A DNA stretch of 47,107 nt from NCBI GenBank assembly GCA_017615125.1, contig JAGAAS010000066.1:1-47107 (forward strand), given 5' to 3'. Positions 1 to 47,107 of this stretch are shown piece by piece; the first letter of the stretch is position 1; each line of letters starts with the position of its first letter. A program made the position numbers and the translations under genes. The stretch is from Bacteroidaceae bacterium. GTDB taxonomy: Bacteria; Bacteroidota; Bacteroidia; Bacteroidales; Bacteroidaceae. Under the pieces are notes generated by a model, which made no database searches, was not told the DNA's origin, and saw nothing but the letters and a program-made list of their open reading frames with translations.

Positions 1-20
1 AAGAGGGCTCTTCTGACGGA

Positions 21-1262
21 TTATTGATTGCGCAGTCTTTCGAAATTCATCCTTGACAATTGCGTTTGTGCGTACTCTTTGGTGATAGTGACACTTTTCT
101 TTCGTCCCGAAGGCGTTTCGTACATCGCGTCGATCATGATGCTCTCGACGATGGAGCGCAATCCGCGTGCGCCGAGCTTGAACTCGATGGCTTTGTCGAC
201 GATGAAGTCGTAGACGTCGGGATTGAAGGTGAGGGTTACCCCGTCCATCTCGAAAAGCTTGATGTACTGCTTGACGATAGCGTTCTTCGGCTCGGTGAGG
301 ATTTGTCGGAGTGCCTCGCGCGAAAGCGGCTCAAGATAGGTGAGCACGGGAAGTCGGCCGATGATTTCGGGGATAAGGCCGAAGGACTTCAGGTCTTGCG
401 GAGCAATGTACTGCATCATGTTCTCCTTGTCGATGCGGTAGGTGTTCTCGACGTTCCCGTAGCCGACGACGTGCGTGTTGAGGCGCTGGGCGATTTTCCG
501 CTCTATGCCGTCGAAGGCTCCTCCGCAGATGAAGAGGATGTCTTTGGTGTTCACGGGAATCATTTTCTGCTCGGGATGCTTGCGTCCTCCCTGCGGGGGA
601 ACGAGGACCACGCTTCCTTCCAGCAGCTTGAGCAGTCCTTGCTGCACGCCTTCTCCGCTTACGTCGCGAGTGATGGAAGGGTTGTCGCCCTTGCGAGCAA
701 TCTTATCTATCTCGTCGATGAAGACAATGCCTCGCTCGGTAGCCTTCACATCGTAGTCGGCAGCCTGGAGGAGGCGCGTGAGGATGCTCTCGATGTCTTC
801 GCCCACGTATCCTGCTTCGGTGAGCACGGTAGCGTCGACGATGGTGAAGGGTACGTCAAGCAACTTGGCGATAGTGCGAGCGAGCAGCGTCTTCCCCGTA
901 CCTGTGGCGCCGACCATGATGATGTTGCTCTTCTCTATCTCCACATCGTCGCCCTTGTCTGTCTGGGCGAGGCGCTTGTAGTGATTGTAGACGGAGACAG
1001 CGAGGATACGCTTGGCAGCATCCTGCCCGATGACGTATTGGTCGAGGAACGCCTTGATTTCTTTCGGCTTGGGAAGTTTCTTGTTCTTTCCCTTTTCCTT
1101 GTCGTCGTCCTTCTGCTTGCTGGCAACCATCTGGTCGACAATCTCCTTCGCCTGCAACACGCATTCGTTGCAGATGAAGCCGTGGAGCCCTTGCAGCAGG
1201 TAGATTCCGTTCTCACCCTCCTGCCGTCCGCAGAAATCACAGCGATTCTTTTTTGTCGGCAT
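21..1262 (-). CDS. clpX: ATP-dependent Clp protease ATP-binding subunit ClpX
   Basis: AAA+ unfoldase that recognises tagged or native substrates, unfolds them with ATP and feeds them to ClpP in the cytoplasm. With the start at 1262 the protein has 413 aa, the usual ClpX length. Visible: N-terminal C4 zinc finger (Cys8, Cys11, Cys31, Cys34), Walker A GATGTGKT (118-125), pore loop GYVG (151-154), Walker B IVFIDEID (about 179-186), an RKH-type loop (GGRKHPEQ), a VGYG loop in the position of the ClpP-docking IGF loop, and sensor-2 GARGLRS near the C-terminus. A longer reading from 1301 would overlap clpP; the ATG at 1262 lies 10 nt after the clpP stop, and homologues begin just before the zinc finger, so I chose it. 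Last gene of the tig-clpP-clpX set. Identification is secure; only the start is open. Confidence 0.97.
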
Positions 1263-1272
1263 CGGAGTCAGT

Positions 1273-1941
1273 TTATTTTGAGCGTGTGAGAACTTCGTCA
1301 ATCATGCCGTATTCCTTAGCTTCCTGGGCTGTCATCCAGTAGTCACGGTCGCTGTCGGCCCATACTTTCTCGAAATCGGTATGCGAGTGGTCTGCGATGA
1401 TGGTGTAGAGCTCTTTCTTCAGCTTCTGTATTTCGCGTGCGGTAATCTCGATGTCGCTGGCCTGTCCCTGCGCGCCTCCCATAGGCTGGTGTATCATCAC
1501 GCGGCTGTGGGTGAGGGCGGAGCGCTTTCCTTCCTTGCCCGACACGAGAAGCACGGCTGCCATCGATGCTGCCATTCCTGTGCAGATGGTAGCGACGTCG
1601 CTCGAGATGAACTGCATGGTGTCGTAGATGCCAAGTCCGGCGTACACGCTACCTCCAGGGCTGTTGATGTAGATGCTGATGTCCTTGCCGTTGTCAACGG
1701 AGTCGAGGTAGAGCAGCTGTGCCTGAAGCGTGTTGGCGGTGTAGTCGTCGATCTGCGTGCCGAGGAAGATGATGCGGTCCATCATCAGACGGCTGAAGAC
1801 ATCCATCTGGGTGACGTTGAGCTGGCGCTCCTCGAGGATATAGGGGTTAAGGTACTGACTCTGGACTTTGATGACGTCGTCGAGTACCATGCTGTTGATG
1901 TTGAGGCGCTTGGTAGCGAATTTCTTGAAGTCGTCTTGCAT
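1273..1941 (-). CDS. clpP: ATP-dependent Clp protease proteolytic subunit ClpP
   Basis: Serine peptidase that forms the tetradecameric degradation chamber used by ClpX. The 222-aa protein shows the full catalytic triad: Ser126 in TGMAASMA, His151 in MIHQPMGG and Asp200 in DRDYW. The Ser-His and His-Asp spacings (25 and 49 residues) equal those of E. coli ClpP. The INSPGG strand before the active site is present. The N-terminus is about 25 residues longer than the mature E. coli chain, consistent with a processed propeptide, though that is inference. Located between tig and clpX on the same strand, with 100 nt to tig and 10 nt to clpX, so the three are probably co-transcribed; a hairpin in the tig-clpP gap could tune this. 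Confidence 0.97.
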   Translation of the reverse strand: MQDDFKKFATKRLNINSMVLDDVIKVQSQYLNPYILEERQLNVTQMDVFSRLMMDRIIFLGTQIDDYTANTLQAQLLYLDSVDNGKDISIYINSPGGSVYAGLGIYDTMQFISSDVATICTGMAASMAAVLLVSGKEGKRSALTHSRVMIHQPMGGAQGQASDIEITAREIQKLKKELYTIIADHSHTDFEKVWADSDRDYWMTAQEAKEYGMIDEVLTRSK

Positions 1942-1985
1942 GGTTGTTCTTTTTGTGGTTTGAAGTTAATAGTTTATGAAGAGGA

Positions 1986-2023
1986 GGGAAAATCAGGAGG
2001 CTGTGTGCCTCCCGATGTTTCCC
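1986..2023 (-). terminator. Nested hairpin between tig and clpP
   Basis: The 100-nt tig-clpP gap holds a nested inverted repeat: outer arms GGGAAA/TTTCCC, then ATC/GAT, then GGAGG/CCTCC around a 7-nt loop. On the minus strand no T-run follows, so a full intrinsic terminator is unlikely. An attenuator, processing site or partial terminator that sets tig against clpPX levels would fit better. Structure is seen in the sequence; function is inferred. Confidence 0.4.
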
Positions 2024-2041
2024 TGCTGGATGCGTGGTGTT

Positions 2042-3403
2042 TTATTTTTCTTCGAAGAGCTTGTTGAAGTCCTCGGTGCTGACGCTCTTTTTCTTGAGCT
2101 TGACGGCTTTCTTAAGAGCGGCGATGAGCTTTGTCTCAATGGCTCTGTCGGCCAGGTTCTGCACGGAGTCTTTCTTCGTGAGCATCTCCTTGGAATAGTT
2201 GGCGAGGAGCTCGTCGGGAACGTTGGTCATGCCGTACTGGGCAAACTGTGCGCGTACGGCTTCCTTTGCCTGAGCCTCGATGTCGCTGTTCTCAACCTTG
2301 ATGTTTGCGTCGCGGATGAGTCGCTCGTAGATGAGGTGCCACTGGAGCTCCTCCACCGTCTTGGGATACTCTTCCTCCATCTTGGCGACGTCTTTGTCCT
2401 CGCGGTTGCTGAGGAGGATTTTCTTCAGCAGGTCGTCGGCGAAGGGGAGCTTGCCGATGCGGTCCATCATGTGCTTGCGGAAGTCGAGGAGGAAGCGGTA
2501 GTCGCTCTCGGGGGCAAGCTGGGCGGCGATGTCGGCCTTCACTTTTGCCTTGAACTCTTCCTCGCTCTTCACAACGCCTTCACCGTACACCTGGTCGAAA
2601 AGCTGCTGGTTGAGCTCGCCCGGCACGAAGCGCGTGATGTCGGTAATCTGGAAGCTGAAGTCGCCGCTGACGTTCTTGGCCTCTTCCTTGCTGATGCCGA
2701 GCAGGGTGGTGAGCTCCGTCTCGTTTCCGTCGTAGGCCTTGCGGGGATTGATGGTGATGATGTCGTCCTTCTTCGTTCCGTTGAAGAGGGCCTTGCTCTC
2801 GTCGTTGCGCATGTACTGGGGCAGCATCGTGGCGTTCTCGTGACGGATGCCGCCTTCCTTGGTGTTGCCGGCTTCGTCGAGCTCGCTGATGATTCCCTTC
2901 ACCATATCGCCGTCCTGGTATTCGTCGACGCTGTCGTAGCGCCCGTTGCGCTGGGTGTACGAGCCAATCTGGTTGTCAACCATCTCGTCGGTAACCTTGA
3001 TGGTGTAGTAGGGGACGACATCTTCAGCGCTGAGGGTGGCGTCGAACTGCGGGGCGATGGCGAGGTCGAACTCGAAGCTCATCTCCTCGTCTTCCTCGAT
3101 ATTCACCTTCTTCTGCTGTTCCTCGTTGGGGAGAGGTTCGCCAAGAACGTCCACCTTGTTGTCCTTGATGTAGTTGTAGATGGCTTCCTGCAGCAGCTTG
3201 TTGATTTCGTCCACCTTGATGGCGGTTCCGTACTGCTTCTTGACGAGGCTCATGGGCACCATTCCGGGACGGAAGCCGGGGAAGTTGGCTTTCTTGCGGA
3301 AGTTCTTGAGCGACTGGTTTACTTTCTCTTCATAGTCGGCGGGGGCCAACGTTACGGTAAGCTTGGCGCTTACGTCGTTAAGGTTTTGTAGTTTAATGTC
3401 CAT
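2042..3403 (-). CDS. tig: Trigger factor (ribosome-associated chaperone)
   Basis: Ribosome-bound folding factor that meets nascent chains at the exit tunnel. The 453-aa product carries the N-terminal ribosome-docking signature GFRPGMVP (about 43-50), followed by a central peptidyl-prolyl isomerase-like segment and a long helical, highly charged C-terminal arm domain ending in KLFEEK. Overall length fits Bacteroidota trigger factors. The central FKBP-like part is divergent, as is common in the phylum, so catalytic isomerase activity cannot be inferred. First gene of tig-clpP-clpX, with a strong Bacteroidota promoter just upstream (3446-3477) giving a leader of roughly 40 nt. The order tig-clpP-clpX couples nascent-chain folding with quality-control proteolysis. 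Confidence 0.95.
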   Translation of the reverse strand: MDIKLQNLNDVSAKLTVTLAPADYEEKVNQSLKNFRKKANFPGFRPGMVPMSLVKKQYGTAIKVDEINKLLQEAIYNYIKDNKVDVLGEPLPNEEQQKKVNIEEDEEMSFEFDLAIAPQFDATLSAEDVVPYYTIKVTDEMVDNQIGSYTQRNGRYDSVDEYQDGDMVKGIISELDEAGNTKEGGIRHENATMLPQYMRNDESKALFNGTKKDDIITINPRKAYDGNETELTTLLGISKEEAKNVSGDFSFQITDITRFVPGELNQQLFDQVYGEGVVKSEEEFKAKVKADIAAQLAPESDYRFLLDFRKHMMDRIGKLPFADDLLKKILLSNREDKDVAKMEEEYPKTVEELQWHLIYERLIRDANIKVENSDIEAQAKEAVRAQFAQYGMTNVPDELLANYSKEMLTKKDSVQNLADRAIETKLIAALKKAVKLKKKSVSTEDFNKLFEEK

Positions 3404-3445
3404 TCTTTTATGATGTTATTTTGATTCCTTGTCTGTTTAAGGGCT

Positions 3446-3477
3446 GCAAAGGTAGTGCTTTTTTCGTGAAAATCCAA
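3446..3477 (-). promoter_or_regulatory. Promoter of tig-clpP-clpX
   Basis: On the minus strand a -7 box TACCTTTG (followed by C) lies at 3447-3454 and a -33 TTG at 3475-3477, 20 nt apart, matching the Bacteroidota sigma-ABfr consensus. It is about 40 nt upstream of the tig ATG. Confidence 0.75.
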
Positions 3478-3932
3478 TCTTCTCTCCTTATTTTATTTAA
3501 AGGGCCTCGTTCTTTCCGGTTTGGGCCGTCAAAATGGGGTGCTTCCAGAGGTGTCTGTAGGGACGATTTTTTTAGCCTGAAATATGAAGAAAGAATCTCG
3601 CCGTATGAAGAAGGGAAAAATTTTTTTCCTTCTCGAAAAATTTTTTTGGAGAAAGAAAAAATATGTGGGATTTATGTACTGCTATTCAAAATGGGTTAAA
3701 TGATAAACGGGGCTTTTTCTTAATATCGGTACATAGTTCGGAAAAGTTCTGCGAATTTTGGAATCTGGTATACGTATAACGCTAAAAATTTTGTGGAATC
3801 TGCTGTCTTATTGCTCTATAAGTTCCTTGTTTATTGGGTGGAAAGGGAAAAATTCTTGCGTAGGATACAAATGCTTCAGTCGCCTTTCGGGAGAGTGGGG
3901 AGTGTCGTTTCCCTCATCGGGGAAAGAGGCTC
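3478..3932. other. Gene-free stretch upstream of tig
   Basis: About 455 nt between the 3' end of the M6 protease gene and the tig promoter. It holds copy A of the 21-bp modular repeat (3586-3668) and otherwise AT-rich sequence. A short inverted repeat TTTCCC/GGGAAA at 3908-3925 lies just after the protease stop but has no T-run. Open frames here show no recognisable protein features. Confidence 0.6.
3586..3668 (+). repeat. 21-bp modular intergenic repeat, copy A
   Basis: Four consecutive units of 21, 21, 20 and 21 nt. Unit 1 is GAAGAAAGA plus ATCTCGCCGTAT; unit 2 is GAAGAAGGG plus an A5T7 tract; unit 3 starts with CCTTCTC, the reverse complement of the GAGAAGG block, so it is partly inverted; unit 4 starts with GGAGAAAGA. 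Units 2 and 3 together form a hairpin. The same modules recur at 10711-10800, 15741-15900 and 41693-41768. The copy lies about 110 nt upstream of the tig promoter. Confidence 0.8.
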
Positions 3933-5603
3933 TTAGTGGGAAAAGATGCCCGACTTGTCGAGCTGCTTGACGTACCTGCCGTCCTTCCGCACGATGCGTA
4001 TCGAGCTGTTGAGGTAGTAGGGTGTTTCCGCTTCCTCCTGCTCTGCGGCAGGGAGCTCTCGTCGGATGGAGGTATCTACATATCCGTTGAAGTTGAACCG
4101 ACAGGGTCCTCCCTTTTCGCGGGTGATGCCCTTGAGAGGCTTGTTCATCGTGTTGCCGAACGAAGTGATGCTTGCGGGAGTCGTCTCGGGCCCGAATGCG
4201 TGGTTCTCGGCACCGAAGAGCTGCTTGTCGACGGTTTCGAAGGAGTAGTCGTTGTTGGCTGGAACGATGTAGTAGCGGTGCCGGTTTCTGTCAGTGTTCA
4301 CATGATTGCTCGTCCAGGCCGATGCGTCGTAGTTGACGCACGAAATCATGAGCCCGTAGGTGGGGGAGTGGCTGTACCAGTTGCCCCAGATGCTGTCGTT
4401 AGGGCATTCGACACGCTGGATGTTCTCAAACACAAAGTAGGAGGTGGTATCCTCGTCGTTGACGAAGGCGCGCCAGCCTGTGGGCACCTCGTTGGTAGGG
4501 CTCAGGGCGATGGTGTCGGGCTCCGAGAGCGTCTGCATGGGAATCCATCCGAGCGAATATCTCTCGAACGAAGTATATCCTTGCGGCACGAATCCCTCGG
4601 CTGCGTACATACCATAATCCATTACGCTCCAGTAGTCGACGGCAAAGTCGTCCCTGTCGTTGACGTTGTAGAAGTCGGGCAGCCCGACGATGTGGCTGAA
4701 CTCGTGCACAAAGGTGCCGATGCCGTTAATGGCCTTGGTGTCGAGGAGAAGCTCCGAGGAGCAGGCGAACTTGGAGATGCTCATGTCGCCGAGCGTGAGC
4801 GGGGAGGAGAGGTTCCACGCCTTTGCCCAGATGCTGTTCGGCCCCCCGTATTGTGCCTCGTCGGGCCCGGCGTAGACGATGTAGACGAAATCGACAAATC
4901 CGTCGTCGTCCCCGTCGTAATCGGTGAAGTCGGAGAGCCCCTGATCGTACACTTTCTGGCACGCTTCCTTCACCATCTGTCGCACGTTGACGTCGCTGCC
5001 GGCTCCTCCGCGCCCGTTCCCTCCGTAATAGGCTTGCGTGCTATCCATCCGGATGGGACCGATGACGTCGAACGTGGGGCGGAACTTGCCGAAGGACTGA
5101 TCGTGAAAGTAGTCCCTCACGCTTCCCGGAACGGTACACGAGAGGCGCAGCGTGTCGCCGATGGCCTGGCTCCACTCGTTGATGGTGATCTCCTCGCTGT
5201 AGTGCTCGGCATTGAACCTGTTGGAGAGGAGCAAATGGATGGAGTCGTTGCTGACGGAGAACGGAAGGTCGGTGAAAGAGACAAGGATGACAACGCCGTG
5301 TACCGTGCCGGTTGTGGGGAAGTCCTTCATGCGGTAAGCGCCCGTCTTGGCAAGAATCTTGTTGGCGGAGTGCTCTCGGTTGAAGTCGTCCCACGTGAAG
5401 GAAACGAGCGAGCCGTCTTCGTTCTCCTCCCAAAGGGCTCCTTCCTCTGTCTGATAGGCATGTCGGAACTCATCGCCGACAAGGCGTACCCTGAGGGTCG
5501 TTCCGTCAGGCATCGTCTTGTTGAAGAAGCCGCGTCGAGCCGGTCCTGCGCAGAGGATTGTCGTGCACAGGAACAGGATCAGGAGAAGGCTTGCTCGTTT
5601 CAT
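3933..5603 (-). CDS. Secreted M6 family metalloprotease
   Basis: Predicted extracytoplasmic zinc endopeptidase of the immune inhibitor A-like M6 family. The 556-aa product starts with a clear signal peptide (MKRASLLLILFLC..., cleavage near residue 20). The zinc motif is HEFSH (His300, Glu301, His304) followed by VGLPD with Asp310 as the likely third ligand; the extension HEFxHxxGLPDxY is diagnostic of M6. An acidic DYDGDDDG segment (about 228-235) could bind calcium. The C-terminal 200 residues contain no domain I can name. Longer readings reach back into lptB, but the ATG at 5603 starts the signal peptide 16 nt after the lptB stop, so I take it as the true start. Probably co-transcribed with lptB. 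Substrate unknown. Confidence 0.88.
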   Translation of the reverse strand: MKRASLLLILFLCTTILCAGPARRGFFNKTMPDGTTLRVRLVGDEFRHAYQTEEGALWEENEDGSLVSFTWDDFNREHSANKILAKTGAYRMKDFPTTGTVHGVVILVSFTDLPFSVSNDSIHLLLSNRFNAEHYSEEITINEWSQAIGDTLRLSCTVPGSVRDYFHDQSFGKFRPTFDVIGPIRMDSTQAYYGGNGRGGAGSDVNVRQMVKEACQKVYDQGLSDFTDYDGDDDGFVDFVYIVYAGPDEAQYGGPNSIWAKAWNLSSPLTLGDMSISKFACSSELLLDTKAINGIGTFVHEFSHIVGLPDFYNVNDRDDFAVDYWSVMDYGMYAAEGFVPQGYTSFERYSLGWIPMQTLSEPDTIALSPTNEVPTGWRAFVNDEDTTSYFVFENIQRVECPNDSIWGNWYSHSPTYGLMISCVNYDASAWTSNHVNTDRNRHRYYIVPANNDYSFETVDKQLFGAENHAFGPETTPASITSFGNTMNKPLKGITREKGGPCRFNFNGYVDTSIRRELPAAEQEEAETPYYLNSSIRIVRKDGRYVKQLDKSGIFSH

Positions 5604-5619
5604 GCTATGAAAGGTTCTT

Positions 5620-6564
5620 CTAAGCTTCTGTCGTATCGTCAGGTTCGGCTGGAACATCTTCGTTCTCGTCAGCTGGTGTGGGCACATCTGTAAGAGGAAC
5701 CTCGTCCTCAGTTACGGGCGTGGGCTCTTCGACTGGAGTCTCTTCAACTTCAGCTTCTGGCGTAGGCTCTTCTGTGTGAGGAATCTCGTCGGGAGCAACC
5801 ATGAAGTCTTTCTTGCGGAGTATGAAGTTGCTGCCGAGGTACTTGGCGCGCACGATGTCGTTGGCGGCGAGCTCCTCGGGCGTTCCCTGGAAGAGGATGC
5901 GTCCTTCAAACAGCAGGTAAGCCCGGTCGGTAATCGACAGCGTTTCCTGAACGTTATGATCTGTGATGAGAATCCCGATGTCCTTGTATTTCAGGCTCCA
6001 GACGATGCGCTGGATGTCTTCGACGGCAATCGGGTCGACGCCAGCGAAGGGCTCGTCGAGCATGATGAACTTAGGGTCGATGGCGAGGCATCGGGCAATC
6101 TCGGTACGTCGGCGCTCGCCTCCCGAGAGCTGGTCGCCCTTGTTCTTGCGCACCTTCTGGAGGTGGAACTCGGCGATGAGGCTCTCGAGCTTTTCCTTCT
6201 GCTCCTCGCGGCGGATGTCCTTGCGCATCTCCAGCACGGAGATGATGTTGTCCTCGACAGTCATCTTGCGGAAGACGCTGGCTTCCTGCGGCAGGTAGCC
6301 GATGCCTTTCGCCGCGCGCTTGTAGACGGGGAACCCGGTGATGTCCTCGTCGTCGATGAAAATCTTTCCTCCGTTGGTGGGGATAAGGCCTGTCGTCATG
6401 TAGAAGGATGTCGTCTTGCCGGCTCCGTTAGGGCCCAGCAGACCAACGATTTCTCCCTGGCGCACGTTGATTGACACGTTGTTGACAACGGTTCGCTTGC
6501 CGTAGCGCTTCACCAGTCCTTCGGTGCGCAGCATCATCTTGTGCTCTTCGTTCTGTTCTGTCAT
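5620..6564 (-). CDS. lptB: LPS export ABC transporter ATP-binding protein LptB, with C-terminal extension
   Basis: Cytoplasmic ATPase that drives lipopolysaccharide extraction from the inner membrane by LptFG and transfer via LptC to the outer membrane. Visible: Walker A GPNGAGKT (about 44-51), signature LSGGERRR, Walker B FIMLDEP, H-loop TDH, and the LptB-like stretch [15 protein letters not shown]. The family is normally near 240-250 aa; this one has 314 from the ATG at 6564 because a Pro/Glu/Thr-rich acidic tail of about 60 residues follows the core (from about [10 protein letters not shown] to DDTTEA). Further in-frame starts exist at 6603 and 6537. Promoter at 6626-6657. Followed by the M6 protease gene; divergent from mlaE. 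Confidence 0.93.
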
Positions 6565-6625
6565 AGTGAGTACCAAAAACAAGGAAAGGATGTGGACAAT
6601 CATCCGTTCGGTTACAAAATTGCCT

Positions 6626-6657
6626 CAAAAGTATGCTTTTTTTCGTTGAAAGTCAAA
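6626..6657 (-). promoter_or_regulatory. Promoter of lptB
   Basis: Minus strand: -33 TTTG at 6654-6657, 20-nt spacer, -7 TACTTTTG at 6626-6633, a full match to the Bacteroidota consensus. Transcription would start near 6620. Confidence 0.75.
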
Positions 6658-6675
6658 CATAATAGGTTTTTTTAG

Positions 6676-6683
6676 TACTTTTG
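6676..6683 (+). promoter_or_regulatory. -7 box in front of mlaE
   Basis: Plus strand TACTTTTG at 6676-6683, only 5 nt before the mlaE ATG at 6689. No convincing -33 TTTG at 19-21 nt upstream is seen. If used, the mRNA would be leaderless or nearly so. Confidence 0.45.
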
Positions 6684-6688
6684 TGCGT

Positions 6689-7438
6689 ATGATCAGCCGG
6701 GCATTACAGACTCTGGGGCGTTATCTGCTTCTTATGAGACAGACGTTTACCCGTCCGCAGCGAATGAGGCTTTTCCTGAAGCAGGTGCTTCAGAATATGT
6801 ATTCGCTGGGGGTGAGCAGCATCCCGTTGGTGCTCGTCATCTCGTTGTTTATCGGTGCCCTGCTGGTGCTGCAGATCAAGCTGAACATTGACTTCCCCTG
6901 GCTCCCGCGCTTTGCCGTCGGGTATGCGACGCGCGAGGTGTTGCTGCTCGAGTTCTCCACAACGATTGTCGCCGTCATCCTGGCGGGGAAGGTGGGCTCG
7001 CACATTGCTTCCGAGATAGGGACGATGCGCGTGACGCAGCAGATCGATGCCCTTGACGTGATGGGAGTGAATTCCGCGAACTATGTGATTCTGCCCAAGG
7101 TGGTCGGCTTCGTAGCTTTTATCCCCGTCATCGACGTCCTGAGCGTGGCAGCAGGCCTACTGGGGGCTTTCGGGATCTGCTTCGTGATGAACATCATGCC
7201 GACAGAGACGCTCGCATTCGGCTTGCGTCACGACTTCAACGAGTGGTATGTATGGTCGGGATTCATCAAGGCCTTTGTCTTCGCCTTCATCATCAGCACC
7301 GTTGCCGCGTACTGTGGCTATCAGGTGCGCGGGGGCTCTGTGGAGGTAGGCAAGGCGAGCACCAATGCCGTTGTGTGGAGCAGCGTCATCATCTTGTTCT
7401 CCGACTTGTTGCTGACGAACCTTTTGTTAGGAAAGTAA
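6689..7438 (+). CDS. mlaE: MlaE family lipid-transport ABC permease
   Basis: Integral inner-membrane permease of the Mla/MCE phospholipid transport system that maintains outer-membrane lipid asymmetry. The 249-aa protein (ATG at 6689; a GTG at 6683 is also in frame) has an amphipathic N-terminus (MISRALQTLGRY) and five to six hydrophobic segments. It carries the MlaE/DUF140 hallmarks: EFSTTIVAVILAGKVGSHIASEIGTM around 90-120, and QIDALDVMGVN shortly after. The C-terminus ends SDLLLTNLLLGK. Its stop is separated by one nucleotide from the mlaF start, so the pair is translationally coupled. No MCE-domain partner (MlaD) lies in the window; in Bacteroidota it is often encoded apart. Confidence 0.92.
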   Translation: MISRALQTLGRYLLLMRQTFTRPQRMRLFLKQVLQNMYSLGVSSIPLVLVISLFIGALLVLQIKLNIDFPWLPRFAVGYATREVLLLEFSTTIVAVILAGKVGSHIASEIGTMRVTQQIDALDVMGVNSANYVILPKVVGFVAFIPVIDVLSVAAGLLGAFGICFVMNIMPTETLAFGLRHDFNEWYVWSGFIKAFVFAFIISTVAAYCGYQVRGGSVEVGKASTNAVVWSSVIILFSDLLLTNLLLGK

Positions 7439-7439
7439 A

Positions 7440-8189
7440 TTGATACAGGTAGACCATATCTCAAAGACCTTCGACGACGGGAGCGCTGCTCTGTCGGACG
7501 TCAGCGCGTCGTTCCGCGACGGCATCGTCAACCTCATCATCGGTCGGAGCGGAGCGGGAAAGACGGTTTTGCTGAAGTGTCTCGTGGGCTTGCTCAAGCC
7601 CGACGAGGGACGTGTGCTGTACGACGGGCGCGACTTCTTCGCCCTGCAGCGGAAGGAGCTCAGCCAGCTGCGTCGCGAGATAGGGATGCTGTTTCAGGGC
7701 TCGGCGCTGTTCGACTCGATGAATGTGCTCGACAACGTGATGTTCCCCCTCGTCATGTTCTCCGAGGGTAGCCGAAAGGAGCACAAAGCCCGTGCCGAGG
7801 AGTGCCTCGAGCGCGTCGGCATGCAGGAGGCCTTGGCGAAGATGCCTTCGGAGCTGAGCGGGGGCATGCAGAAGCGTGCGGCTATTGCCCGCGCTATCGT
7901 CCTAAACCCGCGCTATCTGTTCTGCGACGAGCCTAACTCGGGGCTGGACCCTGTGTCGTCGCTCATCATCGACGAGCTCATCAGCTCCATCACCCACGAG
8001 CTGGGGATGACGACGATTGTGAATACCCACGACATGAACTCCGTCTTCGGCATCGGCGAGAATATCCTTTTCATTCACGAGGGGCGTGCTTCGTGGAGCG
8101 GGACGAAGGAGGAACTCCGCCACTCGGGAAACGCGCAGCTCGAGGAGTTTATCATGCCTGCCTTCCGCCTGGCAGAGATGGGTCGCTGA
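7440..8189 (+). CDS. mlaF: MlaF family lipid-transport ABC ATP-binding protein
   Basis: ATPase that energises the MlaE permease. Visible in the 249-aa product: Walker A GRSGAGKT (35-42), signature LSGGMQKR, Walker B YLFCDEPNSGLDP and H-loop NTHDMNS. The start is a TTG at 7440 one nucleotide after the mlaE stop; the resulting N-terminus MIQVDHISKTF matches the first beta strand of MlaF proteins, and no ATG sits nearby, so the rare TTG start is well supported. A two-gene operon with mlaE, closed downstream by the hairpin at 8276-8307. Confidence 0.93.
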   Translation: MIQVDHISKTFDDGSAALSDVSASFRDGIVNLIIGRSGAGKTVLLKCLVGLLKPDEGRVLYDGRDFFALQRKELSQLRREIGMLFQGSALFDSMNVLDNVMFPLVMFSEGSRKEHKARAEECLERVGMQEALAKMPSELSGGMQKRAAIARAIVLNPRYLFCDEPNSGLDPVSSLIIDELISSITHELGMTTIVNTHDMNSVFGIGENILFIHEGRASWSGTKEELRHSGNAQLEEFIMPAFRLAEMGR

Positions 8190-8275
8190 ATGTACGGACG
8201 AGTGTCGGCATTCGGGCTTATATAGAAAAGCGCTCTGGGCGCGTTAAAATAACAAGTCCTTCGCGCGTATAAAAT

Positions 8276-8307
8276 AATAAGGAACGCACATGTGTGCGTT
8301 CCTTATT
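8276..8307. terminator. Bidirectional terminator between mlaF and the ppiD-like gene
   Basis: A perfect 15-bp stem (arms 8276-8290 and 8293-8307, sequence AATAAGGAACGCACA and its complement) with a 2-nt centre lies between two converging genes. A/T-rich flanks on both sides make it a plausible two-way terminator. Confidence 0.75.
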
Positions 8308-8331
8308 CTATTTAAGTCAAAAGCTCTCTGC

Positions 8332-10476
8332 TTAGAAGAAGCGGTAGCGGCTGTCGACGACTTTCGACTTGCTGAAGAGCTCGTTGACCAGACGACCGGT
8401 AGTCAGGGAGCGTGTTGCGGTAGCAACAGCGTTCTTCTGCTCCTGCTCAGCGTCGTAGGTCTGCGCGCCCTGGTTCTTCTCTACTACCTGGATGAAGTAG
8501 ATACCGCCGTTGCCCTTGATGGGGCCGTCGAAGTCACCTACCTCCATGCCTGCTGCCTTACCGCTCAGAACGGGCTCGCTGGCTGGAACGAGGCTTACGA
8601 AGACGGGTGATGAGAAGGTGACGCGCGTGAGGGTGTCGCTCTTGGCGTTCTCCAGAGCGGAGGCTTCTGCCAGCGTCTTCACGTTCTTCACGTCGGCCAG
8701 GATTTTCTCAGCCTTCTTCTCGTTGAGGGCTTCGTAGCGGAGCATGTCCTTAGCTTCGCTGAAGGGGATGTAGCCCATGGGCTGCACCTTGTCGAGGCAG
8801 AGGGCCAGCAGATGGTCGTTCTGTCCAGCCTCGAAGATCTGCGACACGTCGCCCACCTTGGCGTTGAAAGCCCAGCGGAGAGCCTCGCGGGTGTTCTCCA
8901 CACCGCCTACGTTGTGAGCGGTGTTCTGCATGTTGGTGAGGGGGAGGAGACGGAAGCCTGCTTCCTCAGCGTTGGCTTCGAACTCTTCGGCTGTCTGGTT
9001 GGAGGCAACGAACTGGCTCAGCTTGTTGTATGCCTGGTTGTAGGTCTCCTTGCTGAAGTAGGCGGGACGCTTAACAACAGCTACCTGATACTTCTCAACG
9101 GGGTTCTTGGTGCCCGTGACGTTGACGATGAGGGAGGCTCCGTCGAAGTCGAGCTTCTTGATCTCGCCTGCCTTCATGGCGTTCAGGGCGTTGATGTAGG
9201 TTGCATTGTCGCCCATGATGGCGCCGCCCTCGTAGCTGGCGGAGGCTACCCACTGGGGCTCGGCCTGCTGTCCGTAGCGCTCGGCCAGTTCAGCAAAGTC
9301 GGCACCCTGCTTCAGAGCGTTGAAGATGCTGTCGGCAAGTTCAGCGGTGCGGGCGGGGTCTTCCTCAGCCACCTGAATCTGGCGGTACTGGATGGAGTCG
9401 GGACCGGTGGTCTTGGCCATGAGGCGGAAGGTGTTGTACGAGTCGTCCTCCTCGTTGTAGTAGACGGGCTCTACGGCGTCGATGGCGGCAGCGGCTACGC
9501 GCTCGGCGATGTCGGCGGGCAGGCTGGCAGCGGTGCGGGGCACCTCGCTGTAGGTGACGGTCGACTCCGACAGGCGTACGACGGAGGCCATGTTCTCGGG
9601 AGTGGCTTCAGCCAGCTGGGCGGTGATCTCGTTCATCTCCTCCTGGATGGCCTGACGGTCTTCCTCGCTGGGAACGACGGCGATGTCGATGTACTTCAGG
9701 TCGCGCGTCTCGGCATACTGATGGTAGCTTTCCTTGCGCTTGTTGTAGAGGACCTTGATGTCGGCGTCGGTGACGGTCACGGTGGAGTCAGCAACGGCGG
9801 TGAAGGGGACAACGGCGTAGGCCAGCTTGCAGTAGTTGTTGCGGCCCTCGTAGAGGCTCTGTGCAGCTACGGGGTTGCTGAACTGTGCGTTGGCAACGAG
9901 TGCCTCGTATTTGTTGAGGAGAAGCTCGTGGGTGAGGTTCTTCTCAAGGAACTTCCAGTAGTTGTACACGTTCTGGTAGTACTCGGTGTACTGGGCAGGC
10001 GTGTTGTTCAGGTCCATCTCCTTATACTCGTTGAGGAAGTTGTAGAGGAGGTCCTTATCGAACTTGCCCGTCTGCTGGTTGACGAACATCGACTGCGTGA
10101 GCAGCTGGTGTGTGCCTTCGTCGAGGGCAGCTTCAATCTCGGCGGGAGTGACGGTGACACCCATCTTGCCTACCTCGTCCTCGATGAGCTTGCGGGTAAC
10201 CATCTGGTTCCATACCTCGTCCTTGATCTGGCTCATCTGAGCGTCGGTAAGCGAGGAGGTACCGCGGGCGAACTTCACCACGTTGACGTACTCGTCCAAT
10301 GCTTCCTGATAGTCCTGAATGGATACTTTGTCGCCATTGATTTCACCTACGAAGCGCTGGTTCTGAGTGGGGCGGATAGCCTTGATACCGTCGCCGACGA
10401 TGAATGCGAGCAGGGCGATGCCGATGACGACGAGCAGCAGCCACCCATGCTTTCTAATCTTTCCTAATGTTGCCAT
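8332..10476 (-). CDS. PpiD/SurA-like peptidyl-prolyl isomerase, membrane-anchored
   Basis: Periplasmic foldase for exported and outer-membrane proteins. The 714-aa product has a short cytoplasmic N-terminus, one transmembrane anchor (HGWLLLVVIGIALLAFIVGDG, about 10-30, described here by position) and a SurA_N-like chaperone region (about 35-200). A parvulin-like PPIC segment lies near 345-450 (reading YRQIQVAEED, then ADFAELAERYGQQ and GGAIMGDNA), with a second parvulin-like or helical region near the C-terminus (about 580-690). This is the layout of PpiD and of the Bacteroidota SurA_N-type isomerases. In related genomes such a gene often follows the LptC/CorC block; here it is several kb away. 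A -7 box is seen at 10550-10557. Confidence 0.9.
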   Translation of the reverse strand: MATLGKIRKHGWLLLVVIGIALLAFIVGDGIKAIRPTQNQRFVGEINGDKVSIQDYQEALDEYVNVVKFARGTSSLTDAQMSQIKDEVWNQMVTRKLIEDEVGKMGVTVTPAEIEAALDEGTHQLLTQSMFVNQQTGKFDKDLLYNFLNEYKEMDLNNTPAQYTEYYQNVYNYWKFLEKNLTHELLLNKYEALVANAQFSNPVAAQSLYEGRNNYCKLAYAVVPFTAVADSTVTVTDADIKVLYNKRKESYHQYAETRDLKYIDIAVVPSEEDRQAIQEEMNEITAQLAEATPENMASVVRLSESTVTYSEVPRTAASLPADIAERVAAAAIDAVEPVYYNEEDDSYNTFRLMAKTTGPDSIQYRQIQVAEEDPARTAELADSIFNALKQGADFAELAERYGQQAEPQWVASASYEGGAIMGDNATYINALNAMKAGEIKKLDFDGASLIVNVTGTKNPVEKYQVAVVKRPAYFSKETYNQAYNKLSQFVASNQTAEEFEANAEEAGFRLLPLTNMQNTAHNVGGVENTREALRWAFNAKVGDVSQIFEAGQNDHLLALCLDKVQPMGYIPFSEAKDMLRYEALNEKKAEKILADVKNVKTLAEASALENAKSDTLTRVTFSSPVFVSLVPASEPVLSGKAAGMEVGDFDGPIKGNGGIYFIQVVEKNQGAQTYDAEQEQKNAVATATRSLTTGRLVNELFSKSKVVDSRYRFF

Positions 10477-10549
10477 TTGTAACAGTTATTTAGTTTATTA
10501 TTTCGTTCCAAAAAAGTGCCGTTTGCGGGCTCGCAAACATTTTAGCGTG

Positions 10550-10557
10550 CAAAAGTA
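10550..10557 (-). promoter_or_regulatory. -7 box of the ppiD-like gene
   Basis: Minus strand TACTTTTG followed by CA, about 75 nt upstream of the start at 10476. A TTTG at 10582-10585 is 24 nt away, longer than the usual 19-21 spacing, so the -33 element is doubtful. Confidence 0.5.
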
Positions 10558-10710
10558 CACAAAAAAACTTATACACCATCACAAAACCCGAAAAAAATGC
10601 AAATTCTCTCCTTTTAAATAAATAACGGAGTGCTGAGGCTGGCGCAAACAGGTGCCTTTTTGCGGTTTTTCCCAAGCTTGCCTCTCCCGTTTCGCGGCTC
10701 CGGCGCATTT

Positions 10711-10800
10711 TCCCTTTTCCAAAAAATTTTTTCGAGAAGGGAAAAATTTTTTTTCTTTCTTCATACGGCGAGATGTAGAAAGAAAAAATCTTTTTTCTCC
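10711..10800 (-). repeat. 21-bp modular intergenic repeat, copy B
   Basis: Read on the minus strand: GGAGAAAAA with a T-rich half, an inverted block CTTTCTAC plus ATCTCGCCGTAT, then GAAGAAAGA plus an A/T palindrome, then CCCTTCTCG plus A6T6, then GGAAAAGGG. These are the same modules and order as copy A, with one extra inverted unit. It lies about 150 nt upstream of the -7 box of the ppiD-like gene. Confidence 0.8.
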
Positions 10801-11158
10801 TAGCATAATTCTGCGAGGAAAGTTCCTAGTTCTCGTGACAAAAGCGCATACATACGACTTCGTAAACCGCCTTCTTCGCTTCCGTTTCCTGCCACTTGAC
10901 GGTCGGTTCTGCCACTTTACCCCCGCAAAAGTGGGTTTTCTATGAGCTTTCCGAAGCGTGACAAGAGCGCCAAGTAGAGGGAAAAGAAACGAAACAAGGG
11001 GTCAAAACATGTCTTTTCGGGCTTTTTAGAAGAGGAAAAATGGCTTTTTTTACCCTCTATTTGCCCTTTTTTGAGGTATAGCAATGTAAGGGAAGATGGT
11101 TTTATGATATTGTATTTCGTTGTTTTATAGCTTTTTAGCTTAGTAAATGGCTAAGATT

Positions 11159-11309
11159 TGTGACAGTTGTGACAGATGAAAGTTACTTTTTTGAGGGTAT
11201 CCACTTTTCTATTTTTATACTTAACTAATTAAATATTAATTAATTATATAGAAATTGAAGAATATGTGTATACCTTTTTTTCTAACTGTCATCTGTCACA
11301 ACTGTCACA
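11159..11309. repeat. Long inverted repeat with TGTGACAG direct repeats
   Basis: Left arm 11159-11185 and right arm 11283-11309 are reverse complements at 26 of 27 positions. Each arm contains the tandem TGTGACAGT-TGTGACAGA followed by TGACAGT or TGAAAGT. The 97-nt centre is very AT-rich. It could be a miniature inverted-repeat element, paired operators for a regulator, or a long cruciform; the sequence alone does not decide. Confidence 0.7.
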
Positions 11310-11508
11310 CTTGGCTGTCTTTTCCCTGTTAACTTCTTCTCTACAAGGCCTATAGGGAGAAGCTGTTCGCTGGCTGCTTTGTGACAGAGGAAAACCTCCC
11401 CTCACTTTCCGCATGGCCCGTTCATTTTATAAAAGGCAAAGCCTCTTGCTATCGCTGAAAAAGCGACAGAAAAAGTTTACGAAATCCCGAAAAAAAGAGA
11501 CCATATAA

Positions 11509-11540
11509 TTTGCATGTCCCAAATGTTTTTCTTATCTTTG
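11509..11540 (+). promoter_or_regulatory. Upstream promoter of the nuclease-fold/C69 operon
   Basis: Plus strand: -33 TTTG at 11509-11512, 20-nt spacer, -7 TATCTTTG at 11533-11540. It would give a leader of about 165 nt. Confidence 0.6.
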
Positions 11541-11592
11541 ACTTCGTCTAAGGTACTTGTGCTCGGAAATGAAAAGAAAAACGGGTTTTCCT

Positions 11593-11623
11593 TTTGCATT
11601 TCGCTCGCTTATTCGTACCTTTG
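11593..11623 (+). promoter_or_regulatory. Proximal promoter of the nuclease-fold/C69 operon
   Basis: Plus strand: -33 TTTG at 11593-11596, 19-nt spacer, -7 TACCTTTG at 11616-11623, a full consensus match. Transcription would start near 11630, about 80 nt before the gene. Confidence 0.75.
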
Positions 11624-11712
11624 CATAAGAAATAAAGATGGGAGTGCGCACCCTAAAAGTGCTTCATCCTGCCTTTTGACCGCGATTATTAACCTATAAC
11701 GATAACTGCTTT

Positions 11713-12555
11713 ATGATGAAGAAAATTCAGATCCTTATTCTGCTGCTTGCTTTTGCAGTACCCTCCCTTGCGCAGGAGCTGAACGTGATGAGCTATAACA
11801 TCCGCAACAGCGGTGCCAACGACGGGGAGAACAGCTGGGAGCTCCGCAAGAAAGCGTCGCTGACGCTGCTGAAGGAGGAGAAACCCGACCTCCTTGGCCT
11901 CCAGGAGGCGTTGCCTGACCAGTATGAGTTTTTCAACAAGCATACGCGCCGCCGCTACGGGCACGTGGGTGTGGGGCGTGACGACGGCAAGAGCGAAGGC
12001 GAGTGCATGGCCGTCTACTACAAGAAGCGCGCCTTCAAGTGTCTCGGGAGCGGCACGTTCTGGCTCAGCGAGACTCCCGACCAGCCTACGCTCGGATGGG
12101 ATGCCGCCTGTAAGCGTACGGTGACGTGGGTGCACCTGCGCCACAAGAAGACGGGCAGGGAGGTGTATTACTTCAACACGCACCTCGACCACAAAGGGCC
12201 CGTCGCCAGGCGTGAATCAATACTTCTTATCTGCCGTACCATCGCCGAGATGGTGCCCGAGGGCGCTACAGTCGTGCTGAGCGGCGACATGAACAGCAAT
12301 ACCTCCGAGCCTATCTTTGCTCCGCTGGCTGAGGCAGGCCTGCTGTCGTCGCGCGACGTCGCTCCCGTGACGGACAACAGATCGACCTACAACGGATGGA
12401 AGGAGGGCAACGATCCCTCCGACGTCATCGACCATATCTTCGTCCGCGGCTGCGAGCCCCTGAGCTTCCGCGTGCTCCGCGACAAGACCTACGGCGCGCC
12501 CTTCCTTTCCGACCATTATCCTATCGTCCTCCGCTTCCGCCTGCCGGAGAAATAA
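11713..12555 (+). CDS. Secreted endonuclease/exonuclease/phosphatase family protein
   Basis: A 280-aa metal-dependent phosphodiesterase-fold protein (EEP superfamily) exported through a signal peptide (about residues 1-20, ending SLAQ). Fold motifs are in place: MSYNIR (Asn29), LQEA (metal ligand Glu65), NTHLDH, SGDMNSN (Asp192, Asn194), and the terminal catalytic SDHYP (Asp267, His268). Substrate cannot be read from this; relatives include nucleases, sphingomyelinases and phosphoinositide phosphatases. Followed 12 nt later by the C69 peptidase gene, so the two form an operon, driven by tandem promoters upstream. A second ATG at codon 2 is equally possible as start. Confidence 0.88.
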   Translation: MMKKIQILILLLAFAVPSLAQELNVMSYNIRNSGANDGENSWELRKKASLTLLKEEKPDLLGLQEALPDQYEFFNKHTRRRYGHVGVGRDDGKSEGECMAVYYKKRAFKCLGSGTFWLSETPDQPTLGWDAACKRTVTWVHLRHKKTGREVYYFNTHLDHKGPVARRESILLICRTIAEMVPEGATVVLSGDMNSNTSEPIFAPLAEAGLLSSRDVAPVTDNRSTYNGWKEGNDPSDVIDHIFVRGCEPLSFRVLRDKTYGAPFLSDHYPIVLRFRLPEK

Positions 12556-12567
12556 CACTCAAATAAC

Positions 12568-14145
12568 ATGAAGAAATCCCTTCTATCTCTCCTCGTCCTG
12601 CTGCTCGCCGCCCTCCCCGCGTGGTGTTGCACCTCCATCATGGTGGGGCGCCTCGCCAGCACCGACGGTTCTGTCATCACCTCCCACACCTGCGACGGGC
12701 GCTACCGCACGTGGGCCTTCATGGAACCTGCGGCTGACCATCGTCGGGGCGACCTGCACGACGTCCTGCGCGGCACGATGCACACAACCTTCCGCGGCGA
12801 CACCACAGGCGTGCGCCTGATGGGGCAGATCCCCGAGGTACTCCACACGTATGCCTACCTGAACACCGCCTATCCCTGCCTCAACGAGCACCAGCTGGCC
12901 ATCGGCGAGACAACGTTCGGCGGGCCCGACACGCTGGTCAACGAGAAGGGACTGTTCACCATCGAGGAGTTGGAACGCGTGGCGCTGCAGCGCTGCGACA
13001 ACGCGCGTGATGCCATCCGCCTGATAGGGCAGCTGATAAAGAAGTATGGGTACGGCGACAGCGGCGAGTGTATCACCATTGCCGACAAGAATGAAGTGTG
13101 GCAGATGGAAATCCTGGGAGAGGGACCGGAGAAGATTGGAGGCGTCTGGGCGGCTCAGCGCATCCCTGACGACCACGTAGGCGTCTCGGCCAACATTCCC
13201 CGTATTGGCAAAATGGACCGCAAGAACAAGGATTTCTTCATGGCTTCCGACAACGTGGAGAAGGTGGCGCAGAAGTATGGCTTGTGGGACGGCAAGGGTG
13301 AGTTCGTTTTCTGGCGCGTCTTCAACTGCGACTACGCGAAGGGGCGCAACTTCCACGACAGGGAGTTCTTCATCCTCAACGCGCTGGCGCCTTCCCTCGG
13401 GCTGACTTACGATATGGACGAGCTGCCCTTCTCGGTGAAGCCCGACTCGCTCGTCGACGTGCACCGCGTGATGGAGCTCTTCCGCAGCACGTTCGAGGGC
13501 ACCTTCATGGATATGTGCCAGAACGTGAAGATGGAAGTAGGCCGACGGAACGAGGACGGCTCTACGCGGACCGACACCATCGTCAGCCCTGTGGCCAATC
13601 CCTGGCTCGGGGGCAACATGCAGCGCACGCTCAATTTCCTCGCGCCCGGAACCATCGAGTTCCGCCGCACAGTGGCTGTCGCGTGGTGCTCATACTCGCA
13701 TATCACGCAGCTCCGCAACTGGCTGCCCGACGAGGTGGGCGGCGTGTGCTGGCTGTCGGTGGACAATCCGGGAGAGAGTCCGCGTATTCCTATCTTCTGC
13801 GGCACCACGCGCCTGCCGGAAGCTTACGACCATTGCGGGCAGTATAAGTATCAGCCCGATTGTGCCGTGTGGCAGTTCCGAAAAGCCAATAAGCTGGCTA
13901 CGGTCGCCTGGCAGTCGACGAAAGGGAAGGTGATAGGCGAGGTCCTTGCTGTGGAGAAGGAGGCTGCGCGGCGCATGCCTGCCCTCGAGGCACAGGTGAA
14001 GGAGGCGCTGGCGTCGGACGAAGGTGGCGAAGAGCGCACGTCGGCTCTGCTGAACGCCTGTACGGCTGACGTCTACCGCGATGCCGCTTCGCGCTGGGAT
14101 GCCCTCGAAGCAGATTTCTGGCAGCGTTTCGGACTGGGCTTCTGA
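12568..14145 (+). CDS. C69 family dipeptidase, secreted
   Basis: Ntn-hydrolase of the peptidase U34/C69 family, which trims dipeptides or short peptides. The 525-aa precursor has a signal peptide (about 1-20) directly followed by Cys21 in CTSIMVG; in this family the N-terminal Cys released by processing is the nucleophile. The typical following segment DGSVITSHTCDGRYRTW is present. Internal family features include GETTFGG (about 110) and GESPRIPIF later on. Downstream partner of the EEP-fold gene and closed by the hairpin at 14189-14226. A periplasmic or surface peptide-scavenging role is inferred. Confidence 0.9.
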   Translation: MKKSLLSLLVLLLAALPAWCCTSIMVGRLASTDGSVITSHTCDGRYRTWAFMEPAADHRRGDLHDVLRGTMHTTFRGDTTGVRLMGQIPEVLHTYAYLNTAYPCLNEHQLAIGETTFGGPDTLVNEKGLFTIEELERVALQRCDNARDAIRLIGQLIKKYGYGDSGECITIADKNEVWQMEILGEGPEKIGGVWAAQRIPDDHVGVSANIPRIGKMDRKNKDFFMASDNVEKVAQKYGLWDGKGEFVFWRVFNCDYAKGRNFHDREFFILNALAPSLGLTYDMDELPFSVKPDSLVDVHRVMELFRSTFEGTFMDMCQNVKMEVGRRNEDGSTRTDTIVSPVANPWLGGNMQRTLNFLAPGTIEFRRTVAVAWCSYSHITQLRNWLPDEVGGVCWLSVDNPGESPRIPIFCGTTRLPEAYDHCGQYKYQPDCAVWQFRKANKLATVAWQSTKGKVIGEVLAVEKEAARRMPALEAQVKEALASDEGGEERTSALLNACTADVYRDAASRWDALEADFWQRFGLGF

Positions 14146-14188
14146 CCCGCTCCGCAACATTCGAAGAGGGAATAACTACTCTATCAGG

Positions 14189-14226
14189 AAAAGCCTATGC
14201 AAGACATTATTGCTGCATAGGCTTTT
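14189..14226. terminator. Bidirectional terminator between C69 peptidase and CorC-like gene
   Basis: A 13-bp perfect stem (AAAAGCCTATGCA and its complement) with a 12-nt loop, bounded by A-run and T-run on either side, lies between two converging genes, as expected of a two-way intrinsic terminator. Confidence 0.8.
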
Positions 14227-14337
14227 CTGTTTTGTCAAGGGTGCGGGTTTCTTTCCTGTGCGACATCCCTTGTGCCGCGAACGCTTTCTGACGTCAGGAC
14301 ATCGTGTCGTTACGGGAAGGCATCGGGTGTGCCCAGC

Positions 14338-15624
14338 TTAGCGGATATCGAGGCGCACAAGGGTAATCTTGTTGCTGACAGCCTTCAATATCTTAAACTG
14401 GAAGTTGGGCGGGACGGTTACTGTCTGCCCTACGGAGGGGATGTTGTGGCAGGCTTTCAGGATGAGTCCCCCGATGGTGTAGTAGTCGTCGTCGATGGGC
14501 AGGCCAAGGCCGAACATATCTTCCACCTTCTCTATCTCGAGCCTTGCCGAGAGGATGTAGCTGTTCTTCCCGACGGCTTTGGCGACGTAGGAGGTGGTGT
14601 CGTGCTCGTCCTCGATGTCGCCCGTGAGCTCCTCCATGATGTCCTCGAGGGCAACGATGCCGGCAGTGCCTCCAAACTCGTCGACAACGACGGCAAGGGA
14701 CAGTTTCTGTTGCATGAGGGTCTTCATCAGCTTCTGGACGCTGGCTGTCTCGGGCACGATGGGCATCTTGCGCAGCTGAAGGTCAGCGACGGTGAGGCGG
14801 GAGTCGCTTCCGCTGCCTGTCTGGAACAGCTCCGAGGAGTGGATGTAGCCGATGATGTTGTCAATGGAGTCTTCGAAGACGATGATCTTCGAGTAGCCCG
14901 TTTCAACAAACTTGTGGATGAGCTCGTCAATGCTGTCGTCCTTGTCGACGGCGGCAATCTCGTTGCGGGGAATCATGCAGTCGCGCACCCGCAAGGTGGA
15001 GAAGTCGAGAGCGTTCTGGAAGATCTGCACCTCGGTGGAGGCGGGCTCGTCGCCCGAGGCTATGCTGCTCTCTATCAGGTCGTCGAGGTCGGTTTTCGAG
15101 AAGGCGTGCGTCGTTACCTCCTTGCCTATCTTGATGCCGAAGATGCGCAGGAGCAGGCGTGCGAGCCACGAGCTGAAGATGGAGACGGGATAGAGGAGGA
15201 TGTAGAAGAACCAGGTGGGAAGCGACAAGGCCCGCAGGCTTCCGTTGGGATTGAGGCGGAAGATGGTCTTCGGGAGGAACTCGCCGAAGATGATGACGAA
15301 GAAGGTCGACACGATGGTGTCGAGCAGCAACATAGCGAGCTCCGTCTGGAAGAGAGGTATCGTCATCCACACCGGGTCGAGGAGCTTAGCCATCAGGATG
15401 CTGTAGACGACAAGCACGATGTTGTTGCCGACAAGCATGGTGGAGATGTAGTTGCCCGGATGGCGGTAGAAGATGCCGAGTATGCGCGACGACAGGCTCC
15501 TGTCGGCCTTGTCCATCTCGTAGCGCAGCTTGCTGCTCGACACGAAGGCTATCTCCATCCCCGAGAAATAGGCGGAGCAGAAGAGCACGAGGATGACGGT
15601 TATGATCTGTAGGGTGACGGACAT
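14338..15624 (-). CDS. CNNM/CorC (HlyC/TlyC) family membrane protein, GldE-like
   Basis: A 428-aa inner-membrane protein of the 'hemolysin family' that includes magnesium/cobalt-efflux-associated CorC proteins and GldE of Flavobacteria. Domain order: DUF21 membrane region with an N-terminal helix (about 4-26) and two or three further helices up to about 190; a CBS pair (first at about 211-270, VRDCMIPRNEI..., second at about 275-335); and a C-terminal CorC_HlyC domain (about 345-425). The name hemolysin is historical; ion transport or envelope regulation is more likely. It follows lptC at the end of an envelope block but is set off from it by repeat copy C, and no clear promoter was seen before it. 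Confidence 0.88.
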   Translation of the reverse strand: MSVTLQIITVILVLFCSAYFSGMEIAFVSSSKLRYEMDKADRSLSSRILGIFYRHPGNYISTMLVGNNIVLVVYSILMAKLLDPVWMTIPLFQTELAMLLLDTIVSTFFVIIFGEFLPKTIFRLNPNGSLRALSLPTWFFYILLYPVSIFSSWLARLLLRIFGIKIGKEVTTHAFSKTDLDDLIESSIASGDEPASTEVQIFQNALDFSTLRVRDCMIPRNEIAAVDKDDSIDELIHKFVETGYSKIIVFEDSIDNIIGYIHSSELFQTGSGSDSRLTVADLQLRKMPIVPETASVQKLMKTLMQQKLSLAVVVDEFGGTAGIVALEDIMEELTGDIEDEHDTTSYVAKAVGKNSYILSARLEIEKVEDMFGLGLPIDDDYYTIGGLILKACHNIPSVGQTVTVPPNFQFKILKAVSNKITLVRLDIR

Positions 15625-15942
15625 GAGCTATTGGCGTAAGGGGTTCTGTTGCGTGGTGTTTCTCTTCCCGTGAGGGGCAATAACGGTTGCGATGCTGCCA
15701 GTTGACTTTCGTGGATTATTTGTTTTCGAAAACGAATTATGGAAAAGGAATCTCGCCGTATGAAGAAGGGAAAAATAAATATGAAGAAAGAAAAACTTTT
15801 TTTGGAGAAAGAAAAAATTTTTTTGGAGAAGGAAAAAATTTTTTTGGAGAAGGAATATCGCGATATGTAGAAAGAAAAAATCTGTATGTAGAAAGAGGGG
15901 TGTAGGAGATGTTCGTCTCGTTCCTTTCGGCTTTTTCTTGTC
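15625..15942. other. Gap between lptC and the CorC-like gene
   Basis: About 318 nt. Half is repeat copy C (15741-15900); the rest (15625-15740) shows no promoter of the usual type and no gene. An open frame crossing the repeat exists only because the 21-nt period keeps it free of stops. Confidence 0.6.
15741..15900 (+). repeat. 21-bp modular intergenic repeat, copy C (largest)
   Basis: Seven complete 21-nt units in exact register (starts 15741, 15762, 15783, 15804, 15825, 15846, 15867) plus a partial eighth. Each unit is a 9-nt purine block of type GNAGAARGR followed by a 12-nt palindrome or near-palindrome: ATCTCGCCGTAT, an A/T type, or ATATCGCGATAT (perfect, 15855-15866). Units 4 and 5 are almost identical, suggesting recent duplication by slippage. 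Confidence 0.85.
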
Positions 15943-16689
15943 TCATTGGGAAGGAGTTTTCTGTTTCTCGCTCATCGGGATGTCGGCAGGCTCGGGAGCA
16001 GCTAAGGGTGCACCGCTTGTCTCGTCGGGCACCACGATGTCGGAGTCGGCAGGGACTTCGTTGATGTCGGGCTCCTTCCGCAGGTCCTCGATGGGGAAGA
16101 TGCCCTGCGTCTTGCGGATGATGTAGTTGGTGAACTGCTGGTTGCTCTCGAAGCCGAAGCCCGTGATGATGCGGTCTTTCTGACGGATGCGTATGAAGAG
16201 GTCGGACCATACGCGCTCGGTGTCCTGGTTCCAGAAGAGCAGCTCGGTGTCGAAGATCTCGCCCTGCAGGTTCTCGATGTGTACGTTGTGGCGCAGCTCC
16301 CAGAGCTTGGTCTTCTCGAAGTAGTAGGCGGTGTCGGCCTTTACCGTAGCGTCGATGTGGAGGCTGTCGGTGAAGCGCTCGAGGTAGATGCCGTGCTCGA
16401 ACTTCCACATGGGGGGCTCCAGCTGGTCGTAGATTTCCCACTCGGCGGTGACGATGCGGTAGCGCACGACGCCCGAGTCGGAGATGGCGGTGTTCACGTC
16501 GTAGGTGATCATGCCGGGCACGGAGTCGCGGTGAAGGATGGCGTCGGTGTATTGTTTCTTGTCTCGGCTGCAGGAACAAAAGAGCATAGCAATCACGCTG
16601 AGCGTGACTGCTATGCTGTAAAGGTTATATGTTGTTCTGCGATTCCTCAAGCTCTTAACGGATGGTTGTGTTCTCGTCGATGAGACCAC
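15943..16689 (-). CDS. lptC: LPS export ABC transporter periplasmic protein LptC
   Basis: Bridges the LptBFG transporter to the periplasmic LptA chain in lipopolysaccharide export. The 248-aa product has a hydrophobic N-terminal stretch (about 22-37) ending in a lipobox-like LFCSC, consistent with the lipoprotein form of LptC in Bacteroidota. The beta-jellyroll LptC region (about 55-190) shows VRYRIVTAEWEIYD, then TVKADTAYYFEKTKLWELRHNV read as repeated strands. A Pro/Ala/Glu-rich tail follows. The GTG at 16689 overlaps the TPR gene by 35 nt; a TTG at 16650, just after the TPR stop, is a good alternative. Adjacent to TPR and outer-membrane protein genes in a conserved Bacteroidota arrangement. 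Confidence 0.85.
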   Translation of the reverse strand: MVSSTRTQPSVKSLRNRRTTYNLYSIAVTLSVIAMLFCSCSRDKKQYTDAILHRDSVPGMITYDVNTAISDSGVVRYRIVTAEWEIYDQLEPPMWKFEHGIYLERFTDSLHIDATVKADTAYYFEKTKLWELRHNVHIENLQGEIFDTELLFWNQDTERVWSDLFIRIRQKDRIITGFGFESNQQFTNYIIRKTQGIFPIEDLRKEPDINEVPADSDIVVPDETSGAPLAAPEPADIPMSEKQKTPSQ

Positions 16690-18037
16690 CTACATGCACG
16701 GTGTCGCCTTGCTTGTATCCGAGGAAGAAGAGCTGTGCGGGATCGGGAGTGTGCTGGCTGTAGATGCCGATGAGGCGGTTGGCTTCGGAGGCTACGCTCT
16801 CGTCGACGCTCTTGGCGCGGGCCAGCTTGTCGATGACCACATAGTACTTGCAGGGATTGAGCTCGGGTTTGTCGCTCCAGTTGGGTGCGGCAGCGTAGAT
16901 GTTGGCGAGCAAGATGTAGTAGGCTCCCTTGCGTCCGTTGAGGCCGATAGCACGCTGGCAGTACGACTTGGCCAAGCTGAGGCGCTTGTCGCTGTTGGCG
17001 ATGACGGCAGCCTTGTAGTTGTACTCGGCCTTCTTGGCGTTGTCGCCCTCAAGCTCGATGGCCTGGTTGAAGAACTCGAGCGACTTGCCTACGTCGCCGC
17101 GCTTGAAGTAGCTGTAGGCGCAACCTGCGGCACTTCCTGCGGTGGGGTTCAGACGGTGGGCATACTCGGAAGCTGTGTAGTATACATCACTCTCGGTGCA
17201 GTTGAGCAGCGACATCACGGCGATAACCTTCGTGAGGTAGTCGATGTCACCCTTGTTCTCTTCCACCTTGGGTGCGTAGATAGCCTGGAGCTGATCGCAG
17301 TCGGCAGCGCCGCTGTTGATGAAGTAGGCGTCTACGTTGTCCTTCGTTGCGGTAACGGCTTTCACCATCTCGGCTTCCTTCTCCTCGGAGGGATACTCGG
17401 CGTCGATAGCCTTGCTGTAGATCTCGGCAATCAGGTCGGAGGCAACGAGGTAGTCTTGGATGAAGTCCTCGCGGAAAGTCTCATCAGCCTTGAAGATGGA
17501 AGAAGAAGTCTTCATCAAGTCGCCCAGCAGGTAGTATTCGCTGTCGGTGCCACCCTTCTCGAGCGACTCGAGGAGCATCTTGCGTGCCTCGCGGGCGTCC
17601 ATCTTGGGATAGTAGGTGAGATAGTCGTGAGCTTTCTGTCCCAGTACGCGGTAGTCCTTGAGCTGGGTTTTCACCAGAAGGTCGAGCTGGGGCAGGTACT
17701 TGATTTCCTGATCGTAGACGGCCATCAGCTCATCGGCATACGCCTTGCGGGGTTCATACTCCTTCGTCTTAGCGATGAGGTTCTTCAAGAGGGCAACACC
17801 CTTGGTGTAGGTAGCTACCTGTGCGAGAGGAGCCTCTTCGAACACCTTCTTCCAAGGCTCGTAGGCCTCCTCGAAGTTGCTCGTCTTTATGTACTCGGAG
17901 TAGATGCTGATGTTGTTGAGGGCATTGATACTGTCCTGACCGTGTCCGAAACGGGAACCATCTTCAACACCTTTCTGTGCGAATGCCATCGTGGCGGTAA
18001 GAGCCATCAGGCCAATCATCATAAGAATTCTTTTCAT
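16655..18037 (-). CDS. Secreted TPR-repeat protein
   Basis: A 460-aa exported protein with a signal peptide (residues 1-20, ending MAFAQ). The body is alpha-helical with tetratricopeptide-like repeats, clearest around 300-400 (SYFKRGDVGKSLEFFNQAIELEGDN and the following repeat YNYKAAVIANSDKRLSLAKSY, described in part). Such proteins act as periplasmic scaffolds. Its place between an outer-membrane barrel and lptC suggests an envelope-assembly role, but no specific function is known to me. Probably co-transcribed with both neighbours; the gap to the barrel gene is 114 nt and shows no promoter on this strand. Confidence 0.75.
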   Translation of the reverse strand: MKRILMMIGLMALTATMAFAQKGVEDGSRFGHGQDSINALNNISIYSEYIKTSNFEEAYEPWKKVFEEAPLAQVATYTKGVALLKNLIAKTKEYEPRKAYADELMAVYDQEIKYLPQLDLLVKTQLKDYRVLGQKAHDYLTYYPKMDAREARKMLLESLEKGGTDSEYYLLGDLMKTSSSIFKADETFREDFIQDYLVASDLIAEIYSKAIDAEYPSEEKEAEMVKAVTATKDNVDAYFINSGAADCDQLQAIYAPKVEENKGDIDYLTKVIAVMSLLNCTESDVYYTASEYAHRLNPTAGSAAGCAYSYFKRGDVGKSLEFFNQAIELEGDNAKKAEYNYKAAVIANSDKRLSLAKSYCQRAIGLNGRKGAYYILLANIYAAAPNWSDKPELNPCKYYVVIDKLARAKSVDESVASEANRLIGIYSQHTPDPAQLFFLGYKQGDTVHVGGLIDENTTIR

Positions 18038-18151
18038 CTTTGTAGGGTCTTAACTGTTAGTTATAATTTGTTTTCTTTCGCTTTTCTGTTTGTTTGACCG
18101 ATTTCTGAGCTTGGGGTTTAAATCGGGGGGATAAAACCGTTCCGACTTCCG

Positions 18152-19435
18152 TTAGTTTACTCTCCACTTCGAGAACCAGTTCTCGATGAACGAGACGCTG
18201 ACGTTGAGCCGTATGTAGTTCTCAGTAATCATGTTAGGTGCGCTGGGCTGCAGGTGGATGAACTGCCCCGATACGTTGACGATGGAGCGGTTGTTCCATC
18301 CGTTAATGATGGGGATTCCCACTCCCACGGAGGCTCCGTACTCGTAGGGCCCGCTGACGCCTCCTCCCATCGTGTAGCTGGGCGATGCGGCAAAGATGCC
18401 AGCGCGATAGCGCATGCGGCGGAAGAACTTGCGGGTGATGAGCTCGGGGATGTACTCGAAGCCGAGGGCGGCGCGATAGCGGTCCATGCCTGGCTCGCCG
18501 AAGAACTGCACGGCTCCGTATTGAGTCATGCTCATATCTGCCGTAACGGTGAGCCTATTGTCGTAGTTATAGGCCAATCCAGCGCCGAAGCTCTGCGGGA
18601 TAGCGAAGGGCGCGAGGCGCACGGTGTCCGACGAGAGGGCGCTCGTACCGCTGTTTACGACATAGTCGACCATCAGCACATCGTTGTTGAAAGTCGTTCC
18701 CAGCGCGTAGGTAGCTCCGAGGGTGACCTTGTGCTTGGCTTTCTCGAACTGCAGCTGTCCGCCGAAGTCGAAGCTGACGCCCGACAGCTCGGTGGTGTAC
18801 TGCTTCGTGCGCTTGTTGATGGTGCTTTCGCTATACTGATTATAGATATAATGGTCGAAATTACCGTAGATGTATGTGGCGTCGGCGCCTACTGATATCC
18901 ACTTGAAGGGAGCCCATCCGAGTCCGGCAATAACGCTGTGGAGCCCTCCCTCGCCTACATATTTGTTAGTGATGGTGACGGCATCGTCGTCGCGGTAAAG
19001 GGGATCGTCGTTGAAGTATACCTTCTGCGTCTGGCTGTAGTTGTATCCCACGTTGGAGTATGGCATGAAGCCTATTGTCATACCTAGTCCTTTCCTCAGG
19101 CGGTACTGGATGGCCAGGTGGTCGAAGGAGGAGTTGCGGGCATTCTTCCGGATGCCGTTCTCGGCAAAGTTGGTGTTCTGCAGGCTCACGCCCATATCCA
19201 TGATGAAGGTAAGGGTGTCCACCGAGGAGTAGCTGGCGGGGTTCAGCAGGTTCAGCTGGTTCTGGTTGCGTAAGGCAATGCCCGTGCCGCCCATCGCTTT
19301 GTTGACGCCAAGCTCATAGGTTGCCAGCTGCCCGAAACCGTAGCGAGAGTAGGGCGAGTTGATGCCGTTCTCTGCCTTCAGGGGGAGAACAGATAAGAGT
19401 ACCAGGACAAGGGCGGTAACAAAGGTTTTTCTCAT
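18152..19435 (-). CDS. Outer membrane beta-barrel protein
   Basis: A 427-aa protein with a signal peptide (from MRKTFVTALV..., cleaved near LKAEN). It starts with the motif NGINSPYSRYGFGQL and MGGTGIAL, followed by LNPASYSSVDTLTF. This N-terminal pattern (SPYSRYGxG, NxxNPASY) marks a Bacteroidota family related to the FadL/PorV-like barrels. Alternating strands run to the end and the C-terminus is Trp-rich (IENWFSKWRVN). The longer reading to 19501 runs across the promoter, so I used the ATG at 19435. First gene of the barrel-TPR-lptC block. Transport substrate unknown. Confidence 0.8.
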   Translation of the reverse strand: MRKTFVTALVLVLLSVLPLKAENGINSPYSRYGFGQLATYELGVNKAMGGTGIALRNQNQLNLLNPASYSSVDTLTFIMDMGVSLQNTNFAENGIRKNARNSSFDHLAIQYRLRKGLGMTIGFMPYSNVGYNYSQTQKVYFNDDPLYRDDDAVTITNKYVGEGGLHSVIAGLGWAPFKWISVGADATYIYGNFDHYIYNQYSESTINKRTKQYTTELSGVSFDFGGQLQFEKAKHKVTLGATYALGTTFNNDVLMVDYVVNSGTSALSSDTVRLAPFAIPQSFGAGLAYNYDNRLTVTADMSMTQYGAVQFFGEPGMDRYRAALGFEYIPELITRKFFRRMRYRAGIFAASPSYTMGGGVSGPYEYGASVGVGIPIINGWNNRSIVNVSGQFIHLQPSAPNMITENYIRLNVSVSFIENWFSKWRVN

Positions 19436-19487
19436 TGCTTTACGTTGTTCGCGCTCCTTTTTGAGGGGGGTTGCGAAAAATTTTTTG

Positions 19488-19519
19488 CAAAGATGGGACA
19501 TTTTGCTGAAACGAACAAA
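19488..19519 (-). promoter_or_regulatory. Promoter of the barrel-TPR-lptC block
   Basis: Minus strand: -33 TTTG at 19516-19519, 20-nt spacer, -7 CATCTTTG at 19488-19495 (one mismatch to TAnnTTTG). It overlaps the inverted repeat TTGC...GCAA around an A5T6 tract at 19471-19490, which resembles the A/T module of the 21-bp repeats. Confidence 0.6.
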
Positions 19520-19549
19520 CTAAAGATATTTAAAAAACGTGTAAGAGGG

Positions 19550-19580
19550 TTGAAAAAATGTTTAGGACTTCGTAATTTTG
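19550..19580 (+). promoter_or_regulatory. Promoter of the MATE transporter operon
   Basis: Plus strand: -33 TTG at 19550-19552, 20-nt spacer, -7 TAATTTTG at 19573-19580, followed by CA. It is divergent from the barrel-gene promoter. Confidence 0.65.
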
Positions 19581-19623
19581 CAGCCGTTACAACATAAATC
19601 ACGTCCTAAACGGTAGTTTCCCC

Positions 19624-21066
19624 TTGACCCACAACAGAAAAGACAACCTGCTGGAAAAGATCCGGAACGGCAGCAAGATGACCACCTCCGAGCAGCTGAG
19701 GCTGACGTGGTGGCTGAGCCTTCCCGCCATCCTCGCGCAGCTGACAACGACGCTCATGCAGTACATCGACGCTTCGATGGTGGGCAGCCTGGGCGCCGAC
19801 GCATCTGCTTCCATCGGGCTTGTGGAGACTACCACCTGGATGATAGGGAGTCTTTGCTCGGCAGGCGCGGCGGGATTCTATGTGCAGGTGGCCCATCTGC
19901 TGGGGGCTAATCAACCGCACGAAGCCCGTTCGGTGCTGCGTCAAGCCATTGTAGCTATGCTCCTGTTCGGCATCCTCATCGCCGCTGTTGCTCTCGGCGT
20001 CAGCCCGTTCCTTCCGAAGTGGCTCGGGGGAAATGCCGACATAAACAGCACATCATCGACCTATTTCGCCATTTTTGCCTTGTGCATCCCTTTCTTCCAA
20101 TTCAGCATGATGGGCGCAGGCATGCTTCGCAGTAGCGGCGATATGGTGGTGCCCAGCATCCTGAGCGTCAGCATGATGGCGATGGATGTCATCTTCAACT
20201 TCTTCCTCATCTTCCCCACTCGAATGATAACCGTCTTCGGCACCCAGATTCTTATGCCTGGGGCGGGGCTCGGCGTGAAGGGCGCAGCTATCGGTACGGG
20301 CCTGGCGGAGCTTATTACCGCATTGCTGATGATGTATTTCCTTTGCGTGCGCTCAAAGGAGTTGCGGCTGGTGTCGGAGAAGGGCAGCTTCCGTCCCGCG
20401 CGTAAATATATAAAGGAAGCGATACATATTGGGCTTCCTATGGGTGTGCAGCAGGTGATTATGAGCAGCGCCTACATCGCGATGACGATGATTATCGCTC
20501 CCTTGGGCACAGTCGCCCTCGCTGCTCATTCGTTGAGTATTGTCATCGAGAGCCTATGCTATATGCCGGGCTACGGTATTGCCGATGCTGCCACAACGCT
20601 CGTCGGGCAGAGCATGGGCGCAGGAAGGAAAGACCTGATGCGTCGCTTTGCCTATATGGCTGTGGGCGTGGGAATGGTGGTGATGGCTGTTATGGGCGTA
20701 GTCATGTACATCACAGCGCCCTTTACGATAGGTATGATGACGCCTGTTGCCGAAGTGCGCGAGCTGGGCGTGATGGTGCTGCGCGTGGAGGCTTTTGCCG
20801 AGCCTATGTTTGCAGCAGCTATCGTCTGCTACGGGGCGTTTGTGGGGGCTTCCGACACGTTGCTCCCCAGCGGCATGAATCTGTTCAGCATGTGGGGCAT
20901 ACGCATCACGCTGGCAGCATTGCTTGCTCCCTCGTTGGGTCTTTACGGCGTGTGGCTGGCAATGTGTATTGAGCTATGCATCCGCGGGCTGCTGTTCCTG
21001 CTGCGGCTCAAGTGGGGCAATTGGATGAAGAAGGCAGCAGCTCCTGTGTACGAGCAAAAGAGGTGA
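19624..21066 (+). CDS. MATE family efflux transporter
   Basis: Multidrug/toxic-compound extrusion permease of the inner membrane, driven by sodium or proton gradients. The 480-aa product has about twelve hydrophobic helices in two similar halves, each beginning with the MATE pattern: LPAILAQLTTTLMQYIDASM in the first half and GLPMGVQQVIMSSAYIAMTM in the second. The TTG at 19624 gives an N-terminal NLLEKIRNGSKMTTSEQ lead that looks family-like; the ATG at 19678 (462 aa) is the alternative. Followed 25 nt later by the DUF3737 gene, so likely co-transcribed. Substrate cannot be inferred. Confidence 0.92.
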   Translation: MTHNRKDNLLEKIRNGSKMTTSEQLRLTWWLSLPAILAQLTTTLMQYIDASMVGSLGADASASIGLVETTTWMIGSLCSAGAAGFYVQVAHLLGANQPHEARSVLRQAIVAMLLFGILIAAVALGVSPFLPKWLGGNADINSTSSTYFAIFALCIPFFQFSMMGAGMLRSSGDMVVPSILSVSMMAMDVIFNFFLIFPTRMITVFGTQILMPGAGLGVKGAAIGTGLAELITALLMMYFLCVRSKELRLVSEKGSFRPARKYIKEAIHIGLPMGVQQVIMSSAYIAMTMIIAPLGTVALAAHSLSIVIESLCYMPGYGIADAATTLVGQSMGAGRKDLMRRFAYMAVGVGMVVMAVMGVVMYITAPFTIGMMTPVAEVRELGVMVLRVEAFAEPMFAAAIVCYGAFVGASDTLLPSGMNLFSMWGIRITLAALLAPSLGLYGVWLAMCIELCIRGLLFLLRLKWGNWMKKAAAPVYEQKR

Positions 21067-21091
21067 AAAAAACAATCATAAACACAATACG

Positions 21092-21937
21092 ATGAAACGA
21101 ATAGAGAACCAAGTCTTTGGCGGTGAGCGCCCCCTTTTTGAATCCCATCATCTGGAGCTCGAACATGTGCGCATCACCGAAGGTGAGTCGGGGCTGAAGG
21201 AATGTAGCGATATCGTCTGCCGTCATTGTCATTTCGAAGGCAAATATCCTCTCTGGCATGTCGACGGCTCCGAGATAACGCAATGCTATTTCGCCCCAGG
21301 CGCGCGTTCCGCCATCTGGTATTCAAGGAATATGCGGATGTCCGACTGCGTGATTGATGCTCCCAAGTTTTTCCGCGAGATGAGCAACCTGGAACTTACC
21401 GATGTCGTCATCAACGACGCCGACGAGACGTTCTGGGGCATCGAAGGGCTGACAATCCGCAACGTGAAACTCCACGAGGGAACCTATCCGTTCATGCATT
21501 GCCGCAACGTGAAGGTCTTCGGGCTGGAGAGCGATAGTAAGTATGTGTTCCAGTACTGCCGCAATGTGGAGATTCACGATGCCCGCATCGATACGAAGGA
21601 CTCGTTCTGGGAGGTGGAGAACGTTACCGTCTACGATTCGGAGATAGCTGGCGAATATCTTGGCTGGCATTCGCGCAACCTCCGTTTGGTTAACTGCCAC
21701 ATCGCAGGTGAGCAGCCCTTGTGCTATGCGGAAAATCTGGTTCTCGAGAACTGTACTTTCGATGCCGAGTGCGACAGAGCCTTCGAATATTCTACCGTGC
21801 AAGCCGACATAAAGGGATTCATTAAGAGCGTAAAGAACCCCAAGTCGGGACTTATCGTTGCCGACGGCTACGGCGAGATTATCCTTGACGAAAACATCAA
21901 ATCCCCTGCCGACTGCCGCATCGTAGTAAGGGTGTAA
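21092..21937 (+). CDS. DUF3737 family protein (right-handed beta-helix)
   Basis: A 281-aa protein matching the DUF3737 family in length and in its start MKRIENQVFGGERPLF. It has no signal peptide. The chain is a run of short repeats of about 20 residues with Cys/Asn ladders (for example CRHCHFEGKYPLWH, SRNMRMSDCVIDAP, CRNVEIHDARIDTKDSFW), as in right-handed parallel beta-helices. The molecular role is unknown to me. It lies between the MATE gene and a MalY/PatB-type PLP enzyme on the same strand, and is commonly annotated as a hypothetical cytosolic protein. Confidence 0.8.
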   Translation: MKRIENQVFGGERPLFESHHLELEHVRITEGESGLKECSDIVCRHCHFEGKYPLWHVDGSEITQCYFAPGARSAIWYSRNMRMSDCVIDAPKFFREMSNLELTDVVINDADETFWGIEGLTIRNVKLHEGTYPFMHCRNVKVFGLESDSKYVFQYCRNVEIHDARIDTKDSFWEVENVTVYDSEIAGEYLGWHSRNLRLVNCHIAGEQPLCYAENLVLENCTFDAECDRAFEYSTVQADIKGFIKSVKNPKSGLIVADGYGEIILDENIKSPADCRIVVRV

Positions 21938-21951
21938 AGACAACCCCAATC

Positions 21952-21997
21952 TGATTATCTGATCATTCGATTATTTGATTATCTGATTATTTGATTC
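21952..21997 (+). repeat. Short tandem repeat of TGATTATC/T units
   Basis: About six imperfect 7-9 nt units based on TGATTATT and TGATTATC fill the gap between the DUF3737 and MalY/PatB-like genes, ending 7 nt before the latter's ATG. Probably a slippage-prone microsatellite; copy number changes here could alter spacing to the start codon. Confidence 0.6.
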
Positions 21998-22004
21998 CCT
22001 CCGC

Positions 22005-23177
22005 ATGGATTCTCCTTTTGATATACTTCTCGACCGTCGCGGTACCGATTCCTATAAGTGGGACTCCGCTGCCGATGCCGACGTGCTGCCTATGTGGGTT
22101 GCCGATATGGACTTTGCTACAGCGCCTGTCGTTGCCGAAGCGTTGCGCAAGAGGGTAGAGCATCCCGTTTTTGGCTATACCCGCGTGCCTGACGCCTACT
22201 TCCAGTCCGTTTCCGACTGGTTCACCCGTCGCCACAACTGGTCGTTTCCCACTTCGTGGATGCTCTACACGTCGGGCGTTGTGCCTGCGCTCTCTGCCGT
22301 TATCAAGGCCCTCACGCAGCCTGGCGACGAGGTCATCGTCCAGAGCCCCGTCTTCAACTGCTTCTATTCGTCTATCCGTAACAACGGGTGTACCGTCGTC
22401 AGCAACGAGCTGCTCTACGACGGGCATACCTATCATATCGATTTCGATGACCTCGAGCGGAAAGCCTCCTCGCCTCGCGCCCGTCTGTTGCTGCTATGCA
22501 ATCCCCACAATCCTGTCGGCAGGGTTTGGACGCGCGAGGAACTCCTGCGCATCGGGGAGATTTGCCTGCGGAACGACGTCTGGGTGGTAGCCGATGAGAT
22601 TCATTGCGAGTTCGTCTCCCCGGGACATACCTACATTCCCTACGGCTCCCTTTCACCTGAGCTCATGCATCGCGCTGTCGTCTGCCTCTCGCCCAGCAAG
22701 GCTTTCAATCTGGCAGGACTTCAGATAGCCAATATCGTGTGCGACGATGCCGACGTGCGGCAGCGTATAGACAAGGCTATTAATATCAACGAGGTGTGCG
22801 ACGTCAATCCTTTCGGCGTTGTTGCCACGCGTGCAGCCTATTCCGACGAGGGAGCCCGCTGGCTTGAAGAACTTAACGCCTACATCTATGCCAATTACTT
22901 GAGCCTGTTCGATTTCTTCAGGCGCGAGCTGCCGCAGTTTCCAGTTACGGAGCTCGAAGGAACTTACCTCGTGTGGGTTGACTGCTCCGTTACGGGCAAG
23001 CCGTCGGAGCTTATCGAAGAGCATCTCCTTCGCACGCAGCACGTATGGGTGAATGCGGGAACGATGTACGGCGCAGGCGGCAGTCATTTCATCCGCATCA
23101 ACATCGCCTGCCCTCGTCAGCGCATGCTAGAAGGCCTTCGCCGCATAGCCGCAGGCCTTCAGTCGCTGCTGCCGTAG
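22005..23177 (+). CDS. MalY/PatB family PLP-dependent aminotransferase / C-S lyase
   Basis: Fold-type I PLP enzyme of the MalY/PatB (cystathionine beta-lyase-like) group, 390 aa. Visible: N-terminal RRGTDSYKWD and LPMWVADMDFATAP typical of the group, the PLP-phosphate region YTSGVVPALSA, the cofactor Asp/His region VVADEIHCEF, the Schiff-base Lys232 in SPSKAFNLAGLQ, and the C-terminal substrate-binding Arg in HFIRINIACPR. Members cleave the C-S bond of cystathionine or cysteine conjugates or act as aminotransferases; which applies here is not decidable. Downstream of MATE and DUF3737 on the same strand. Confidence 0.92.
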   Translation: MDSPFDILLDRRGTDSYKWDSAADADVLPMWVADMDFATAPVVAEALRKRVEHPVFGYTRVPDAYFQSVSDWFTRRHNWSFPTSWMLYTSGVVPALSAVIKALTQPGDEVIVQSPVFNCFYSSIRNNGCTVVSNELLYDGHTYHIDFDDLERKASSPRARLLLLCNPHNPVGRVWTREELLRIGEICLRNDVWVVADEIHCEFVSPGHTYIPYGSLSPELMHRAVVCLSPSKAFNLAGLQIANIVCDDADVRQRIDKAININEVCDVNPFGVVATRAAYSDEGARWLEELNAYIYANYLSLFDFFRRELPQFPVTELEGTYLVWVDCSVTGKPSELIEEHLLRTQHVWVNAGTMYGAGGSHFIRINIACPRQRMLEGLRRIAAGLQSLLP

Positions 23178-23278
23178 TCACAGCTTCCACTCATCACTTT
23201 TAACTCATCAATAATCGCTCTCCAAAAAGGTTGAGCCTAAAGAAAGCCATAGTGATTAATGGTATATATTTGTACGAC

Positions 23279-23362
23279 AGAGTTAAACTACCGCACAGCG
23301 GAGTTAAACAATAACGTGACGGAGTTAAACTCTAACACAGCGGAGTTAAACAATAATACATC
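23279..23362 (+). repeat. Four-unit 21-nt tandem repeat (GGAGTTAAAC type)
   Basis: Units start at 23279, 23300, 23321 and 23342. Each begins RGAGTTAAAC and ends in a variable half (for example AATAACGTGAC, TCTAACACAGC). The sequence is unrelated to the other 21-bp family, but the period is the same. Confidence 0.75.
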
Positions 23363-23450
23363 GTGGCTTTCTGATGCATGGCGGTTTTTTTGTCCTGCTC
23401 AAACGTATCTTCAAAGAATATTCCTTCGAAGTTTTTCTTATTGGGTTAAC

Positions 23451-23488
23451 AAAAAAAAGCCAGCTAATTATGTGGATTAGCTGGCTTT
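23451..23488 (-). terminator. Terminator of the mosaic surface-protein gene
   Basis: A 13-bp perfect stem (AAAGCCAGCTAAT and complement) with a 7-nt loop lies 16 nt beyond the stop at 23504; on the minus strand it is followed by eight Ts. Classic intrinsic terminator. Confidence 0.85.
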
Positions 23489-23503
23489 GATACAGAAAAG
23501 CAT

Positions 23504-26500
23504 TTACTTGCTCACTACTACCTTTTGCCCGTTCTTAATATAAACACCTTTCGAATCAGGCTGGTATATAATTCTTCTTCCACTCAGGTCGTACCAGATA
23601 TCGTTTTGCTCTGCATCGACATTGATGTCAATAATGTCCGTATCCTCTTGGATGGTAAGCTGATATACAATATCGGGCAGACTAACGAGTCGGAGATCTT
23701 TGAGGGTTAACTGAACATTCTTGATATTTCCTTGGTAGGTGCCAAAGTCCATACCCTCGGCTGTGATATTCAGCTTGAAAAGGTCTGTACCTTCTTCAAG
23801 GGAATCTTTTGCTTTTAGGTGTGCTGAAGGCATATGTCGCCCACCTCCGCTGATATTAGGATCTCCGCCTGGCTCAGCTTCTTGAGGTTCACCATCGCTT
23901 ACCCATCCGCCCTTGAATACAGAATTGGAAGGTGAATAGATAACAACCCTCATCGTTTTGTCATCCAACGACTTGGAAATAACCACATGATCGTCGTTGA
24001 AACATCCGACTAATGGTGTTCCTACTCCAAGATAGCCGTTACTTAATCTGAAGGAGCCCTCGGGCAATTCCACGATGAAGCTGGTGGCTATGCATTTCTT
24101 CATTCCTGTCAAGCTGATGGTAATATCAGAAGGTTGATTCGGATATAGAGTGACATCTTCTACATCGATGGTCTGTGCCCTCGTTGCAAGTCGCAAACCG
24201 CACTCTTTGAGTTTTTCGTCTGGCTTGGCTCCATACCTGCTTGCCAGTCTACACTGCCATTTCGGACGATTATAGCTACCTCCACGATAAATATGAGCAT
24301 CTGCTTCAGATACGCCTATAGGATCAGTTTGAGCCTCTTCGGTATAGCTCTCGGAGAAATAGTCTTGTACGTATTCGCATACATTTCCGCTCATATCGTA
24401 AAGACCAAGTTCGTTGGGCTTTTTGCTACCTACAGCATGTGTCGTACCATCCGAGTTATCCGAGCACCACACATATGACTCCATGTTTTCTATGTTATTA
24501 TATCCTCCTGAATATTGGTAACCATTTCCTTGTTCCAAATCTTTTCCGAGAATACCACCGCGAGCGGCAAATTCCCATCGGGCTTCTGTAGGAAGACAGA
24601 ATTCATCATCGAAGACAACACTTGTCAGATTGTTTAGCTTTTTGATGAATTCTGTGCATTCATTCCAGCTAACATTATTGACAGGGAGGTCATCTCCAAT
24701 GAATGATGAGGGGTTACTATCCATAATGGCCTTCCACAATTGCTGCGTGACTTCATACCGGCTGATCTTATATGGAGAGAGCGTTACCTCGTGCACGGGT
24801 CGTTCATCCTCATAACCCCATCCGTCGGTTGCACCCATTGTGAATGAACCTCCTTCAACGTTAACCATGTTGTTAATAAGGTTGTTGACGATACTTTGAA
24901 GATCTTCGTTCTCAAATGGGTTATTTGACGCTATGACAGGTCGAACGGGATATCCTACATCGCGGGAGTAACTGCCCGTGATGACGATGGCTTCTTCAAA
25001 TCTCATCCTATAAGACTTATTTTCATAATCAGCCGTTGACGACCAGCAAACGCCATCCGTGACAGAGGTGCCTGTAGAAGGAATAAAGATGCTGTTGCCG
25101 TTAGGACCTGTTAACTTTCCTCCGCTAACACCATTAAGGGTTGTCCATTCATACCTACAGTTTGCTTTCAATTCTTTGAGTTGGTCGGATGTCGGCATCT
25201 GCCAAGGACCACCCCATTTAACGAAAGCCACATCATATTCAGTACCGCTGATATTGGAGCCTATATCATGACATGTTTCTTTTGTTCCGTCACAATGAAT
25301 ATAGTTACTCCAGTTGAACTTTTCTTTCGTCTCGGTTTCACCCCAGGCATAGCGACCTCCGAACTCTTCTGGTTTGGTAGCACCGACATTGCATGTAGCC
25401 CAAAGAGTACCGCTTGGCAAACCAAGGTCGACATATTCATGTCCGTTGACAATTGTTTCTTGCGTGCCGCTTCCAGGATTGATGATTTCCACAAGCTTGG
25501 TGATGTCGGCAACAGAAAGCGATCCATCGCCATCAATATCAGTATATAGAGTAGCTTGTGCATTGTCAAGGTAAGCGTCTACAAGGGCATACAGGTCTTG
25601 CTGGTTTACATCTCCGTCGTTGTTCACGTCACCGTTATGGGGCTTGTCGGTCACAACGGTTACCAACAGGAAGGCTGTTGCCTGCGGGTTATCTATGGAC
25701 GAGATTTTAAGAGTGGCAGAACCCTCACGGTTCGCAGTCATCTGCCAAACGCTATTAGATTGGCTGATGGTTACGACTGTTGACGTATCTGTTACTGCCC
25801 ACTTCACACTCTTGTCGTAGGCATCCTCGGGAAGAATAGCCGAAATGAACTGCGACAGGTCTGTCGTTGAGCCCTTGTTGACAGTCACGCTTTCTGTTGA
25901 CAACAGAATGCTTGTCACATGAGCGCGAACGGTTACCTGGATGGTTGCTGTCTGCCCGTTATCAGCTGTTACTGTCAGCACAGCTGTTCCAGACTTCTGT
26001 GCTACAGCCCGGTAAGAAGTCGTATTGCTGCCGCTTACGGCTACGACGGAAGCATCCGACGATGTCCACGACTTGATGGTGCTTGTTGCATCAGCAGGTT
26101 CGAAATAGTAGCTTAAGTCCACGTCTTCTCCCACCCATACTGTCTGAACGGGATTGTTGACGTAGATACCGGAAGCGACGGCCACTACTGTTATTGTCAG
26201 GCTGGCTGTTACCTGTGGATTGTCAACAGATGTAGCTGTTACTCGGCATGAGCCTGTTGCCTTTGCGGTAGCAGAAGATCCGCTGATGCTGATAACGGAC
26301 GTATTGTTGCTCGTCCACTTCACACTCTTGTTGTAGGCATCCTCGGGAAGAACAGCAGAAATGAACTGCGACAGGTCTGTCGTTGAGCCCTTGTTGACAG
26401 TCACGCTTTCCGTTGACAGCAGAATGTCTGTTACATGAGCGCGAACGGTTACCTGGATGGTTGCTGTCTGCCCGTTATCAGCCGTTACCGTCAGCACGGC

Positions 26501-28060
26501 TGTTCCTGCCTTCTGGGCAACAGCCTGGTAGGAAGTCGTATTGCTGCCGCTTACGGCTACGACGGAAGCATCCGACGATGTCCACGACTTGATGGTACTT
26601 GTTGCATCAGCAGGTTCGAAATAGTAGCTTAGGTCTACGTCTTCTCCCACCCAGACGGTCTGAACGGGATTGTTGACGTAGATACCGGAAGCAACAGCCA
26701 CTACTGTTATTGTCATGCTGGCTGTTACTTGAGGATTATCCACTGACGTAGCCGTCACGCGGCATGATCCTGTTGCCTTCGCTGTAGCCGAAGAACCGCT
26801 GATGCTTACTATTGATGTGTTGTTGCTCGTCCACTTCACGCTCTTGTCGTAGGCGTTTTCGGGAAGGACAGACTTAATATATTGGGACAAATCAACTGTA
26901 TTACCGCGATTGATGGTTAAGCTTTGTGTTGTCAAGTTGATGCTTTCCACGTGCGCGCGTACCTCTATCTTAATGATAGCCGTCTTACCACCCTCAACTG
27001 TCGTAACAGTCAGTGTAGCAGTCCCAACCTTTTGGGCAACAGCCGTATAACCCGAAGATGTTTGTTCAACCTTCACTACGGTGTTGTCGCTACTCTTCCA
27101 GGTTACATTCTTGTTCGTTGCACTAGACGGCAGAATCGTGTAATTTAAGTTGGCCGACTCGCCAATGAAAAGTATCTGGTTCGGCTTTTCTACAGAAATG
27201 CCCGTAACCCCAGATTCAACCCTGAAATACCCTTTTTTCCAGATGAAGTAATCGCCGGAAGTGTCAACCCCGAAATTGAACCCTTCAGGTGCCTCCATGG
27301 AGCAAGGCTTAGATGTAGAACCGATTCCATTACATGCTCTCTGGTCAAGGCTGCTCATCGAAGCAGAAATGCTGAAGCTTGTCAACCCGCTGCAACCAGA
27401 GAACATCTCCGTTGAGTTTTTGACGTTGGCGATATTGAAACTGCTTACATCAAGACCCGTCAACCCACTACAGTTGTAGAACATATAGGCCATCGACGTG
27501 GTTTTGGCCGTATTGAATTTGCTTACATCAATAGTCTTCAAGCTCTTACATTCTCTGAACATGCTGTACATATCCGTAACTTCGGTTGTGTTCAGATATT
27601 GCAATCCTGAAATATCGCTGAGGTTTTTGAGATAATAGAACCACGAATAAGTGCTAGTCGGCTTGACTTCAGCAAATGCCTTGTCAAAGACGACAGAGGT
27701 GACGCTCGTAAGGCTGCTGTTCTGAGGATTTGGATTCCAAGCAGGGTTCTCGCTTCCTGTGTTCAGTTCATAGGTTGTTCCGTCTCTTTGGGACTTTTGG
27801 TCGTCGTAGCAGAACGTGAGGGTCTTGCCGTCACTCGATAGCCAAACATAAGCACTTGTCGGTTCCACGATATGTGCACCCGTCACAGTCTTCCTCGTGC
27901 GGTTGCCCAAAGCATCAAAGGTATAGGAGATGGTTGTGCCATCGGAATAGACTACCTTTGTCAATCTATTAAGATTGTCGTATGTATAAGTGGTCTGAGC
28001 AAAAACTTGTAAGACCGAAAAAAGAAAAACCCCAAAAAACAATATTCTATTTTTCATCAT
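23504..28060 (-). CDS. Mosaic surface protein: YD fragment, BspA-like LRR, Big_2, dockerin-like, FISUMP-like, FGE-sulfatase domains
   Basis: Predicted secreted protein of 1518 aa. Order by eye: signal peptide (1-21); an isolated RHS/YD segment (about 24-58, YTYDNLNRLTKVVY and YTFDALGNRT); a linker; BspA/DUF285-like leucine-rich repeats (about 155-230, MFRECKSLKTIDVSKF, MFYNCSGLTGLDVSSF); five or six Big_2 Ig-like domains (about 285-805), two pairs nearly identical; a dockerin-like pair (about 810-862, GDVNNDGDVNQQDLYALVD and DIDGDGSLSVADITKLV); a Fibrobacter-paralogous (FISUMP/DUF1566-like) domain (about 871-1045); a formylglycine-generating-enzyme/sulfatase-modifying domain (about 1063-1295, GGSFTMGATDGW, LPTEARWEFAARGG, GNVCEYVQDYF, YRGGSY); a beta-rich region; and the short tail WYDLSGRRI...KGVYIKNGQKVVV. 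Likely an adhesin or structural surface protein. It is 55 nt after the RHS gene, so probably co-transcribed. Confidence 0.82.
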   Translation of the reverse strand: MMKNRILFFGVFLFSVLQVFAQTTYTYDNLNRLTKVVYSDGTTISYTFDALGNRTRKTVTGAHIVEPTSAYVWLSSDGKTLTFCYDDQKSQRDGTTYELNTGSENPAWNPNPQNSSLTSVTSVVFDKAFAEVKPTSTYSWFYYLKNLSDISGLQYLNTTEVTDMYSMFRECKSLKTIDVSKFNTAKTTSMAYMFYNCSGLTGLDVSSFNIANVKNSTEMFSGCSGLTSFSISASMSSLDQRACNGIGSTSKPCSMEAPEGFNFGVDTSGDYFIWKKGYFRVESGVTGISVEKPNQILFIGESANLNYTILPSSATNKNVTWKSSDNTVVKVEQTSSGYTAVAQKVGTATLTVTTVEGGKTAIIKIEVRAHVESINLTTQSLTINRGNTVDLSQYIKSVLPENAYDKSVKWTSNNTSIVSISGSSATAKATGSCRVTATSVDNPQVTASMTITVVAVASGIYVNNPVQTVWVGEDVDLSYYFEPADATSTIKSWTSSDASVVAVSGSNTTSYQAVAQKAGTAVLTVTADNGQTATIQVTVRAHVTDILLSTESVTVNKGSTTDLSQFISAVLPEDAYNKSVKWTSNNTSVISISGSSATAKATGSCRVTATSVDNPQVTASLTITVVAVASGIYVNNPVQTVWVGEDVDLSYYFEPADATSTIKSWTSSDASVVAVSGSNTTSYRAVAQKSGTAVLTVTADNGQTATIQVTVRAHVTSILLSTESVTVNKGSTTDLSQFISAILPEDAYDKSVKWAVTDTSTVVTISQSNSVWQMTANREGSATLKISSIDNPQATAFLLVTVVTDKPHNGDVNNDGDVNQQDLYALVDAYLDNAQATLYTDIDGDGSLSVADITKLVEIINPGSGTQETIVNGHEYVDLGLPSGTLWATCNVGATKPEEFGGRYAWGETETKEKFNWSNYIHCDGTKETCHDIGSNISGTEYDVAFVKWGGPWQMPTSDQLKELKANCRYEWTTLNGVSGGKLTGPNGNSIFIPSTGTSVTDGVCWSSTADYENKSYRMRFEEAIVITGSYSRDVGYPVRPVIASNNPFENEDLQSIVNNLINNMVNVEGGSFTMGATDGWGYEDERPVHEVTLSPYKISRYEVTQQLWKAIMDSNPSSFIGDDLPVNNVSWNECTEFIKKLNNLTSVVFDDEFCLPTEARWEFAARGGILGKDLEQGNGYQYSGGYNNIENMESYVWCSDNSDGTTHAVGSKKPNELGLYDMSGNVCEYVQDYFSESYTEEAQTDPIGVSEADAHIYRGGSYNRPKWQCRLASRYGAKPDEKLKECGLRLATRAQTIDVEDVTLYPNQPSDITISLTGMKKCIATSFIVELPEGSFRLSNGYLGVGTPLVGCFNDDHVVISKSLDDKTMRVVIYSPSNSVFKGGWVSDGEPQEAEPGGDPNISGGGRHMPSAHLKAKDSLEEGTDLFKLNITAEGMDFGTYQGNIKNVQLTLKDLRLVSLPDIVYQLTIQEDTDIIDINVDAEQNDIWYDLSGRRIIYQPDSKGVYIKNGQKVVVSK
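25801..26832 (-). repeat. 516-bp tandem duplication inside the Big_2 region
   Basis: Two copies (25801-26316 and 26317-26832) in exact 516-nt register and almost identical; a third, more diverged copy begins at 26833. Each encodes 172 aa, equal to two Big_2 domains. The near identity points to recent duplication or gene conversion and makes this stretch prone to copy-number change and misassembly. Confidence 0.8.
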
Positions 28061-28115
28061 TTCGTTATTTTATTCTTTTGTTGAATTGTAGCGTTTATGA
28101 TATAATGGTATGTCA

Positions 28116-31100
28116 TTAACGAGTATACCACCAAGTATAACCTTTTTCAATAGCACTTGTTATACCACTCTGATCATAAAAATCTCCAACTTTATCAATC
28201 GCCTTAAAAATTAAACTGCCGCCATCTGCAGCTTGTTTGTATTTTGTTAATGTATCAGAGTTTTTATCCATACACTTTATTCCTTTATTAACATCATACG
28301 CAACAAATGCAACAATAGCTGCAGAACCGAGCAAATCGGCCGCTACTTCAATAGTAGCAAAACCATTAACACCTGCTGATGAAGAAACAACTTCGGTTTT
28401 TAATGCAGCAAGACTGGCTTTTGTTGATTCGGTTGCTATTCCTGCTTCTATAGATTGTAAACCTGCCAAAGAACTTGAAAGAGTTCCTCCAACAGCGGTA
28501 CTTCCACCTGCTGTTGCTGCCGTTGCTGTTGTTCCTACGGCTGCGGTACTCCCTGCAGCTGTTCCAACACCTACTTGTCCAGCTAAGACCCCTGCTTCCA
28601 AGTTATATAATGCTTTAGCAGTAGTAGTTATTGTTCCAATTATTTCTGGGGCATAATCCATTCCCGCTTTCATAATTTCATTAAATGCCTTTCCCTCTGG
28701 GTCAATCCTAATTATCGGATTATCATCCGCATACGGATATAGATTTGTGCTCCAGATGGGGTCTTCGGCGAGGAAGCGTCCGATGGTGGGGTCGTAGTGA
28801 CGTGCTCGCATGTAGTACAAGTGATCCGTGAGATACATGACTCCGTATTTGCCTACATACTGGAAGGGATTGTAATCGGCTTCTTCCTTTTGCGTCACCT
28901 TGCCATATTCATCGTACTGATACTTATGCGTAATGGTGCCGTTTTCGTTGACGATAGCTACTACGGAACCGCGAACATCGGTAACATAGTAGCTCACGTT
29001 GCCGTTTTTCACACGAGCCTCCAAACCATTACCATAGATGTACTCAGCACCACTCTTGGAGTCAGAAAGCACGTTGCCTATACCGAGCGGGTCAGTAGTG
29101 AACGTGATGCCGCCATAAGAAGCAATCAATCCCAGCGGGTCGTATTCAATGTCGGTTGCCCCAGCTCGTGTCAGTCGGTCGCTTTCATCCCAGCTGTACG
29201 ACTCGCTTCCTCGTTTGGTAGTATTGCCATTAGCGTCGAATGTGAAGCTGATGTCGCCTGCCTTGGTGATGCGATTTCCGCTATTGTAACTATAGCTGAT
29301 ATCTTCGTTGGCAAGACTTATGTTGCCATAAGGTTCTTGTGTGGTTTGGTTAGTAATATTACCGACCTTATCAAGAGTATAAGTGTAAGCGGCAATGACT
29401 GTACCGTTGCTCAACTTAGTGCTTTTGCTTGTCAACCGCCCTACGGCATCATAGCCAAACTCGGTTGTCATACCGTTGGGATAGCTTACTTTCGACAGCT
29501 GGCTATCCTTGCGATACGTGTAGGTGATAGTCTTACCGTTAAACGTTACCGACGTGAGCCGGTTTAGTTTATCGTAGTCATAAGAGGTGTTGTTGATGCT
29601 GGTGCAGTTGCCGTTCTTGTCGTATGAGTAACTATTGCTATGTCCGTCGCAGCGGGTACCCGTGATGCGGTTAAAGCCATCATACGAGAAAGACAGCGTT
29701 TTCCCATCGCCTGAGATGGACGAAAGACGAAGCTTGCTATCGTAAGTATAGCTATTCACCCCATCGTTGGTAACACGTCCTAAGTCGTCATAGCTATAGC
29801 TGAGTGTGGTACCGTCAGGCTTAGTGTATGTGCTCAGGGTTCCGTCATCGTTATAGTCATATTCTTTTGTTGACCCAGCAAATGAAACGGATGTGAGCCA
29901 GTCGGTAGCATTGTCGTACGACAAGGAAGTAACGCCACCCTTTGCATTGGTGATGCTGATCAGGTTGTCATTTGCATCAAAACTATATTGGGTTGTGTGG
30001 CTGGCGGAATTAGTTTCTTTAGTCAAGTTATCGTTGTCGTCATAAACGAACGAACTTGTGCGTCCCAACGCATCGGTGGCGCTAATAAGACGACTGGCTT
30101 TGTCGTAGCTGGCTGTGCTTGACAAACTGAGCGCAGGCAATGTCGTTTTCGTTAGGTTGCCGTAGCTGTTGTATTCGAAGGTAGTCCTTACGCCCATAGC
30201 ATCAGTAATTTCGGTAGGCAGACCTTTCGAATTGACGGAAATGCTAGATGTAACACCTTCAGGCGAGTCCATTCCGATAAGGTTGCCCTTTGAATCGTAA
30301 CTGTATGTGGTCTTGTAGCCCTTGGGGTCGGTGACACTCGTCAGATTGTTCATCGAGTCGTAAGTCATCGTTGTTGTCAACGTGCCGTCACCAGAAACGG
30401 TGATGCTGGTGATGTTTCCTTTGTCGTCATAGCTTACGTTGCTGACGTTAGTGCTATTGCTTTGAACCTTGGTGGGCAATTGCGGGTGAGTACTGTTTCC
30501 ATATGTACTATTCACATAGAGATTCTCTTCGCCCGTCAACCGAGTTACCACATTATTGGCATTGTAGGTATAATTATAGGATGAGGTCTGAGAACCGCGT
30601 TTGACGTCAATCTGTGACTGGGTTGTAACTGTACTCCCGTATTTTGCAGTTACGGAAACATTGGTCTGCGTGGTTGGTGTGCTGCCTACACCACTTACTG
30701 TCTGGCTTAGACGTCGGTTGGCATCGTATTCATTTTCAATGTAGTTGCCCTTAGGCAATTGTATCTTAGCAAGAAGTTTGGAGGTGCTGATTTTCGAGTC
30801 ATCACCGTAAGTGTAGCGTGTGACTTGTCCTTTCGCATCGGTAAATGTTGACAGCTGATAGCGTCCGGTCTGGCTATTACGTGTGTAGCTAAAGCGGATA
30901 CTGCGTCCAAGTGGGTCGCTTACCTTTGCAACGAGGTCGGTACCAGATAGATATGAGAAAGAGAGCGAACGCTGGCTATCGCTGACGCTGCTGATACGCT
31001 TGAAGTTGCTCGTTCCAGACTCATAGTTAATGGTCAATACATTGCCGTTACGGTCGGTGATGCTGGTAAGATAGAATATGCCTCCTCCTAATGCTTTGAA

Positions 31101-33554
31101 ACGATACTTCATCTGTGCTTTTGAAGTGATGACTAGTTCTTTGCCATCCAACGCACAGTCGTCATATACACCATAGGATTCTGGCACGAGTTTAGAACCA
31201 TTGGATTTATAGATGTCAATGCTGCCACCTCCCCAGTGTACGGCGATGCGCATGCTCTTGTCACTCAGGTTGCCCACAGTTGTGATGAACGAATGGTAGC
31301 TGTGACTCCATCCGTCGCCCAAAGGCTGATAGGTTTCAATAGTTCCGTTGACAGTCTTTGCTCCAAAGAACACTTCTGGGAGTGTGGTGTTGTACGAATT
31401 ATACGCATGAGAGAACGCTAAGGGAACAGTACCATTCAGCGCAAAACTGGTTTTGGTGTAGTGATTGAAGTTGCCCATTGGAAGACTCATTCCCAATGCA
31501 ATGGTTTTAAGCGTGGTGTTGAGGGGCTCGAAATAGTCGCCAACGACAGGGTTTGGGTCTGTAATGGAACCCGCGTTCACTTTTTGCATAATACGAGCGA
31601 GCATTGTGAAAGCTTCGCCGCGCAGACAGTTGTCATAGGGGCGGAAAGTGGTATTGGATGTTGTAATGATGCCCAAGCTTGCCGCTTTGCGAATGTAACC
31701 CATCAACAGGGGATCTCTGTTGGAAAGTGAAGTTACGTCTGCATCGCTGGGGAAAGGATTGTTTGTGCCTGTTACGTTTGGCTTGATATTGAATGTCTCC
31801 ATCAGAACCTTTAAGGTATGAAGACGGGTGATAGTCTCTTCAGGCGCAAACTCAAATCTGTCTCGATCAAATGGAGTCACACCGTCACCATATTCAAGGT
31901 AGAGAAGGGCACGTGCAGCCTGATAGTAGTATTTCGTATTGTCGGTCAAGTCACTATATACAACAGGGTAATTATCGGAAGGAACAGTCGTCGGAACTTT
32001 TCTTCCTTTTATGGAGTACACGCCTCGAAATGCGATTTTAGCTAAGTGGGCACGAGTAAGGTTTTTCTCTACGAGCATTTTCCCGTTTTCATCAGCTCCG
32101 CTCAATACGTCCAAACTATACAAGTAGCAGGTCGGCTCATAGAAGTCGTTCGTCTTGGGAAGATCAGAGAAATCACAGTCACCGCCTATTTCGCCTGAAA
32201 TTGTGGTGAAGTGCCACAGCGAACTGGAGTTCTTCTCTGTTCCATCGGTGACAACGACATACCAAAAATAGTTTTGGTCTGTGACAAGTTCTGAAAAGGA
32301 ATATGAAGTGGATGTCGTAGTAGCTATCTTTGTGGGGTTTACGCTGGAAGTCCCTAAATACAATTCGTATTTGATATTGCTGCCAGTATTACTACTGCTC
32401 CATGTGAAAGTGATATTGATGGGTACATCAGTAGCATTGTTTGCTGGGTAAGGGTTCGTGGGAGCGGATAGATTACTTTTTGTCGTAAAATTCCACGTTG
32501 GACTTGTTGAGGTTTGGTTTCCATCGTCTGCTACAACATACCAATAATATTTTTGTGCAGGACTTAAAGAACTGTATGTACAGCTTTTGCTTGATGTCGT
32601 TTTATAAAGAGATAAACTCGACTCAGATGTACCTAAATATACTTTATATGTAATTGCATCACCATCCGGGTCACTACAACTCCATGAAAAACTACCACTT
32701 GTGGCAACATTCTTTTCATTAACAGAGGGTGACGGATTACTCGGTTGTGTAGGTGGATTGTTTGGCGCCGACTCTGTCTTAAACGTCTCTAGGTTACCTC
32801 TTGATGTCCCTCCTTCATTTTCTGCATAAAGTTGGCAATAATATGTAGTGTTGGAGCTAAGCCCCGAGACCGTTGCATTGACGGATGTCTCACCTGCCGA
32901 CGATGACAGAGTTTTGGACGTTGTTTGAAGTGACATGGAGCTGGTTGGCCCGTATCTGAAGTAATAAGTGGTACTGCTTCCATTGGGATTGACTTTGCCT
33001 GTAAATTTTGCAGAACTTGACGTAATATTTGTTACAGATAGTGTCTGAACTGTTGGCGGAAGGTCGCCAGCAGATCCTGTTACACTGATTTCGCCGCCAT
33101 ATTGTTTGTAAACTTGGTCGCTGGTGATCAAATAAAAGCGGAAAGTGCGAGTGCCAGAAAAGTCGGTAAACTTTACTCGAACATTAATAGTTGATTGAGT
33201 CGAACTGGAAATAGTAAATGACGTACAATAAACATTGCCTGAGCCGTCAATGACAAACACTTTTCCAGAGTTTCCATTGACAAAGTATCCATCATTGTGT
33301 TTTGCAACCTGAAAGGCCAATGTTTTTGCGCTGGAAATATTGTATAGCCTTGCTTTCAGTTGACCATTGGTGTAGTTTGTTGTTCCGCCAGCCATACTCT
33401 CATTGTTATAGTCAATAGTAGGGCCTTCTGTAACGCCAGAACCGGTGTTTGTGTAAGTTTTAAGATCTGGGATGGAAGAGTAGTTGTACTCTGCCATTAA
33501 TGGAATCGTTATTATTGCAAAAAGCAATGACAAAAGAAAACGAGTGCTTTTCAT
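28116..33554 (-). CDS. RHS/YD-repeat protein with fibronectin-like and SLH domains and a variable C-terminal tip
   Basis: 1812-aa secreted RHS-family protein. Order: signal peptide (1-21); a beta-rich N-terminal domain (about 25-165); three fibronectin III/Ig-like domains (about 165-455, for example NPSPSVNEKNVATSGSFSWS); S-layer-homology repeats (about 495-660, FAPEETITRLHTLKVLM and FRPYDNCLRGEAFTMLARIM); a pre-shell region (about 680-840); a long array of YD repeats (about 840-1560); the RHS core (YDEYGKV, QYVGKYGVMY, YYMRARHYDPTIGRFLAEDP) ending in DPEG at 1618-1621; and a 191-aa tip from residue 1622. In such proteins the shell encloses a C-terminal toxin or other cargo. The tip here is Ala/Gly/Thr-rich then mixed; I recognise no toxin fold. 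Tip and N-terminal third are visibly AT-richer than the core. Only 55 nt follow before the next gene, so there is no room for a conventional immunity gene. Confidence 0.88.
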   Translation of the reverse strand: MKSTRFLLSLLFAIITIPLMAEYNYSSIPDLKTYTNTGSGVTEGPTIDYNNESMAGGTTNYTNGQLKARLYNISSAKTLAFQVAKHNDGYFVNGNSGKVFVIDGSGNVYCTSFTISSSTQSTINVRVKFTDFSGTRTFRFYLITSDQVYKQYGGEISVTGSAGDLPPTVQTLSVTNITSSSAKFTGKVNPNGSSTTYYFRYGPTSSMSLQTTSKTLSSSAGETSVNATVSGLSSNTTYYCQLYAENEGGTSRGNLETFKTESAPNNPPTQPSNPSPSVNEKNVATSGSFSWSCSDPDGDAITYKVYLGTSESSLSLYKTTSSKSCTYSSLSPAQKYYWYVVADDGNQTSTSPTWNFTTKSNLSAPTNPYPANNATDVPINITFTWSSSNTGSNIKYELYLGTSSVNPTKIATTTSTSYSFSELVTDQNYFWYVVVTDGTEKNSSSLWHFTTISGEIGGDCDFSDLPKTNDFYEPTCYLYSLDVLSGADENGKMLVEKNLTRAHLAKIAFRGVYSIKGRKVPTTVPSDNYPVVYSDLTDNTKYYYQAARALLYLEYGDGVTPFDRDRFEFAPEETITRLHTLKVLMETFNIKPNVTGTNNPFPSDADVTSLSNRDPLLMGYIRKAASLGIITTSNTTFRPYDNCLRGEAFTMLARIMQKVNAGSITDPNPVVGDYFEPLNTTLKTIALGMSLPMGNFNHYTKTSFALNGTVPLAFSHAYNSYNTTLPEVFFGAKTVNGTIETYQPLGDGWSHSYHSFITTVGNLSDKSMRIAVHWGGGSIDIYKSNGSKLVPESYGVYDDCALDGKELVITSKAQMKYRFKALGGGIFYLTSITDRNGNVLTINYESGTSNFKRISSVSDSQRSLSFSYLSGTDLVAKVSDPLGRSIRFSYTRNSQTGRYQLSTFTDAKGQVTRYTYGDDSKISTSKLLAKIQLPKGNYIENEYDANRRLSQTVSGVGSTPTTQTNVSVTAKYGSTVTTQSQIDVKRGSQTSSYNYTYNANNVVTRLTGEENLYVNSTYGNSTHPQLPTKVQSNSTNVSNVSYDDKGNITSITVSGDGTLTTTMTYDSMNNLTSVTDPKGYKTTYSYDSKGNLIGMDSPEGVTSSISVNSKGLPTEITDAMGVRTTFEYNSYGNLTKTTLPALSLSSTASYDKASRLISATDALGRTSSFVYDDNDNLTKETNSASHTTQYSFDANDNLISITNAKGGVTSLSYDNATDWLTSVSFAGSTKEYDYNDDGTLSTYTKPDGTTLSYSYDDLGRVTNDGVNSYTYDSKLRLSSISGDGKTLSFSYDGFNRITGTRCDGHSNSYSYDKNGNCTSINNTSYDYDKLNRLTSVTFNGKTITYTYRKDSQLSKVSYPNGMTTEFGYDAVGRLTSKSTKLSNGTVIAAYTYTLDKVGNITNQTTQEPYGNISLANEDISYSYNSGNRITKAGDISFTFDANGNTTKRGSESYSWDESDRLTRAGATDIEYDPLGLIASYGGITFTTDPLGIGNVLSDSKSGAEYIYGNGLEARVKNGNVSYYVTDVRGSVVAIVNENGTITHKYQYDEYGKVTQKEEADYNPFQYVGKYGVMYLTDHLYYMRARHYDPTIGRFLAEDPIWSTNLYPYADDNPIIRIDPEGKAFNEIMKAGMDYAPEIIGTITTTAKALYNLEAGVLAGQVGVGTAAGSTAAVGTTATAATAGGSTAVGGTLSSSLAGLQSIEAGIATESTKASLAALKTEVVSSSAGVNGFATIEVAADLLGSAAIVAFVAYDVNKGIKCMDKNSDTLTKYKQAADGGSLIFKAIDKVGDFYDQSGITSAIEKGYTWWYTR

Positions 33555-33606
33555 TTCGAAAAAAATGTTTTGTTATAGAGTTATTGTTAATATGGAGACG
33601 AAAGAA

Positions 33607-34773
33607 CTACCACTTGGGCACGATGTAGGGGCCGAGGGGATTTTCGTCGGAGTGCCGGAAGTAGAGGGAGGCGATGCCAGGACTGATGACGCGGATGTCG
33701 ATGGTGGGGGGAACAACGCCGTCGTCGACAATCTGCATCACGTGGTCGTCCTTTCCTTGTCCCCAGGGATTGCGCATCGCGAAGAGGGCGTTGGGCTCGA
33801 TTTCGGTGTTGGGAAGAAGGAGTGAGTGCCCGTGGGCGGTGATGGTCTCGTGCGAGCCAATCTTGATGCCCTGAACATTGAAGCCTCCGTTAACGATGAG
33901 CCCGTGCTTCAGGCAGGTGGTGACGACTTTGGCAAGCTCCTCTGCCGAGCATTTGCCCGGGTTGATAGCTACGCTGCGCCCGTCGCCCGTGAACATAGGC
34001 GTCATTCCTTCGGCGCCGAAGCCTCCAAGACCTGTGGAGGGCTTGTAAACGTAGAGCCACTTGGCGATCGCTTTCTCCAGGAGGGTGGCCCAGGTGATGG
34101 CGTTGTTCTTTCCTGTCATCTGTGCGATGCCTCCTCCGTTGTCGTGGAGTATGTAGTTGTTGACGCCCACTTCAATGCGGTTGCCGTCGGGGTCAAACAT
34201 CTTGATGAGGTAGTTGTTGGCGTCAACCTGAGTGAAGAGGCTCTGGATGAACTCGGGATAGAGGTACGATATGTCGGCAAGGGTGGAGACGGTGTTACAG
34301 TCGCCGATAGCGTGCTGGTTGCAGTCGGCAGGCATGGGTGTGCCGAATGGGTAGAGGTTGATGCGCTTGCGTATCCAGCGCGTGAAGCCTTCTACTTTGG
34401 CGGGATAGGTGTCGCAGCTGCGGAGCCATTCCTTCTGCTCGTCGGTAGCGGTTTCGCAGTCGAGATAGTAGGTGCCCATCTTCGAGCGCGACGAGTAGGT
34501 GTTGCCGCTCAGGTACTTGAGCTGATTGCTGAGCTCCCCGTTGCAGAACGTGCGCGAAGGATGCGTAGCCGACTGGGGCCAGGTGCCTACGATCTCGTAG
34601 AGGTTCTCGTCGCTGGTGTAATCGAAGAGGAGGCAGGAAATCTTGCTCAGGGGGATGCTCTGACGCGTGCCGTCGTTTAGTTCGATGACAAGGGTGTTGT
34701 ACTCATCGTCGGCTTGTGCCAAGAGCATCAGGCTGGGGACGAAGAGAAGAAGCAGAAGAAGGATACGTTTCAT
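33607..34773 (-). CDS. Secreted calpain-like (C2 family) cysteine protease
   Basis: A 388-aa exported protein: signal peptide (1-20), then LVIELNDGTRQSIPLSKI, a beta-rich leader found on many Prevotella-type secreted proteins, and a papain-fold domain from about residue 130. The calpain signature is complete: Cys159 in GDCNTVSTLA (compare GDCWLLAAL), His316 in HGHSLLL and Asn335 in MRNPWG. P. gingivalis Tpr is a known calpain-like protease in this order of bacteria. It has no calcium-binding or PEF domains. Located 52 nt upstream of the RHS gene on the same strand with its own promoter (34833-34864), so it probably heads a three-gene operon. A role in processing the RHS or mosaic protein is an attractive but untested inference. 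Confidence 0.82.
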   Translation of the reverse strand: MKRILLLLLLFVPSLMLLAQADDEYNTLVIELNDGTRQSIPLSKISCLLFDYTSDENLYEIVGTWPQSATHPSRTFCNGELSNQLKYLSGNTYSSRSKMGTYYLDCETATDEQKEWLRSCDTYPAKVEGFTRWIRKRINLYPFGTPMPADCNQHAIGDCNTVSTLADISYLYPEFIQSLFTQVDANNYLIKMFDPDGNRIEVGVNNYILHDNGGGIAQMTGKNNAITWATLLEKAIAKWLYVYKPSTGLGGFGAEGMTPMFTGDGRSVAINPGKCSAEELAKVVTTCLKHGLIVNGGFNVQGIKIGSHETITAHGHSLLLPNTEIEPNALFAMRNPWGQGKDDHVMQIVDDGVVPPTIDIRVISPGIASLYFRHSDENPLGPYIVPKW

Positions 34774-34832
34774 AATGTCTGATAAATAGAAAGACTCCGC
34801 TGCGTTTCATCATGGGAAACGCTTTGTGAGGG

Positions 34833-34864
34833 CGAAGATAATGGAAAAGCGGGGTACTGACAAA
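34833..34864 (-). promoter_or_regulatory. Promoter of the calpain-RHS-mosaic operon
   Basis: Minus strand: -33 TTTG at 34861-34864, 20-nt spacer, -7 TATCTTCG at 34833-34840 (one mismatch to TAnnTTTG). No other promoter was seen before the RHS or mosaic genes. Confidence 0.55.
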
Positions 34865-34880
34865 ACAAAACGGGAAAAAC

Positions 34881-34912
34881 GTTGTTTTTTTTATTCTGTT
34901 GCTCTAATTTTG
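34881..34912 (+). promoter_or_regulatory. Promoter of the DUF3472 gene
   Basis: Plus strand: GTTG at 34881-34884 as -33, 20-nt spacer, -7 TAATTTTG at 34905-34912. Start codon 27 nt further on. Confidence 0.65.
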
Positions 34913-34938
34913 CCCTGCAAAACGGATTTTTTTAGCTT

Positions 34939-37089
34939 ATGAGAAACGGAAACCGGAAACTGATGTGTCTGCTGACGGGCTTGTTTTGTTTGGCAATGTA
35001 CGGCGTTGACTATAACGGGACGGTAGATTTCGTGTATGGCGGCAAATGCTACCAGGAGCTTGACGGCGCCTATTATGGCACATCTTTCAACGAGTCGTCA
35101 ATAGCCTGGCCCACGCGCAGCGGCGTTGTTGTCGTCTTCGGGCTCCATATACCCAAGGGGCACATGCGTGCCGACATCGTGTTGCTGCCAAAGAACGGGA
35201 AGACGTTCAAGGTGAAATCAAGGCTTGTTGATCCGCAGGACGGCACAGTTCTGCAGGAGGGCGAGGCTTCGTTCACCAACACATCCATGCGTCGCGATAC
35301 GGTGGAGATCCTTCCCGACGTTGTGGTGCCGGAAGACAAGTGGTATCGGCTTGAGCTGACGGGCGAGAGCGCTTCCAGCGGCATCTCGCAGTTTTACGGG
35401 CTCTTGTTCCAGCGTGAAAGCTCGCTGCCTGTGGTTGACTCGGAGGTGTTTATGGCTCCATCGGTGCATCTGATGGGCTATCGCTCCACCAACAGTCAAG
35501 CGCCCTCGGGCGATGCTTACGACTGGGTGTACCTCGAGGTGATGTATCCCTCCATATACGAGGTGCTCAGCACCTATGTGATGTCCATCGGTTCCGACGG
35601 GCAGTACGGAGGTATTCAGTCGATAGCGAAATCGGGAGGATACAACCGTCAGGTGATTTACAGCATCTGGGATCACGGCGATACGGATAGCGACCCAAAC
35701 CTTCCCGAATACTTGCGCTCAGGCGAGTTGGACAAGGGGCCAGACGTGTATACCACGCGCTTCGGTGGCGAGGGTACGGGCATCAGCGCGCGCTACCCCG
35801 ACGGTAACTGGTGGAATCCTGATCATTGGATGCAGTTCCTCGTTTATGCCCGCCCCGAGGCGGTGGAAGTAACGCTTGACGACGGCTCCACAATGACGTA
35901 CGAAAACACGCTTCAGACCATGTGGTATAAGCAAGACGATGAGACGGAGTGGCGCTATATCGCTACCTTGCGGCAGAGCGGAATAAACCACCTATACGAT
36001 AGCTTCTACTCGTTCATTGAGAACTTCTATCATGTGGGCGGGGAGTTCTTCCGCCGTGCCTATTTCCGCAATCCCTCCATGCATTCGGCAGCGGGGGGTA
36101 AGTGGTATCCGATGAACAAAGTTGACTTTGGGCATACGCAGGGCACGAATTCCCGCAGGTCGCGTACGGACTACGGACATGGCGTCACGGCTATGTACGA
36201 CAACTGCTATTATATGCAGACAGGAGGCTTCGTGGCAACATGCGACAGTTCCCATATACTGCCCCTGATAACGGGAGGAATGGAGTGGGTGGACACTATC
36301 GATATGGATGCGCTCCGCTCACGTGTGGAACAGTCGTACAAGACAAGTATGGTGACAAAGATGACTTCGTTATGCACGGGCCGTACCGCCAGCGCATTAG
36401 CAGGAATAGCCAATCAGTTCCTTGCCGATGCAAACCACTTCGGCAGCTATAGCAGCGCCGACTTGGAGCCTCTGCGCGAGTTGGCTAAGGTCGACAGGAA
36501 TGTTCTCTCCTCTGAATGGAAAAAAGCACTCCTCGACCTCGCAGAAAACGGCACTCCGCTGAAATACGGCATTGTAAGGAAGACCAACCATTTGAATTCT
36601 TTCCACTCATATATAATGGAAGATGCCTCCACCGGTGAGTATCTTGTGGTCGACGAGGGAGAGGTGAAGAAGATTGACCTTGAGGCGCTGGATGTCTGCA
36701 ATCCCTGTCATAACTGGTATATCGTGCACGACGACGGGAGCAGCGAGTACCGTATTTACAATCCTGGGGCAGGAAAGTATTTGACCATATCGTCAACGTT
36801 GAGCGACGAGGCTAAGGTGTTGCGTATGGGTGCCAGCGACATGGGCTTCCGCATCCGCAGCGGAGCATACACGCTGGGCACGTTCAACATATTTGACAAT
36901 TATGCGATGAAACCCGATTCACGTCTTATCCGCGCAATCATCGATCCTTCAACGGATACCGTGTCTCCTCGTTCCAATGAGACAGATTTGCCTGACGAAA
37001 ATGTCCTTTACGATTTGATGGGACGACGTGTAGATAATCCTTCACGAGGTATCTATATCTCCAATGGGAAGAAAATCTTCGTCAACTAA
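34939..37089 (+). CDS. Secreted DUF3472 (with DUF5077-like) protein
   Basis: A 716-aa exported protein with a signal peptide (about 1-22). An N-terminal beta-sandwich region (about 25-165) resembles DUF5077. A DUF3472-like domain follows (about 195-385), recognisable from YSIWDHGDTDSDPN, FGGEGTGISARY and ESMAWYK-type residues around TMWYKQDDETEWRYIATL. A helical stretch (about 455-540) and a C-terminal ricin-like or beta-trefoil-like part (about 600-680, YRIYNPGAGKYLTIS) follow, and it ends with the short tail YDLMGRRV...RGIYISNGKKIFV. DUF3472 proteins occur in polysaccharide-utilising Bacteroidota, but I know of no established activity. It neighbours glycoside hydrolases, which supports a carbohydrate link. 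Confidence 0.75.
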   Translation: MRNGNRKLMCLLTGLFCLAMYGVDYNGTVDFVYGGKCYQELDGAYYGTSFNESSIAWPTRSGVVVVFGLHIPKGHMRADIVLLPKNGKTFKVKSRLVDPQDGTVLQEGEASFTNTSMRRDTVEILPDVVVPEDKWYRLELTGESASSGISQFYGLLFQRESSLPVVDSEVFMAPSVHLMGYRSTNSQAPSGDAYDWVYLEVMYPSIYEVLSTYVMSIGSDGQYGGIQSIAKSGGYNRQVIYSIWDHGDTDSDPNLPEYLRSGELDKGPDVYTTRFGGEGTGISARYPDGNWWNPDHWMQFLVYARPEAVEVTLDDGSTMTYENTLQTMWYKQDDETEWRYIATLRQSGINHLYDSFYSFIENFYHVGGEFFRRAYFRNPSMHSAAGGKWYPMNKVDFGHTQGTNSRRSRTDYGHGVTAMYDNCYYMQTGGFVATCDSSHILPLITGGMEWVDTIDMDALRSRVEQSYKTSMVTKMTSLCTGRTASALAGIANQFLADANHFGSYSSADLEPLRELAKVDRNVLSSEWKKALLDLAENGTPLKYGIVRKTNHLNSFHSYIMEDASTGEYLVVDEGEVKKIDLEALDVCNPCHNWYIVHDDGSSEYRIYNPGAGKYLTISSTLSDEAKVLRMGASDMGFRIRSGAYTLGTFNIFDNYAMKPDSRLIRAIIDPSTDTVSPRSNETDLPDENVLYDLMGRRVDNPSRGIYISNGKKIFVN

Positions 37090-37113
37090 TCTTTTTCCTT
37101 AAGGTTTATAAAG

Positions 37114-37148
37114 CAAAGGCGGCATTCTTTTACGAGATGCCGCCTTTG
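37114..37148. terminator. Bidirectional terminator between DUF3472 gene and GH2-fusion gene
   Basis: A 12-bp perfect stem (CAAAGGCGGCAT and complement) with an 11-nt loop between two converging genes. Confidence 0.8.
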
Positions 37149-37168
37149 TTGTTGAAAAGGAAAGTTTT

Positions 37169-40100
37169 TTATTTGATGAATATTTTAGAGACTTTCCCCT
37201 CGGCATCATGCGCAATAACAATGGTGCCAGAAGGAACAATGTCGATAGGACGGCCCATAACATCGTAGAACGTGGACCTGCTTGTTACTTCCGGAGCCTC
37301 TATGGAAGACAGACCGTCTCCATAAACACGGCAGAGAGCATCGCTGGCTGCAGCTATTGTCTCTGCATCCATCTTGATGGTACTCCTGTCGGCGGTGACG
37401 AGTCCGTCAGCTTGAAGCTCAACGTCTGTCAGTCGCGCATAGACAGCAGCGGCAAGGGCTGTATTGATACGGGAGACGACAGTTCCTTTTGCCAATGTCT
37501 GGAGTGTAGCAACGAGTGCCGTGTACTGATCGATGTTGTTCGATGTGTTACCTCCGCATTTGCCTAGAACGAAAGGAAGTGATGCGTCACAGAAGGTGAT
37601 GGCGAGATTCTTTCCTGTATTGTGAAGGTCGAGCATGTTGCCCTCCCCTTTATGGTGGTTTCCTCCGGAGGCGGCATCGATAAGGCGTGTGCTATCCATT
37701 TCGCGGGTGAGGGCTACGGTCTCTGCTGTCTTGTGCTGTCCCTTCGCTTCGTCAAAGAGTGTCCAGATAACGATGGAAGGATGGTTGTAGAGAGCTGTAA
37801 CGATGCTGCGCCATTCGCTTTTGTAACGACTTGCCGCAGAGGTGGAGAGGGAGCCGTCGTCATCGGAGTACCAGGCATAGGGCTCCCAGATCTCTGTTTC
37901 TTTGGCGATAGCGGGCATATCTTGCCAAACCAGCATGCCCAGCCTGTCACAGTGGTAGTACCAGCGTTGAGGCTCCACTTTCTGATGCTTCCGGATGGTG
38001 TTGAATCCAAGCGATCGGGCGAGCTCAATATCGTAGGCAAGGGCTTCGTCGGAGGGAGCTGTATAGACGCCGTCAGGCCAGTAGCCTTCGTCAAGCACAC
38101 CATAGAGGAAGAGGTCCTGATTGTTGAGTTGGAAGTGCCAGCGTCCTTCGGTATCCTGGACTGTCGCTATCTTGCGCATAGCGGCGTAGGACGAAACGGC
38201 ATCAGTGGTAACGCCGTCAACAGAAAGGGTTACGTCTAAATCGTAAAGGAACGGGTCGGCTGGGCTCCATAGATGTGCGTTTGTCACAGGAAGAATGATA
38301 GCTTCGTCTGCGTTTCCAGCCGTTTCTGTGATAACCGAAGAGCCATCTTTGAGTACTACTTTCACTTGTCCGCCTGTTGCTCCTTCCGTTGTGACATTAA
38401 CTGTGAGCGTGCTTTTGTCTACATCGGGAGAAATGCGAAGATTGGAGATGTAAGTACTTTCGACGGGTTCCATCCATACTGTCTGCCAGATGCCGCTCAC
38501 GGAGGAGAATCCTTGCTCGTCGTTCCCTTCGGGCTTGGAGCGTTGGAGTCCAATGACTTGAGCTTCCTCGTCCGTAGGGTCTGTTACACGAATCAACAAC
38601 ACATTGGGCGTGCCATCTGTTGTGAGGTTCTTGGTGATGTCAATGGTAAGTTCTGTGTAGCCGCCGATATTGTTGCGCTTTATGACGCTGCCGTTGAGCC
38701 AGAGGTAAGAGATGTTATCAATAGCCCCAAGGTGTAGGAGAATGTTCTTTCCGCTCCATTCTTCGGGAATCGTGAACTCTTTACGATACCACAGATAATA
38801 ACCGTCATCGAGCCAAGTACCGATTCCCGAGAGGGAGGACTCAAGGGGGAAGGGAACAAGGATTTTCTCGCTGAAGGACGAGGGCGTGGAAGCAACTTTC
38901 GTGACAGCGCAATCCCACAGGCCGTTCATGCTCTGCCATTCGCTGCGCTGCAACAAGGGACGCGGATATTCAGGAAGGACGTTAGCGGTATCGAGTTGCA
39001 GCCCCCACTTGGTTAACACGGTGGTGTCGGCGGGATGCCAACTGTTGTTGCTTTCGGGGGATACGTGCTTGTCCATAAGCACTTTCATCCAGTAGCCTCC
39101 GATGACGCTCCGGGCGCGGAATCCTCTCATCTCGCCCGAGGTGGTCCAATGCCAGTCGCAGATAGGTACGCGCGAGGGAGTTTCGTTGACATATTTGTAC
39201 ATAGGCTCCATGAAACGGATGAAGGTGTCGTTGTCGTCGGCCATTGCTGCCATCCAGAGAACCCAGTCGCTCTTCGTGTATGTCTCGCGGTTGTCGAGCG
39301 GAATGCCGTATCTGTTCTGCTTGTTGCGATAAAAGCGTATCTCGCGTTGCATGGCGCGATTGGGGAAGAGGTTCGTCTGCCAGAGTTTGTCCCATACCAT
39401 ATTATATTTAAGGCTCCAAGTGTTCTCCCTGTCGAAAGCAAGACGGTAATGATCTCCGTCGCGCGCATCCATTTCCCATTGCCGGGCCATAGCTGCAGCC
39501 TTCGCCATATATTCGTCAGCCATATTGAGATAAGTAGGAGAATTCGTTTCCAAGCCTCGCACTCGAGCAATCTTTGCGAAAGCTGCGACACCCATGATGG
39601 CTTTGATGGAGAGGTTGGCGTTGTGTGCCCAATGCCCGGCAAAGTCGTCCGTACAGAGTTGGTTAGCAGGGTCCTGTCCGTTTGCTACGAGGTAGTCCGT
39701 CCATCGTTTCGCGATGTTCCAGTATTTGCGCATCCATGTGGAGAAGCCTTCCCGTTCAACGATATAGGCGGTGAGGATGAGAATGTTGCCGCTTTCCTCG
39801 AGGGGCATATCTCCTCCGTACACCTGCCCGTTAGCATGCGGATAGGTGCCGAGATCATGAGCGGCAAAGTCCTTGTTCCACTTGCCGGAGCGTGTGTAGT
39901 CGTAGATGGAAGTAATCATCGCCTTTTCCAAGTCGGGATTATAGCAGAGGAAGAGGGGAGCCGAGGGGTAGGTGAGATCGACAGTATTGACGCAACCGTT
40001 CGAGTTGTTCTCCTTAGAGAAGAAGAGAAGGTTGCCGTCTTTGTCTTCAAAGAGCTTGTGCGCAGCAATCACCTGTCGGTACGAAGCGCTTAGAAGTTCG

Positions 40101-41587
40101 GCGTAATGAACATTGGCTGCCTGCAGTCCGTCGTCGTAGATGGTCTTGTCCTGCTGGTGGCAACGAGCCATGATGTCGTTATATCCGTCGCGTAGTTCCT
40201 CGAAGGCTTGGAAGATGGTCTTGCCGTTGCGTGCCCAGTAACCCTTGTAGTTTTGCTTCATGTATTGGATGTCGTACACCTCGTCGTAGCCGAGCATCAT
40301 AAACGTAGAGCCTTCTGTAACAGAACCGAAGTCGTGCCTCCAGGCCAGCGCAGGCAGGTCCTCAAGACAAGTGCTGTTGATGGACGTTTCGCTTTCGGGC
40401 AGGTTTCCTGTCTCGGCGAACGTCTCTTCTATGATGAGTTGCGACGCTAGGCTGACTTCGCCGTTGACGGCAGGCAGGTAGAGATATCCCCAGTCGATGC
40501 AGATGAGGTCTCCCGAACGTCCCAGGACAGGCTGTGCCTGCGTGCCGGCTTTCAAATAGCGGATGCCGTTTTCTTCGATGAGCGTGGAAGTTGTGGGCTG
40601 CATCTCGTCGTTGACGGTAAGCTGGGGCGTCGTCTCAAAGAGGAGGCAAACGTCGTGAGGCTGCCCGTCGGTGGAACGAACGCGGGTAGAGATATAGTTG
40701 ACGGGGGTGGAAAGCAGGTCAAGGTTGTCGATAATCATCGGTGCCGTGAAGACGGCGTCAAGCTCCACAGGACCGCAGCTGAAGGTGTAGTAGGTGCTTG
40801 TTGCAAGCACGTCGACGCTCTTCTGCGTGGCAATCTTGATGTCGGCATTCTTTACTAAGGTGTTCTTGTAAAGCCCGAAGTCGACATAAGCCCCGCCTGT
40901 GGTATTGTGGCAATGTGCCGCGATGATGTTCTCGCCTTCGTGGAGCAGGGCTCGCTGAACTGCGCTGAGCTGCAGGCGCTCACCCTGAAGCCAGGTTTCG
41001 CCTGTGGAGATGATGCGGGTGCCGTTGAGGTACATCTCGAAGACGTCGTCGTGCGAGAAGACAATCCACAGATCTTCCTTCAAGTCGTCGGCAGAGAGGG
41101 TGACGGGCCTGCGGATATAGATGTCGCTGTTGGTTGCTGTCCACGATGTCTTCACGTGAGGATATTCGTTGGCGGTGCCCCATGCGGCAGTCTCGGTTTT
41201 CCAGCTGCTGTCGTTGAAGGAGGGGTTCATCCATCCCGTGCTGAGCGAATAGCTCACGCGTGCCGTCCACGCCTCCACGTTCGTCATTGGGGCGATGGCC
41301 GTGAGGAGGGCTTCTGTCTCCTTGCCCATCCAGCGGTAGGTGGTTCCGTCGACGCGCAACAAGCCTCCCATAGCCTTCTCGGCGTGGGTCCAATGGCGCG
41401 TGTTCCCGTCGGTAAGCTTATCGAAGGGGGACCAAAGGGAAAAATAGGGGTCGTTGACGACAAGAGGAACGGAGGGAAGCCGCAAGTCAGTCGTGCGGTA
41501 GGGCGTGAAAAAGTCGTCGGATTGCGCTGACAAATGGAGCGACATGAATGTCGCAGCTATTAGTAAGAGGAATGAGCGGTTCTTCAT
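37169..41587 (-). CDS. Glutaminase-like (DUF4964/5127/4965/1793) protein fused to a GH2 domain
   Basis: A 1472-aa secreted two-part protein. Signal peptide 1-22 (start ATG at 41587, which fits the promoter; a longer TTG reading to 41656 crosses it). N-terminal part (about 25-830) is a glutaminase A-like family member: DUF4964-type TDLRLPSVPLVVNDPYFS, DUF5127 beta domain, DUF4965 and helical DUF1793 regions (GGDMPLEESGN, HWAHNANLSIKA, WTLKYN-type). C-terminal part (about 865-1430) is a GH2 (beta-galactosidase/glucuronidase-like) unit with sugar-binding, Ig-like and TIM-barrel domains. In the barrel the acid/base motif reads NHPSIVIWTLFDE (Glu1280; DE instead of NE), and the nucleophile motif GEFGG of relatives reads GKCGG (Lys1343), so hydrolysis by this domain is doubtful. 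It ends in a short FYDVMGRPID...IVIAHD tail. Confidence 0.82.
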   Translation of the reverse strand: MKNRSFLLLIAATFMSLHLSAQSDDFFTPYRTTDLRLPSVPLVVNDPYFSLWSPFDKLTDGNTRHWTHAEKAMGGLLRVDGTTYRWMGKETEALLTAIAPMTNVEAWTARVSYSLSTGWMNPSFNDSSWKTETAAWGTANEYPHVKTSWTATNSDIYIRRPVTLSADDLKEDLWIVFSHDDVFEMYLNGTRIISTGETWLQGERLQLSAVQRALLHEGENIIAAHCHNTTGGAYVDFGLYKNTLVKNADIKIATQKSVDVLATSTYYTFSCGPVELDAVFTAPMIIDNLDLLSTPVNYISTRVRSTDGQPHDVCLLFETTPQLTVNDEMQPTTSTLIEENGIRYLKAGTQAQPVLGRSGDLICIDWGYLYLPAVNGEVSLASQLIIEETFAETGNLPESETSINSTCLEDLPALAWRHDFGSVTEGSTFMMLGYDEVYDIQYMKQNYKGYWARNGKTIFQAFEELRDGYNDIMARCHQQDKTIYDDGLQAANVHYAELLSASYRQVIAAHKLFEDKDGNLLFFSKENNSNGCVNTVDLTYPSAPLFLCYNPDLEKAMITSIYDYTRSGKWNKDFAAHDLGTYPHANGQVYGGDMPLEESGNILILTAYIVEREGFSTWMRKYWNIAKRWTDYLVANGQDPANQLCTDDFAGHWAHNANLSIKAIMGVAAFAKIARVRGLETNSPTYLNMADEYMAKAAAMARQWEMDARDGDHYRLAFDRENTWSLKYNMVWDKLWQTNLFPNRAMQREIRFYRNKQNRYGIPLDNRETYTKSDWVLWMAAMADDNDTFIRFMEPMYKYVNETPSRVPICDWHWTTSGEMRGFRARSVIGGYWMKVLMDKHVSPESNNSWHPADTTVLTKWGLQLDTANVLPEYPRPLLQRSEWQSMNGLWDCAVTKVASTPSSFSEKILVPFPLESSLSGIGTWLDDGYYLWYRKEFTIPEEWSGKNILLHLGAIDNISYLWLNGSVIKRNNIGGYTELTIDITKNLTTDGTPNVLLIRVTDPTDEEAQVIGLQRSKPEGNDEQGFSSVSGIWQTVWMEPVESTYISNLRISPDVDKSTLTVNVTTEGATGGQVKVVLKDGSSVITETAGNADEAIILPVTNAHLWSPADPFLYDLDVTLSVDGVTTDAVSSYAAMRKIATVQDTEGRWHFQLNNQDLFLYGVLDEGYWPDGVYTAPSDEALAYDIELARSLGFNTIRKHQKVEPQRWYYHCDRLGMLVWQDMPAIAKETEIWEPYAWYSDDDGSLSTSAASRYKSEWRSIVTALYNHPSIVIWTLFDEAKGQHKTAETVALTREMDSTRLIDAASGGNHHKGEGNMLDLHNTGKNLAITFCDASLPFVLGKCGGNTSNNIDQYTALVATLQTLAKGTVVSRINTALAAAVYARLTDVELQADGLVTADRSTIKMDAETIAAASDALCRVYGDGLSSIEAPEVTSRSTFYDVMGRPIDIVPSGTIVIAHDAEGKVSKIFIK

Positions 41588-41625
41588 TAGGAAGAGATGA
41601 GTTTCTGTGGTTTTGGAATTTGAAA

Positions 41626-41657
41626 CAAAGGTAGAGGATTTCTTCCTTTCCTGCAAA
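41626..41657 (-). promoter_or_regulatory. Promoter of the glutaminase-like/GH2 gene
   Basis: Minus strand: -33 TTTG at 41654-41657, 20-nt spacer, -7 TACCTTTG at 41626-41633, a full match. It lies 36 nt downstream of repeat copy D. Confidence 0.75.
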
Positions 41658-41692
41658 CGTTGTCTTCGGTTTTTTGGGAGATGCTTTTGAGA

Positions 41693-41768
41693 GAAGAATT
41701 TTTCGAGAAGGGAAAAAATTTTTTTCTTTCTACATCTCGCGAGATTCTTTCTTCATACGGCGAGATAC
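41693..41768 (-). repeat. 21-bp modular intergenic repeat, copy D
   Basis: On the minus strand: GTATCTCGCCGTAT (41755-41768), then GAAGAAAGA plus the perfect palindrome ATCTCGCGAGAT (unit 41734-41754), then GTAGAAAGA plus an A/T palindrome (41713-41733), then the inverted block CCCTTCTCG with a truncated A/T half. Same modules and 21-nt register as copies A-C. Confidence 0.85.
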
Positions 41769-41833
41769 TTTGAGCATATTTCGTGTGGAAAAAAGAAAGC
41801 TTGAAAAATGAAGAGAGTCTCCCGGAGAGCAGG

Positions 41834-41866
41834 GCAGGCGTTGAGGGATGAAGCCTCAACGCCTGC
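41834..41866 (-). terminator. Hairpin downstream of the duplicated-module gene
   Basis: A 13-bp perfect stem (GCAGGCGTTGAGG and complement) with a 7-nt loop, 27 nt after the stop at 41894. The minus-strand T-run after it is weak. Confidence 0.6.
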
Positions 41867-41893
41867 TTTGCTTGCGTGAGCAACAGTCGTCTG

Positions 41894-44551
41894 TTACTTC
41901 TTCAGATACTTCTTTCCGTCGCGGATGTAGAGAGTGCCTTGTGCGGGCTCGGTTACTTCTACGCCCATGATGTTGTAGATCTTGCCGTTCTGTACAGGCT
42001 TCTCGCCTACGATGTCGCGGATGCCCATTACGTTGTCGAGGTACTTGATGCGGAAGTTGTCGACGACAACCCAGTCGCCGTCGGACTCGTAGTCCTTGCC
42101 CACACCGATGAACAGTTCGCCTGTGGCGTCAACGGTGCAGTAGACAACATTCTTGTACAAACCACACTGGAAGAAGTTGGTAGCTTCGTAAACCCACTTG
42201 GGATAGTCGTGCGGGTAGTCGGCAGAACCCAGCTCTCCCATACCGGGAGCCTTGTCGGCTTCGTCGGTGATGTTCATCATCTCCACTTCGCCTTCGTTGG
42301 CGTAGAGCAGGGCAGCACGCAGGGCTTCTCCGCCTTCGGCAAGGATGGCAGCCTGCCCTCCGTGATCGCTCTCACGATAGTATCCCTGACAGGAAACTTC
42401 GTAGTTTCCAACAGGAAGGTCGGAGATGAGCTGGTTCATGTCAAAGTACGGCGTGCTGTAGCACTCGTAAACGAAATCGGGATAGTTTGCGCCACGTCCC
42501 CAGATGCTTCCGGCACCGAAGTACCAGCCCGACTCATCGAGATTCTCACGCTGGCTGAAGTTGGGCATTCCGATGAGGAACGTAGCGTCAGCAGGAGTGG
42601 AGGGCGTTGCATCGCTGAGGTGCTCGTAACGGTCCTCGCGAGTAACGAGAATCCATTGGTTGCGCGGATCGGTAAGGTCCGGCATATCGGTATCGACGCG
42701 GCAGTAGGTGCTGGGACGGTAGCCGAGACTGATGGTGAGACTGTCGGCGCGTACGATGTTGTAGACTCCGTTGCCTACTTCGATGAACACCCAGTCGTTT
42801 CCGGGAGTATCCATATAGCCTCCGTAGTTGAGGTACTGGTTCTCGCCTCCGTTGTTGAGGAACGTGTTGAAGCGGAAGCCGGCGGTGTTGCCTTCCTCAA
42901 GAAGAATCTCAATGCCTGGGATTCCAAGGGCTGCGTGTGCGCCCCAGTCGTCGCCTCCGCAGAGATAGCGTTTCTCGCCTAAGTTATAGAAGTAGTACTT
43001 CTGTCCCAGCTCGGGCTCGTGTCCGGCCCAGCGGTAATCCTCGCGTTCGGCAGCGTTAACTCTGCGGGCAATCTGAAGGTCTCGGAGCGCCTGTGCGTAT
43101 TCGTCGGTTGTAGTTGCCTGATCGTAGAGGGCCTGAGTGGAAGCGATGACTGCTGCGAGGTTGGAGCCGGCGGCAGCTTCTTCTTTACAGAGGGCTACGG
43201 TAGCTACAAAGTTCGACATATCGCTCTGGGCTGCTTTCACGACGGTGAACTTCTCGTTGAGGTTGTTAAAGGCATTGCCGATGACGGCAGCGTCGGTGCT
43301 GGAAAGAGCATCGTTTGCTTTCGAAAGTGCTTCCTCAAGGAATGCAGGCTTGATTCCCTCATAGTCGTCCACTTCGGTGATAAGATCTCCGAGATTGGCA
43401 AGCAGTTCGTTAACGTCAACATAAGCTCCATAATAAGTGAGCTTGAAGTTGTCAAAGACGGTCCAGTCGTCTCCCACGCCGCTATCTTTGCCCACGCCGA
43501 TCTTAAGCGTTCCGCCTGCAACGGTAACGAAGATTTCCTCGTTCCAGTAGAAGTCGTTGAAGAAGGCATTGGAAGCGCGTCCAAGGGCGTCGCCACCATC
43601 GCCAGGAAGGTAGTAGCCGTCCACTTCAACGGGGAATACGTTCTCGATAGGCTCGGTAACTCCGTTGTCGCAGATGGACATGAGCGGATGCTTCACGGCA
43701 TTGGCGAAGTAGTAGGCGCGGATTTGCTCCGTTCCTTCGACATGCTTGGCAACAACGCCTCCTGTGCTACCGTCGCGGTAGTAGCCTTGGAGGGTAAGTC
43801 CGTATTTGCCGTCGGGGAGCCCGGTGATGGTTTGCGAAAGATCGCCGGTACTGTTGCTCCAGCTTTCGACAGCGCGGTTGGCGTGTGCGAACTGGTCGCC
43901 GGCAATCTGGAAGTTACCGCCGTTCTTGAAGTTGTTCTTCCAACTGTCCCTGCGCTCGTTCTGGTTAGCGAAGTCCCAGTCGTCGATGAGCCAAGTGGCA
44001 TCCATCGGGTTGTCCTCGGTAGCTTTTGCCAACATGGCGAGACGCTCTTCCTTCGAAACGAGCTGCCACGAAACGTTGGGGCAGCTGATTTCGTAGCTGA
44101 TGACGGTGGTAGGCTCGTCGTCGCCGATTTCTACGCCCATGATGACAGCGCCGTCAAGGGCTTCGATGGTGTACATGTTTGAAGCTTCGTAGCCGTCTGG
44201 GGGCAGCGGAGTAAATGTCCATACGGATACTTCGCGCCCGGTGTCCAGGTAACCTTGGTCTAAGTTGGCGTTGATACTGTGGTTGTGCCCGAAGCGGGGG
44301 TCAAGCTGGAATCCGCCTTCCACGGGAATCACCTTAATGTCGAAGCCGTGCAGGCCTACCTGAGCTCGCGTGGTCCAGTCGTCCTGAATCTTGCGGTTGT
44401 TCTGCAGCCACAAACCCGACTCAACGTTGTAGAGGAAGTACGTGCCGCCTTCTTCCGGCAGAACGGTGCCCGTCCACGGGGATGAAGTGAGCTGGGCGTT
44501 TACCGAAAGGGCAACCAATCCCAGCGCCAAGAAGAGTAGATTTTTTCTCAT
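41894..44551 (-). CDS. Secreted protein with two similar carbohydrate-binding-like modules
   Basis: 885-aa exported protein, signal peptide about 1-19 (ends SVNAQ). It is internally duplicated: each half opens with a YFLYNVESGLWLQNN or YFYNLGEKRYLCGG region, passes an NQWILVTREDRYEHL/SWQLVSKEERLAML segment, and ends with a beta-sandwich that reads DLSQTITGLPDGKYGLTLQG in one half and MNQLISDLPVGNYEVSCQG in the other, then KIGVGKDSGVGDDWTVFDNFKL and FIGVGKDYESDGDWVVVDNF. The halves are joined by a helical, FIVAR-like stretch (about 390-500). It ends with the short tail KIYNIMGVEVTEPAQGTLYI. Carbohydrate binding is inferred from fold appearance and hydrolase neighbours only. Own promoter at 44597-44627. 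Confidence 0.7.
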   Translation of the reverse strand: MRKNLLFLALGLVALSVNAQLTSSPWTGTVLPEEGGTYFLYNVESGLWLQNNRKIQDDWTTRAQVGLHGFDIKVIPVEGGFQLDPRFGHNHSINANLDQGYLDTGREVSVWTFTPLPPDGYEASNMYTIEALDGAVIMGVEIGDDEPTTVISYEISCPNVSWQLVSKEERLAMLAKATEDNPMDATWLIDDWDFANQNERRDSWKNNFKNGGNFQIAGDQFAHANRAVESWSNSTGDLSQTITGLPDGKYGLTLQGYYRDGSTGGVVAKHVEGTEQIRAYYFANAVKHPLMSICDNGVTEPIENVFPVEVDGYYLPGDGGDALGRASNAFFNDFYWNEEIFVTVAGGTLKIGVGKDSGVGDDWTVFDNFKLTYYGAYVDVNELLANLGDLITEVDDYEGIKPAFLEEALSKANDALSSTDAAVIGNAFNNLNEKFTVVKAAQSDMSNFVATVALCKEEAAAGSNLAAVIASTQALYDQATTTDEYAQALRDLQIARRVNAAEREDYRWAGHEPELGQKYYFYNLGEKRYLCGGDDWGAHAALGIPGIEILLEEGNTAGFRFNTFLNNGGENQYLNYGGYMDTPGNDWVFIEVGNGVYNIVRADSLTISLGYRPSTYCRVDTDMPDLTDPRNQWILVTREDRYEHLSDATPSTPADATFLIGMPNFSQRENLDESGWYFGAGSIWGRGANYPDFVYECYSTPYFDMNQLISDLPVGNYEVSCQGYYRESDHGGQAAILAEGGEALRAALLYANEGEVEMMNITDEADKAPGMGELGSADYPHDYPKWVYEATNFFQCGLYKNVVYCTVDATGELFIGVGKDYESDGDWVVVDNFRIKYLDNVMGIRDIVGEKPVQNGKIYNIMGVEVTEPAQGTLYIRDGKKYLKK

Positions 44552-44596
44552 AGTACTGTTTTTATGGGTGAGTAAAAAAGATATTCTTTCACGTTA

Positions 44597-44627
44597 CAAA
44601 GGTAGGAATGATTTTTCATACGACAAA
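44597..44627 (-). promoter_or_regulatory. Promoter of the duplicated-module gene
   Basis: Minus strand: -33 TTTG at 44624-44627, 19-nt spacer, -7 TACCTTTG at 44597-44604. Confidence 0.75.
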
Positions 44628-44778
44628 ATAAATTCCTGCTTTTTATTTTAAAAGTGGAAAGGGAGGATACAACGACATCCTTTCGGAGCATACCTGTCTG
44701 TTGAGGATAACGGGAAGAGGGCTAAGTCTTCACTATTCCCAAAGGAGGCTCGTATCTGTTTTGTAGCTCGGATGTGCG

Positions 44779-46914
44779 TCAGACACGAAGCACCTTTTCG
44801 CTATACTCTCCGTCGGGCCCCGTTACATGCACGATGTAGAGTCCCTGTGGAACGTCGGCAAGGGAGACGAGAGCGGAGCCTGTTGCCTTGCCAGTCTTCA
44901 TCACCTTCCCGTGAAGGCTGACGACTTCCCACTCAAAGGGCTTCCCTGCGGGGTTTTCTATCCGCAGCGAGCCGCTTGTGCGACGCGGGAAGATGCGGTA
45001 GTTCTCTGCGGAGATGACTCTGATGCCTGCCGACTCGTCGCCTGAGACGAAGGGGCGGATAATGCTGTCGGTACGGATGGAAAGCACGCCTTCTTCAATG
45101 ACTGCGGGGGAGATGTACATCAGCTTCGGGTTGATGGTGTCGTTGCTGTTGAAAGCATCGTAGACACACAACAAGGTGCTGTCGGCATCGTAGAAGAACG
45201 AGGCGTGAGCTGTGCTGGTGAGTTCCAGCTCCTCTGGGCCCTGCCAGATAGGGTTGTAACTGTACTTGCGCCAGCTGCGTGCAGGATAGGACGAGTAGAG
45301 GTAGCCGATGCCACAGCGGAGGCTCGTCTCGGCATTGCCCGTATAGGTGATGAAGTAACGGTCGTCTTTCTTCACAACGAACGGGGCGCAGTTGACAGAG
45401 CCTTTTTCCTTTTCCCAAGCCTGCGAAGGAGCGGAGACGTTGCGCGTAGGCCTGATGGGAGTGAGCCCGTCTTCCTCCAATCCGCACATCCACAGTTGGT
45501 CAGAGCCGTCGCGATGACGGACATAGAAGAGGTAATGCTGCCCGTCGCTGTCGGTGAAGCGCGTGCCGTCGAAGTAGGCTTCGGAAGCCAAAACGGAATG
45601 GAGCAGATGACTTTCCTGCTCGGTGAAGGGACCTATGGGCGTAGGGCCTGTAGCTGCGAAGATATGATTGTCGGCGGTATAATAGAGGATATACTGGCTG
45701 CCCGTCTTGTGCACTTCGGGCGCGCGGAACCCTCCCGAGGCGCGGCTGCCGATAGTGTCGATAGCGAGCCCGCAGAAGACCCAGTTCGTGAGGTCTTGGG
45801 AGCGGTACACCTCGATGCCCTTCTCGTCGTGCGTGCCGTAGGCGTAGTACATATCCCCGTCGTTCAGGATGTAGGGGTCTCCAAGCGGCACAGGATTGCC
45901 AATCGTGCGTTCTCCCTCCACGTCGTGTCGGAACACGGGGGCAAGGGCCGTCTTCGAGGGACGCATGTTGCGCACCGTAGGCCAACCGCTTCTGTCCCAG
46001 ATGATTGGGTCCATGAATACCTTTCTTCCTCCGTCAGGATCGCTGGCTTCGTAGCCGTGATAGATGATATAGAAGGTGCCGTTGTCGTCTTCGATGAATT
46101 CGGCGTTGTGTCCCGGGCCAATCACGTCGGCGCTCTTCGCGAGCAGCTGCGAAAAGCCGTCGTTGATAGCCTTTTGCCCGTTGCGGTTCACATAGGGCCC
46201 GAGGATGTTCTTCGAGCGTGCTACCAGCACGTTGTAGGTGCTCTTGGCGCCCTCGCAGCACGAGCCGGCAGAGCCGATGAGGTAGAAGTATCCGTCGTGT
46301 TTGATGATGTATGTGCCTTCGGTTCTCCCGCCCGAGATTTTTACCTTCTGGGCTCCTTCCTTAACGCTCAGCCCGTCGTCGCTCAGCTCGATGGCGTAGA
46401 TGTCGCGGAAGCTGCCCCAGAAGAGATACTTCGTCCCCTCGTCCTCGATGTAGAACGGGTCGATGCTGTTCTGCACGCCAATCTCGCTGCTTATGAACAG
46501 CTTGCCGACGTCGGTGAAAGGTCCCTCGGGATAGTCCGACGTAGCCACCCCAATGCCGCACTCCCATTCGCCTCCCCACGTCGACTTGCTGTAGTAGAGG
46601 ACGTACTTGCCGTTGATGTAGTTGATGTCGGGAGCCCAGATGCCTCCGCCGGGAACCATCTTCGGGCGCGTGGCGTCGGTGAAGCAGGTGCCCACGAAGT
46701 CCCAGTGGACGAGGTCGGCCGAGCGGTAGATGGGCGTGTTATGGATGTCTTCGGTAGCATAAAGGTAGAACATACCGTCGCGAGCGCGGATGACCGTAGG
46801 GTCGGGGAGGCTGCGCCCGATGATAGGGTTGCTGTACGTCGCAGGCTCGTCGTCGGCCCACAAGGAAGCGGAGCATGCGACGAGAAGGAGCAGGAGGGTG
46901 AGAATCTTTTTCAT
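44779..46914 (-). CDS. Tandem GH43-type beta-propeller protein with T9SS sorting domain
   Basis: Secreted 711-aa protein, signal peptide about 1-20 (ATG at 46914, right after the promoter; a longer reading to 47064 crosses it). Two five-bladed propellers of glycoside hydrolase family 43 type. First (about 25-335): Asp38 in LPDPTV as base, Asp152 in NSIDPFY, Glu199 in GGRTEGTYI as acid, and GPGHNAEF (267-274), all intact; arabinan- or xylan-side-chain cleavage is plausible. Second (about 338-620): Asp346 in LGDPYIL and Asp449 in YFDGTRF are kept, but the acid position normally reading VNEGPF is VNCAPF (Cys509), so this copy is probably not a standard hydrolase. The last 75 residues (RIFPRRTSGSLRIENPAG..., QGLYIVHV...KVLRV) form a type A T9SS C-terminal sorting domain, so surface display or release through T9SS is expected. 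Confidence 0.88.
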   Translation of the reverse strand: MKKILTLLLLLVACSASLWADDEPATYSNPIIGRSLPDPTVIRARDGMFYLYATEDIHNTPIYRSADLVHWDFVGTCFTDATRPKMVPGGGIWAPDINYINGKYVLYYSKSTWGGEWECGIGVATSDYPEGPFTDVGKLFISSEIGVQNSIDPFYIEDEGTKYLFWGSFRDIYAIELSDDGLSVKEGAQKVKISGGRTEGTYIIKHDGYFYLIGSAGSCCEGAKSTYNVLVARSKNILGPYVNRNGQKAINDGFSQLLAKSADVIGPGHNAEFIEDDNGTFYIIYHGYEASDPDGGRKVFMDPIIWDRSGWPTVRNMRPSKTALAPVFRHDVEGERTIGNPVPLGDPYILNDGDMYYAYGTHDEKGIEVYRSQDLTNWVFCGLAIDTIGSRASGGFRAPEVHKTGSQYILYYTADNHIFAATGPTPIGPFTEQESHLLHSVLASEAYFDGTRFTDSDGQHYLFYVRHRDGSDQLWMCGLEEDGLTPIRPTRNVSAPSQAWEKEKGSVNCAPFVVKKDDRYFITYTGNAETSLRCGIGYLYSSYPARSWRKYSYNPIWQGPEELELTSTAHASFFYDADSTLLCVYDAFNSNDTINPKLMYISPAVIEEGVLSIRTDSIIRPFVSGDESAGIRVISAENYRIFPRRTSGSLRIENPAGKPFEWEVVSLHGKVMKTGKATGSALVSLADVPQGLYIVHVTGPDGEYSEKVLRV

Positions 46915-46944
46915 GGAGAGTCCGAAGATTTTGTATTTCAGATG

Positions 46945-46974
46945 CAAAGGTACGAAGATTTTCGGAAAGCCCAA
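46945..46974 (-). promoter_or_regulatory. Promoter of the tandem GH43 gene
   Basis: Minus strand: -33 TTG at 46972-46974, 19-nt spacer, -7 TACCTTTG at 46945-46952, followed by CATC. Confidence 0.65.
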
Positions 46975-47089
46975 GCTCGTGAACGTTAAATTTCCCTTTC
47001 CAGCTTGGAAGCGCAGCGAGAACCCCGTTTGCATAGTCGAACTGGAAGTTTTCCTTTTCCACACTTTTTTTTTCTTTGACTTCGGGGGT

Positions 47090-47107
47090 TGCTCAACGCG
47101 TTGAGCA
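47090..47107. terminator. Palindrome at the window edge
   Basis: TGCTCAACGCGTTGAGCA is an 18-nt perfect palindrome cut off by the window end. It may be the stem of a terminator for the next gene; flanking sequence is not available. Confidence 0.3.

Follow-up and report, generated by a model that had tools for sequence, protein, structure and literature searches.

The window analysed here, a 47,107-nucleotide stretch of a Bacteroidaceae MAG, carries four intergenic arrays made up of 9-nt purine boxes and 12-nt words, together with one array of a second 21-bp family (Table 1); gene coordinates are predictions of our own hexamer-based gene caller. Reading of the sequence bore out the four positions at which a first-pass annotation had placed copies, and a single step in array 1 (3607 to 3627) measures 20 bp. 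The window contains 13 copies of the motif GNAGAARGRAWA (0.20 expected; 13 was reached in 0 of 100 shuffles), of which 11 lie inside the four arrays and two stand alone, at 6191 and 25074. Two more clusters of the second family were found, at L045 and L071, in the 838,527-bp sample described below.

Table 1. Repeat arrays in the window and the predicted genes on either side.
Feature	Position	Strand	Boxes or slots	Words	Gap	Basis
Array 1	3586..3656		3586(+), 3607(+), 3627(-), 3648(+)	ATCTCGCCGTAT, AAAAATTTTTT (11 nt), AAAAATTTTTTT	trigger factor gene (2042-3403, minus) / peptidase M6 gene (3933-5513, minus)	read from sequence
Array 2	10712..10804		10712(-, variant), 10733(+), 10754(-), 10775(+), 10796(-, variant); 21-bp steps		divergent: SurA-like gene (8332-10476, minus) / Exo_endo_phos gene (11713-12555, plus)	read from sequence
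Array 3	15741..15896	+	eight boxes, single orientation, starts 15741 to 15888, 21-bp steps; first box variant	ATCTCGCCGTAT, AAAAATAAATAT, AAAACTTTTTTT, AAAAATTTTTTT (x2), ATATCGCGATAT, AAAAATCTGTAT	tandem: CNNM/CorC gene (14338-15624, minus) / LptC-like gene (15943-16587, minus)	read from sequence; TRF period 21
Array 4	41704..41775		41704(+), 41725(-), 41746(-), 41767(-, variant)	AAAAAATTTTTT, ATCTCGCGAGAT, ATACGGCGAGAT	minus-strand genes 37169-41545 / 41894-44530	read from sequence; TRF period 21
Second 21-bp family	23276..23356		GAGTTAAAC units		genes 22005-23177 (+) / 23504-27964 (-)	TRF periods 42 and 21

The unit had been described as a purine box joined to a 12-nt palindrome or near-palindrome. 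The box stands, but the words are not palindromes in general: the main one, ATCTCGCCGTAT, is not, exact palindromes account for 36 of 230 words, and re-pairing the halves gives more symmetry than is observed in both word types (C/G type, 3.24 of 6 observed vs. 4.20 ± 0.13 re-paired; A/T type, 4.86 vs. 5.05 ± 0.07). In 193 of 230 words both halves are of the same type, a pattern that resembles selection on the word and counts against the explanation we favor below.

A dispersed mosaic family on a 21-bp lattice

A search of the whole MAG with TCTCGCCGTATGAAGAA (≤2 mismatches) returned 233 copies, against none for the backwards control, so the units are not chance A/T matches lacking counterparts elsewhere in the genome; the proposal of one repeat family with common modules in four places is supported. 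The 838,527-bp sample (28% of the MAG) contains 93 arrays; its stretches were picked on contigs already known to carry matches, and it is mildly enriched (it covers 27.7% of the genome and has 78 of the 233 copies, with 64.5 expected). Neighboring strict boxes no more than 30 bp apart, in any orientation, lie exactly 21 bp from one another in 230 of 244 pairs, in agreement with the suggested two-helical-turn phasing. These 230 pairs comprise 148 in the same orientation, 45 convergent and 37 divergent, and boxes of both orientations, including the flipped units remarked on earlier, share one lattice.

Arrays contain two to eight strict boxes at 21 bp with orientations mixed, and periods of 84 (4x21) are also seen by TRF, whose counts were taken after rows overlapping a better row had been removed. 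Their composition is that of a mosaic: the most frequent order is found in 8 of the 93 arrays, and 339 21-mers resolve into 186 distinct sequences, while the 9-bp boxes and 12-bp words recur across many loci.

Most arrays (79 of the 86 that could be placed) are intergenic, the array counts for the 93 being tandem gaps 53, convergent gaps 14, divergent gaps 12, predicted genes 7 and stretch edges 7. The annotation had every copy lying between a minus-strand gene start and the preceding gene; no such orientation rule holds, array 2, alone of the four in the window, occupying a divergent gap and the sample including gaps of all types, at similar occupancy (tandem 45/230, convergent 11/55, divergent 11/60). 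In tandem gaps, arrays lie closer to the upstream stop codon (mean relative position 0.36, SE 0.04, n = 51, vs. 0.5 if uniform). Of 77 gene starts, 37 have TAnnTTTG, the Bacteroidetes -7 promoter motif, between themselves and the array, and 5 have it solely beyond the array.

Arrays also occur in frame within purL, a polysaccharide deacetylase gene, an NfnAB-like fusion gene (for which the pattern search matched 5 of 15 loci) and the tail of a chromate transporter gene. The purL loop measures 234 nt in this MAG (G000), 213 nt in its sister species (G005) and 150 nt in G009 and G012, so that the arrays of the two sister species differ by exactly 21 bp (both motifs were recovered in 11 of 16 loci). 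Nine relatives have array-free loops of 147, 150 and 156 nt; since loop length thus varies on its own, the excess is a multiple of 21 relative to G009 and G012, but not relative to the other seven, a point against the explanation favored below. In the deacetylase gene the excess over G005, the sole relative compared, is 147 nt (7x21). Across 79 arrays a median of 4 of the 6 reading frames are free of stop codons, vs. 0-2 in 68 of 79 letter-shuffled arrays.

Turnover between two species and arrays of other sequence

Among 61 genomes searched, the family is numerous only in this MAG and one congener (G005; median protein identity 80%). In 36 orthologous gaps compared between the two, an array is present in both in 4, in one in 5 and in neither in 27 (Fisher p = 0.005), and the commonest word is not the same: ATCTCGCCGTAT precedes 67 of 474 boxes in G000 vs. 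2 of 224 in G005. Occupancy shared above chance could reflect retention for a function, and to that extent counts against our preferred explanation. A database search gave, among the matches listed, six stretches from a yak omasum MAG and two lone matches (Omnitrophota, Novosphingobium) that we judged to be chance.

Arrays of other sequence fall on nearly the same grid. The 838,527-bp sample holds 20 more intergenic TRF arrays lacking the box (19 when masking is used), with periods of 21 (5) or 22 (15); at a looser TRF score (40), G000 yields 43 arrays at 21, 17 at 22, 2 at 20 and 3 at 23, the last two counts weighing against our favored explanation. Intergenic arrays outside the main family in the sampled relatives number 49 at period 21 and 35 at 22, with one each at 20 and 23; because these stretches came from contigs with an earlier family match, plus five first contigs, the sample is not random, which is a further point against that explanation. 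G032 (3.3 kb) and G045 (1 kb) were omitted from this survey, and G017 and G011 offered no usable gaps in it, another TRF run having given one period-21 array in G017. Single-linkage clustering wrongly merged the sites of G026, a complete genome, into the main family, and some of the 34 singletons from this clustering may be decayed copies. In G026, the listed pairs of sites matching AAACANNNNTGTTT are all spaced by 22 or 44 bp; the query itself sets the outer ten letters, the four free center letters are mostly those of AAACAATATTGTTT or AAACACAAGTGTTT, and the 8-bp spacers vary. The occurrence of quite different sequences near one grid suggests that spacing may matter more than letters.

Origin and maintenance of the pitch

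We give an even chance to the reading that these arrays are dispersed, insertion-tolerant, rapidly turning over non-coding repeats of a modular, BIME/RPE-like kind, in which an inferred DNA-binding protein that senses helical phase maintains the two-turn pitch. Each array is a mosaic that combines 9-bp purine boxes, facing either way, with 12-bp words on the strict 21-bp lattice. Arrays would appear, vanish and change size wherever the genome tolerates additional DNA, whether from the end of one gene up to the promoter of the next or in protein loops, linkers and tails; as 21 bp corresponds to seven codons and stop codons are few, gene-borne arrays keep the reading frame. Boxes would be reshuffled and flipped through exchange between identical words and inversion between the words on either side, and would still stay on the lattice. 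The protein would preserve the pitch by using the array as its substrate, now or until recently, in the form of dimers binding cooperatively along one face of the helix, and it may also be the factor that propagates the array; the host would gain no benefit. A protein-binding array, one of the roles initially raised, is supported as a possibility.

A less probable alternative is that the arrays are host elements kept by selection: a nucleoid-associated or regulatory protein would bind each one as a lattice and so insulate or regulate the neighboring genes, with a separate dimeric protein for every sequence family. The two-turn pitch of arrays of differing, often palindromic sequence, the largely constant centers and varying spacers at the regularly spaced G026 sites, and the shared occupancy of orthologous gaps would all fit such elements, but copies lying in frame within purL and other genes, the similar occupancy of tandem, convergent and divergent gaps, and the filling of 5 of 9 occupied orthologous gaps in a single species argue against them. 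We consider it improbable that slippage and recombination acted without any protein, the 21-bp pitch descending from one founder and its likeness to other families arising by chance or sampling. Homology-driven exchange in register does preserve a lattice, the purL arrays of the two species are one unit apart in length, periods of 84 are present and the surveyed stretches are a non-random sample; this account nevertheless leaves unexplained both the boxes flipped in place and the concentration of other-sequence arrays at 21 or 22, hardly any having periods of 20 or 23.

It is very unlikely that the arrays act as RNA, in the form of terminators or transcript-protecting hairpins. Three of eight strand folds of the window arrays have z < -2 (array 1 minus strand, -2.73; array 2, -3.76 and -3.09), and values are lower still for two of this MAG's 22-bp arrays (-4.3 to -10.1) and for two from G026 (-6.3 and -4.8), but the other five window folds range from -1.76 to +0.06. 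The two strands of array 3, the largest in the window, give -0.50 and +0.06, for which reason we reject the hairpin role proposed initially as a general principle. Against an RNA role, too, are the shared orientation of 148 of 230 neighboring boxes, the occupation of divergent gaps, which contain no gene ends, and the window's lack of Rfam matches at gathering scores.

One transposase family is usually associated with dispersed bacterial repeats of the REP/BIME kind. Here the intergenic, mosaic and species-specific arrays, some with boxes starting GTAG or GGAG, make movement by a RAYT (Y1) transposase conceivable, but this is the least probable reading, as PF01797 had no match in G000 (87% complete) or G005 (91% complete), although the same search was positive for 22 of 41 genomes and for 5 of 14 controls (G026 being outside the set), and these arrays lack the 20-40 bp imperfect hairpin with a conserved foot tag.

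Other origins and roles were considered. The largest window array has no match in the phage or plasmid collection, and the 17-base pattern occurs once each in 12 viral contigs with no adjacent boxes; a phage or plasmid source is rejected. Inspection by eye of orthologous gaps, purL and the deacetylase gene for the terminal inverted repeats and target-site duplications of a MITE met flanking sequence that had diverged too far to show a clean empty site; no target-site duplication, conserved terminus (few loci) or mobilizing enzyme was found, which counts against the explanation favored here. Recurrence of boxes and words at many loci distinguishes these arrays from CRISPR, with its near-identical 24-48 bp repeats and unique spacers. 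Phased curved DNA, another suggested role, failed: mean predicted bend per 100 bp (from wedge parameters; arrays scaled to 100 bp) was 21.0 degrees in 79 arrays, below letter-shuffled arrays (31.6) and 100-bp pieces of 89 array-free gaps (43.2), and little different from phase-broken arrays (23.9).

No described family of this form was found in the open-licence literature, judged by titles and abstract openings, consistent with the initial impression. BIMEs and REP elements with RAYT transposases are dispersed intergenic mosaics, many-copy, species-specific, present in both orientations and quick to turn over, with protein-binding and chromosome-organizing roles proposed (PMC2817692, PMC3733652, PMC6006769), and Rickettsia palindromic elements, given as about 150 bp (PMC10969869), are in-frame insertions in unrelated metabolic genes. 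The present arrays resemble the former in all of these distributional features (79/86 extragenic) but differ in that no RAYT was found in the two carriers and in having no tagged imperfect hairpin, a strict orientation-independent lattice and some in-frame gene copies; they share with the latter a selfish-looking presence in frame in unrelated protein genes, but as mostly intergenic mosaics of 21-bp units rather than a long palindromic unit. Iteron and operator arrays are direct repeats at two-helical-turn spacing, suited to cooperative binding on one face. That spacing is matched here, but at many dispersed loci and with no replication or regulator gene identified alongside. An abundant BIME-like class with no detected RAYT, on a helix-fitting grid, recurring with other sequences in relatives and able to enter an enzyme of purine synthesis without breaking its frame, brings the long-standing question of the role of such repeats within reach of a test, through the protein that would read the pitch.

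More tentatively, these arrays may belong to a Bacteroidaceae-wide class whose conserved trait is a pitch of two turns (21 or 22 bp) and not the sequence, with sequence families replaced lineage by lineage and arrays built or occupied by rapidly diversifying phase-sensing DNA-binding proteins, or by one common phase-sensing machine. If so, they would constitute species-specific helical lattices along the chromosome.

As a separate observation on G026, its 52 variant sites are distributed asymmetrically about dnaA, with none at 2.20-2.94 Mb, next to that gene.

A 21-bp lattice of boxes and words

Read directly, each of the four window loci is built of 9-bp purine boxes and 12-bp words set on a lattice of 21 bp, bearing out the first-pass annotation's claim of one repeat family in four places. 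The box consensus is GNAGAARGR (CGAGAARGR is also seen), and the window arrays contain a single off-lattice step, of 20 bp (3607 to 3627). With 0.20 matches to the box pattern expected, the window has 13, of which 11 fall within arrays. The whole-genome search proposed as a check returned 233 copies of TCTCGCCGTATGAAGAA with up to two mismatches in the entire MAG (G000; 3,030,049 bp in 107 contigs, 87% complete) and none in a backwards control; AGAARG repeated three times at 21-bp spacing gave 238 hits vs. 30 in the control.

Array anatomy was sampled in the window plus 40 fetched MAG stretches (838,527 bp), which hold 93 arrays with at least two strict boxes on the lattice; extrapolating by the 17-mer (78 of its 233 copies fall in the sample) would put the assembled genome at roughly 280 arrays. 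Strict-box neighbours within 30 bp are spaced exactly 21 bp in 230 of 244 cases, and 241 of 262 within 70 bp lie at 21, 42 or 63 bp, independent of box orientation (148 same-orientation, 45 convergent and 37 divergent pairs at 21 bp). Words are of two types, A/T and C/G, their halves agreeing in type in 193 of 230; an A/T word separates 40 of the 45 convergent pairs, and a C/G word 26 of the 37 divergent ones. The words had been described as palindromes or near-palindromes; the palindrome claim fails for the dominant one, ATCTCGCCGTAT.

Most arrays (79 of 93) are intergenic, in 53 tandem, 14 convergent and 12 divergent gaps, with seven in predicted genes and seven at stretch edges; within tandem gaps they are shifted towards the upstream stop (n = 51; mean 0.36, where a uniform placement would give 0.5). 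Among 345 gaps no shorter than 60 bp, a relaxed box profile for which the same arrays had served as training set places at least two lattice boxes in 80 and at least three in 67; letter-shuffled gaps give none at either threshold.

Repeat features of G000 (L-numbers, fetched stretches)
Feature	Location	Remark
Main-family arrays	window 3586-3656, 10712-10804, 15741-15896, 41704-41775	21-bp lattice
Second 21-bp family	window 23276-23356; L045:10755-10882; L071 about 17160	GAGTTAAAC units
22-bp family	L045, L048, L051, L052, L057, L066, L067	CAACGCGTTG
22-bp family	L041, L042, L048, L057, L064, L072	CCTTCACGAAGG
Short tandem repeat	window 21949-21996	period 8/16, ATCTGATTATTTGATT
purL (FGAR amidotransferase)		clear in-gene array
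Polysaccharide deacetylase		clear in-gene array
Chromate transporter		two in-gene arrays, both in C-terminal tail
Flavoprotein fusion, NfnAB-like		array in linker; linker variable among relatives

Arrays inside genes and turnover

Five of the seven in-gene arrays are clear and are spread over four genes (Table); L052 and L076 contain the remaining two, apparently chance occurrences. In the 11 of 16 purL loci that could be parsed, the distance between two fixed motifs is 234 nt in G000, 213 in its sister species G005, 150 in G009 and G012, 147 in G003 and 156 in the remaining six, so both family-carrying species have inserts there, differing by exactly one unit. The G000 polysaccharide deacetylase is 147 nt (7 x 21) longer than that of G005, and the chromate transporter tail may be read-through of a former gap. 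The fusion flavoprotein, which from its domains we take to be NfnAB-like, has other short repeats, e.g. CAATTGTCAATTG-like, in its linker in congeners (L202, L207, L210); this linker may be a place where repeats land in general. Few stop codons interrupt the arrays: among 79 with at least three boxes, a median of 4 of 6 frames are open. Tandem repeat finding (TRF) placed seven period-21 arrays in predicted genes of G000, ordinary seven-residue repeats counted too, and no period-22 arrays in predicted genes of the stretches examined.

The main family is numerous in just two of 61 genomes, G000 and G005. Their median identity is 80% over 102 reciprocal best proteins (samples), and 36 orthologous gaps hold an array in both (4), in G000 only (4), in G005 only (1) or in neither (27); in one G000-only gap, variant boxes are present in G005 by eye. 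One locus has a 22-bp CAACGCGTTG array in G000 and 21-bp boxes in G005.

Pitch in relatives and readings of the arrays

TRF found 97 intergenic arrays of period 21 across 25 genomes, 37 of period 22, and one apiece for periods 20 and 23; once the main-box units of G000 and G005 are set aside, 49, 35, one and one remain. A looser score in G000 gave two at period 20 and three at 23, vs. 43 at 21 and 17 at 22. At least one such array occurs in 12 of 17 same-family genomes with usable gaps (zero in G002, G010, G035, G019 and G027); none was seen among the five arrays from eight genomes outside that family (296.5 kb; gaps, 35.9 kb), although one of the five had period 42 and one 43. Clustering gave 10 groups of at least two arrays and 34 singletons. 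Units are more palindromic than letter-shuffled ones in G000 (main box removed), G005, G009, G012, G026 and G020 (none of 200 shuffles as high), as are single units in G028 (3/200) and G023 (7/200), with no clear excess in G016 (14/200), G031 (17), G007 (127) or G021 (185).

In G026, which belongs to a different genus and looks complete, there are 122 AAACANNNNTGTTT pairs when the gap is left free from 0 to 30 (control, 0); among the matches listed, all lie 22 bp apart, or 44 (at least seven rows), with varying 8-bp spacers. Many cassettes comprise four sites, one being AAACACAAGTGTTT. Judged from sequence, a kept palindrome with a variable spacer and a fixed two-turn pitch would be the expected trace of a cooperative dimeric protein.

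We propose that the arrays are insertion-tolerant modular repeats, whose pitch a phase-sensing protein would maintain. A selfish or neutral element is favoured by the in-frame copies and by turnover, a host-bound lattice by shared occupancy and the G026 sites; both readings require the putative protein. The main sceptical alternative is a founder effect without it. The first-pass suggestions of phased curved DNA and, as a general principle, RNA hairpins do not account for the arrays, the former lacking support from predicted bend and the latter from a folding test; nor does RAYT mobilisation, a search of G000 and G005 having given no RAYT match. That annotation also knew of no described family; in open-licence literature, by title and start of abstract, 21/22-bp phased intergenic arrays in Bacteroidota were likewise not found described, a weak absence.

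Other repeats

Some 22-bp arrays have matching ends (e.g. GGGGGTC with GACCCCC, or TTGTTTATACC with GGTATAAACAA), and the two that were folded, in L048 and L042, pair end to end. In G026:C1, four-site AAACAATATTGTTT cassettes carry one variant site, and the 52 AAACACAAGTGTTT variant sites of that genome are absent from 2.20-2.94 Mb, adjoining dnaA (2.947 Mb). Period-7 and -14 intergenic repeats are common alongside 21-bp arrays in the G009 and G012 stretches.
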